Assembly (NCBI GenBank): GCA_958450365.1
Contig: CAUEEP010000881.1
Coordinates: forward strand, 496,001 to 560,000
DNA length: 64,000 nucleotides
Direction: 5' to 3'
Source of the DNA: Mesorhabditis belari
Taxonomy: Eukaryota > Nematoda > Chromadorea > Rhabditida > Rhabditidae
Shown: piece by piece, positions 1 through 64,000 of the stretch
Numbering within the stretch: the stretch's first letter is position 1
How the letters are laid out: each line of letters starts with the position of its first letter
The notes under the pieces: generated by a model
Databases searched by the model: none
What the model saw: only the letters and a program-made list of their open reading frames with translations
What the model was told of the DNA's origin: nothing
Made by a program: the position numbers and the translations under genes

Positions 1-95
1 AAAATGAATAAAATGAATTAAATGAATTAAATGAATTAAATGAATAAAATGAATCAAATGAATAAAATGAATCAAATGAATCAAATGAATGAAAT
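1..95. repeat. 9-10 bp tandem repeat at window edge
   Basis: The window opens inside an array of AAATGAATT/AAAATGAATC-type units of 9-10 bp. It may continue to the left of the window. Confidence 0.85.
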
Positions 96-389
96 ACTTT
101 CAACAATCACAAAATTCACAATTTCCCGTCTTTCATTCAATTCTCTCACTCTCACTCACTCAAAAGTGCGAAAAAGAATTTTTGTTTCCTTTAAAAGTCT
201 TCTGTTTTTCCTTTAAATCTCCCCAAAACTCTTTCTTTGTCCAATTTGAAAACCGAAACCTACCCAAAAGCAAACTCGTTTTTGTTTTTGTTTCAACTAG
301 TTGTCACCACAAAATTTCCCTTTTCACCAAGTTTTTTTTTTGGGTTTTGACGAAGTTTAGAGAAGTTTGGAGACTTTGTGAAATCTAGA

Positions 390-491
390 TACCGTATTTT
401 CTGTAATAGTAGTGCGCACTACTATTTTTTCAACCCCCCTTCAGCCTGCACTACTATTATAGACTGCACTACTATTACAGAAAATACGGTA
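390..491. mobile_element. 102-bp hairpin MITE, copy 1
   Basis: The ends are inverted repeats (TACCGTATTTTCTGTAATAG and its complement) and the interior contains further inverted AGTAGTGC blocks, so nearly the whole element can fold on itself. A diverged copy of exactly the same length lies at 61171-61272. The ends also resemble those of the larger MITEs at 17744-18075, 58937-59205 and 59253-59523. It has no coding capacity. The transposase that moves it is not known from the sequence. Confidence 0.85.
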
Positions 492-2051
492 AGCTCTTCT
501 TTTTGTTCTTTCTTTATTTCAAACCTTTGCTTAGCCTTTAGTGCACTCCAGATGGAAATTTCCATGATCTAAATCCAAAGAAAAGGGGCTATTTGAGGCT
601 GAAAATGATTCGAGTGTCCGATCAAGTGGATTGGTGGATGAGTTTTAGAGAAATTGTGACCAAGATTGGCTATTTGGCTATTGTGCGTTCCAGGAAAGCG
701 AATCGAAATGTTTAAAGATCAATTCGTTTAAATTTAGCTACAATTTTGCTCGAAATCTTTAACGAATCTCGGCTTTGATGATTCAAAAAGGAAAACGTTT
801 TTGTCATCATTTCCCGACTAAATCCAAATCTTGTTCATTCAAAGAAAAATTTCTCCCATTTTCTCATTTCCCATTTCCGTACTCGTTTTTCTCATTTGTC
901 TATCGTTTTCTCAATTGATTAGCAATTTTTGGTACTTCGGTTTTGATCGGTTATTGCTAAATTGTTGCAATAACCGACCAAAACCTTCACTCTACTTCAC
1001 AACCCGTCAAAGCTTAAACCGAATAATGAACCGTTTACCTCATTATTTTGTACTTTTTGGTTAGAAATCCATAGAGATTCAACTCGGTTAAGCAAGAAGT
1101 TGACAACTTTTGACGGGTTGTGAAGTAGAGTGAAGTAGAGTGATCAGTCGATCGAAAATCGTTAACCGAGAAGTCTCGGATGGAGCTGCTTCACCGAGAT
1201 GAGTCTTTCTGGATGTATAAAGTATCCAATTTTTTTCAAATCTTTCATAATATCATTATTTTTACAATGTTAAATTGTTAAAAATCGTTAAAAAATCTCA
1301 AATTTCAATTTCAATACACTAAAATGTTTAAATTTATAAAAATTTAAAGCAAAATCTTCAGTTTCATCAATTTTTTTTATTTAAAATAAAGAAAATTTCA
1401 TTCAATTTACTTAATGATTAAAAGAGATTTCTCTTAAAAACCGCAAAAATGACTCAATTTTTCTATTGTTTAAAAAGAGAGAAACAAAATGGGAACGAGA
1501 AACGAATAGAGAAAGAAGACAAATGAGTGATTTGTCTGCTTTTCTCAATGTCCATGCTTTTCTCAATGCAATCCCCTTTCCACTAGTCATCCCACTCACT
1601 CCACTAGTCATTTCTCATTCATTCTACTTTTGTACCCTTCATTTTTCACACTTTAAAACATTCTACTTGAATAGATTGAGACAATTTCGGCAAGATTTCT
1701 TTCGATAAGATCATTTTTTTCTTTTTTTCTCTTTCAATAACTTCTATGCTATCCAGGTCAATTAAAAAGAAGGTTTTAAGTTTATATATTTATATGCTTT
1801 TTTTCAGTTGAATAGCGACAAAACAAAATCACAATAATTACCTGGGACATCACTCAAAATTCACCCAAAAGATAAATAGATACCTCAAGAATCACAGAGC
1901 AGTCAAATCAAGTGCCGAAATTGCGGTTTTAAATCTAGGTAAGGTGAGAATATCAAGAATATGAGGGGGTAAAATCTTCCATAATTTAACTCGAAGAAAC
2001 TGTGGAAGCTTTTAGAGGAGATGGAAAGTTCGGGTATGAGAAAAGGCCACC

Positions 2052-2928
2052 TGGATGGGGGATTCTAGGATGGGGGATTCTAGGATGGGGGATTCTAGGA
2101 TGGGGATTCTAGGATGGGGGATTCTAGGATGGGGATTCTAGGATGGGGGATTCTAGGATGGGGGATTCTAGGATGGGGGATTCTAGGATGGGGGATTCTA
2201 GGATGGGGGGATTCTAGGATGGGGGTATCCTAGGATGGGGGTATCCTAGGATGGGGGTATCCTAGGATGGGGGTATCCTAGGATGGGGGGTATCCTAGGA
2301 TGGGGGTATCCTAGGATGGGGGTATCCTAGGATGGGGGTATCCTAGGATGGGGGTATCCTAGGATGGGGGTATCCTAGGATGGGGGTATCCTAGGATGGG
2401 GGTATCCTAGGATGGGGGTATCCTAGGATGGGGGTATCCTAGGATGGGGGTATCCTAGGGATGGGGGTATCCTAGGATGGGGGTATCCTAGGATGGGGGT
2501 ATCCTAGGATGGGGGTATCCTAGGATGGGGGTATCCTAGGATGGGGGTATCCTAGGGATGGGGGTATCCTAGGATGGGGGTATCCTAGGATGGGGGTATC
2601 CTAGGATGGGGGTATCCTAGGATGGGGGTATCCTAGGATGGGGGTATCCTAGGATGGGGTATCCTAGGATGGGGGTATCCTAGGATGGGGGGTATCCTAG
2701 GATGGGGGTATCCCTAGGATGGGGGTATCCTAGGATGGGGGTATCCTAGGATGGGGGTATCCTAGGATGGGGGTATCCTAGGATGGGGGGTATCCTAGGA
2801 TGGGGGTATCCTAGGATGGGGGTATCCTAGGATGGGGGTATCCTAGGATGGGGGTATCCTAGGATGGGGGTATCCTAGGATGGGGGTATCCTAGGATGGG
2901 GGTATCCTAGGATGGGGGTATCCTCCAC
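2052..2928. repeat. 15-16 bp G-rich minisatellite
   Basis: About 55 head-to-tail units. The first dozen read GGATGGGGGATTCTA and the rest GGATGGGGGTATCCTA, so the array has two homogenised sub-blocks. The later unit contains the palindrome TATCCTAGGATA across the unit junction. At 2940-2985 a short inverted stretch of the same unit follows (ATACCCCCATCCTAGG). Confidence 0.95.
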
Positions 2929-3899
2929 TGTGTATAAAAGATACCCCAATCCTAGATACCCCCATCCTAGGAATGGGGTATCCTATGGAGGCCTAGAGAA
3001 CCGAATTCAAAGATACCAGAAAAAAAGGGGATCGGGATGATGATGCCTTTAACAATTTGAAAGCATTCCACTAACCGTTTAAAGCATTTAAAGCATTCCA
3101 CTAACCACCAATCGATGATAAGGCCGGCGTTGGTGTAACATTTCAAGACCAAATAGTTGCAATCAATCAAAAGTTTAGCAATTTCATTTCTAACTCGAAA
3201 ACTCTGGCTTAAATCCAACAATTCCCAATATTTGCAATATAAAACTAAAGCTTCTAGTAAATCTCTAATGGAGGTTTTTGATTTTTAATATAATCTCAAA
3301 GTTTTATAAGCTTTTGAGTAATCAAGTTTTGTTGAAAGATGAATCAAATAAAGTTTTTGATTGTTTAATTCATCAAAAAAACTTCATTTTAGTCAAAAAT
3401 TACTCCAAAATCGTTTATTTAACACAATTTTTATATAAAAATGATTAAAATGACGATTAGAATGATCAACTTTTAAAGAGCCAAAGAAAAATCAACTTCG
3501 AAAATGCATTAATCTTTTCCATTGAACTATTGAAGTCGAAAAAAAAGGAATTGGGAAGACAAAGGTTGAGGGAATCGGATCCGATTACAAAACAGACCTT
3601 TGGGTCTCTTCCTCAGACAATTTCTTTTCAAATATTTCCCCCCCACAAACTCTTTTCTTGTCCCTTGAAGGCTGAAATGGCCGAACTCTCAGTCACGCCT
3701 CTCTCTCCATTTTCCGATTGACATCAAAATCTGTTTCTCTTGCTTTGAAAAAAATTTTCTCACGCAGCTTTTCCGATTTGAAACATCATTGTGAAAAAGT
3801 TCTCTAGAAGTTGAACAATATTTTTTCAATTTTTCTAAAATCGCTGAATTTTATTGTCTAGTTGTTTATTGTGAGTTCCAGAAAGCTCAAAAAATTTCA

Positions 3900-4395
3900 A
3901 ATTTTCTGTTTTCTCTTAATTTTAACTCTTAATGATCAATGTGCTTTCCAGAACACTTAGAATTTTCCTCAGAAGTTCTTTCTCTTAATTTTACCTCTTA
4001 ACAATCAGTGTGCTTTCCAGAACGCTCAGAATTTCCCTCAGAAGTCTGTTTTCTCTTATTTTTACCGCTTAACGATCAGTGTGCGTTCCAGAACACTCAA
4101 AATTTCCCTCAGAAGTACTGTTTTCTCGTAATTTTAACTCTAAACGATCAGTGTGCTTTCCAGAACGCTCAGAATTTCCCTCAGAAGTCTGTTTTCTCTT
4201 ATTTTTAACTCTTAACGATCAGTGTGCTTTCCAGAACACTCAGAATTTCCCTCAGAAGTCTGTTTTCTCTTATTTTTAACTCTTAACGATCAGTGTGCTT
4301 TCCAGAACACTCAGAATTTCCCTCAGAAGTTCTCTCTCTTAATTTTAACTCTTAACGATCAGTGTGCCTTCCAGAACACTCAGAATTTCTCTTTT
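3900..4395. repeat. 71-bp tandem repeat carrying GTGCTTTCCAGA
   Basis: Six to seven units of about 71 bp. Each has a CTTAACGATCAGTGTG segment, the 12-mer GTG(C)NNTCCAGA and a CAGAATTTCCCTCAGAAGT segment. The 12-mers start at 3941, 4010, 4081, 4153, 4224, 4295 and 4364. Overlapping plus-strand ORFs are a by-product of the period and are not called as genes. Confidence 0.9.
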
Positions 4396-4763
4396 CATAC
4401 TCACAACCTTATTGAATACTCAGATAAAGACTAGTTCTTATAAATTTACATAATTTCAACTGAAATGCAGCTTTTCTTCTGGAATTTCTAATAATAAAGA
4501 GGACTCTGCTGGGAGTAATTTCGAGTAACGGCGGGAAATCGGCTGAAAAAAAAGGCTCATCGATTTGCGACAACCAGAAAAGAAAAACTGGTTTCCCACA
4601 TTTGAAAAATTCGAAAACTTTTCAATATCGAATATTTTTGAGAAAAATTGATCGGTTTTATGTAAATTTCCTCAAAAACCGTCAAATATTCAAATTTAAA
4701 AATAATTTTCAATGTGAATTTGCCTTTTTAAATGTAACTTTACAACACACTTATATGCACGTA

Positions 4764-4920
4764 CAGTCGAACCTCTCTATAACGTAACTCACGGGACGGC
4801 TATAGCTTACGTTATATAGAGGTTTACGTTATATAGAGTGCCGTTTTATATAGCTTAACGTCGGCCGGGACCGGTCACGGCTTACGTTATAGAGAGGTTC
4901 GTTATAGAGAGGTTCGACTG
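4764..4920. mobile_element. 157-bp pogo/Tigger-like MITE with TA target duplication
   Basis: Perfect terminal inverted repeats begin CAGTCGAACCTCTCTATAAC and are flanked by TA on both sides (4762-4763 and 4921-4922). The CAGTCGAACC-type end and TA duplication fit pogo/Tigger members of the Tc1/mariner superfamily. The interior repeats the CTTACGTTATA block in both orientations and codes for nothing. Confidence 0.88.
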
Positions 4921-6176
4921 TACTTTGAAATCAGAATCAGTATCAAATCGTTTCTTGGCTTTCTGAATTAGGATGATACCACAAAATCGTGAAATGAAAC
5001 CATGTGAAATGCTTGCAAATCGGCAATCGGGGGAGTTACTTCAAGATAATTTGGAAACATTTCAATTTGACACGACTTTCACTGTAAATTTGACTTTTTA
5101 AATGCAATTGAAAGGAAATTTTGTAAACTCAAACCACTACCAAATCCCCGAAAACATCCAAAAATAGAGCGACTTTCTTTATTCCTTTCACACTTCCTTT
5201 TTCTTTTCATTCTATTTTTCGGCGCTCTTTTTTTCAGCTTTTGTTTGAGAGCAAATGAAAATAAACAAATGATTTGAAGGAAAAAAAAGTGAAAGTGAAA
5301 GAAAGATTTGTGAAAAAAAGAAAGAAAAAACTTTGATCCTGGAACACAGTCTACCCATTTTTCAATCTAATCAAATTTGTCGACTCATTTTCGCATTTTC
5401 TCACATTCATCTCAATCACAAGTATCTGGGTGGGTGGAAAAAAGAAAAAAAGAAAAGAAAACCCCATCCTTCTTGTAAGTGCTTACTTTCGTGCATTCCA
5501 GCATTCACGAATCACTCAGTGTTATGCTCATTCTATCTACTGAAACCTTTTTTAAGCCTCCGTAACATTTCATCAGTGTAGTGTCTAGAGTTTCCAAGGC
5601 ACTTCGATCCAATCACTGTTTTAATAGTCAAATTGGTGCTCACAAGTCACATTCAAGCATAAATTTGATGAATTAAAATGAAATAGAATTTTTGATTTTA
5701 TAGTTGGCTACAAAAGCCGAAAAAAATCGTATAATCAAGTTTTTTGAATTTTCTGGAATTCATTGATAAACTTGGCTTAGGCTAATCTAGACAGGAACCT
5801 TTTTTTCCAAACTTTCTCCAACTCATTCATCACCTTTTTCTTTCTCGACTCGAATGACTGACCTCTGATTGCTCTCCAGGGATCATTGTGGTTACATTTT
5901 GTGAAACCAACTGAATGGGCTTTTTTTTCTCATAAAAATCTAATCGGTGTGTGATGCATTACACTGAGAAGTTAAATGGAAAGACTCTTGTGTTTCGATG
6001 AGAAATGAGACGGCTGTTTTGATCGGGTTTCTATCTTTTTCTCTTGAAATCTCTTTCTTTCATCATTCACTTTTTTTTTCCGGAATTTCCTCGACTTTTA
6101 GCTATTCTGTTTTTAATATTGATTTAAGCTTTTTCATTTTGATTGATTTAAGTGAGACCAACATAAATTTAGCAAT

Positions 6177-6693
6177 CAATCAATCAATCAAATCCAATTC
6201 CATTTCGTTTCCCTCACCTGTCTTGTTGAGCAAAGATATACCAAGAAATCCCACGGTGTCTCCAAGCTGTTAATGTAGGAATTTGGACCACCGTAACTGA
6301 AAACCAAATTTGAATCCTATCATTTCTACCCGTCAACTCACACATCCAACAAAACAGGATACGTTTCAGTTGGATCGAACTTTGGCGGTCGCATGATTCC
6401 CACGTGAGCTTCTGAAATCAATTTCATATTTCAATACCATTTTTCACACTCACCAATCATTGAGACCAACATAACTTTCTCGAAAGTGATAATCGGCTCA
6501 TCAAAAGCTAAACGAGGTGCCTCGAAGCCTCTGAGCTGATGAACTAAACTCTTTTCTATCATTTTTCCAACTTCTGGATGTCACTAGAAACTTTAAAATC
6601 AAAATTTTCCACTTAACTTCTCGAAATTCCTTTACTGTACAACTTACACTCGTTATTATTGGCTTTATTCATGAGGTAAAGCCGCCCATTGAC
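6177..6693 (-). pseudogene. inverted partial copy of the DPP gene (exons 18-21)
   Basis: On the minus strand this segment is nearly identical to 12883-13400. It contains most of exon 18, exons 19 and 20 and exon 21, with their introns. The copy starts inside exon 18 and stops inside the intron after exon 21, and it has no promoter or continuing exons. It is therefore a dead duplicate, separated from the parent by about 6.2 kb in inverted orientation. High identity, introns included, points to a recent DNA-level duplication rather than retroposition. Confidence 0.92.
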
Positions 6694-7930
6694 AACGTTT
6701 TTTAAAATGTTGATAATTTCTACATTCATTACTTCAAGAAGTACACTCAGAATATTATCAAAACAGAACAGAAAAAGCGCTTGTTCTTTAACCAAATTTC
6801 GGACTAACAAGCGCTGTTTTTTAACCGCATTTCGGACTAACTTTGGCTAGTTTTGGTTAGCTTACAAGAAATTCCGGTCTTTACCTGGTTTAGCCTTGCC
6901 TACCTTCACTACAGGGCTAATTGAGCCTTGAAAAAGCGGGTGAATGAGCTAGAAATTGAGCCAGAACATTACTCACTTACATTTTGGAATACTTTGATAC
7001 AAAAATACTTAAAATTGTCTTATTTAGCTTTCCATTCAATATCTCTAAATGATTTTTCCACAAAAAAACCATTATAGACAGTACTGGACAATGAAATTTG
7101 TATTTGAAATGATATTTGAAATGATATTTGAAAAAAAGATCGTCACTTTCGCGCGTCTGTAACTCCATTGTCTTTGAGTTTAAACTATTAGTGTTATACC
7201 ATTTCTGAAAGCTCTTTTCAACGGCTACACAATGGTAATATTAATATTTAGAAATACGGTAAAGACAAGGGAGTTATAGAGGTTACAGACATTTACCTTC
7301 ACTACAGGAGTTATAGAGGTTACAGACGTTTACCTTCACTAGAGGAGTTACAAGAAGTTACAGATGTTTACCTTCACTACAGGAGTTACAAGACAAGGGA
7401 GTTACAGACGAGACGATCTTTGAGTGACGATCGTTTTTCAAATATCATATTTCATTGTCCAGTACTTTGTGTTCTATTTTATAAAGTATTTCCAGAGCTA
7501 CCGGATATTTGCAAGTGTCGATTAGCCCATCTGTATTCGGTGTCGACAAACTTGTTTGAAGAAGGGGAAATTGAAGGAGTGACCCCAGAAAAGGAAAAGA
7601 GAGAAGAGGGGGAAAGGGATACCTCGAGAACAGAGCAACACAACACGTATTACCTGGAAGAGAAAGCGAAAGAGAGATCATCGCTCGTCTCGTTCGCACA
7701 CAACAAACAACGAACAAAAGTGAGTGGTTGAGGAAAAGTGGAATTGAGAATTGGACACTATGGATATCACTGGACAACTTTTGCTAGACTATTAGTTAAA
7801 TTCTTGAGTTTTCAATGATCTTGCAATAGATTATGGATGTCACTAGGCAATTTTCATTGATCAAATCTCATTTTAGAGCCAATCCTTTTCTTCAGCTCTG
7901 ATTTGTATGATGTGATCGAGTGAAACGCAT
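6694..7930. other. intergenic region upstream of the DPP gene
   Basis: The interval has an inverted repeat (about 7060-7165 against 7400-7485). Its loop holds three to four diverged copies of a ~40-bp unit containing GTTACAGACGTTTACCTTCA (7265-7400). Two opposed ORFs near 7420-7780 are low complexity and have no recognisable domain. The acceptor-like CTTTTCTTCAG ending at 7895, 35 nt before the DPP start, may be the 5' trans-splice or UTR-intron site. Confidence 0.5.
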
Positions 7931-10900
7931 ATGGCCGAGAAAAATGTGAGTCCTGAAAGGTATCCAATCAATTCGAATTTTCAGCAATGGACATGTTGCG
8001 CTTGGAGAGCGATCCTTGTCTCCGCTTTTGCTTTAGGCGTTCTTGTTTGCATCGCGATCTCCGTTGTTTTGCTGTTAACACAGAAACGTTAGTGAAAACA
8101 AAAGTTTAACCAAAACAACCAAATTCCAGCGGTAAACTTGGGCGAAGTCGGTGATGCGGCCGCGTGGGACACAGGGAATGTGTCGATTCGACGGAAACCT
8201 GCTCATTATCGGTTCTTTAGGTCTTGTGACATCCAGAATAAAACTTTAGACCCTTCACATTCGAGGATTTGCTCTCAAATAAGCAACACGTTCGATCAAT
8301 GTATTCAGTGAAGTGGTTGGCAGATGATAGTTTGATCATCGCAGCCGAGCCAACGATTCCATTAGAAGAGGTGACATCCAGATAGTCTGAAAATAAATAA
8401 GAAAAGCTCAGGATGGTGCCTCGTTGAATATAATTCGATCGAACAATTTCTCGGAGGAGTTGTGGGTGCCCGACTCTGAGTTTATCGCTGGTTTTACAGG
8501 TTTTTGATTCAATTTTTTGATTGGGAAGGTAATTTCAACAATTTTAAGGTGATTTATCAGGTGAACGCGTGAAATTCTCTCCATCAGGCAAATATGTAGC
8601 GTTGAGCAAGTTGCTTTCTCACGTAAGTATTGAAAAAGTGACTTAGATGACTTCTTAAAGCACTAACTTTTATAAAAACTATAATTCTAGTACAGTAATC
8701 TTCTAGATTCATTACAGTAATTCAAAATTTTTTTTTAATTTTTCAGGGTTTTCGTCATTCTGAAGATTCTCTCTACCAAATCGCTAAAATCAGTGATGGA
8801 AAATTATCGTAATTTGGCTTTAATTATTGTAAATTTGAGTATATTCTAGGAAATATACATTTGTTGGTCCAAAAGGAACAGGTCTCGAAGCAATCTCGAG
8901 TTTTCGATGGAATCCGAATCCAGAAAAACACGATTTTGTAAGTTTATTAACTGTTTTAGAAAGAATTGTCAAATCGAAACTTTCGAAAATCAAAACAAAA
9001 GCGAAAACTTTCGATTAATCCATCAGATCAGCCTCAAACCATTCTAGAATCTATCTTTCCTTTCAGATTTTTGTCTCCGATTTTAACGTCTACTACCAGA
9101 GTGACCCTGGAGCACCAGGATCGGCGATCGCTTTGTCTGAGAATGGAAAATCTTTCTATCGATATGGTCTTGCCGATTGGCTGTATGAGGGTACGGTGAT
9201 ATCCAGAAAGTCCAATACTTTAACTGATTTTGTCACTTATTGCTTAAAATCAGCGAAAACCCTTCTAAAACCCGAGCGTGTAATCCAGATCACCCAAAAA
9301 CATGTTCAAAGCTCGTAAAAACCTTTCCAAATTCCGTGCTGACATCCATATTGTCAAAAACTCATCAAAAAATTCAGAAGAGATCTCTCCAAGTGCGACA
9401 TTTTGGTCGGATCGGGGTGAGATGATTGCTTACATTCGTTATGATGATCAATTCGTTCACAAAGTTTACGTTCCCAAATATTTCAACACTCGACAATACA
9501 CAGAGTGAGTTAAAGAATGATTAATAAAAGGTAAAAGAGAGATCTAAAAATTTAGTTATTTGGAAGTGCCGTATCCAAAAGCTGGTGTACAGAATCAACC
9601 TGAAGTCACCTTATTTTTATGGAATGTTAAAGAAAACAAAAAAGTCGTTATTTCACCGCCCGATGAGCTGATGGCGAGGAATTTGTGAGTGTTTAGGGTT
9701 TTGTAAATGAAATTCAAGATTTCTTTAGATCTTATTACATTTTCTCAAACAATTTCATTACGGTGGCAATGAATGGGACAAGAGAAGAGAAATTGTTGAC
9801 TGTTTGGTCGGATAGAGAGCAAATGAATATTTATATGACACTTTGCGATGTCGAGGATTGTGTTTTGGTCAGTGCTATGGCTTTAAGGAACAGAGAGCAT
9901 TGAACAGAGAGCATTCAAGCAAAAGCATTGAAGCACAGGGGGCAAAAGCATTGAAGAAACAAAGCTTTTTAAATTCTTCTTTTGATTTGATTGGAAAACT
10001 TTAACTTGAAAAGTCTTCTCCTTGAAATTTCAATCTTACCATCAACGTTATTCGTCCGAAATCCTTGATCTTGACTTGATTTTGCTCTTTTCCAAAACTC
10101 TGGCAACCCTTTTACCCAATCACAATCTTTACCAATCCACTTATACCAAAAAACTTCTTTAATCATTTCCAGACTTACTCTCAAAACTACGAGATTCACG
10201 ATCGACAACTTTGGAGTGAACCTGAAGATTTCCAAGTAGATTCATTTCTCTAACTGAAAATCGGAAATTTTCTAGAAAATCATCGCCTCCCCAAGTGGCT
10301 TCTTTGTAGTTTTGCCCCATCAATACACTGATGGCAATATCTATCAACATATCGCACACATTCGCGTACAGGTCAGAAAACTAGCTTTGATTTCATTAGA
10401 CAGAGTGCACTCTGTCCAATGAAATCAAGCTAGTTTTAATGAAATCAAGTTAATTCTAATGCAATCAAGCTAGTTCTAATGAAATCAAGCTAGTTCTAAT
10501 GCAATCAAGCTAGTTTTAATGAAATCAAGCTAATTCTAATGCAATCAAGCTAGTTCTAATCAAAACAGAATTGTCGCAACAAGATAAAGTTCTGAAAGGC
10601 AGATAAGAGGAAAAAAGAAAAATGAAAATGAAATATCAAATTCTAATCGATCGCCATTAGCATTTGAGAAGGCTCGCAGGCGTTTTGGGAAGGCGTCAAT
10701 GGTGATCAAAAAGACTGTATCGAGCTCTTCCCACGCTTTCAACAGTGATTTCTTCAAGCTTTTGATGTTTTTGTGGCGTTTTGAACAAGCTTTGGCTACA
10801 GAACCGACCACACTGAAGAATCCATTGAGTTGAGGTCTGGATAGCTAGGCCATTCAGAAAAAGAAAAGAAGTCCGGGAAATCGTTTTGACAGAACTCTTG

Positions 10901-13900
10901 GACTTTCTTGGATTTGTGAGCCGGTGCATCATCTTGCTAATAAGTCCAAATGCTATTTCCAAAATGTTTACGAGCCTAGAGCAAGAGTTCATCCTTGAGA
11001 AGAGTCAAGTTTTCGGTCAAGTACTTTGGGCAACCAATATGAGTAGAGTCTTTCCTGTCGCAGTAATGCAGCCATCTTCGAGACTCCGAGAAACCAATTC
11101 AGTTCAGATCTGGCCTATACTCAAGGATTTTGCTTGTAAAGTTTGTAAAGAAGGCCTTTAACACTAAATATCTTTTATCTGTGAACAAGATATTGTGATG
11201 ATCGATTCCATTGACTCAATAATTGATCTACTCTCAATTCTCGCTTGTTTTAGCGGCATTCGAAAGAAGTTGAGTAAGTTTGAGTTTATTTTTGAGGATC
11301 CGAAGCAATGAAGTGCTTGAAATCATCATCTTCTTTGTCATTTGCCTTGCTCTTCCGAGTTCGGTCCCCCACTCGCTTGATGTTTGTCTTTGTGACAACA
11401 GTTAGGCGTCTACCGCTTCTTCGTGCATCAGCAGTTGTTCTCGTAGCTTTGTAGCATTGTATAGTGTAGAAAATGACACTTCGGTTGACTTTAAGATGCT
11501 TATGAATCCTCGTTTGGTAGCTGAGACTCCTCCTTTGTGGCTGAGACTCCTCGTTTGTGGCTGAGACTCCTCGTTTGTGGCTGAGACTCCTCGTTTGTGG
11601 CTGAGACTCCTCGTTTGTGGCTGAGACTCCTCGTTTGTGGCCGAGACTCCTCGTTTGGTAGCTGAGACTCCTCCTTTGTGGCTGAGACTCCTCGTTTGTG
11701 GCTGAGACTCCTCGTTTGTGGCTGAGACTCCTCGTTTGTGGCTGAGACTCCTCGTTTGTGGCTGAGACTCCTCGTTTGTGGCTGAGACTCCTCGTTTGTG
11801 GCCGAGACTCCTCGTTTGGTAGCTGAGACTCCTCCTTTGTGGCTGAGACTCCTCGTTTGTGGCTGAGACTCCTCGTTTGTGGCTGAGACTCCTCGTTTGT
11901 GGCTGAGACCCCCTCGTTTGTGGCTGAGGCTCCTCGTTGTGGCTGGGACTCCTCTTTGTGGCCGAGACTCCTCGTTTGTGGCTGAGACTCCTCGTTTGTG
12001 GCTGAGACTCCTCGTTTGTGGCTGAGACTCCTCGTTTGTGGCCGAGACTCCTCGTTTGGTAGCTGAGACTCCTCCTTTGTGGCTGAGACTCCTCGTTTGT
12101 GGCTGAGACTCCTCGTTTTGTGGCTGAGACTCCTCGTTTGTGGCTGAGACTCCTCGTTTGTGGCTGAGACTCCTTGTTTGTGCAATTCGATGATCGATTG
12201 TCAATGGGGTTTCTTCAGCTATTCTAAAAAAAATAACACATTTTATATAAAAATTTTTCAATTATATTCCAAATATAATAAAAAGACCAAAAGAAAAACT
12301 AGAAATGAAGCTTAAATCAAGGAGTTATTTTCCTTGGACGTGGTGCCTTGCTGCGACAATTATGATGCCCTGTATATAGCTAATTCTATAGATATGGCTG
12401 AATTTCAGGACGATGGCTCAGGACGAATGACGACTTTTCACGGTGGGACATATGATGTGATCAAGCTACACGGATATGATCAAGAAAAGGACACTTTGTA
12501 AGTGAAATCAATAGAATGAGTTCCAGATTGAAGAAATAACTCGAAAAGAAATATAGATTTTACGAGTCATCTGGTGGTGGGATCGCTTTCAAGCGATTGT
12601 TCCGAGTTCGAAGTGCTAGCACGAGATTGGCTCAGGTAGGGAGGGGAAATTATTTAAAAAGAGCTAATCCTGGATGTCATGAGAAAAGATTTTCAAAGAA
12701 TTATGTGAGGAAAATGAAAATGAAATTTTAGATTCAATGCATTAGCTGCTCGGTTCCAAATTGTGATTCAGCCACGATATCGGTAGGGTTTTCAAGTAAT
12801 CATTCAATTTTTGCCGATTTCAGGTCTCTCCACGGGGTAAACGTGTGGCTTTGACGTGTAATCGAGCTTTTGACAATGGGCGGCTTTACCTCATGAATAC
12901 AGCCAATAATAACGAGTGTAAGTTGTACAGTAAAGGAATTTCGAGAAGTTAAGTGGAAAATTTTGATTTTAAAGTTTCTAGTGACATCCAGAAGTTGGAA
13001 AAATGATAGAAAAGAGTTTAGTTCATCAGCTCAGAGGCTTCGAGGCACCTCGTTTAGCTTTTGATGAGCCGATTATCACTTTCGAGAAAGTTATGTTGGC
13101 CTCAAAGATTGGTGAGTGTGAAAAATGGTATTGAAATGTGAAATTGATTTCAGAAGCTCACGTGGGAATCATGCGACCGCCAAAGTTCGATCCAACTGAA
13201 ACGTATCCCGTTTTGTTGGATGTGTGAGTTGACGGGTAGAAATGATAGGATTCAAATTTTGTTTTCAGTTACGGTGGTCCAAATTCCTACATTAACAGCT
13301 TGGAGACACCGTGGGATTTCTTGGTATATCTTTGCTCAACAAGACAGGTGAGGGAAAAGAAATCGAATGGGATTTGATTGATTGACTTTTAAGATTCATT
13401 GGTTTCTGATTTGATCCTGGCTTTATTTTAAAGTTTACATTGATTGGCTTTATTTTAAAGTTTACATTGATAAAACTTTGATATAAGCTTAGAAAAGTAT
13501 ATTGTTTTGGGTCAAGTTTTAAAATTTACTGTATTGGTTTGAGAAGTTTTTCAAACATTGGTTCAAGGTCAAGTTTTGATAAAAATCGATTTCTAGATGA
13601 TTGTTGTCTACATCGATGGCCGAGGTTCAAAACATCGTGGCTGGGATGTGAAGGGACCGATTCGGAATTCGTTTGGAGGACCTGAAGTCGATGATCAAAT
13701 TGATGGGATGAGGTGAGTGGATTGGTTCAATTGCCTAAAACAAAACGATCTAATCAACTTGCCTAATCAATTTGCCTAATAAATTTGCTTAATCAATTTC
13801 CCAATTTCACTTGCACAATCTTCTTTTCAAGCAAAAATTCTCATTTTTTTTTCAGAAAAATCATTGACAAGTACCCGTGGATGAACAAAAAAGCGGTGGC

Positions 13901-14879
13901 TGTTTTGGGATGGGTTTGTTTAGGAAATGTTCCCTTAATTCACAAAATCTCAGTCTTACGGTGGTTTCCTCTCAACGCATATTGGGGTGAAAGACAATGG
14001 GAACGTTTTTCGGTGTTCTCTCGCCGTCGCTCCGGTCTCCGATTTTCTGCTATATGGTAAGTGGATGATAGGTTACAGTTTAACTATTTTAAGCTTAAAA
14101 TTATCCAATCTGGATGTCACTGCATAAATCCCGGGGCACAATTCATTCCCACAACCATTTTAGATTCCGCTTACACCGAGCGTTATATGGGTCTACCGAC
14201 GGAAAATCCCCAAGGATACAATGTACGTTTTTAAGCAGTTTATATCAAAGTGTGAGCTCCAGGATTAACTCTAAAATGAAAAACAAATTCATAGAGGAGA
14301 TTTTTCAGAGCTCTCGCCTCACCGACAAGATCACCAAGATGAGAAATGTGCACTATCTATTGGCGCATGGAAGTGCAGATGGTATTTGAATAAAAGGAAA
14401 GGTTTAAATGTTTCAAAATCAATTTCCAGACAACGTCCACTATCACAATGCGGCTTTATTGGCGGGTGCTCTTCAGGAGAACAATATTCCATTCACTCAA
14501 CTCGTTCGTTTCTAGAGATTTGTCTAGAGCTTAGAGTGTTGTCTAGAGCTTGCTTAGAGCTTTGTCTAGAGCTTAGAGTGTTGTCTAGAGCTTAGAGCTT
14601 TGTCTGCCAGGCCTAGCTAGACTAAAGGCTTTGCTTTGAACTTTGAAAAGTGATAAAACCTTAGTCTTCTAATTTTCCAGGTCTACACAAATCAGCTTTG
14701 TCATATCGATTAGAGCTTTGTCTGCCTGGCCTTGCTTTGAACTTGGAAAATTGATAAAAACCTTCATTTTCCAGGTCTACACAAATCAGGATCATTCAAT
14801 GGTGAATGTCCGTCCACATCTCTACAAAGAAATCACAAATTTCCTCGATTCAAAATGTTTTTCCGATCAATTTTTATAG
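7931..14879 (+). CDS. dipeptidyl peptidase IV-like membrane serine protease (S9B), 28 exons
   Basis: A type II membrane serine exopeptidase that should remove X-Pro/X-Ala dipeptides from peptide N-termini. Exons: 7931-7945, 7985-8087, 8130-8211, 8250-8370, 8412-8499, 8561-8622, 8747-8808, 8850-8937, 9067-9190, 9378-9504, 9556-9684, 9729-9867, 10173-10235, 10276-10371, 12409-12497, 12557-12635, 12732-12782, 12824-12929, 12992-13111, 13154-13223, 13269-13347, 13597-13712, 13856-13913, 13954-14056, 14164-14222, 14309-14381, 14430-14503, 14775-14879. All phases agree, giving 826 residues. A signal anchor lies at about 13-37, then a beta-propeller with the substrate-binding double Glu (DWLYEEE, 249-250), then the alpha/beta hydrolase domain: VYGGP, GWSYGG (Ser690), HGSADD (Asp767), QDHSM (His799). 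The triad is complete. The end of exon 3 is uncertain (8211 or 8220) because the intron is very short. Intron 14 carries a Tc1-like element. AATAAA occurs at 15050. It is probably the dpf-2 orthologue, judged by order with the EGR gene; dpf-1 is the alternative. Confidence 0.93.
10381..10434. repeat. 54-bp near-perfect palindrome in DPP intron 14
   Basis: CTAGCTTTGATTTCATTAGA is followed by ACAGAGTGCACTCTGT and the complementary arm. The palindrome lies at the start of intron 14, just after the exon 14 donor. Confidence 0.85.
10425..10565. repeat. 21-bp tandem repeat in DPP intron 14
   Basis: About seven units of GAAATCAAGCTAGTTCTAAT(G) continue from one arm of the preceding palindrome. They seem to have grown out of that arm. 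Confidence 0.85.
10566..12376 (-). mobile_element. decayed Tc1/mariner-like transposon in DPP intron 14
   Basis: Read on the minus strand, this is a broken Tc1-type transposase. An N-terminal helix-turn-helix stretch (HLKVNRSV...) with a GRR linker lies near 11350-11510. A core fragment around 10860-11100 contains 'TGKTLL' and a QDDAPAH-like block split across frames. A C-terminal tail with LLKAWEELD lies at 10620-10790. Several frameshifts and stops make it inactive. The 5' terminal sequence ends at 12376 (GCCCTGTA read on plus); the other end is not recognisable. The reading frame is interrupted by the 20-bp minisatellite at 11507-12185. It is antisense to the host gene and spliced out with intron 14. 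Confidence 0.8.
11507..12185. repeat. 20-bp minisatellite inside the Tc1-like element
   Basis: About 34 units of CTGAGACTCCTCGTTTGTGG with few variants (GGTAG, CCTTTG). A higher-order pattern shows the TTTGGTAGCTGAGACTCCTCC variant recurring every 7-12 units. Because 20 is not a multiple of three, the array encodes the same peptide repeat (RGVSATNEESQPQTRSLSHK) in all three minus frames, which produces long spurious ORFs. The related copy at 16979-17032 retains only two or three units. Confidence 0.93.
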
Positions 14880-15445
14880 TTTCTTTTAATGAGCTTTTTG
14901 TTAATAATTGTTAATATTTTATTCGGAAAAGAAAAAACTGTGAAAATTCTCACTTCATTTCATTCCTTTTTTTTTATAAAAATTGATTTTTACAGAAAGA
15001 AATCGTCTGTGATCTTTTGAAATATTTAAAGAAAAAAAATTTCTAGTAAAATAAAATGTGCCATTTTTGAAAAAAAAAAAAAACTTTATTTGCTTGTGTG
15101 ATTACTCGATTTCTATAAAGATTTGATAAATTGATAAAATTTGAATTTTTAAAACTTTCATTGTCAATATTTTATTTGAAAAAGAAAAATCTGTGAAAAT
15201 ATGTGAAAAAAAAAATATTCTTTCACTTTTACATAAATCAGGATAGATTATAGAAATAGAATATAGAAAAAGCTTTAATAGCTTTACTATTCAATTGGTT
15301 TAGAGATGAGTTTTTGCATAAATTTCAAATGTTTTCCCTTAATCTAAATTCTTTTTAAAGTATTTCTCAAGTTAAATTTCGAGAAGCACACTTTGAAAGC
15401 TTTCAGAAGAAAGCAGGAAGAAATAAACAAAGTTATTTTCCTTGA
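14880..15445. other. DPP 3' flank
   Basis: A/T-rich DNA with a candidate AATAAA polyadenylation signal at 15050-15055. The stretch 15425-15480 resembles the terminal region of the Tc1-like element (compare 12310-12365), so a solo end may lie here. No gene was seen. Confidence 0.55.
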
Positions 15446-16260
15446 ACGTGATGCCTTTTTGCGACAATTTATGCGACAAAATTCCCTTTGCTTCCAATGC
15501 CTCTTTATCAAATTCATTTCCCGTTAGAGCCGCTAGATTATGGAACTTGCTCCCAAACGACATACGAGAAATTCAGTCGCTTTTCATATTCAAGAAACGT
15601 ATCGATGCTTTAGATCTAGTGGCTCTTTGCCGTAAGTATTGGGTTGATGCATAATTATCCGGACTTCTTTTTGCGTGCTTGTATCTTTTTTGTTTTGAAA
15701 GCTTTTTGTCTATTTCTTTTTTTTAAATATTCGTTATTCTTTAGTGAACAAAATGCGTGTCGACAATCATATCCATCTTCGCCATATCATGCTCTACCAC
15801 TTCGAAAAGGGATGGTCTGCCGCAGAGTCGTTTCGCGATCTCAAAGAACTGGAGAAGCCCCAACGGACTACCACGTCAATCGATCGCTCAAAAATTGGCA
15901 AACAAATAAGATCTACAACGATTTGGATGACTTGATAGACGATGTTAAAGCGTGGATTGCCTCCAAAGATCGTTTATTCTTCGCTCGTGGAATCGATCGT
16001 CTTCCAAGCAAATGGCAATCAGTTATTGATGTAGGCGGTGAATATGCTCCAGAATAATCAATTAAACATATTTTTCTAACTATTTATGTTATTTTTTGTT
16101 AAATAAAATCATTTATAAAAGAAGTCCGGATAATTATGCATCAACCCAATAATTGGCTTATTGATTTCAGTATGTATTGTATGATTAAGTATCACTGTGC
16201 ATTTCTCTATCATTTCTTTCACTTTATCGTTTGAATAAAGTATTATTATTAATTATAACG
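15446..16260 (+). mobile_element. LINE 3' fragment split by a mariner
   Basis: From 15446 to 15636 one frame reads as the C-terminal end of a non-LTR retrotransposon polyprotein (FPVRAARLWNLLPNDIRE followed by SLFIFKKRI). Beyond the inserted mariner, 16152-16260 continues as a non-coding tail ending in AATAAAGTATTATTATTA, a simple-repeat tail typical of several LINE clades. The clade cannot be fixed from this short piece. The 5' part is missing. Confidence 0.75.
15639..16149 (+). mobile_element. 511-bp mariner deletion derivative nested in the LINE
   Basis: Perfect 33-bp terminal inverted repeats begin TTGGGTTGATGCATAATTAT and are flanked by TA at 15637-15638 and 16150-16151. Inside, an N-terminal mariner fragment (HIMLYHFEKGWSAAESFRDL) in one frame joins, after a large deletion, a C-terminal fragment (FFARGIDRLPSKWQSVIDVG) in another. 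The catalytic DD34D core is absent, so the copy is non-autonomous. Intact terminal repeats and target duplication suggest it moved recently, possibly in this deleted form. Confidence 0.93.
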
Positions 16261-16263
16261 CCC

Positions 16264-16876
16264 TGTACAGGGTGCGGCAAAAGTTCGGAGCCGCTATGAA
16301 AACATTGCAGAAAATTTAGCTCACGCTTTTTTTTGTGTGTCTCGTATACTTTTTTCCCCTTTTTCGAGTATAATTAAGGTGATTTGTTACAAAAATTTTC
16401 TTTTTAGGAGAAAATTCGTAAGAATGAACGCCAAAAAACGACGCGATGTGATTCTCGGATTATACGAAGGCGGAAAAAATAGCCCGGAGCTTGTAAAAAT
16501 CATGAAATATCCAAAAAGCACCGTCAACAAAGCAATTAAACGCTACAAGGAGATAAAGAACAACAAGGATCGCCCTCGAAGTGGTCGACCACCAACTGCC
16601 GTCACACCTACGAACATCAACGAAATTCGCTTGCGGATTCGCCAAAACAAGCTGCGGTCAATGCGAAAGATGGGCAAACAGCTGAAAATTAGCCCTCGAA
16701 GCGTTGGAAGGATTGTTAAAGGGAAACTAAGATTCTTTAGCTACAAATTGGCACACGTCTTGAGCGACAAATCCCAGAAGAAACGAAAGCGTCTAGCAAA
16801 GAAGATGGTGCGCTCGGTGGCGACTGGCCTACTTGAGAGGATCCTCTTCACAGATGAAAAGATTTTTTCTATCCAG
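16264..16876 (+). pseudogene. Tc1-like transposase, N-terminal half, truncated
   Basis: The element starts at ACAGGGTGCGGCAAAAGTTC, next to a GCCCTGTA end of another element. The ORF from 16424 encodes a helix-turn-helix region (KYPKSTVNKAIKRYKE), a GRPP linker, a second helix-turn-helix (KQLKISPRSVGRIVK) and the first catalytic Asp block (RILFTDEKIF). At about 16877 it joins the duplicated DPP/transposon segment, so roughly half the transposase, with the remaining catalytic residues, is lost and the last residues of the ORF are chimeric. The upstream in-frame ATG at 16337 gives 29 unsupported residues; 16424 fits the family better. Confidence 0.85.
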
Positions 16877-17545
16877 TTTGAGTTTGAGTTTATTTTTGAG
16901 GATCCGAAGCAATGAAGTGCTTGAAATCATCATCTTCTTTGTCATTTGCCTTGTTCTTCCGAGTTCGGTCCCTCACTCGTTCCTCGTTTGTGGCTGAGAC
17001 TCCTTGTTTGTGGCTGAGACTCCTTGTTTGTGCAATTCGATGATCGATTGTCAATGGGGTTTCTTCAGCTATTCTAAAAAAAATAACACATTTTATATAA
17101 AAATTTTTCAATTATATTCCAAATATAATAAAAAGACCAAAAGAAAAACTAGAAATGAAGCTTAAATCAAGGAGTTATTTTCCTTGGACGTGGTGCCTTG
17201 CTGCGACAATTATGACGCCCTGTATATAGCTAATTCTATAGATATGGCTGAATTTCAGGACGATGGCTCAGGACGGATGACGACTTTTCACGGTGGGACA
17301 TATGATGTGATCAAGCTACACGGATATGATCAAGAAAAGGACACTTTGTAAGTGAAATCAATAGAATGAGTTCCAGATTGAAGAAATAACTCGAAAAGAA
17401 ATCTAGATTTTACGAGTCATCTGGTGGTGGGATCGCTTTCAAGTGATTGTTCCGAGTTCGGAGTGCTAGCACGAGATTCGCTCAGGTAGGGAGGGGAAAT
17501 TATTTAAAAAGAGCTAATTCTGGATGTCATGAGAAGAGATTTTCA
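16877..17545 (+). pseudogene. second partial DPP copy (exons 15-16) with transposon flank
   Basis: This segment repeats 11277-11350 plus 12160-12705, with the 20-bp minisatellite and more than 800 bp of transposon removed. It therefore contains the 5' part of the Tc1-like element, the acceptor and exons 15 and 16 of the DPP gene and part of the next intron. A few substitutions separate it from the parent. Exon 17 onward is missing, so no DPP product can be made. The duplication postdates the transposon insertion in intron 14. Confidence 0.92.
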
Positions 17546-17743
17546 AAGAATTCAGGGTGAGACATTTATTTGTGTATTAGTGTAAGTTTAGATTAAAGGC
17601 GGCAAATAAGAAATGGATACTCCTTTTAAAGAAGAAGAAAGAAGAGGTAAGTGACTTTTTGTATATTAGGCTGTCCAGAAAGCCATTTTTTTTTCCTTTT
17701 CGTACTTTCGTTTTAAACCAATAAATGCACGAATTAACCTATT

Positions 17744-18075
17744 GTAAATACTGTAATAGTACCCCACCCGGGTGGGGTACTATTACAGTATTTACGGTAG
17801 GTTTACGACTACGTGACTGTACGAGGGGGGTGCACCCCCCTCGTACAGTCACGTAGTCGTAAAAGTTTTTTAGTATTTCATTTTTTTCAAAGCGTCCGTA
17901 CTTTCAAAAAATGCGTCTTTGATATCAAAAAATAGCTGAAATTCAGGGTTATTTTTGGTATCTAAGCGCGCATTGTAGCATAAACCAGTGTCGAGAAAAA
18001 CTCGTTCAAAGCTAGACTACACGACACTCCGCACCATCATTATGGGGCTGGGGTACAATTACAGTATTTACGGTA
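17744..18075. mobile_element. hairpin MITE with two perfect internal palindromes
   Basis: The right end (TACTGTAAATACTGTAATTG complement, ending 18075) matches the TACCGTAAA ends of the elements at 58937 and 59253. It shares their internal block TCTAGCTTTGAACGAGTTTT in inverted orientation. The left part consists of a 52-bp perfect palindrome (17744-17795) followed directly by a 62-bp perfect palindrome (17802-17863). It has no coding potential. Confidence 0.85.
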
Positions 18076-18286
18076 TGAGTTTCCACTAAATAAAAAGGTT
18101 TTTATTGTTATTGTAAAGCGTTTTCTATAAAATTCTAGTTTATTTTGTGGTCTAATCATTTTTCATTTTTTCTATACTTCACATTATCTTTTCTAAATTC
18201 GATACACTGAAAGTCAACTGATGATTGCCAAGCTAATGTCAGAATTCAATCTTGGCTTTGAGACAAAGCCAAACTATTAGGTTGTT

Positions 18287-18930
18287 GGGAAAATAATCGA
18301 AATAAATAAGACTCAAAATTTGTCTTTAATTTTAAAAATCCTTTTGCGTCATTGATACTAAACTTTTTAGCTAATTGTGATTGATATATGCTCTTCTCTT
18401 TTATGCTTTTTTTTTTTTAAACTTTACAATCAATCTTTATTTTGAATAAAAATTGAGTGTTTTAAGAGCATGGATAAGGAACAATTTCGGATACTTTTTT
18501 TTCTAGAAGTTCAAGCTTGGCCATACAGCAACAGAAGCGACTGGTAATATCAACAGGGCATTTGGCGAGAGAAGTCTTTCTTATGGTATGGTCGCCTTTT
18601 GGTTTCGACGATTTCACTCGGGCGATGTGACGTTTCATGACAAAGAACGTCAAGGCCTTCCAGAGTTGACGATGAAGAATTGGAAAAACTGGTGGCAGGA
18701 GATTCGACCAAAACATCTCGAGAATACGCACAGGACCTTCAGGTTGATCATTCAACAATTTTGCATCATTTGAAATCAATCGGGAAAGTAAAGAAGATGG
18801 AGCAATGGATCTCGCACGAATTAAGCGACTCGCAGAGGCCATGCCCTTTCACTTTAGATTCCTTATTGCCAGGCCTAAAAAGCTTACTTTGTCTTAAATT
18901 TTACTTTAAAAAACAATGCCGATACAACTG
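18287..18930 (+). pseudogene. mariner transposase, N-terminal fragment
   Basis: A mariner-type 5' end (TTAGGTTGTTGGGAAAATAA) lies at about 18278-18300 and is followed by broken coding sequence from 18471. This includes GHTATEATGNINRAFGE, FWFRRFHSGDVTFHDKERQG and, after a frame change, STKTSREYAQDLQVDHSTIL. These correspond to the helix-turn-helix half of mariner transposase. There is an early stop after about 12 residues and at least one more frameshift, and the catalytic half is not recognisable. The right terminal repeat was not found. Confidence 0.82.
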
Positions 18931-19987
18931 AACTCTCTGACGGTGAGCAACTCAAAATGCAACAACTTGAATTGTCACTTTCCGAGATGGGTTATCGAAT
19001 CAATAGCTCAAGAAACTGTATGAACCGTTGCCTCAAAAGCTCCACTCAAATATGATACTTCAAATGCGCATCATCGTCACAAGAAGCTCTCAAAACAGGT
19101 CGAACGCCGTATCAGAAACAAAGCCTCAAACTCTACGGGTGGCAAACTTCGAGGCAAACGAAATCAAGCTTGATTTTCAAATTCCAGTGTCAAAGTGGAC
19201 TGATTTTAGATGAAAACCCGGCCAATCGTGATCACTTACTCTACATCCCACTCAATTGTTTACTTCCGAAAAACTAACCCCATAAAATGTTTCATTTTTA
19301 GAAAACACTCGAGTTATTCAATTGGTGCGTAGATTTTCAATCGAATTTGATTTGATCGGTCAAGAATTTCCTCATGAGGGGGCCGATAATTGAAAGAGAA
19401 ACAACGAAAGAACTAAGGAAATTGCCGAAATTGACGAGTCTGTTCAATGAGCAAATTTTTTATTTCCAACTGGAATTGCATTGGGTAATCGAGTCAATTG
19501 AGTCAATTTTTCTTCAACCCATTCGTGATCTTTTTTTTTTGGTCAGCTAAATTAATATTTTGATCCATTGTCAGCTCCGCGCCAAACTGATATTTTAGTT
19601 ACTATTGTTATCATTGAATGCTTTGTCTAATCTTATGCAAATGTGTTCTCCTCTGTGCTTATCCCTTTTATTGTCGAGAAGGGGCGGTCCTTAGGATTGC
19701 CTAGGAGGACAAATGAGACTCTCATTAGGAGTCCCCCTCCCCCCTTACACTCATTTCTAATCTATTCCTCTTATGGTATTACTGTAAATAAAGATATGTA
19801 TCTTCCGGGTCTATGCAACTGCAGTACAGGTCGGTCATTTCACAGGGACTCCCCTCTAATACGTTGGAGGAGTTGAGTTGGGTTGTCGGGGTGTTAGAGA
19901 TGGCGGGATATCAAAAGGGATCCACTCTTTTTAACTTAACCCAAATTCTAGTCCACATCCGTTTACACCTAGGAACGTATACCATTA

Positions 19988-20557
19988 GGTATGTGAAAAA
20001 GTAATCCACGTTTTTTTTATTTTTATTTTGTTTAAATATCTAAACAATTTTTAATTTTTTGTTAACGATATATATCGTTTAAAAGCTTATTTTTTCCTCT
20101 TTCGAATGATATATTTATTTTGTTAAAAGGACGACAATAAACTACTTTCATTTTAGTTTAAAAATGGTATACACAAGTATCGCCATTCGGTCAAATTTGC
20201 TTTATGAGTTCAAAAATGGGTTGAAAGCTGCGGAGGCTGCACGTCGAACTTGGAATGCGTTTGGCGAAGACGCCGTTACTGATGATACCGCTAGGTTTTG
20301 GTTCCAACGATTCAAAGGTGGTAATGAAAGCCTAGAAAATGAACCACGTGGCGGGGTCGCCCTGAGACCTGTCCGGATGACCAAATAAGATGCTGTCTTC
20401 TCGAAAACCCTCGTTCAACCTCTTCAAAAATAGGCCTTACATTAAATTGTGATGGGTCAACCGTAAGGAAACGCTTGAATGCCATGAATTTTATCAAAAA
20501 GTTGGACAAATGGATACCGCATAAATGTTAAAAACGTGGATTACTTTTTCACACACC
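19988..20557 (+). mobile_element. 570-bp mariner deletion derivative
   Basis: Inverted ends GGTATGTGAAAAAGTAATCC and GGTGTGTGAAAAAGTAATCC (complement) are flanked by TA at 19986-19987 and 20558-20559. The ORF at 20164-20388 encodes only the first part of a mariner transposase (LLYEFKNGLKAAEAAR and RFWFQRFKGGNESLEN). The remaining ~100 bp does not encode the catalytic domain. The element is non-autonomous. Confidence 0.9.
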
Positions 20558-20671
20558 TAATAGAATTGAGCCTTCATCAGCTAGATTGTTCTTTGATTCA
20601 GATGAGTAAAGAAATAACGCTTAATAGCCGAATTCATATCAGATTTCAAAAGATTTAGCGCAAAATTATTT

Positions 20672-20740
20672 CTGGTACGTCTACTATCATAATTCTTCAA
20701 GAAAAGAATATTCCATTCACTCAACTCGTTCATTTTATTC
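20672..20740 (+). pseudogene. relic of DPP exon 27
   Basis: ACGTCTACTATCATAAT, then CTTCAAGAAAAGAATATTCC, then ATTCACTCAACTCGTTC align with the DPP gene at 14430-14507, with an internal deletion of about 20 bp and several changes. Together with 16877-17545 it suggests that a longer tandem DPP copy once lay here and was broken up by transposons. Confidence 0.75.
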
Positions 20741-22332
20741 GATTAAACGCCACAAAGAAATCAAGAAGTAGGAAAATAGGAAAATCAGAACATTAACGGA
20801 ATCGGAACATTCAAAGAATAGAATAATTGATAAAGAGAAAAATGAACCAGATAAGTTAAAGACATTTTATTTTGCAAATGTTTTTTCTAGTAACTTTAAA
20901 GTCAATTTTTTCAAAGCATTTTTTGCTGAAACAAGAAGATGCTATAAACTGTTTAATGAGCAGTTCTTAAAAAGAGCTATTCTTGAAATCATGGCTTCTG
21001 GATGTCACGCTAATGGATAAACACTCTGGAATAATGATCACTCAATATTTACTGCAGGCACTTTTCAACTTTCGCGTTTCTATAGAAAAGTGAAGAGTGA
21101 AAAGAAGAAAATGTTCAATTTAACTCTTGGATTTTATTTGCTGGAACACACACTACTGAGCGTAAGCAAGGAAATCAGAAAATTCAGAAATCTGTTGAAG
21201 GTGGTTTTTATTGAAACAGGCGCATGTTGAAATATACTAAATGGGAGAGTTACTGTTTGAAAATATTTCTAAAATTTCAATTACTGGAAAGCACATTAAC
21301 AGCTAACTACATTAAAGAGAGGATATTCACAAAATTTTCCAAGGCACTTTTTGTTGAAAAAAAGGAGTACGTCGAAAGTGAGTGAATGGAAAGCTCAAGT
21401 TCAAAGTCAACTTTGAAATCTTGGTTTCTGGAAGGCACTCGAGAAGTTCGAACGATCATGACGAGGGAATTCAGCAATATTTTAAAAGCACTTATTGTTA
21501 GTATTAGTATTGAAAACAGGTTGACTAAAAAAAAAACTGAAAAAACGGTTGATCGGGTTGAAAGTCGTTTTTGAAATTTTAGTTCTGGATAGCACTTGAC
21601 ACTTTCAAATAAATCTTCTCACATTTTATCCACTTTTCTAATAATGATCTCAAAATTGTTCTGACAGAACACTTTTCTAATGGAGTTTTTTTGAAGAAAT
21701 GGTTAAATGGGCTAAACTGTCTATGACCGCACTAATCGTTACTTTTATGAAAATTGCCGATTTCAAGAATTTGCACAAAATTCACCCACTCACTCAAAAC
21801 ATTCATTTGTTTAAAATCAAAATTCAAAACGTTTTTTCTCGTTTTTTTTCAAATTTGCTTACGTTCAAAACACGTTTTTAATGAGAAAATTCTCGAATTT
21901 CTAAATAACATCTGGAAATTTTGATTGATTTTTGTACGAAAAGTTTTAGAAAAGATTAAAAATTGTATTAGCAAATTATTAGCAAAACAACGAAAATAGA
22001 CCGCCTACACAAAAATTTAAAAGTTAAAAAAGCTAAAAAAAGATGTGAGGATGAGAAATTAGCAAAAAAAAACCCCTAGGGACTCAGTTTAATAAAAGAG
22101 TTTAGCTGCAGCTTTTTAAATAATTTTAAACAAACAAAAATTTGCTTTCAAATCAGAATTTAGCAATTTTGTGAGGGTGGGAAATTTAGGCAGACTCTGG
22201 GGGATTTCTGGGGATTCTGGGGGAGTTCTAAAATCGAAATTGAATTAATTTTTTTGAAAAACTTACTATAAAGCTAAGTATTTGGCAATTCTTGTGTTTT
22301 GTTTTGTTTTGTTTTTCGGTTTTCTTTTATTA

Positions 22333-22996
22333 GGTTGGCTGAAAAGTTCTTTCCATTTTTTGACACTAGATCTAACTTTTTATTTTACGCATCGCCAAAT
22401 AGAAAACAGAATTTATCTACTCGAAAGAGACATCAATAACATCAATAACATCAATAACATCCTGCCATCAAGAACATCCTGCCGTCAACATCAATAACAT
22501 CCAGCCGTCAACATCATTAACATCCAGCCATCAACATCAATAACATCCTGCCGTCAACATCAATAACATCCAGCCACTTATCCGGCAACAAATAGATTCC
22601 GCGGCGGTAAAACTTACGTGGCTTCGAATCGAAAAACTGAGTGAGTGACAAGCGCATTTCCTCGACGTTCGACTGTCCATCGGACTATCATCTGTTCAAA
22701 TATTTTGTCCAGAATCGTCCGATTATCATTTTCTCAGGTCTCTGGAGCATCATTTGCGTGGAAAGATCTTTCAAAACGTCGAGGAAATGCGCTTGTCACT
22801 CACACAGTTTTTCGATTCGAAGCCACGTGAGTTTTACCGCCGCGGAATCTATTTGTTGCCGGATAAGTGGCTGGATGTTATTGATGTTGGCGGTCAATAT
22901 TTCGAGTAGATAAATTCTGTTTTTTTTTATTTGGCGATGCGTAAAATAAAAAGTTAGATCTAGCGTCAAAAAATGGAAAGAACTTTCCGGTCAACC
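22333..22996. mobile_element. fold-back mariner: 3' end duplicated as inverted arms
   Basis: Flanked by TA (22331-22332 and 22997-22998), the element begins GGTTGGCTGAAAAGTTCTTT and ends with the complement. Homology continues inward far beyond a normal terminal repeat: 22333-22677 is an inverted copy of 22777-22996. It includes the C-terminal coding region of a mariner transposase (read on plus in the right arm: FYRRGIYLLPDKWLDVIDVG). The left arm is longer because an 18-bp CATCAATAACATCCAGCC-type repeat expanded in it (22430-22575). The loop, about 100 bp, keeps a piece of the transposase. Confidence 0.92.
22430..22575. repeat. 18-bp minisatellite inside the fold-back mariner
   Basis: Units of ATCAATAACATCCAGCCGTC with 9-bp half units. 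The sequence is the complement of the codons for the mariner C-terminus (WMDVIDV), so it arose by expansion of transposase coding sequence. Confidence 0.85.
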
Positions 22997-23779
22997 TAAT
23001 AGTAAAATGAAATGAAATTTCCCTTAAATGACTCATTTGATAGTCAAATTTCTCTCAAAACCGATAAACAAGTAATTGTAAATTTAGAAATAGAATTCCC
23101 CGATTTAACATCTAAAAACACCTGAGCTTTGTACAATGAATGCTTAATTTTTTTTTTTGGCTAAAATCCAATTAAGCGAGAGACCGGTCTATCCAAAAAA
23201 GACTATCAAAAAAGGCTATCAAAAAGACGAGGTGGCGCCTACGCTCCCGAAGATTTTATTAAAATTGTTTGCGTGGAAATCTTTTGAAGGAAGCAGGTGA
23301 TTATTGTAAATGAACATTAAAGACGTAAAATTTAAGAAAAAGGGGAGGGGTTGAGCTGGAATTGGAATTGGAAGTGGATCTGATTCGGGTATAAAAATGG
23401 GCTGCAAAATGAAAGCTAAATCTTTTCAAGGATTCTCATTTTGAGCCTCGTTTATGTTTGGTTAAATTTTAAACATTTTTTTTTGATGCTTTTTATTTAT
23501 TTTCTCAAGATACAAGTCTATTATCGTTTTTTAAAAAGTCTTTTTTCAATTCCAACACTGAATTTTCTCATAAATTCCTGAATTTCGATGAAATTGATTT
23601 GAATTTTTGTAAAGAATCGCTGATAAAAAAGAAAAAGATAAGAAAAAGAAAAACAAAGTGAATTCTGAAAGTTTAAAAGTCATTTTTGTTATAGATCTTG
23701 ATGATTATTCCAATTTAATTCTCCTTTTTTTGTCTCACTCAACTATTACGTCTTTACATTGTCCGAAAACGAAACATCC

Positions 23780-24385
23780 AGACATTGAAAAAGGCTCTCT
23801 GGAAAAGTTTATTCTTTCCGTATTCTAATGAGTTGTGCTGTTGATGGGCCTTCCAGAAACAAAGATTTCCAGAAAAAAAAATTGAAAATGAACCGTCCAG
23901 AGAACAGCTTTTTGCATGATCCTGTTTTGAGTTAAAAGTGCCTTCGAAATATTTATGAATTTCCTAATTTTGTTAAGTTTAGCTGCTAGTGTGCTTGCCA
24001 AAAGCTATGATTTCAGAAATCATTTTTTATCTAAATTCCTTATACACAAGATTTTAGCGTCGTCCTGATTTCAGCAAATATGCCTTTCGAATTTTTAAGA
24101 GTTTTCTTGTCTTTTTATTCTTAACTGTTAGTGTGCAATCCAGAAGAGAAGATTTTAAGAAAAAAATTGAAAATGAACCGTCCAGAGAACAGCTTTTTGC
24201 ATCGTCCTGTTTTGAGTTAAAAGTGCCTTGCAAATATTTATGAATTTCCTAATTTTGTTAAGTTTAGCTGTTAGTGTGCTTGCCAAAAGCACACTAGCAG
24301 CTAAACTTAACAAAATTAGTGACTTCTGAAGTGGGCTAGTGTGCTTGCCAAAAGCTATGATTTCAGAAATCATTTTTTATGTAGA
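23780..24385. repeat. dispersed repeat, copy A (two diverged units)
   Basis: A ~360-bp unit containing GAACAGCTTTTTGCATGATC, TTAGCTGCTAGTGTGCTTGC and CTATGATTTCAGAAATCATT, followed by a partial second unit. A related pair lies at 33050-33690. Each unit ends near the dispersed GTGCAATCCAGA motif. No coding potential and no terminal repeats were seen. Confidence 0.8.
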
Positions 24386-26225
24386 ATTTCGATGAAATTT
24401 ATTTAACTTTTTGTAAAGAATCGCTGATAAAAAAGAAAAATAGATAAGAAAAAGAAAAACAAAGTGAATTCTGAAAGTTTAAACGTCATTTTTGTTATAG
24501 ATCTTGATGATTATTACAATTTAATTCTTCTTTTTTTTGCCTCACTCAACGATTACGTCTTTACATTGTCCGAAAACGAAATTTCCATTGATTAGCCGCA
24601 TAATTGAAAGAAACGGGAAAGAGACCAAAAAAATGTGGGTGTTAATTTGTTTGGGATGAATTAGATGGCTCTTCATTTCAATGAGAAACAGAAAAAAAAG
24701 AGGAGGGGAAAAGAATAGTGTTCCTTTATTGTTTCCCACGAAACATTTCCCTTTTTCCACCCACGCGATGATCATTGCTCGGGAACTCCCCAAAAAAGAC
24801 AGCTGCAAAATTGAGGGACGAGTTGTGAAAAGTTATTTTGGGGCTGAACGAGTGCAGAGTACTCAACAATGAAAATTCCGGGGGTCAAAGTCGAAAGAGA
24901 TGAACCAAACGAACCAAGAGTTTGCCAGGAGGGTGTCCAGCTGACTGATTAGCTAAAAAGCACGTCAAAATAAAGCCAAGAAACAAAGAGGAAACCCTAG
25001 AATTTTAAATTTCCAAAAATCTTGATCTTTTTCGATCAAAAGTTCCCGGACAAAAGCGTGGGAGCTGAAAGTGCGCAAATCTCTAAATTGTCTAATGTGT
25101 GTCTCTGTTCGAAATGATATTGATGTACAAAAGAAGAGATTCGTTTCGCCAAAGTGCGTGCGTCGCTTTTGCTTTTCCCTTTTCGATCCCAGTTTGGTCA
25201 GTCTTTTTCCATTTTTGCCTTTTTTAAGCGATCCTTTTTGGTGGTCAGCCCACGCATTTTTAGCAACAAGAAAAGGGGAAAGAGAGCTGAAAAAAAGGAA
25301 TGGGAATACGTCAGTTGTGGAAACGATCCATGATCGGGTCAATTTTGTCAAAAACTGAATAACTCCGATTCCAGACACGACAAATGGCTCTGTTTTGACA
25401 AATGACTCTGTCTTCTGGGATCATCAAATGATTAGTATTCTGTATAAGACACAAAAACGAATGATTTGTGGTTTAAGATTAAGATTTTAGAAAAAAAAAC
25501 GACATTTAACCAGTTTTAACTGTCTTTTTATTTGATGAGATCGATATTTTCGAAATGCTAAACTATAGAATGAAAGTATTCATTTGATTTCGCTTTTTGG
25601 AAAGCACAGCAAAACTTAAGCACGTTAAAATAAGGAAAAGCGGGAATTATCGTAAGGCACTTTTTTTTTGAAAACAGGATGGCGTTGGAATCTGGTGAAT
25701 TACACACATTCATGCTCAAAAACATTCTTGAAATTTCAGTTTCTGGAGCTCACATTAACAGTTAAGCACATTAGAAGGCTAAGATTCAAAAAAAAAATTT
25801 CAAGGTACACCATCCTAAGAACAGTCTTGATCTTTTATTCTTTGTTTTTGTTTTTGTTTCTTTTACTTTCCCTCAATTTTTCACTCAAGCGTGTAACTCG
25901 TTAATTAATAATTAACTATTTAATAATTAACTCGTTAATTACACTCACTAATTCTCATCACTTTTCCCACTAATCCAATAAATTTCAAACTCTAAACAGC
26001 TTAGAATTTTGTGGGTGGACCAGTTCATTCCCAATCCCGAATAACCATTGTTTTTCAATCTCTCTCTCCCCAAACGTAATGCGTCACGCCAATTTTTTTC
26101 TCGTCTTTTCGCTCAAAAATCGCTCCCGATTATCTTCAATTAGCTTTTGCAGGAATTAATGTGAAATTTGACCAACTTATTTGCTAGTTTGGGTATATAA
26201 ATGGTTGAAGGGAAAGTTGGACTCT

Positions 26226-27065
26226 AAATCAGAAAATTTTTGTGGCTTTCTAAAGTGTGATATAATTTGGTATCCACCATTTATTTTTAGCATTTTGCAA
26301 CTTTTGGCATACACTGGCCCTAGAAATACTTGCAGATACTTAAATTTAGAACTTTTTTCGAAGGCACTTTTTCTGCAATTCAGGCACTCGTGCTTCTCTG
26401 TGAATTGTATGGCTTATACTTCGAGGTGTTTGCTTTTTTTAGTAGTTATGGCGTGCATGCACCTTTAAAATGTATAATTTGTACACCATTTTACACCGAA
26501 CACCGAAGGCACTTTTCAGAGAAATTCAAGCACTCGCCCTTTTCACGCTTTGTGTATGCTTTTGACCCTTGTCTTTTATGGAAACCCAAATTTGGATGTC
26601 ATGCTCGCTGAAAACATCATCACTTGATCAATTTTCAGACTTCTGAAATTTGATTTAAACCAGAAAATTTTTGTGGCTTTCTAAAGTGCGATATAATTTG
26701 GTCTTCGCCATTTATTTTTAGCATTTTGCAACTTTTGGCATGCACTGGCACTAGAAACACTTGCAGATACTTAAATTTAGAACTTTTTTCGAGGGCACTT
26801 TTTCTGCAATTCAGGCACTCCTGCTTATGTGCGAATTGAATGGCTTGTACATCAAGGCGTTTGCTTTTTTAGTAGTTATGGCATGCATGCACATTTAAAA
26901 TGTATAATTTGAACAGCGTTTTACACCGAACACCGAAGGCACTTTTCAGAGAAATTCAAGCACTCGCCCTTTTCACGCTTTGTGTATGCTTTTGACCCTT
27001 GTCTTTTATGGAAACCCAAATTTGGATGTCATGTTCGCTGAAAACATCATCACTTCATCAATTTT
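26226..27065. repeat. tandem duplication, ~430-bp unit x2
   Basis: The sequence from 26229 (CAGAAAATTTTTGTGGCTTT) recurs from 26659 at high identity, down to AACATCATCACTT near 26620 and 27055. ORFs in the first unit are broken in the second, so it is unlikely to be coding. Confidence 0.9.
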
Positions 27066-28112
27066 CAGAAGCGCAAAATTTTGATCAAAATTGCTAATCA
27101 AAAAGATGGGCTGCAAACAGAGCTCACAGAAGCGGCTCTCTTTGAAATTCCTCGCGAACAGTGCTTTCTCTTTTTAGTCGCCCACTCATTTCTCTTTTGT
27201 GCCTTTTCCGCCAGAAAAGGGGGAAAAGGGGCGGGGGTAGTGTGCTTATTTTGTTGACTCATTCAGACTCGACACTTCATCGGTACGCTCCTCCCTTGTT
27301 TGATACCGTAAGGCAGTCTCTCCCTCAACCCCGATCAACCATTTGGTGACTTTTATGGCAAACAGAGTCTCCAAATGAGCGCACAGACTGTCTCAATATC
27401 TGCTCGTCCATTCAATCACATACTGTAGCTGTATTGAAAGTTTGATCTATAAAAAGCTGAAACTTTTGGAAAGCTATTTTTGGCGCTGTATAGATCAGAA
27501 TTTCATAAAATAGCCGAAATTTCTTCAGTTTTCAAATTTCAATCTATAGAATACTGTAGTTTCTAAGAATGTAAAGTTTTCAAAGTTAACTTTTTTTGTT
27601 ATCAGCTTTAAAAAAAGTTTATTAAGCTGATTTCTGAAATTTTGCTAAGCTTTATTAAAATTTCGGGCCATCCACATGACTCCCCAGAGGATTTTTCTCT
27701 AATGAATGAATCGTTTGTGTTGACCAGTTTCCCGTTTGATTGCTAAGATTTAATCATTTTCATTTTCATTTTCATTCATCCATTTTTCACCATTCAATTT
27801 ATGTTATTTGTTTAGAGAAAAAGAAAAAAGAAACCTTTGTTTCCATTTTGGTTTTCAAATTTCAGAAAAGTTTTTTGTTTTTGTTGATTTATAGATTAAA
27901 AACAAAATTTTAATCTTTTTAATAATTTAAAATTATTCAAAGCTTCTTTTAAACTAAAAACAGAAATCAAAAGAAAAATAAGTTTAAAAAAATAAGTTCT
28001 CAACAAATTAAAGGTTTCAATTTTTGTTTTTAAAATTTTTTTTTTTTTTTGTACTCATAATAATAGATTTTATTTTTTGAAATTCAATTTTATAACGATT
28101 AATTTATAGGCA

Positions 28113-39433
<11,321 letters not shown>

Positions 39434-40587
39434 TCAAATTTTGTGGAAATTCTTTAAATTGCCTTCCAGAACCGCCATCTATTCCATAATTTTCTCAAAT
39501 TTGCATTCAGATTTTGCATAATTTGAATCAATCTTTTGATTTTTCCCTACTCCTTCAAAATGCTCAATTTCATAAAAAGAAAAAAAGAAAAGTCTCATGA
39601 GATTTCTATTACTTATCAATATTCTTATATTATTTTAAAGTTTAAAGCAATATTTTAGGCTTTATTTTATTTTAGAATTTATTTTTTTTTTAATTCTCAA
39701 CAATTTCTCGGTGTTTTTACAGAAGAATTCTTCTTTCTAGTCTATTTTTTTTTTGATAATTCGATTTTTCTTTTCTTTTTCTTTTCTTTGATACTCATTT
39801 TTGGAGCACATATTTCTCTGTACTGATATCCATGATATAGGAATCATTTTGCGGATTTCATTATTTTATTTCGATTTTCATCATTTTACCTTCCATTCTC
39901 ATCATATCGTTTTTTTTTGATCAGAATAAATATGTAAATTTGAACAAAACCGAATTCTAAATTCTAAAATGCACTCCAGAATAGAGAAATTTTCAATTAA
40001 AAACCAAAAATCTCTAAAACTCGACCTATAAAACCATTGAAAGCTTAACACTCAAAATAATGATGCCTAAAGCTTTCAAAAAACCCCTGTGTTGCTTAAA
40101 ATCTCAATCCTGGATATCACGATCCCCGAATCAAAGATCCAAAGTTCGATCGGGGGGTTGTTTGGTGGGGTCAGCCTCAAAAACATTTAGCACATTTCGA
40201 TTGACTGAAAAGAGTCGTTTTCTCGGCTTTTCCTCTCTTTTTTCATTCTTTCTGGATATCATGCTTTCCATTTCTTTCATTCTCTCATCTTTTCTCCTCA
40301 CTCTCCATTTCTCAGATCCCATATTTTGGGGCGGAGGCGGGACAGATTATCATTACAGCTGACGGTCGCTTTCCCTATGAGAGATTCGGAAAGAGTGAGA
40401 TCCAGCTTGGCTTTTGAGCAAAAAAGATCGCAAGGTGAGCCCCAGAAAAAACAATCAAATCGCTCACCCACCTTTTTTTCAAATCTCGGTCTTTGGAAAT
40501 TTATTTTTTGAATTTTTCAATTCATTTCATTTTTCTGTACCTTCCAGGATTTTAAAAATCAAATTTAGTGCTTGGTTTTGCCAGAAG
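39434..40587. other. spacer between EGR and the Tyr/Trp-rich gene
   Basis: EGR 3' UTR with AATAAA at 39925-39930. From about 40000 it is probably promoter and 5' UTR of the next gene. An ORF from 40377 reaches a donor-like CAAG/GTGAGC at 40434, but joining it to 40585 shifts the frame, so it could only be a 5' UTR exon. Loose copies of the dispersed motif occur at about 40110 and 40250. Confidence 0.5.
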
Positions 40588-43500
40588 ATGAGCGATTACG
40601 CATTGGTGCGTTCTCGGTCGGTGGTTTTGCCAAGAACCACATCGACGGTGCTTGTTTCAAGCGATTTCCACACTCCATCGGTTAGTAGACTGGAAATGGG
40701 GTTTGAAATTGGATGGAAATGATTCCAGATCCGTCGCTCCACCTCAGTGCCCGATCTCACAGCCTACTATCGCTATTCGGATAGGTTCGAGTTGAAGTTT
40801 TCACATAAAACTTAAAACATTAGTTGATTTACAATTTGTAAAAGGAATAAGTTAGGTTAATGAATGGAAAACCGTTTCATTTGTCGTGCTACTGCAGAGA
40901 GTGTCGGTTGGTTGCCTAATTCTAATCTAAAATTCCTACTGTTATCTAAAATCTTAATGAATTACGATAGTTCTTCTAATCTGAATCTATTTTTATTCAA
41001 TCCTTTTCAGATATCGTCCACAATGGCACAGCGTTCGCTCGTATCGAACCGCTCCATCGAGATATTCTAGAGATTACGATCTCGTGAGTTTTCAAGAAGT
41101 CTATTTACATATATTTATATATAGTGGCAGAAGTATGCCTACTTTAAGCCATTACCGGTGGGTTTTTTTTGACTTTGATGAGAAAATCTAATACTAAATA
41201 TTCAGTCAAACGATAATTGGTCTTAATTTTCATTTATCTATTTACCGATAAGTAAACCCAGATCGATTTTCATCTCCAAAACAGTTTTCAAAACTTTATA
41301 GTTGATAATGGGATCAAGGATTGCAGAATGGGGATCTAAGCTTATCTCTAGACCATCAGTGTTATCATTAACAATAGTATTAAGAATAAGGAATGGATTC
41401 TTTGGATTCTTTGGATTCTTTGATTCATTGGATTCTTTGGATTCATTGGATTCTTTGGATTCTTTGGATTCTTTAAGAATGGATTCTTTAAGTATTGGAA
41501 TTCCTTATTCTTAATTTCTATCGATATAAGTTCCTCAACTATATATGAAACTTTATTGAGAAAAGCGAATAACCTCTTGATTATAAAGCTTTTCCTATAG
41601 TGGGACGCCGCCTATGAGAACTTTCGTGGCTATAAATGGACAACAAAACGAGAAGCTGTAAGGATAAATGAAATAAATGAAATAAATGAAAAAACCCATT
41701 CCCAAATAAATGTTTCAAATGTCGGTTTGTCAGTTTTCCCATTTGTAGTGGTCATCAGCCATGCTTGAGTGGAAGAGGCCTTTCAAATGGACAAGTTTAT
41801 ACGATGCTTATACATCTGTGAGTGTCAGGGAAAAGAATTTCAATTTTAAAAAGAATTTTAAACCTTTAAACTTTACAATCTGACAAAATGATCAAAAGTG
41901 GGTTAGTTTTAATTTTTTTTTGCATAAGAAATGAGTTTGTAGACTTGAAATGGAATGTATTCAACTACTGTAACTAATTAAATTTTAGTATGACAACTAC
42001 TGGCTGAGCAGAACCGATTACTGGCCATATACAAGCTCATACTGGCCAAGCCGGCGCTACTTCTACTCGTGAGTCGAATTTTTCAGAGTTACGAAAATTG
42101 TAGAATTAAGCTCGTTAATTTCTAAGTTGAATTCCAGGATTAAACTTAGTGAAGAAGGATTTTGATTTGAGAATAAATAAAGTAAAAAAAAATGATTGAA
42201 TTCTTTCAGCGGCTATTGTCCGACATTCACTTACTGTTCCTACAACTATCCCTGGGGCTACAGACATAATAAATGGTATTAGGGGATGAGTGGAGTGTGT
42301 CGGTTTCTAAAAGATCCTTGAGGTTGTCGTAATCTGGTTTACTGGTTTAATATAAGCCACTGTATTGTCTAGGATTACGGTAGTTCTTCTATCTTTTAGA
42401 AAACGATTGATTTAAAGCCTGTGAATGTTTATAGAATGACTCCTTCCTGATTTATCTCATTTTCTAGAGACTACTATAACTATCCATACACTTATTCGTG
42501 GTACAAGAATTATCGGTAAGCTTGGAGAGGAGATCTTGTTCTGAATCTTGTTCTGAATCTTGTTCTGGCTCTGACAGCTTCCAGATCTTGTTCTGAATCT
42601 TGTTCTGAATCTTGTTCTGGCTCTGACAGCTTCCAGATCTTGTTCTGAATCTTGTCCTGGTTCTGACAGCTTCCAGATCTTGATCTAAATCTTGTTCTGG
42701 TTCTGACAGCTTCCAGATCTTGTTCTGGATTTTGTTCTAGCTCTGACAGCTTCCAGATCTTGTTCTGAATCTTGTCCTGGTTCTGACAGCTTCCAGATCT
42801 TGTTCTGACAGCTTCCAGACATCTCTATCTTTCAATATCTTAGAGACACACCAGCTCGTTCCTTTTGGTATCCTTATTCAAGCTATTGGCAGAGATACAA
42901 AACGTGAGTGAAATCATTTGAGAAAGATCAGGAAGCTGTCAGTCTTTTGAATTAATCTGTTGTCCCTGTTTGTGCTTGCTAACGTTTTTTTTGTTCTGGA
43001 ATGCTGGAATGCTCAATCTGTAATGCTTTGGTGAGCTTTGAAACAAAAAAAAAATCGATACTTTTAGGTACGACAATCCGACTCGTTACGATCCCTACCC
43101 AAGCTATTCGAGCTACTACAATCGATATTCGGATCCAATCTACAGAAACTCTCTCCGTTCACCATGGACTCCATACAGCTCGGTAGAACTTTTTGAAAGA
43201 GTTAGACAATAGAAAGTGATGCACTTGGTGCAGGAATTGATGAAGAGATGAAGAGATGAGGAATTTTTATTCCAAACAGTGTCAATGAATGCCAATGAAT
43301 GCCAATCATTGCCAATCATTGCCAATCAATTCCAATCAACCAGTCCAAGCTTTCTTTTCCAATTTCTTTCCATAAATTCTAGTATGTCTTGGACACAGCC
43401 GAGCGCTCAATGAAAAGAGGCCTCACAATGTACAAAGAAGGTGTGTGTTAGGCTAATCCGTTTTCCTTTTCAGTTCCGCTACACCATCAACCCATACACG

Positions 43501-43985
43501 AGTTTTTACTATTATTGAGAATCGAATGCCCGTTTTGTGTGTGTATGTGTGTGTAAGGTGCGTTCTATCGTACTTTAAAATAAAATAAAATCGCTTTTCC
43601 ATAGGGTTTTCCATAAAAAATTTGATTTTTATTCAAAAATCGAAAATATTTTTTTGTCTTTCAGGTCAAATGAACTACAATACTTTGTACAACTACTTTT
43701 TAACTCCAAATTATTGGGATAAGCGGCATAAGGTGAGTTCTTTAACAAAAAAGGAAAACGAGAGAGTTTCCCCTTCGCAAATCAAAAATCTAACCAAATC
43801 AAAAAGGATTTTTTTTTTAAAAACTAGATTTTGATGTTAAAAACGAAAAAATCGGCTACTGTGCGCTCCAGATTGACGAAAAATTTCAGGATTGGAGGGC
43901 TCTTTACATCAACGATGCCCCGTATTTTCGCAACACTGCCACCGCCGATCACGCTCGTCGCTACGTGGCCCAATGGGTCAACTAG
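40588..43985 (+). CDS. Tyr/Trp/Arg-rich protein, unrecognised, alternative 3' exons
   Basis: I do not recognise this family. Longest model: 40588-40680, 40729-40784, 41011-41083, 41125-41157, 41601-41657, 41749-41817, 41989-42068, 42468-42515, 42844-42903, 43068-43182, 43383-43440, 43665-43732, 43890-43985, giving 301 residues with consistent phases. The N-terminus is basic and Ser-rich (RSRSV, RRSTSVPDL, possible phosphosites). The rest is very rich in Tyr, Trp, Arg and Pro (WPYTSSYWPSRRYFYS) and has no signal peptide or membrane segment. Three more coding ends fit the splice phases: exon 42210-42282 (ends NKWY), read-through of exon 43068 to 43212, and exon 43474-43518 (ends FYYY). The start follows an acceptor-like TTTTGCCAG. 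AATAAA is at 44155. The adjacent gene is a paralogue. A structural cytoskeletal or muscle role is possible but is a guess. Confidence 0.8.
41396..41490. repeat. GGATTCTTT repeat in an intron
   Basis: About ten units of TTTGGATTC/ATTGGATTC within the intron between exons 4 and 5 of the Tyr/Trp-rich gene. Confidence 0.85.
42536..42830. repeat. ~45-bp composite tandem repeat in an intron
   Basis: Units of CTTGTTCTGAATCTTGTTCT joined to GGCTCTGACAGCTTCCAGAT, with 14-bp sub-repeats. It lies between exons 8 and 9 of the Tyr/Trp-rich gene. Confidence 0.9.
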
Positions 43986-44703
43986 AAATCGCTTGACATC
44001 GATAGAATAACCAAATTTATGCGCAATTTTCTGTATCTCGGAAAATTTTTGGTGGTATCATAGAGCCTCTTTGCTCTAGTCCTTTGCCCAGCTTTTCCCA
44101 TTTTTCTTTCTTTTTTTTTTTCTGTAATTTGCCGTATACTGCCACAAACGCTTGAATAAAGATTTCCCGGTGTGAGAGAACGCAAGAAAAAACCAAATTG
44201 GAATGCACAGAAACGATTTTGTTTATCATCTGAGAATTAGACGCTCATTTTTTTTTGGCGGAAATTGAGGGGGTTCGAGTGTAATGTATTTTGAGGGGAT
44301 TTTCAGGGAAAGGATTGAACAAAAACAGCTTTGACGGCCAAGCTGGAGCACACAAAAGAGGATGAGAAGGAGAAATGGGGGGAAATGACTGGATGGGAAA
44401 AAAAATTGAGAGGGGAGGGGTAGGTGGAGGTGAGTGATGGAGGAGAGGGAGGCGAAGGAGAAGGACGGGCAAGAGATAGCCCTCTGGAAATTGCTTCATT
44501 TTGGTCAATCCCATTTTGATTTGCAAATATTGATCTTGAAATATTATAGAAATTATCAAATTCTAGGAATTGGCTATCTTTTTGGCTGAATTTCTTCCCA
44601 ACAACAGTTATAAAAATCTTCGAATTCTTGAAAATTGTTTTTTTCCACATTTTTCTTTCCCATTCTTCCATGTGCCTTCCAGATCCCATATTTTTGATTT
44701 CAG

Positions 44704-45727
44704 ATGGTGCAAGAAGTGGCCTTTAGGGCCTACCATCCGGTGAATTTGCCCCGGTCGCGTTCTGTCGAACGGGTTCCCTACCGAGTCGGTACCCTCACAA
44801 GGTAAGATTTCAATAGTGTGCCCTCCAGGATAGCTGTATTGGGTATCAAAATGAAATATTAAACACTCCATGATATCCTATCTTCTCAAAAATCATTTCA
44901 GAGTCTCCTCGGTTCCGTGTGTTCACACACTCCGCGTTAGCAAGGACACCTATCGCGGGAGTGGTCTGCACAAGTATCGCCGAGACTACGACCTGGTTTG
45001 GCTAGACCGAATCCGCGAAAATCAAACTTTAAAACATTCAGACAGACGATTGGGAGAAAGACCGTGTCAATTTCTATCAACCATTCCATTTCTCGACTTA
45101 TCGATACCAAGCTCGTCGCCAACTCCTCACCGATCCAATTCCCAACTCGCTCGGTTTTCAATACCCCGGTTTCTTGTAAGAAATTGGCTATTATTTGAGA
45201 TATCAATTTCTTTTTAGTGGTCGTTATAAGTTTTATTACGATTGGCTAAATCCAACAATGTGGCGTAAACATCGTGATCCAAACTACGACAGACCACTTT
45301 GGAATCATTGGCGGCCTTGGCAATATAATAGTGTAAGCTATAAAGGAAGATGCTAAAGGGGAGATCGATCTTTTTAGAAATCGATCAAAGATGGTATTGA
45401 TCTTTACCGGAAAGGTATCATTCCATTCGATGTTCTTGACAAGAAATGGATTGAGCCAACAGCATTGGCGAGAAAGGGAAAAGACTGGTTCGATGTGTAC
45501 ACACCAGCTCGTAAGTGTTAAGAAAGGAAATCAAAGGTCGATTTAGCAGACTTTCAATCTCCCATAGTCTTTATAGGGTCAGTGCTGAGCTTGTAGGCTT
45601 GTAGTGACCAACTACGAGCCACTGTACTCCGAGATTACCATAGAGAATGAGACAAGCTTTACTATTCTTCAAATTTCCAGCTCGTTACGGTGCTCACCGT
45701 TACTTCTTCACCGGACAAGTGTATTAA
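44704..45727 (+). CDS. paralogous Tyr/Trp-rich protein, unrecognised, 6 exons
   Basis: Exons 44704-44801, 44902-44995, 45042-45175, 45218-45332, 45378-45510 and 45681-45727 give 206 residues in consistent phase. It shares with the upstream gene the RSRSV N-terminal motif, an RDYDL segment ending exactly at an exon boundary, Tyr/Trp/Arg-rich composition (FYYDWLNPTMWRKHRDPNYD) and a related segment (KSIKDGIDLYRKGI here, ERSMKRGLTMYKEG upstream). An ancient tandem duplication is the simplest reading. The ATG directly follows a strong acceptor (TTTTTGATTTCAG), so the mRNA is probably trans-spliced or has a 5' UTR intron. The 718-bp gap from the upstream stop leaves both an operon and an independent promoter possible. 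Confidence 0.82.
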
Positions 45728-46471
45728 AAAAAGCGAAACTCTTGCAAGTCTCAAATTTGTCTCTTTTTTTTTCTTCTTTTTCTTTTCTGTACATGATAAA
45801 GTTTATCGCAAATTTATTGCAAAAAGAACCGATTTAGCAAAAAGGACTTGTAAATTGATTCACATTTTTGTTTTCGCTACCCGAATTGATAGAAAATGAA
45901 TGAAAATCGATGCAAAAAAAACTGTACAAAACCCGTAAATAAGTAGAGAATCGAGTTGATGATCAATAGTCGCCTTTTTGATTAGCAAGAGCAAATCTCA
46001 GTGTCATTTGGCTAAAATCTGGAATGCACAAAAGAATTTGGTTTGGTTGGAAAGGTCGAAACTCGCTGTTTCCACGACGCTACTTTGTACAGTATAGTAA
46101 ATTTTATCGTAGCCAGATAATTGTAGCCTCAAAACAACCAGTGCTATCCAGTTTGGTTATAAAAATAAATATTTTCTCGTTTCTAGACATTCTAGTGCTT
46201 AAAATTCCAACGATAACATAATCTACAATGACAGTACAGTAGAAGTTATCATAGACGATCAACGATAGTTCTATCTTACTACGTGCTATCCAGCTTAATC
46301 AAAAACTAACTTTTTTAGATAATTTCTAGCTTCTATAAGATAATTTACTCGAGACATCGATCTTTCCAACCTTTCCAACCTTTACCAAGCCTATCACACT
46401 TAAAATCCACACATTAAACTACAAGAAGAAGAAAATGAAAGTGATAGAAGCTAACCGATTGCCCCAAAAGA
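45728..46471. other. intergenic space between converging genes
   Basis: Contains the 3' UTRs of the Tyr/Trp-rich gene (+) and of the receptor gene (-). An AATAAA on plus lies at 46164, rather far from the stop. A strict TCTGGAATGCAC is at 46018, with loose copies in the opposite orientation at about 46138 and 46280. Confidence 0.55.
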
Positions 46472-49400
46472 TCACAAATGACACGATTCATCACACTCGC
46501 TCACAGATCCTTCATCCGGATTCGTGATCATCGTTTCTCGAACCGTTTGACTTTCCTTATCACTTAAATTCGCGCTTTTCGTCACCAAATCCATTTCTTT
46601 ATCTCTTCGACCATAAACCGCCTTGAAAAAGCATTGAGTTTTAAAATGATTTCTCCATGATTTTCTCTCAACCTCTTTTATCGATTGCCACCATGTGTAT
46701 CCCTTTTCACCAAAACTGAATTGTTGAGAGTATCGATAGGGATGATCCATAAATAATGATGACTAAATTTTGAGTTTATCTACCCAATTGTTTAAATGCT
46801 TTCCGGAAAAATGAAAAATTTTTGATGTAAAACTGACTTGTGGGCAATTGATTCGAACTGAAGCTGGGACACTGTCCGTTCGCACTCGACGCGCCAGCGC
46901 TGATCGTCGGAGGCATGGGATGGCCATCATGAACTCTTTTCTGGAATGCATTTTTGGAAATCATTTTTCATTTTCTGAGACAGTACGATTCTTTACCTAA
47001 ACGAATCATTCATCCAAGCGTATAAGATCGGATTCCAACAAGTTCCCGTCATTGATATCAAATGGGTGACGAGGAAGACGAATTGTGGAGCTTTCAACCA
47101 AGCGACTAGCTCGAGATCGCGAAGGAGATTCCTGAAGATTGTCAGCTAAGTGTCAGATTAAGACCGAGTATCATTAAAGCCTTTAAAAGTAGAGAAATGA
47201 GTATGCCAGTTTAACCAATTAATGAAATTTTCAGTTTTAATAACAATTGAACAATTGAACAATAACCAGTTTGCTTTTAAAGCTGAATTTCAGAAGTTAC
47301 TTGACCAGTTCTGTCAAGAAAGCGATTGGAGCTCGATCTCGATATGCGAATCTCGATTGAAATCTCGAAATGCGATAAAGGACATTTTGTAGAGCTTGGA
47401 AAGACGAATCGAATGATGTAAAAACTAGCTGAGCATTGTAAACACTGGCTTACAAATTTTTGCTATATAGTCTTAAGGAGTTTTCAAAGATGGCTAGTTA
47501 AGATGGCTAAGCGCTCTAGTGATTAGTGCAATTGTTTACCAAGATCAGGGACTCAATTCCTTTTCAATCACTAAACCCCTAAGCCATCTCGTCTATACCT
47601 TTGAAAACATCTTAAGACTATATAGCAAAAGCAAACAAAACAAAACAGGAATTGAACTCCTGACTCTTTGCTTGGTAAACAATTGCACTAATCACTAGAC
47701 CGCTTAGCCATCTTAACTAGTCATCCTTGAAAACATCTTAAGACTATATAGCAAGACTTGCAAGCCAGTTTTAATGTGTTTACAATGCTCAGCTAATTTT
47801 TTACATGATTCGACTCGTCTTTTCCAAGTTCTACAAGCTATACCGCATCTTAAAATTCCATTCCGAGCTCCAAGCGGTTCCTGGTGAGTTGCTTCAATTC
47901 ACCAGACCCCAGCCTCTACTCCTAAAATTCTCGTAACTTGGATTTCTCGGACGTGATGTCCCTGAACATGTCTGCTATCCCTCTTTAACCCATCACCCAA
48001 TATTGCATTTCACTTTTTCTCAAAAGTTCAAGGAAGTGCTTTTCAATATTGATTTGAAAATGTTTAAAATCTTCAATTTCCAGGTAAAAGTTCAAAAAGC
48101 CAGTCCAAAAGCGGAAGTGTCTCTAATCCCTGAAGTGAGTGAAAAGATGTAGAAGGGAATGGCAATCATTGAACTCCGTTTTCAACTCCAAAGAAAGGGA
48201 ATGAGTTATTCACGAGCAAGGCTTTAGAAGGTAAATGGATTGGAAGCCTTTGTGCCATTGTGTGGAGGAGTTTGTTAGGGTTAGTCCTTCTCTAGCCTAC
48301 TCATAGAACTTATAGAATTCTTTGGAGGGTAGCCAAAAGCAAGATTGTGATCAAATCCGATGTTAAGATTGAATTGAAATCAATTGAAAGCCATTGACTT
48401 TCACTTGGCTTTAGCAACTCTAGTTTGTGTACTTTCGAAGTGTAACACTTGAAATTTCTAGCTTTTATTACTGCGAAATGCTCAGCTTAGTCTTTTGTAG
48501 TAAATTAAGCTCTCGGGCAGTCGGGGAACACTTTTCAACTCTGTTTTATGTACTTTTGTAGGGTAACACTTGAAATTTCTAGCTTTTATTTCTGCCGTAA
48601 GGCTCAGCTTAGGCTTTTGTAGTAAATTAAGCTCTCGGGCAGTCGGGGAACACTTTTCAAACCCTTTTCAAACCCAGAAATTCAAATCCTTTTTAGACTA
48701 AAATGAATTTTTCATAAACCCTACTTTTACGTCAAAAAAATCGTCAAAAAGGAATTTTTGGACTCATTTTTTTCAAAGAATATTTTCAAAAAGTGTCACC
48801 AGAAAGGTCCTTCAGGTGTTTCGAGCCGTTTTTTGCACTCGTTGCTAAGGAAAACCCATTTTTCAGCTATTTAGGATGAATCGATTGGGCTTTTTTTGAG
48901 GAAATCAAAAATTAAGCTGTTCAGGGTTTTTTTTTCCAAGAAATAGCTGAACAAAATGAGAATGTTGCTGGTTTTTTGACAATTATGGATGTCATGTTAA
49001 TAGAATACTTGAAAAAACATGGCGTAAAACTAGTTTTTTGACTTGTTGTGAATTTCCAAAGGAGATTCAACTATATTGAGCATTATTTTTGTATATTTGA
49101 TGATTATGGATGTCATGTTAAAGGATTATTTTAGAAAATCAGCACTTACAAGACATTGAGCGGTAGCCAGCACATAGCGAATAGGCAAACCATGGTGACC
49201 AACATACGGAGTAAACGCTTTTTTCGAGCAGTGTCGCGTTGAATCGAGTGAGAGCCACGAGCGGAAAAGTCCTAGAATGAAATGAAGGGAGATTGGAGGG
49301 CTGATTCTACTTGTTCATGTCCTTTTAGAAAGATCCAAATCATTGCATACGAGATTCCAATGATTGTGAATGGAACGACAAACTGGAAATTTATTTTGTT

Positions 49401-52400
49401 GAATGATTTTATTTGATTGAAATTGATTTATTGAATGATTTTATTGATTGAAATGGATTTATTGAATGATTTTATTGATTGAAATGGATTTATTGAATGA
49501 TTTTATTGATTGAAATGGATTTATTGAATGATTTTATTGATTGAAATTGGTTTCTTGAATGATTCTATTTTCAAATGAAATATTATTTTCAATGATTTTG
49601 TTGATTAAAATTGGAAGTTGATTTCTTGAATGATTCTAATTTCAAATGAAATGATATTCTCAATGATTCTGTTGATTGGAATTGGAAATTGATTTCTTGA
49701 ACAACTCTATTTTCAAATAAAATGTTATTCTCAATGATTCTGTTGATAGAAATTAGAAATTGATTTTATTGAATGATTCTATTTTCAAATAAAATGTTAT
49801 TCTCAATGATTTTGTTGATTGGAATTGAAAATTCATTTCTTAAACAATTCTATTTTCAAATAAAATGTTATTCTCAATGATTTCCTTAATATTAGAGCTT
49901 TCTTAAACTTTATAAACCTGTAAAAACATGACAGTCATCCCATAAATCTTCTTTAACCATTTCTTATTCTGCCAATCCTCAGTGCAAACAAAGAAATCGC
50001 AAGGAAGACGAATGTAAGTGTACTAAATGGGAGAATTATTTGAAATTGTTGAAATTATTGAAATTATTGAAATTGACAATTTTTAACTTTAAGAAATTGA
50101 TACCTTCATATGATATCCATATGGTAAAACAAGAAGTAGAGAAGTGCACCAAATACATGAAACAATCGCCACACATTTCTGAAAACAATTCAAATTTGAG
50201 CTTTTTCTTAGAGTTTAAAGGGAATTTCAATCAAAATCCACTTCCAACTTTTCCCTGGATCAAGATCAAAGCTTTTTCTCTAGATTTTAGACTTTGTATT
50301 GTTTAAATGAGAAGTTTTTTCAGCGTTCTGGAATGCACAGAGACTATAAATGTTTAAAGATATTCAAAATTAAAGATAGAAAAAAAATTTGTTTTTCCGA
50401 CTTCAAGACCTGAGTTTCAGCTAGGGCTTAAGCTTAATATTTTGCTTTGCATTTCCTTTCTTAACAATCTAATCTCAAATTTTTGCAATCAATATAGAAG
50501 GTTGACGTAGATAGAGGTATTTTTATCATCTCAAAGTGTTCCATTCCCCCATGAAGGGGTGTGGGAATTCGCCTCAATTCCCTCCACTTTTCTTTTCCCT
50601 TTTTCTTTCTTAAACCAATCCTCACCTTTTCCTCAATTTTTTCGAAAAGACTTTCATTCAAATGCTACTTTTTGTTGATCATTGGTCTTCACGAAATGAA
50701 CTTATTGATTGGAAACATGTGGGATTTAAGAAGAGAAGCTTTGGAGGAAAAAGAGGAAGAGAAAGAGAGGAAAAGAAAGAGGAAGAGAAAGAAAGAAGGG
50801 AAGAAGAGGAAGAGAAAGAGAGGAAAAGAAAGGGGAAAAGAAAGAGGAAGAAAAAGAAAGAGAGGAAGAAGAGGAAGAGAAAGAGAGGAAAAGAAAGAGA
50901 AAGAGGAAGAGAAAGAAAAGGAAGGAGATCTTCTAGAAAGACTATTAAAAATAAAAATCTTCAAACCGTTATGCTAACTCGATCATTCAATTGAGCAATT
51001 GTTGAATTCTGAACGATCACGAAATATCGATCGACAGCAATAGCCATCAGGGTGAGAGTGGAGATGAAAATCGAGGCACCCTGGAAAAGTTCTGAAGTCA
51101 AGAAGTACTGACTCTAAGATCTTGAATTAAGACCTTTGCAACAATGATTTCTAAGAGAAAACTGGACACTGATCTAAATTGGATGTCACACGAACGTTTC
51201 CTGCTAAATTTGTCTTTTATTTGATCAAATTTGTCAAACTCCCAAAACTCCACAACTTTTCTCGCTCTTGGATTCTTTTTTTTTATGTTTTCTCTTTTCT
51301 TTTACCCGTCTAAATATCTAAACTAGGCAACCGTTAGCTTTTCCTCCTTTTCCCTCTTTCTTTTTTCCATTTTTTTAGACAATTTCATCCCTCCGGAAAG
51401 CCAAACAAGCCCCGCAATAACGCCAAAATTCTCTCGGCTTCCTTTTTCCAGAATTTTTGAAAAGAAACGTGAAATCTCTTGCCGAAGATCTCAATTGAAC
51501 GGAAGTTAACAGCACTCCCCGCGATTGCATTCTGCATTTGCAAAATTTGACCGCACCTGGACTCGAATCTGAGCTCAAGCCCGTATTGGAACCGTTATGG
51601 ATTTAAAAAGAACCGTATTGGAACCGTAATGGAACCGTATTGGAACCGTATTGGAAACCGCGCTCGCCGAACCGCGCCGCCGGAAACCGCGCCGCCTGGA
51701 AACCGCGCCGCCTGGACGCCGCCTGGAAGCGCTCGCCTGGAAACCGCGCCGCCTGGAAACGCGCTCGCCTGGAAACCGCGCTCGCCTGGAAACCGCGCCG
51801 CCTGAAACGGCTCGCCTGGAAACCGCGCTCGCCTGGAAACCGCGCTCGCCTGGAAACCGCGCTCGCCTGGAAACCGCGCTCGCCTGGAAACCGCGCTCGC
51901 CTGGAAACCGCGCTCGCCTGGAAACCGCGCTCGCCTGGAAACCGCGCTCGCCTGGAAACCGCGCTCGCCTGGAAACCGCGCTCGCCTGGAAACCGCGCTC
52001 AGAACCACTTGACTAATATAAAACTTTGATATCTTTGCTTGAAATTCTCAGAAAACCTTTTCTGTGTTCCAGTTTGAAACTTGGTTCTGTTTAAAATCGA
52101 TTAGTTGCTGTTTAAAGCGCTCAAACCCCTCATCGTATTTGTTTGATCAAATTCTCGTTTGAGTTCGTTGTTATTGGTTTCCCGGGTGAAATATCTATTT
52201 CTGCTAATTGGATAGCATGGAGGCGTTTTGATTGTTAAAATCACCTGGAATAACGGTAGCCCGTGACACAGCCAACCGCCCCAGATCCAATGACCGACAT
52301 AGGTGTAAACGGGCGTCAACCAGAGGGACCTGAAATTAGCTGAGGTCGATTGTCAAGTGAACATAAAATCTCGGGAATGGTTGTTGTGGAAGGCACAGAA

Positions 52401-53148
52401 AAAGTTGATCATTGAATTTCTGAGTTAATCTTAAATTTTTCGACTTTTAACTGATCTGTGAGCTTATCTTCTTAAAAAAACTCGATCTAGGAAGTTTTAT
52501 GAAATGAAATGTTTAAAATTGTCTAATCTGGAGTGCACTCAGTTGATTGGGGATTGTTGGGAGAGGGAAATAGATGAGGAAACAATTTGAGTAAATTATT
52601 CGGAATGGATTCTGTTGAAACTCACGTAAAATTGACGAGAAGATCAGAGATGGCAAGATTGCAGATGAAAATATTTGTGACTGAGTGCATTCTCCGGTTA
52701 TTCGTGACTACATAGACGACAAGGAGATTCCCAAAAACAGCCACCATAAAAACAAGACAGTAGAGACTGAAGAGAACGACGCGAACCCATAAAACATCAA
52801 GAGGATTCTGCAAAAAACTTTACTGTATCTACTTTTTCTCAATACTATAGTTTAATAAGAGATTACTGTAGCTAGGGAAGCTCGATTTCATTCTATAAAC
52901 CGTCCTTAGTCAGAGTCAGAGTTAGTCCAAAGTTTAAAAAATCCAAAAATCTTTCAAGTCAAAATTTTCTTAATTAAAAAGATTCCAATTAACTATATGT
53001 ATCCCAGATCGCTAGAATTTTCAGTTTTTTCCATTGGTTACCAATTTTTAAAGCATTTTTCAGCTTCAATCTCTGCTTTACTACTTACCCCCTTTATTTT
53101 ACATGCTTCTTCATATGTTCTCGATATCGTCGTTATATTCACATCCAT
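46472..53148 (-). CDS. rhodopsin-type neuropeptide receptor (NPY/NPF-like), 11 exons
   Basis: A plasma-membrane G protein-coupled receptor. Minus-strand exons: 53148-53089, 52807-52626, 52329-52245, 51080-50967, 50178-50104, 50022-49918, 49382-49311, 49271-49150, 47131-46997, 46940-46784, 46762-46472. Phases agree, giving 465 residues. Class A hallmarks are all present: GN in TM1 (47), LAISD in TM2 (71-75), a Cys at the top of TM3 (102), DRY (126-128), Trp in TM4 (157), Cys in extracellular loop 2 (180 or 185), CWLP in TM6 (265-268) and NPILY in TM7 (305-309). The RHHSV-like intracellular loop 1 (NRRMHSVTN) and [13 protein letters not shown] are typical of NPY/NPF/tachykinin-like receptors. 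The closest nematode relatives are likely the npr group, but the member cannot be fixed here. The tail is long and Lys/Glu-rich. Introns 3 and 8 are large and repeat-filled. An acceptor-like CTTTCAG ends one base before the ATG. Confidence 0.92.
47330..47900. mobile_element. fold-back element with tRNA-like sequence in each arm (receptor intron 8)
   Basis: 47330-47545 and 47670-47895 are imperfect inverted repeats. Each arm carries, read inward-facing, AAGATGGCTAAGCG then CTAGTGATTAGTGCAATTG, a tRNA A-box-like stretch, and further in AGTTCAATTCC, which matches a B box. The cloverleaf is incomplete, so these are not functional tRNA genes. They are best read as tRNA-derived SINE-like modules captured in a fold-back element. 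Confidence 0.7.
48426..48662. repeat. ~120-bp tandem duplication in receptor intron 8
   Basis: GTAACACTTGAAATTTCTAG and TTAAGCTCTCGGGCAGTCGG occur in both halves with about 90% identity by eye. Confidence 0.88.
49390..49890. repeat. ~33-bp and ~60-bp repeats in receptor intron 6
   Basis: The first part consists of GAATGATTTTATTGATTGAA units of about 33 bp. The second part has longer units containing CTATTTTCAAATAAAATGTT and TCTCAATGATTCTGTTGATT. Confidence 0.88.
50730..50935. repeat. purine (GA/GAA) tract in receptor intron 4
   Basis: About 200 bp of GAGAAAGAGAGGAAAAGAAA-type purine sequence on the plus strand. It gives long Lys/Glu/Arg ORFs on plus and Ser/Phe/Leu ORFs on minus that are not genes. 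It could form triplex DNA. Confidence 0.93.
51590..52000. repeat. GC-rich 17-bp minisatellite in receptor intron 3
   Basis: The array starts with GGAACCGTATTGGAACCGTA units at 51590-51655. It then changes to GC-rich GAAACCGCGCTCGCCTG units (17 bp, with a GAAACCGCGCCGCCTG variant) up to 52000. It is far more GC-rich than anything else in the window. The first unit type is the same as the separate array at 58105-58292. Confidence 0.95.
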
Positions 53149-53282
53149 ACTGAAAGAAAAAATCCTTTAAAAGTGAAGATTTTGCAAGGAAATCGAGGAA
53201 ATTGGTGAAAGAGAAGAGATTTAGAGATAGAGATAGAGATTTTAAAGTTTATAAAGTCTTATTTTTATATATGCTTTGTCCG

Positions 53283-53962
53283 TTTAAGATTTCCGTCCGA
53301 TTTAGATTGAACTTATCGCGGACGTCCGATTTAGATTCAATCTAAATCTTATATAGATTGAACAATAATATAAACATGCTTAATATATTCTTAAGCATTT
53401 TCTGTAGTTTTTCGCATTTTTCAAACGTCTTTTACTGTCTTTTTCTGAAAAGAAAACCCAACTATAGACTGTAATCAATAAAAGACCTTTGAAAAATGCA
53501 GAAAACTACAGAATAACGCTTAAGAACATATATTAAGCATGTTTATATTATTGTTCAATCTATATAAGATTTAGATTGGATCTAAATCGGACGTCCTATA
53601 TAGACTGTAATCTATCGGACGTCCGATATAGACTGTAATCTATCGGACGTCCGATATAGACTGTAATCTATCGGACGTCCGATATAGACTGTAATCTATC
53701 GGACGTCCTATATAGACTGTAATCTATCGGACGTCCGATATAGACTGTAATCTATCGGACGTCCTATATAGACTGTAATCTATCGGACGTCCGATATAGA
53801 CTGTAATCTATCGGACGTCCGATATAGACTGTAATCTATCGGACGTCCTATATAGACTGTAATCTATCGGACGTCCGATATAGACTGTAATCTAAATCAG
53901 ACGTCCGCGATAAGTTCAATCTAAATCGGACGTTCGATTTAGATTGAATCTAAATCGGACAC
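53283..53962. repeat. fold-back repeat with 28-bp palindromic tandem core
   Basis: The outer inverted arms contain CGTCCGATTTAGATT and AACTTATCGCGGACGTC (53294-53340 and 53895-53955). Inside lies a hairpin of ~95-bp arms (53350-53445 against 53484-53575), then about ten units of GACTGTAATCTATCGGACGT (28-bp period) at 53594-53892. Each unit contains the palindrome GGACGTCC and the self-complementary ATAGACTGTAATCTAT, so every unit can fold. Confidence 0.9.
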
Positions 53963-54927
53963 AACATATATATATATAGATACTTTATTCAGGACCTGAG
54001 ATAAAGATAGATTTAAGATTAAAACACATGAATTCATACACATAACACGAAAAGGGCCGTTTTATTTAAATTTAGAAATAAAACAAAGCAATTACCACGA
54101 GTCCATTCTCAAAAGCACGAGTTGAATGATGTGACTTTAAGAAATCGCCTTCAGAAAGAAATCGCCTTCAGAAAATAGATGTTTCCGGTTTTCTATTGAA
54201 ATAACTTTGCAATTTCAGTCTTTTAACTGAATATCTTTCGAGGTTGAAAGTTTTTTTGAAAAAAAAATTGCCGAAAATTGTGCACTTCCGGACGTTTTTT
54301 AAAATTGGAGAGGAATGGAGAGAGGAAATTTCGGGGGAATTTCCCTACAATCGATACATTTTGTGGATCTTGTGAAAAAATTACGCGATGACTTCCAGGA
54401 TTTTCGAAAAAATGAGTTTCGATATTAGTTTCCGCTACAGTAATGAGAAATTCTTAAAGCAGAAGTGATACAGGGCATTTTGAAGAGTCCTCAATTATCC
54501 ATTAGGCTGATTTTGATGCTTTTTTTGTATCAAAATCACCATGACATCTTTTGAAAAGTGAATAGAAATCGAAAAAATTAGGTAAAACGATGAAAATCAT
54601 GTTTACTTAAACATACGGCTTCTGGCATATGACTTTTGAGATAAAGAGACAGAACAAAGCTCTCTTACTTTATTTTTGCTTTATTTTCGTTTAAACCAAG
54701 CTGGGTAATCAAGCTTTTTAGGTCTTAATGTCTTCAGAATTCAAAATTGATAACAAATTTAGATTTTTCACTATAGAAAAAGCCTTGAAAACAAAGAGTT
54801 TGCTTAGTTATAAGCTTAAAAACAAGTTATAAGCTTTAATCGTGGTTTTAAACAACAGTTTGCAAAAAGCATAATGTGTTAATTAATGGACTTTTGTGTT
54901 TGTAAAGAGTTGGAGACTAGATTTTAT

Positions 54928-55290
54928 GAAATGAGTTATTTTTGGAACCTTTTACAAAGCGAATGTTCAATTTTGAATGAAATTGAATCTCTAACTGGAA
55001 CCATTCTCAAAGAGTTCATCAGTTCTCTCGAAAACTCATTGACGAAATTTGTATTCTTTGCAAAATCGAAGAATTTAAAGACATTTTTAGATCAAGATCT
55101 TGTAATTTTGTTGATAGATTAGGAAATGGGTTATTTTTGGAACCTTTTACAAAACGAATGTTCAATCTGGAAGGAATAAATGTGAATTTCTCTAGCTGGT
55201 TCCATTTTCCAAGAGTTCATCCATTCATCAGTTCTCTCGAAAACTCATTGAAGAAATTTGTATTCCTTACAGAATTCTCTTTTCCAAACT
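54928..55290. repeat. ~190-bp tandem duplication
   Basis: Units starting GGGTTATTTTTGGAACCTTT/GAGTTATTTTTGGAACCTTT and containing TCATCAGTTCTCTCGAAAAC occur twice. The ORFs across them do not agree with each other and are not called. Confidence 0.85.
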
Positions 55291-55388
55291 ATGCAAATTG
55301 GTCTGTGGATTCAAAAAAAAACAAGCGCAAGTGCTAAAAGTTTGGGATGGGTTCAAGGGGTTGGCTTTTGACCAAGATGAAGATCGGT

Positions 55389-55460
55389 TGAAGTAGATCG
55401 AAGGCCTACTTCAAGCTTAAGGAGCTTAAGGAGGTAGGCCTTCGATCTACTTGAAGCTTA
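55389..55460. repeat. hairpin next to the duplication
   Basis: AGTAGATCGAAGGCCTAC is followed about 30 bp later by its complement GTAGGCCTTCGATCTACT. The loop carries repeated AGCTTAAGG. Confidence 0.85.
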
Positions 55461-56449
55461 AGGACATTTTTAGATGAAGATCTTGTCATTTTGTTGATAG
55501 ATTCAAGTAGATTTCTCATAGAATGAGATAAAATAAAATAATGAAATTTTTGGGTAGAGAAATGTGAAAGATAAGGTGAAAATTTTGTGCAAAATACTTT
55601 AGTGAAAATGGGGATGAGAGGGCTAATTGGGTTTGAGAAAAGGAGGGAATGGAATGCATTGGATTCGGACTGGGGAAAGGGCTTCAAAATCTGATATCTC
55701 AGAGGTGGAGATCGGCGAATTCATTAAATAAAAGAAATCGAGGAATGGGGTGACGATTTCAATGAAGGGAAAGCTTCTGGAGTGAACGAATTGAGCATTC
55801 TAATTTTTCATAGGCAGTTTTATTGATAAAATTTGAAACAAATTTCATTTTTGAATTGGTTGAATGGCTAAATTGGAAGGCAGGAAGGCGATTATTTGCG
55901 AAAAATCATCAAAAATCATTAAAATTTTCATCGTCAATCTTTCGGTTTAAGAAAATTGAGTTTAAGTTGAAATTCAGGCTTTGTTCTTAAGAGAAATGAT
56001 TAAATTGGAGTACAGGTGGCATTCTAGAATTGAGTATTTCAAGGGTTAGCTTTGAAAAAAGAATTCGAGTAACATCAACTTCAAGACTCTGAGACTTTTG
56101 AGTCACAAAAAAGCAATATTTGAGCTTAAAGTTTAGGGAGATGAAAAGAAGTGGGAATATCTCAGTTTGGGAGAAAAAGAAATGGAGTAAAGACCCGCCC
56201 ATTTCAGGTGAAAAGAAAGGCATGGGGAAAGAGGAGAACGACCGGAAATGGACACAGAATATTCTGGGGGAATGGATAAGGGCAAGAGTGAGAGAAGGCA
56301 AAGAGATTGAGGCACAGATTGGCCTCAATGACCGATTGGCCTCACTTCATTCAACTCATTCCACCCCATCCAAAGCGCTTTTTATCTGAGAAGGGAACCC
56401 CACCAGATTTTCGACATTGTTTGGCTGAAAATTGCCTTTACAAAAGCCT

Positions 56450-57440
56450 GAAAAGATTCCCGACATTGTTTCGTTGGAAACATAGTGTTTCTGATACAGA
56501 ATTTCACGGTGATTCCGAATCTGTAATCAAAAGTTCCTAAAGGCTCAAGGAAAAAAAGATATTCAACTTTTTCTTTTTATTACATTTTATGTGCCATCGG
56601 CGCGCAATAAGCTCCTTTTTTAGGAAACTTTTTTAACTAGCTCGGTGGCTTAGTGGTTTAGTGGTTAGTGCTCTTGATTCCTAGGGAAATCGCTGCCTTT
56701 TTGCACGGGTTCAATCCCTCGTTTCGCCATCTTTTTTTTGTGTAAAATTTGGTTTTTAATTAAACACATTCATTATCTTTATAATCTTTTAATGATCTTT
56801 TAATGTAGTTATTTAGTTATTAATACTATTGCTATTTTAAATTATATCATTATAAAGATAATGTGTTTAATTAAAAACCAATTAAAAACATAAAAATCCA
56901 AAAAGATGGCAGCACGAGGGATTGAACCCGGACAAAAACAAAACGGTTCGCCTTTGACCCCAGTGTGCTAACCACTACGCCACCGTGCTAGTTAAAACAG
57001 CCGCCTGAAAAAGGATCTTATTGCGTGCCGATTTGCTTGACTGCGAAAAAATGTGAGGAAAAGAAAAAGTTGAATATCTTTTTTTTGCTTAAGACTTTAG
57101 GAACTTCTGATTACAAATTCGGAATCACCGTGAAATTCTGTATCAGAAATCCTCTGTTTCCAACGAAACAATGTCGAGGATTGAAGGGATTGAACCCGTG
57201 CAAAAAGTCGGTTTGCCTAGGAATCAAGAGCACTAACCACTAAGCCACCGAGCTACTTAAAAACGTTTCCTGAAAAAAGAGCTTATTGCGCGCTGATGGC
57301 ACGTAAAATGTAATAAAAAGAAAAAGTGGAATATCTTTTTTTTGCTTAAGGCTTTAGGAACTTTTGATTACAGATTTGGAATCACCGTGAAATTCTGTAT
57401 CAGAAATCCTCTGTTTCCAACGAAACAATGTCGGGGATCT
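56450..57440. mobile_element. fold-back repeat cluster with three tRNA-like modules
   Basis: A unit of about 250 bp, containing the complement pair GAATTTCACGGTGATTCCGA and CGGAATCACCGTGAAATTCT, appears once on plus (about 56458-56740) and twice inverted (about 57000-57180 and 57181-57440). tRNA-like modules lie at about 56640-56730 (+), 56900-56990 (-) and 57180-57262 (-). Each has GGTGGCTTAGTGGTTAGTGC (A-box-like) and GGGTTCAATCCC (B-box-like), but poor anticodon stems. The central part (56738-56893) is itself an inverted repeat. The organisation resembles tRNA-derived SINE or fold-back elements rather than tRNA genes. The (-) module at 56900-56990 has a 7-bp acceptor-like stem followed by CCA. 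Confidence 0.72.
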
Positions 57441-58104
57441 TGTCAGTAGCGCTTTGTAAAGTCAATTTTTAAACCCAAGAGATTGAAGATGAAAATCGTG
57501 ATTTCTAGTATTACAATTGGTTACTTTCTGGCTTCAAATGAGGGCTCAGATTGAAAAGAAAAGAAAAACGAGTGCTCAACCATCTCCGGATACAAATTTT
57601 AGAGCTCCGGATAAATCTGAAAAAGAAAAATCTCAAAGTAAATGATGTGTTCTATGTGTTTTGTTTCAGGGTTTAATCCTTTAAAAGTCAGTTTCAGTTT
57701 TTTTTTTTTTCCTGATTCCTGATTTCTGTCATCCATAATACCTCTAAACATCACGTTTTTTTTTGCCTAAAAAGAAACCGATGAATTCAACTTTTCTAGT
57801 TGATCAACGATTAGGTGAAAACAAAACAAAAAAAATGTCAATTATAGGCTTCATCTTATCTGTTTTTAAATCGAATTTTTATTTGAAATTTGTTGTAAAT
57901 CTTTGCTATGATTAGAAATGTTTCAAATATTTGAAAAACAAACAAATTATGACAATTCGAGGAATCAAAGGGATTTTTGGTGTAATTGAAATTTCGAAAG
58001 TTTTCAGAATTTTGTGAAAATTAAATTTTAAATCATTTTAAGCCTCAAAAACCTTCAATATAGCCTACCCTAAAGTCTCGAGTATAAGTTGGAAGTTGGA
58101 TCCA

Positions 58105-58292
58105 ATACGGAACCGTATTGGAACCGTATTGGAACCGTATTAGAACCATATTAGAACTTAATAGGAACCGTATTGGAACCGTATTGGAACCGTATTGGAA
58201 CCGTATTGGAACCGTATTGGAACCGTATTGGAACCGTATTGGAACCGTATTAGAACCGTATTGGAACCGTATTAGAACCGTATTGGAACCGT
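58105..58292. repeat. 12-bp GGAACCGTATT(G/A) minisatellite
   Basis: About 15 units. The same unit begins the GC-rich array at 51590, 6.5 kb away, so one array seeded the other or both derive from one element. Confidence 0.95.
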
Positions 58293-58389
58293 TCTGCCTT
58301 AATTTACATTCGCTTTAATTGCTTTGAATTTCTTTTTGTTGGGTTTTTATACATTTTAATTGTTATATAAACTTTTATTATTGTTCTTG

Positions 58390-58458
58390 GAGCGCGGGAT
58401 ACAACAGGGTGACAGCCTATCACCATTGCTATTTGTTATGTGTACATCCAGACGATAG
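58390..58458 (+). pseudogene. short LINE reverse-transcriptase fragment
   Basis: One frame reads ERGIQQGDSLSPLLFVM, the conserved (G)xxQGDxLSPLLF block of non-LTR reverse transcriptases, and then stops. Neighbouring parts of the polymerase are not recognisable. The GC-richer surroundings up to 58740 may be other pieces of the same element. Confidence 0.7.
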
Positions 58459-58659
58459 TGTTGAAGAAGATGCTGGAAAGCATCTCTTTCGACCGTCGAC
58501 ATGGACTTTGGCCGGATGAAGAGGCCAGGGAGGGATCCATAAGACTGAGCACTGGAGAGGAGCAGGGTGGACGCGCCGAGCCACGCCCGGAGCAACAAAT
58601 AACAATATAAAATTGCTATAACCCTCAATAAATTTACTTCTATTATTGTTCTTAAAAAG

Positions 58660-58740
58660 CAAAAAAGTTATGCTGCAGCGGGGTTCGAACCCTCGACACA
58701 CCGCACCGGAGACAGCCGTCAATTTGCATGCGAAAACCAA
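58660..58740 (-). other. isolated tRNA-like B-box sequence
   Basis: On the minus strand GAGGGTTCGAACCCCG matches a tRNA T-loop region with a weak T stem, but no convincing acceptor, D or anticodon arms were found. It is probably a decayed tRNA or SINE end. Confidence 0.4.
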
Positions 58741-58936
58741 ACAGAACTTATACTCGCGACTTTAGGGTAAGCAATTTAATTTAAAAGTTTAAAATTAAAC
58801 AACAAAACATATGAATCAGAAATAGATCTCGGAGATGAGGTACCGTAAATTTAAAAAATTAAATTATCTGTAGATGTTCTTGATCTTAAAGCTCTAGTGG
58901 ATTCTTGACGTTATCTGTGAAAGCCATATATTACAT

Positions 58937-59205
58937 ACCGTAAACACTGTAATAGTACCCCACTCCCATAATGACGGTGCGGAGTGTTGCGTAGTCTAGC
59001 TTTGAACGAGTTTTTCTCGACATTGGTTTATGCTACAATGCGCGTTTAGGTATCAAAAAATAGCCCTGAATTTCAGCTTTCATTTAATACTTAAACGAAC
59101 ACTGTAGCATAAATGGGTGGCGAGAAAAATGCCTATAAAGTTAGACTACGCAATGCTCCGACCGTCATTATCGGACCGAGGGGCTACTATTAAAGGTATT
59201 ACGAT
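58937..59205. mobile_element. TACCGTAAAC-ended MITE, copy 1
   Basis: It starts TACCGTAAACACTGTAATAG and ends with a degenerate complement near 59205. It contains the block TCTAGCTTTGAACGAGTTTT and, in inverted form, its relative near 59140. The two halves are imperfect inverted repeats around a central AATAGCCCTGAATTTCAGCT. Confidence 0.85.
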
Positions 59206-59252
59206 ATGCTTTTCTTAGTTTAGCTTAACCCTTATCTACTATAATTTAAACA

Positions 59253-59523
59253 TACCGTAAACACTGTAATAGTACCCCATCCCCATAATGACAATGCGGA
59301 GTGTCGTGTAGTCTAGCTTTGAACGAGTTTTTCTCGACTATGGTTTATGCTACAATGTTCGTTTTGATATCAAAAAATAGCCCTAAATTTCAGCTATTTT
59401 TTGATACCAAAGACGCATTTTTTGAAAGTACGGGCGCTTTAAAAGAAACGAAATACTAAAAACCTTTTGCGACTACGCGACTGTACGAGGGAGGGTGGGG
59501 GGTACTATTACAGTATTTACGGT
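59253..59523. mobile_element. TACCGTAAAC-ended MITE, copy 2
   Basis: Same left half as the preceding copy, but the right half differs. It shares GCGACTGTACGAGG and the TACTATTACAGTATTTACGG end with the element at 17744-18075. The two neighbouring copies are in the same orientation, about 50 bp apart. Confidence 0.87.
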
Positions 59524-60414
59524 AAATGAATTCGACAATAAAAGGGATTTGTGATTGAAGTTTCGAAAGTTTTGAGTATTTTGTCAAAATGAAAGTTTAA
59601 ATCCCGCCTTGGGTTCAATGGAATAAGCATAAAAATGAGAAAAGAAAGAAAGGAGGTGATCTTTCCAAACTCATTTCTATTTCTTCCTTTCGGGAAAACC
59701 GCAATATAAACGAAACGAGGTGGTGGAGATGAAAATGAGAAAGAAAAAAAAAGGAGGAAACACGGCTGTCTGCTTTACGAGTCAAATAAATGAGTCAAAA
59801 AGGGAAAAGGTGAGAAAGATTTTAGAATTTTTAGGAATCCTGGAAGTCACTGGGGTAAAAGATCAAATTTTGAAGAGATTGGAGGCCTTTGAGAAGCTTC
59901 GTTCATTTCGAGCATCTTGGAGTATGTCAAAAAGGAAATCAAGTTAAAATTTTAAAGTTTTCGGTAATCCTGGATATCATTGGAGTAAAGGGGGAGATTC
60001 TAGAAGCGATTTGATGACTTTGAAATGATGACTTCTTGATGAGATGTCAATTGTTTTTGACTTAAGAAATTAGTCATTTTTGAACATTCTTTACATGTAG
60101 TGTAATTTACTGAAATCTTATGGATATGTTCAAATTTCCAAATCGAATCATGCCGATTATGGAGAGGCATTTGAATGAAGCCAATGAAAACACGTGAATG
60201 AGTCAAAAAAAAGACAGAGACGAAGACAGAGACGATCGTCACCAAATCGTCTCTCTCTTTTTGGTAGTTTTAGCAATAATAGATTGAGAATTTTTCGTTA
60301 TTTGTAAGTTCTGGATGTCACAGTAGGGATTGGTAAAAAGAGATGAGCAAAAGAAGAAGAAGAAAAAAAATATTCTCAATTGTGGTAATTGTGGGGGAAA
60401 TCAGGGCTGAATTG

Positions 60415-60700
60415 AATGAAATGGAGGAAGAAGGGGAATGGAATGGAGGAAGAAGGGGAATGGAATGGAGGAAGAAGGGGAATGGAATGGAGGAAGAAGG
60501 GGGTGGGGAGAGGGGGGATGGGGAGGGGGGGGGGGAGGGGGGAATGGGGAGGAAGAAGGGAATGGAATGGAGGAAGAAGGGAAGGAATGGAGGAAGAAGG
60601 GGAAGGAAGGAGGGGGAGGGGAATGGAATGGAGGAAGAAGGGGAATGGAATGGAGGAAGAAGGGGAATGGAATGGAGGAAGAAGGGGAATGGATAGCACT
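60415..60700. repeat. 23-bp purine minisatellite
   Basis: Units of GGAATGGAATGGAGGAAGAA(GGG) surround a G-rich centre (60498-60545) with long G runs. Five overlapping ORFs on both strands come from the strand-biased repeat and are not genes. Confidence 0.94.
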
Positions 60701-61170
60701 CACGAAATGGGAAGTTAAAGGAAAAAGATGGATGGAGTTTGGATTTTTGAAATTTTAAGAAAATCATTCAATTTTAGGCATTAATGAGATTCAGAAATAT
60801 AATATTCATTTGAGGAAATGAAAAGCGGAAAAAAAATCGAGGGGAAGAAGAGCTTTATGAGATTTTCGCTCAAAGATTGCTTTGAAATTAGAAATTGGGA
60901 AATCATGAAAAGCTTTTAAAAGAAAAGTTTTGCATCAATAACATTGAGGGTTTCATTGCAAATGAATGAGACAAGAAAACGAACGTTTTTCCAAATGTTT
61001 ACATTCAAATAAGCAAACTTTCAAAGAAAAAAAAAGGATTTGAGATTCTAAATCTTTTAGAATATGGATTGGGAGTAAAGCAAAAATCAGAATTTGATAA
61101 ATAAATATTCTGATAAATCAGAATCCGATAAAAGATCAGATAAAGTTGTAAAAATTGGCTAGACTTTAAA

Positions 61171-61272
61171 TACCATATTCTCTCTAATAGTAGTGCGCAC
61201 TACTATTTGTTCAATCCCCTCTCGGACCGCAATACTATTAGAGAGTGCACTACTATTAGAGAGAATACGGTA
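61171..61272. mobile_element. 102-bp hairpin MITE, copy 2
   Basis: Same length and organisation as 390-491. The ends are TACCATATTCTCTCTAATAG and its near-complement, with the internal AGTAGTGCGCACTACTA palindrome conserved. Parallel changes in both arms (TTTTCTG to TTCTCTC) keep the stem paired. Confidence 0.87.
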
Positions 61273-62465
61273 TTTCACCAGAACCCACATGAACCACACT
61301 CATCAGTGTGGTTGTAAGCAAAAGTTGTAAAGCTAGACTTTAAATCAGCTTTAATTCAGTCAGTCAGCTTTAGTCGGCTTTAACTTTAGTTTAAATAAAC
61401 TATCGTAATTTTGAGATTTGAAATGATTTGAGATCTGAGATCTGAGATCTAAAATCAAAATTTCAACTCAAATTTACATTTAAAACTTTTCAATTTATTC
61501 AAAATTGTGAACTTTCTGAAAAAAAAAGTTGAACAAATCTATGACATTAAATTGGGGATTGAGAATTTCGAGAGAAAAGATGAGGGAAAAAATGGGGGGA
61601 AGACGATGGTTTGTGAGGGAAAAATTAGAGTCAAAGGGGAAAACGAAATAATGACCTTGAGGATTTATTGAGGAGATTGAACTTTATTATTTATTGAGGA
61701 TGGAAATTTATTGAGGAGATCGAAAGACTTTTCAGAACTTTTTAGACCATTTTCAAAGATCAAATCGAGTTCTTTTAGGGAAATTATGCAAAGCTGGAAG
61801 GCACGTGAGCGAATTGAAAAGATGGAAAGATGGAAAAATGAGAAAGAGACTTTTTGGAATCACGTTGGATTAGTTACCCAATTCTTGAGTTAACTCGAAT
61901 CAAGCCGAATTCTAGTTCAATTTTGGTTTTATTCGCTTTTGAGATAAACGTTCAAAAGCCACGTGGTTACCTTGAAACTCTAAATTTTAAATTTCACGGC
62001 AACTCAACCGAAAAAACCTTCGTGTCTCAAAAACATCAAAAATCTTGAAATGGATGGAAAATATTTTGTGAAACTTTGAAATTATGGGTAGCACGGGGAT
62101 GGTTTTCTGTAAAAAATTGCGAAAAAAACACGATTTTGTCAGATGGTAATTGTAGGTAGACGAAAAGTGAGCCTACAATTGTAGGTAAACGAAAATGAGC
62201 GGCGTACAACAAAGATAATCTTTTGAAAAGCTCTTGTGCACTCCAGGAACTTCGGAAATCCTTGAAATTAGATGGATTTTTGGGGAAAGATCGGGGGAAT
62301 TTGAGTGTATCTGGGTAGGGGGGAGGAGGGAGGGGCAGGGAGGGCAGGCAAGGGTGGGTCGGCAAACATCCACCCGTTCCCACTCAAGGGATCATCCTTG
62401 GTCTTTGTCATCCATCGTAGTTTTGATTCAGGAGGGACAAAGAAGATGAATGTTTTGGTGGGAAT

Positions 62466-62782
62466 GAGTGACGTCATCGTGTTCGAGTTATGTCGGAGTT
62501 GTCGAAATATTCTGGAAATCAAAATCTAAAACCCTCAAATTGTGAGGTGACATCCAATTTGAGCAAACAAAATGGAAAATGGTAGGGATTATGGTGTAAA
62601 ATTGGAAAATTGGTAGCGAACTAGGTTTTGAGTGACGTCATCGTGTTCGAGTTGTTGAAATATTCTGGAAATCAAAATCTAAAACCCTCAAATTGTGAGG
62701 TGACATCCAATTTGAGCAAAAAAAATGAAAAATGGTGGGGATTATGCTGTAGAATTGGAAAATTGGTAGCGAACTAGGTTTT
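62466..62782. repeat. ~165-bp tandem duplication, each unit with a TGACGTCA site
   Basis: GAGTGACGTCATCGTGTTCG starts both units (62466 and 62631). Both continue through GAAATATTCTGGAAATCAAA and GAGGTGACATCCAATTTGAG. TGACGTCA is the perfect palindromic CRE/bZIP consensus; whether it is used is unknown. Confidence 0.88.
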
Positions 62783-63374
62783 TGAAAAATACTATTAGAG
62801 AATTTTGTACTTTGAACACTCAAAGATTGGTAGAAATAAAGAAATCCCACTTTCCACGATCATTAACATGAGCACATTTCTCTTTTCTTCAGTTATGCAA
62901 ACCCGGAAATCCTTTTGCTATACGAGTTTTGCATTTGGGAAATCTTTTAGTTTTAAATTTCATTTTTAACAAAAAAAAATCATTTTCACGTGTTTTCTTC
63001 ACAAATTAGTGAATTCTTCGAATTTTAAGGATCATTATTTAAATCCCTAGAGAATTTCGACTATATAAACGATCGAAAACAATCACCAAACCGACACATT
63101 TCAATTTTTCGTTTACTTTTTTTGATTTTTAACTTACTGTAGGGTTTAAGACAGTTTTTTTCTTTAATAAGAAATTATAACAAAACTAATGACGACAAAA
63201 CTAACTATAAAACCTTAAAAACGTTTCAGCTTAATTTTTATCGAATCTATTAACGGATAGAAAAGTTAATGAATGGATAGAAATAGAAAAGCTGATGAAT
63301 GAATAGAACTAAAACCAAGATTACGGTAGCTATGTTTAACGGATTAGTTCAGAAAAGCCAGGATTATTTCAACT

Positions 63375-63800
63375 GGGTTAAACCGAGCTAGCTAGATCAG
63401 AAGAGATCTGATCTGGATTCTGACAAGCACAGTAGCTTTTGTGAGCTATTTCTTTAAAGTCTACTCACAATCAAGCCAGAAACCAAGTCAATATCAACCT
63501 TCTCATTTGGAAAACAACCCTGATAATGAAAGGCTTTCAATTCAAATCCATTAAAAAAAGTCTTTGATTTGTATTAATGGATTTAAATTGTTCCATCTGG
63601 ATTAAACCAAGCTAGCTACCAGATCAGAAGAGATCTGATCTGGATTCTGATAAGCACAGTAACTTTTGTGAGCTATTTCTTTAATAGTCCACTCACAATG
63701 AAGCCAGAAACCAAGTCTTGATCAAACTTCTCATTTGGAAATACAACAACCCTGATAGTGAAAGGCTTTCAATTCAAATCCATTAACAAAAGTCTTTGAT
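63375..63800. repeat. ~225-bp tandem duplication near the right edge
   Basis: GATCAGAAGAGATCTGATCT and TAGCTTTTGTGAGCTATTTC occur at about 63389-63450 and again at 63614-63680. The following text is also repeated (AAACCAAGTC and GAAAGGCTTTCAATTCAAAT). Confidence 0.88.
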
Positions 63801-64000
63801 TTTTCATTGGCAAGCATCTAAACTTACTTTTGTTGTAAATTTTTTGTTTTATATTGTAAAACTTGGCGATTGTTCGTTCATTTTCCAGGAAATTTCACAT
63901 TTCCACGTTATAGAAATAATAGATTCTTCCAAAAACTGATTTGCGTCATAATTTGTTTTGGTTTTTGAAGCTAAAGAAATAAAGTTGATGACCTCAATTT

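What the first reader, a model, noticed from the sequence alone, without database searches (positions are those of the whole stretch)
541..60321. A dispersed bipartite motif (A/T box + TTCTGGANNKCAC) about once per kb on both strands
Seen: 24 separate strict matches to TCTGGANNNCAC plus seven in one array. With nine fixed bases, about 0.5 is expected by chance over both strands of 64 kb. It lies mostly in introns and intergenic DNA, in either orientation relative to the gene, usually with a TTTTTGAAAT-like box 8-15 nt upstream. The positions after GGA are variable but prefer WTG, WGT or AAG. Known: C. elegans type I 21U/piRNA loci are tiny autonomous units in introns and intergenic DNA on both strands, each with an A/T-rich upstream part and a fixed core (CTGTTTCA). 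Inference: this may be the equivalent small-RNA promoter in this species with a diverged core, or a site for a chromosome-wide protein (X dosage compensation or meiotic pairing).
Basis: partly seen in the sequence, partly recalled or inferred. Interest (0 to 1): 0.88.

Follow-up and report, generated by a model that had tools for sequence, protein, structure and literature searches.

The report
Phased nucleosome-sized DNA box arrays
This worm-like genome carries thousands of copies of a short conserved DNA box which, in the copies examined, tends to sit in a nucleosome-length stretch with a 10-base A/T rhythm and often repeats every ~143 bases, so it looks more like a DNA-written docking site for chromosome machinery (perhaps centromere or meiotic pairing) than a small-RNA promoter.

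Summary
The motif is real: 32 strict copies against 0.23 expected; 8,530 genome-wide against 135 for the pattern read backwards. It is not simply dispersed. 36 of 64 strong window boxes have a partner 138-147 bp away, and the distance is enriched even where flanks are unrelated; two such stretches are single-copy. The same box sits once per monomer in many unrelated ~143-bp tandem repeats. Its nine fixed bases are conserved (0 of 450 differ between haplotypes; 2.0% against 20.6% flank divergence in 78 pairs of array units). In 85 mutually dissimilar sites A/T content oscillates at about 10.4 bp, phase-locked to the box, from about -66 to +50 bp of its centre. I read the unit as a DNA-encoded positioned nucleosome carrying a protein-binding box. 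The sites cluster in domains; 15 large contigs (48.8 Mb) had none of 127 sampled places. The piRNA reading is not supported, though not excluded. A structural site (centromere or pairing-centre type) is the best guess; no chromatin data exist to decide. The species was not identified.

The parts
3871..4375 (-). 8-box tandem run at ~71 bp (half of the usual ~143 bp) spacing
541..694 (-). box pair 541/683, 142 bp apart, flanks not similar
   Evidence: p 0.84
8226..8382 (-). box pair 8226/8371, 145 bp apart, identical cores, flanks not significantly similar
   Evidence: p 0.11
9196..9350 (-). box pair 9196/9339, 143 bp apart, flanks not similar; the box at 9278 lies between
   Evidence: p 0.84
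20997..21595 (+). run of five boxes 20997, 21140, 21283, 21427, 21584 (spacings 143, 143, 144, 157)
23846..24144 (-). three-box run 23846, 23991, 24133 (145, 142), copy of the 33-kb family
25596..25753 (+). box pair 25596/25742, 146 bp apart, flanks not significantly similar
   Evidence: p 0.11
33099..33819 (-). six-box run 33099 to 33808 (140, 142, 144, 142, 141)
35264..35420 (+). box pair 35264/35409, 145 bp apart, flanks not similar
   Evidence: p 0.65
39963..40446 (.). box cluster 39969(-), 40109(+), 40251(+), 40395(-), 40435(-) with spacings 140, 142, 144, 40 in mixed orientation; the 601-bp stretch 39900-40500 matched only itself and the other haplotype
44197..44829 (.). two box pairs, 44197/44342 (+, 145) and 44672/44818 (-, 146), in a stretch that matched only itself and the other haplotype
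43861..43872 (-). single box, matrix score 29.2 (second highest listed in the window)
52385..52538 (+). box pair 52385/52527, 142 bp apart, flanks not similar
   Evidence: p 0.50
60310..60321 (+). single box with the highest matrix score listed in the window (29.3)
6573..6584 (+). strict box in a 516-bp segment (6180-6695) with a 98% identical inverted copy
12981..12992 (-). strict box in the inverted copy (12870-13385) of the segment at 6180-6695
14109..14263 (.). boxes 14109(+) and 14252(-), opposite orientation, 143 bp apart (second box score 11.7)
28625..28636 (+). single strict box
30555..30566 (+). single strict box
36777..36788 (+). single strict box
46018..46029 (+). strict box; 46141(-) and 46283(-), 142 bp apart, follow with 1 mismatch each
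50327..50338 (+). single strict box

Best explanation
Each copy is one unit of a DNA-encoded chromatin particle. Shown from sequence: (1) a box, about WYCTGGANNKCAC, with weaker preferences from -10 to +22; (2) conservation of its fixed bases but not of the NNK middle or the spacer; (3) A/T maxima about every 10.4 bp, phase-locked to the box, over about 116 bp, followed by about 27 unphased bp; (4) units repeated at ~143 bp (sometimes 71), with the spacing enriched also where the flanks share no similarity; (5) uneven, domain-like clustering in the genome sample. Inferred: the ~116 bp is DNA wrapped on a histone core. The phase fits a dyad at the box centre; the extent fits better one about one turn 5' of it, which would put the box near superhelix location +1. 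A sequence-specific protein reads the box on or beside that nucleosome. Because canonical 147-bp cores cannot sit side by side every 143 bp, the particle may be short-wrapped, as CENP-A nucleosomes are (recalled). Runs of units would thus form phased chromatin that recruits chromosome-segregation or meiotic pairing machinery (centromere-like or pairing-centre-like). Which of the two is not shown.
For: Excess over chance: 32 against 0.23; 8,530 against 135 genome-wide. Flank clusters: 45 among 134 strict sites. Spacing: among 417 same-strand pairs 40-620 bp apart, 102 have dissimilar flanks; of these 22 lie at 138-147 bp, 5 at 100-137 and 7 at 148-190; in the window 11 of 50, about 0.9 expected if uniform. 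36 of 64 strong window boxes have a partner (similar or not) at 138-147 bp, against 9 at 148-157 and 3, 0, 2 and 8 of 64 in four more distant bins. Opposite-strand pairs at 138-147: 5 of 44 against a jitter-null mean of 0.71 (largest of 500 draws 6), p 0.002; dissimilar divergent pairs at 131, 140-141 and 151-153 are 10 of 24. Single-copy DNA: two of two stretches searched matched only themselves and the other haplotype. Conservation: 0 of 450 fixed bases differ at 50 sites between haplotypes, 4 of 150 in NNK; background 399 of 41,132. Array units found by their flanks alone: fixed bases / flanks / NNK differ by 2.0 / 20.6 / 20.5% (78 pairs), 2.5 / 14.8 / 13.3% (128), 1.4 / 8.7 / 3.8% (131). 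Rotational phase: on 85 mutually dissimilar sites, outside the matrix span, the in-phase component has t 10.9 (75 of 85 positive) upstream and t 9.9 (69 of 85) downstream, quadrature not different from zero, upstream 72-120 control about zero. Fits over 12-60 bp give a best period of 10.4 on both sides; at 10.3 bp the maximum falls 4.9 bp (modulo the period) from the box centre on both sides, and 4.8-5.2 in window/other and strong/weak subsets. The signal ends near -66 and +50 and comes back, about half as strong, from +75 to +80 on. 43 sites with and 42 without a 143-bp partner show it alike. Domains.
Against: No protein, chromatin or genetic data. Nematodes are generally described as holocentric (PMC9071541, passages), and a holocentromere element should not be missing from 48.8 Mb of large contigs; that speaks against a general centromere. 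Much of the spacing comes with tandem similarity (108 of 130 neighbour pairs at 136-150 bp have flanks with p not above 0.05). The haplotype test alone is modest (about 4.4 changes expected at the background rate). The period is not sharply resolved: in a 100-bp WW spectrum power was raised at several periods (upstream 8 to 10.5 and 11.5 to 13, downstream 8 to 9, 10 to 10.5 and 12 to 13), and downstream fits reaching to 72 bp peak at 11.8 or 8.5. The ranges were set after seeing the extent. An excess of YRNT at +46 to +48 is compatible with a promoter. The phased stretch is not symmetric about the box centre. Convergent pairs show no spacing peak.
Confidence: 0.55

Rival explanations
1. Type-I-like piRNA promoters with a diverged core: each box drives an autonomous 21U-type gene with a start ~42-46 nt downstream.
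For: Thousands of sites on both strands, clustered, conserved motif with variable surroundings; YRNT at +46 to +48 in 38.8% of 85 sites against a mean of 17.7%, sd 6.8, seen in the window and the other loci alike. In C. elegans and other species the motif lies 42 nt from the 21U site (PMC6436959, passages).
Against: Boxes are phased at ~143 bp. The downstream signal is one of a series of A/T maxima about 10 bp apart, present upstream too. Array units show no clear second conserved block at +46 to +52 (identity 0.71-0.80, flank level about 0.70-0.79). Canonical core not enriched. Four U2 upstream regions lack the box. piRNAs are reported lost in nematodes outside clade V (PMC9203780, abstract in a listing); the clade of this species is unknown.
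Confidence: 0.15
2. A repeat superfamily's own recognition site: a recombinase, transposase or rolling-circle machinery needs the box to amplify 143-bp units, with no host function.
For: Many units are tandem arrays or family copies; box-directed satellite rearrangement was proposed for Meloidogyne (PMC3694981, passages); CENP-B_N-type domains occur in the genome in several copies (24 matches).
Against: Two stretches with phased boxes matched only the two haplotypes; fixed bases do not differ between haplotypes; the spacing is enriched among pairs with dissimilar flanks; a mobile-element site does not by itself explain the 10-bp A/T phase.
Confidence: 0.2
3. C. [quoted passage not shown]
For: 12-base motif in kind, clustered in regional domains; known proteins bind 12-base motifs at terminal segments (PMC9071541, passages).
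Against: The same box with both K variants occurs within one domain (window 45 G and 29 T among 79 boxes) and on many contigs, unlike several chromosome-specific motifs; the protein family was not searched; chromosome positions are unknown; no nucleosome-scale phasing is recalled for that system.
Confidence: 0.15
4. Periodic A/T clusters (PATC-like DNA, recalled) with a chance word in phase.
For: 10-bp A/T periodicity is a known nematode feature (recalled, no call).
Against: The word itself is about 60 times over its reversed control, the phase is locked to it and stops after ~66 and ~50 bp, and 24 control sites of a reversed 9-base piece of the core show no significant phase (p 0.85 and 0.14).
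Confidence: 0.05

Closest known systems
Meloidogyne tandem repeats sharing a 19-bp box, associated with CenH3 (Despot-Slade 2021; paper not held; described in PMC9673304 and PMC11538461 passages)
   Same: Short dispersed arrays of divergent repeats sharing one conserved box in a nematode.
   Different: Box letters could not be compared. Here the genome has TTAGGC repeats, reported as not detected in Meloidogyne assemblies (PMC12643312 passage); the boxes cluster in domains, occur also in single-copy DNA, and are phase-locked to a ~10-bp A/T pattern.
Rice CentO satellite (rotational phasing of cenH3 nucleosomes; Zhang 2013, seen only as cited in PMC8997354 passages)
   Same: Nucleosome-length unit with ~10-bp A/T periodicity.
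   Different: CentO is one satellite family; here unrelated sequences share the phase and a short invariant box. cenH3 not tested.
Human alpha-satellite CENP-B box / Meloidogyne CENP-B box-like motif (PMC7333888, PMC3694981 passages)
   Same: Short box in nucleosome-sized monomers.
   Different: The human box lies mostly outside the entry/exit site of the CENP-A nucleosome (PMC7333888 passage); here the box lies near the middle of the phased stretch. Letters differ from the CENP-B box (recalled).
C. elegans meiotic pairing centres (PMC9071541 passages)
   Same: 12-base motif clustered in chromosome domains.
   Different: Four related proteins, each for certain chromosome ends there; one motif here; ~143-bp spacing not known there (recalled).
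C. elegans type I piRNA promoter (PMC6436959 passages)
   Same: Thousands of small units on both strands in clusters.
   Different: No GTTTC core, no shown transcripts, phased units.

Membership tests
Box-bearing centromeric satellites (CENP-B box / Meloidogyne 19-bp box type) | Short box conserved among otherwise divergent repeat monomers | tested here: met
Box-bearing centromeric satellites (CENP-B box / Meloidogyne 19-bp box type) | CenH3/CENP-A occupancy | not testable with these tools
   no chromatin data
Box-bearing centromeric satellites (CENP-B box / Meloidogyne 19-bp box type) | Distribution along whole holocentric chromosomes (holocentromere type) | tested here: not met
   none of 127 collapsed sample places on 15 large contigs (48.8 Mb); two of the 15 (C543, C570) carried one dropped row each of a dispersed family. 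Whether this species is holocentric was not tested.
Box-bearing centromeric satellites (CENP-B box / Meloidogyne 19-bp box type) | Same box letters as the Meloidogyne 19-bp box | not tested
   paper not held
Rotationally phased nucleosome satellites (CentO type) | ~10-bp A/T periodicity in a nucleosome-length unit | tested here: met
   with other periods raised too
Rotationally phased nucleosome satellites (CentO type) | Mapped nucleosome phasing | not testable with these tools
   no MNase data
C. elegans-type pairing centre | Short motif clustered in a chromosome domain | tested here: met
C. elegans-type pairing centre | One terminal domain per chromosome | tested here: inconclusive
   714 contigs, with haplotype duplicates; clusters towards a contig end on C548 and C701, single sites near an end on C704 and C712, but spread over C708 and C688
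C. elegans-type pairing centre | ZIM/HIM-8 zinc-finger protein | not tested
   no search made
Type I piRNA promoter | GTTTC-type core | tested here: not met
   the box has no such core; the canonical core is not enriched in the genome
Type I piRNA promoter | Initiator at a fixed distance | tested here: inconclusive
Type I piRNA promoter | 21U small RNAs | not testable with these tools
   no reads
DNA transposon end (IR/DR type, recalled) | Copies of box plus flanks elsewhere in the genome | tested here: not met
   only the two haplotype copies for two of two stretches searched; other window boxes do have family copies

The most novel reading that the evidence does not exclude
This nematode writes a histone particle into DNA: a ~116-bp rotationally phased wrap with an invariant protein-binding box near its dyad, repeated every ~143 bp head-to-tail or back-to-back in helical steps, and concentrated in a limited set of domains that serve as sequence-defined kinetic or pairing regions on chromosomes assumed to be holocentric. 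It would be a modular version of a point centromere.
Probability: 0.25. Interest if true: 0.93.

Novelty: new variant of a known kind. Interest (0 to 1): 0.8.

Why it matters
Conserved boxes in divergent satellites and 10-bp phased satellites are each known, but here mutually dissimilar sequences, single-copy DNA included, share both the box and the rotational phase. That makes the unit separable from repeat ancestry. It gives a testable DNA code for where a special nucleosome sits, in a phylum whose centromeres are usually thought sequence-independent (recalled), and a handle (the box) for pulling out the protein that reads it.

Tried and rejected
piRNA/SNAPc reading: U2 upstream regions, canonical core count, initiator tests; kept as a rival. 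A general TTTTTGAAAT upstream box: rejected. Transposon ends: rejected for two stretches. Chromosome-wide X or dosage site: clustering instead, but chromosomes were not assigned. G or T subtype per domain: both in the window. Species identification failed: Rfam SSU and COX1 searches did not complete, and a transposase search gave five relatives, one labelled 'transposase', without organisms. Set aside: the clustering used too high a threshold because its null held repeats; the jitter null looked too narrow, so random-position nulls were used.

Rows dropped: 14 of 42 rows, copies of one dispersed family (TCTGGACATCAC or TCTGGACTTCAC followed by TCGAT), were left out of the density count; the first 100 places listed were not used there either. 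Contig lengths were asked for a chosen part of the 714 contigs. The 20 stretches were chosen mostly because they held hits, so these loci overstate density; the window is the less biased sample. In the haplotype tests 41 of the 56 kb fetched from C546 passed my alignment filter (at least 93% identity, about 150 bases, collinear). In the distance histograms pairs with similar flanks were left out; in its partner counts they were kept.

Full report
WHAT WAS CLAIMED AND WHAT IS THERE. The strict motif occurs 32 times in the window against 0.23 expected and, as TCTGGANNKCAC, 4,187 + 4,343 times in the 207.6-Mb genome against 64 + 71 for the pattern read backwards. The assembly holds both haplotypes of this region: contig C546 matches the window at 93-99.5% over 41 kb, out of 56 kb fetched.

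THE BOX. In 134 strict sites from 21 sequences (262,634 bases), flank similarity leaves 45 clusters. Over these, beyond the fixed letters, there are preferences for A/T at -9, -8 and -1, T or G at -5, A at +15, G at +16 and T at +20/+21. A matrix from -10 to +22 finds 270 sites above score 12 against 4 in reversed sequence.

IT OFTEN COMES IN PHASED UNITS. In fetched loci, unrelated tandem families with monomers mostly of 141-146 bp carry one box per monomer. Same-strand distances peak at 140-149 bp (122 pairs), with multiples near 285, 430 and 575. The window array at 3871-4375 runs at 71 bp, half of that. The distance is enriched also without sequence similarity. Of 417 same-strand pairs, 102 have dissimilar flanks, and 22 of these lie at 138-147 bp, against 5 at 100-137 and 7 at 148-190. 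In the window 36 of 64 strong boxes have a partner at 138-147 bp; four distant bins of equal width gave 3, 0, 2 and 8, and the adjacent bin 148-157 gave 9. Opposite-strand pairs share it: 5 of 44 against a jitter-null mean of 0.71, p 0.002, although the largest null draw was 6. Dissimilar divergent pairs stand at 131, 140, 141, 151 and 153 bp (10 of 24), which looks like helical steps; convergent pairs show no such peak. Two stretches with such pairs, 39900-40500 and 44100-44950, matched only themselves and the other haplotype, so these boxes are not in a repeat that the search could see.

IT IS CONSERVED. Between haplotypes none of 450 fixed bases differ at 50 sites found with at most one mismatch in either haplotype, while 4 of 150 NNK bases do; the aligned background is 399 of 41,132 (0.97%), and shuffled motifs treated the same way give 2.1% (135 pooled sites). 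Array units were also compared after finding homologues by flanks only: 339 pairs from 133 strict queries, in 11 clusters. At 75-82% flank identity (78 pairs) fixed bases differ by 2.0%, NNK by 20.5% and flanks by 20.6%; at 82-88% (128 pairs) 2.5, 13.3 and 14.8%; at 88-95% (131 pairs) 1.4, 3.8 and 8.7%; two pairs fall below 75%. 81.5% of the homologous units (weighted) keep the strict box. The query side was chosen for a strict box, which lowers the neutral expectation by up to half.

IT IS ROTATIONALLY PHASED. On 85 mutually dissimilar sites (38 in the window, 47 elsewhere) A/T content peaks at about -51, -41, -30, -20, -9, +20, +31, +42 and +51 from the first T; at positions picked from earlier column listings it is 0.79 in phase against 0.54-0.59 in antiphase, alike in both subsets. 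Separate fits over 12-60 bp on the two sides both give a best period of 10.4 bp; at 10.3 bp the maximum is 4.9 bp (modulo the period) from the box centre on both sides, and none of 400 random sets reaches the amplitude. Restricted to positions outside the matrix, 75 of 85 sites are positive upstream (t 10.9) and 69 of 85 downstream (t 9.9), with quadrature not different from zero; 24 control sites of a reversed core piece show nothing significant. The signal ends near 66 bp upstream and 50 bp downstream and returns, weaker, from about 75-80 bp downstream, where the next unit's upstream side would begin. So 143 bp divides into about 116 phased and 27 unphased bp. Against a clean single period: a WW spectrum over ~100 bp is raised at several periods, and downstream fits reaching 72 bp do not peak at 10 bp, as expected if the signal stops at 50. 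A/T content is also higher near the box than at mid-spacer (0.648 against 0.580, z 6.5). A 10-bp A/T periodicity favours rotational nucleosome positioning in satellites (PMC8997354 passages); that a histone core is really there is my inference.

WHERE. Five pattern searches gave 205 rows; 14 of one dispersed family were dropped, and 191 were collapsed to 127 places on 46 of 714 contigs. Fifteen contigs of 2.28 to 4.72 Mb, 48.8 Mb together, have none (about 30 expected from the mean rate; two of them, C543 and C570, carried one dropped row each), whereas C688, C694, C701, C708, C548 and C553 (17.0 Mb) have 59 against 10.4 expected. On C548 the seven places lie at 3.27-3.72 Mb of 3.96; on C701 the eight at 1.61-1.99 of 2.01. 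Several contig pairs look like haplotypes of the same domain from the listings (C553/C427, C569/C159, C701/C77, C708/C642), but only C546/C661 was aligned.

READING. The data fit a box read by a sequence-specific protein on a DNA-encoded nucleosome-sized particle, used in limited domains. Kinetochore-type and pairing-type functions both fit; the clustering speaks against a general holocentromere. The piRNA reading is weakened by phasing, by core identity, by lack of the box upstream of four U2 genes and by absence of a clear second conserved block in array units. The YRNT excess is best seen as part of the A/T rhythm, though that is not proven.

LITERATURE. Searched: in an open-access library only. 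I found no report of this box in the listings and the passages read; the Meloidogyne 19-bp box paper itself was not held, so its letters were not compared. Papers were seen as passages only (PMC9673304, PMC3694981, PMC11538461, PMC12643312, PMC13370393, PMC6436959, PMC9071541, PMC8455136, PMC8997354, PMC7333888) or as an abstract in a listing (PMC9203780).

Noticed in passing
window 6180-6695 and 12870-13385: Inverted copies, 98% identical over 516 bp, each with a strict box.
   Followed up: no
window 12131-12702 and 16981-17552: Direct copies, 98.4% identical over 572 bp, both holding part of a 20-bp repeat.
   Followed up: no
window 2053-2924: 16-bp tandem repeat GGATGGGGGTATCCTA, about 55 copies.
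   Followed up: no
window 53586-53952: 28-bp tandem repeat with a palindromic ATCGGACGTCCGAT part, 13 copies.
   Followed up: no
window 51610-51656 and 58109-58292: The same 11-bp repeat (GGAACCGTATT) in two separate arrays.
   Followed up: no
window 16259-16915: Start of a Tc1/mariner-like transposase (helix-turn-helix matches, all below curated cut-offs; five distant relatives, one labelled transposase).
   Followed up: partly
G000 contigs C641, C286, C521, C598: U2 snRNA genes in tandem arrays of about 1.5-kb units, plus two copies on C544 and C668 with different upstream DNA.
   Followed up: partly
G000, many contigs: Numerous TTAGGC stretches far from contig ends.
   Followed up: no
G000: 24 CENP-B_N-type matches, several in open frames of the same length (239 aa), suggesting a pogo/Tc5-like element.
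   Followed up: no
NNK inside the box: The three middle bases vary about as much as the flanks in most comparisons, less in the closest array units (3.8 against 8.7%); the reason they are free is unknown.
   Followed up: partly
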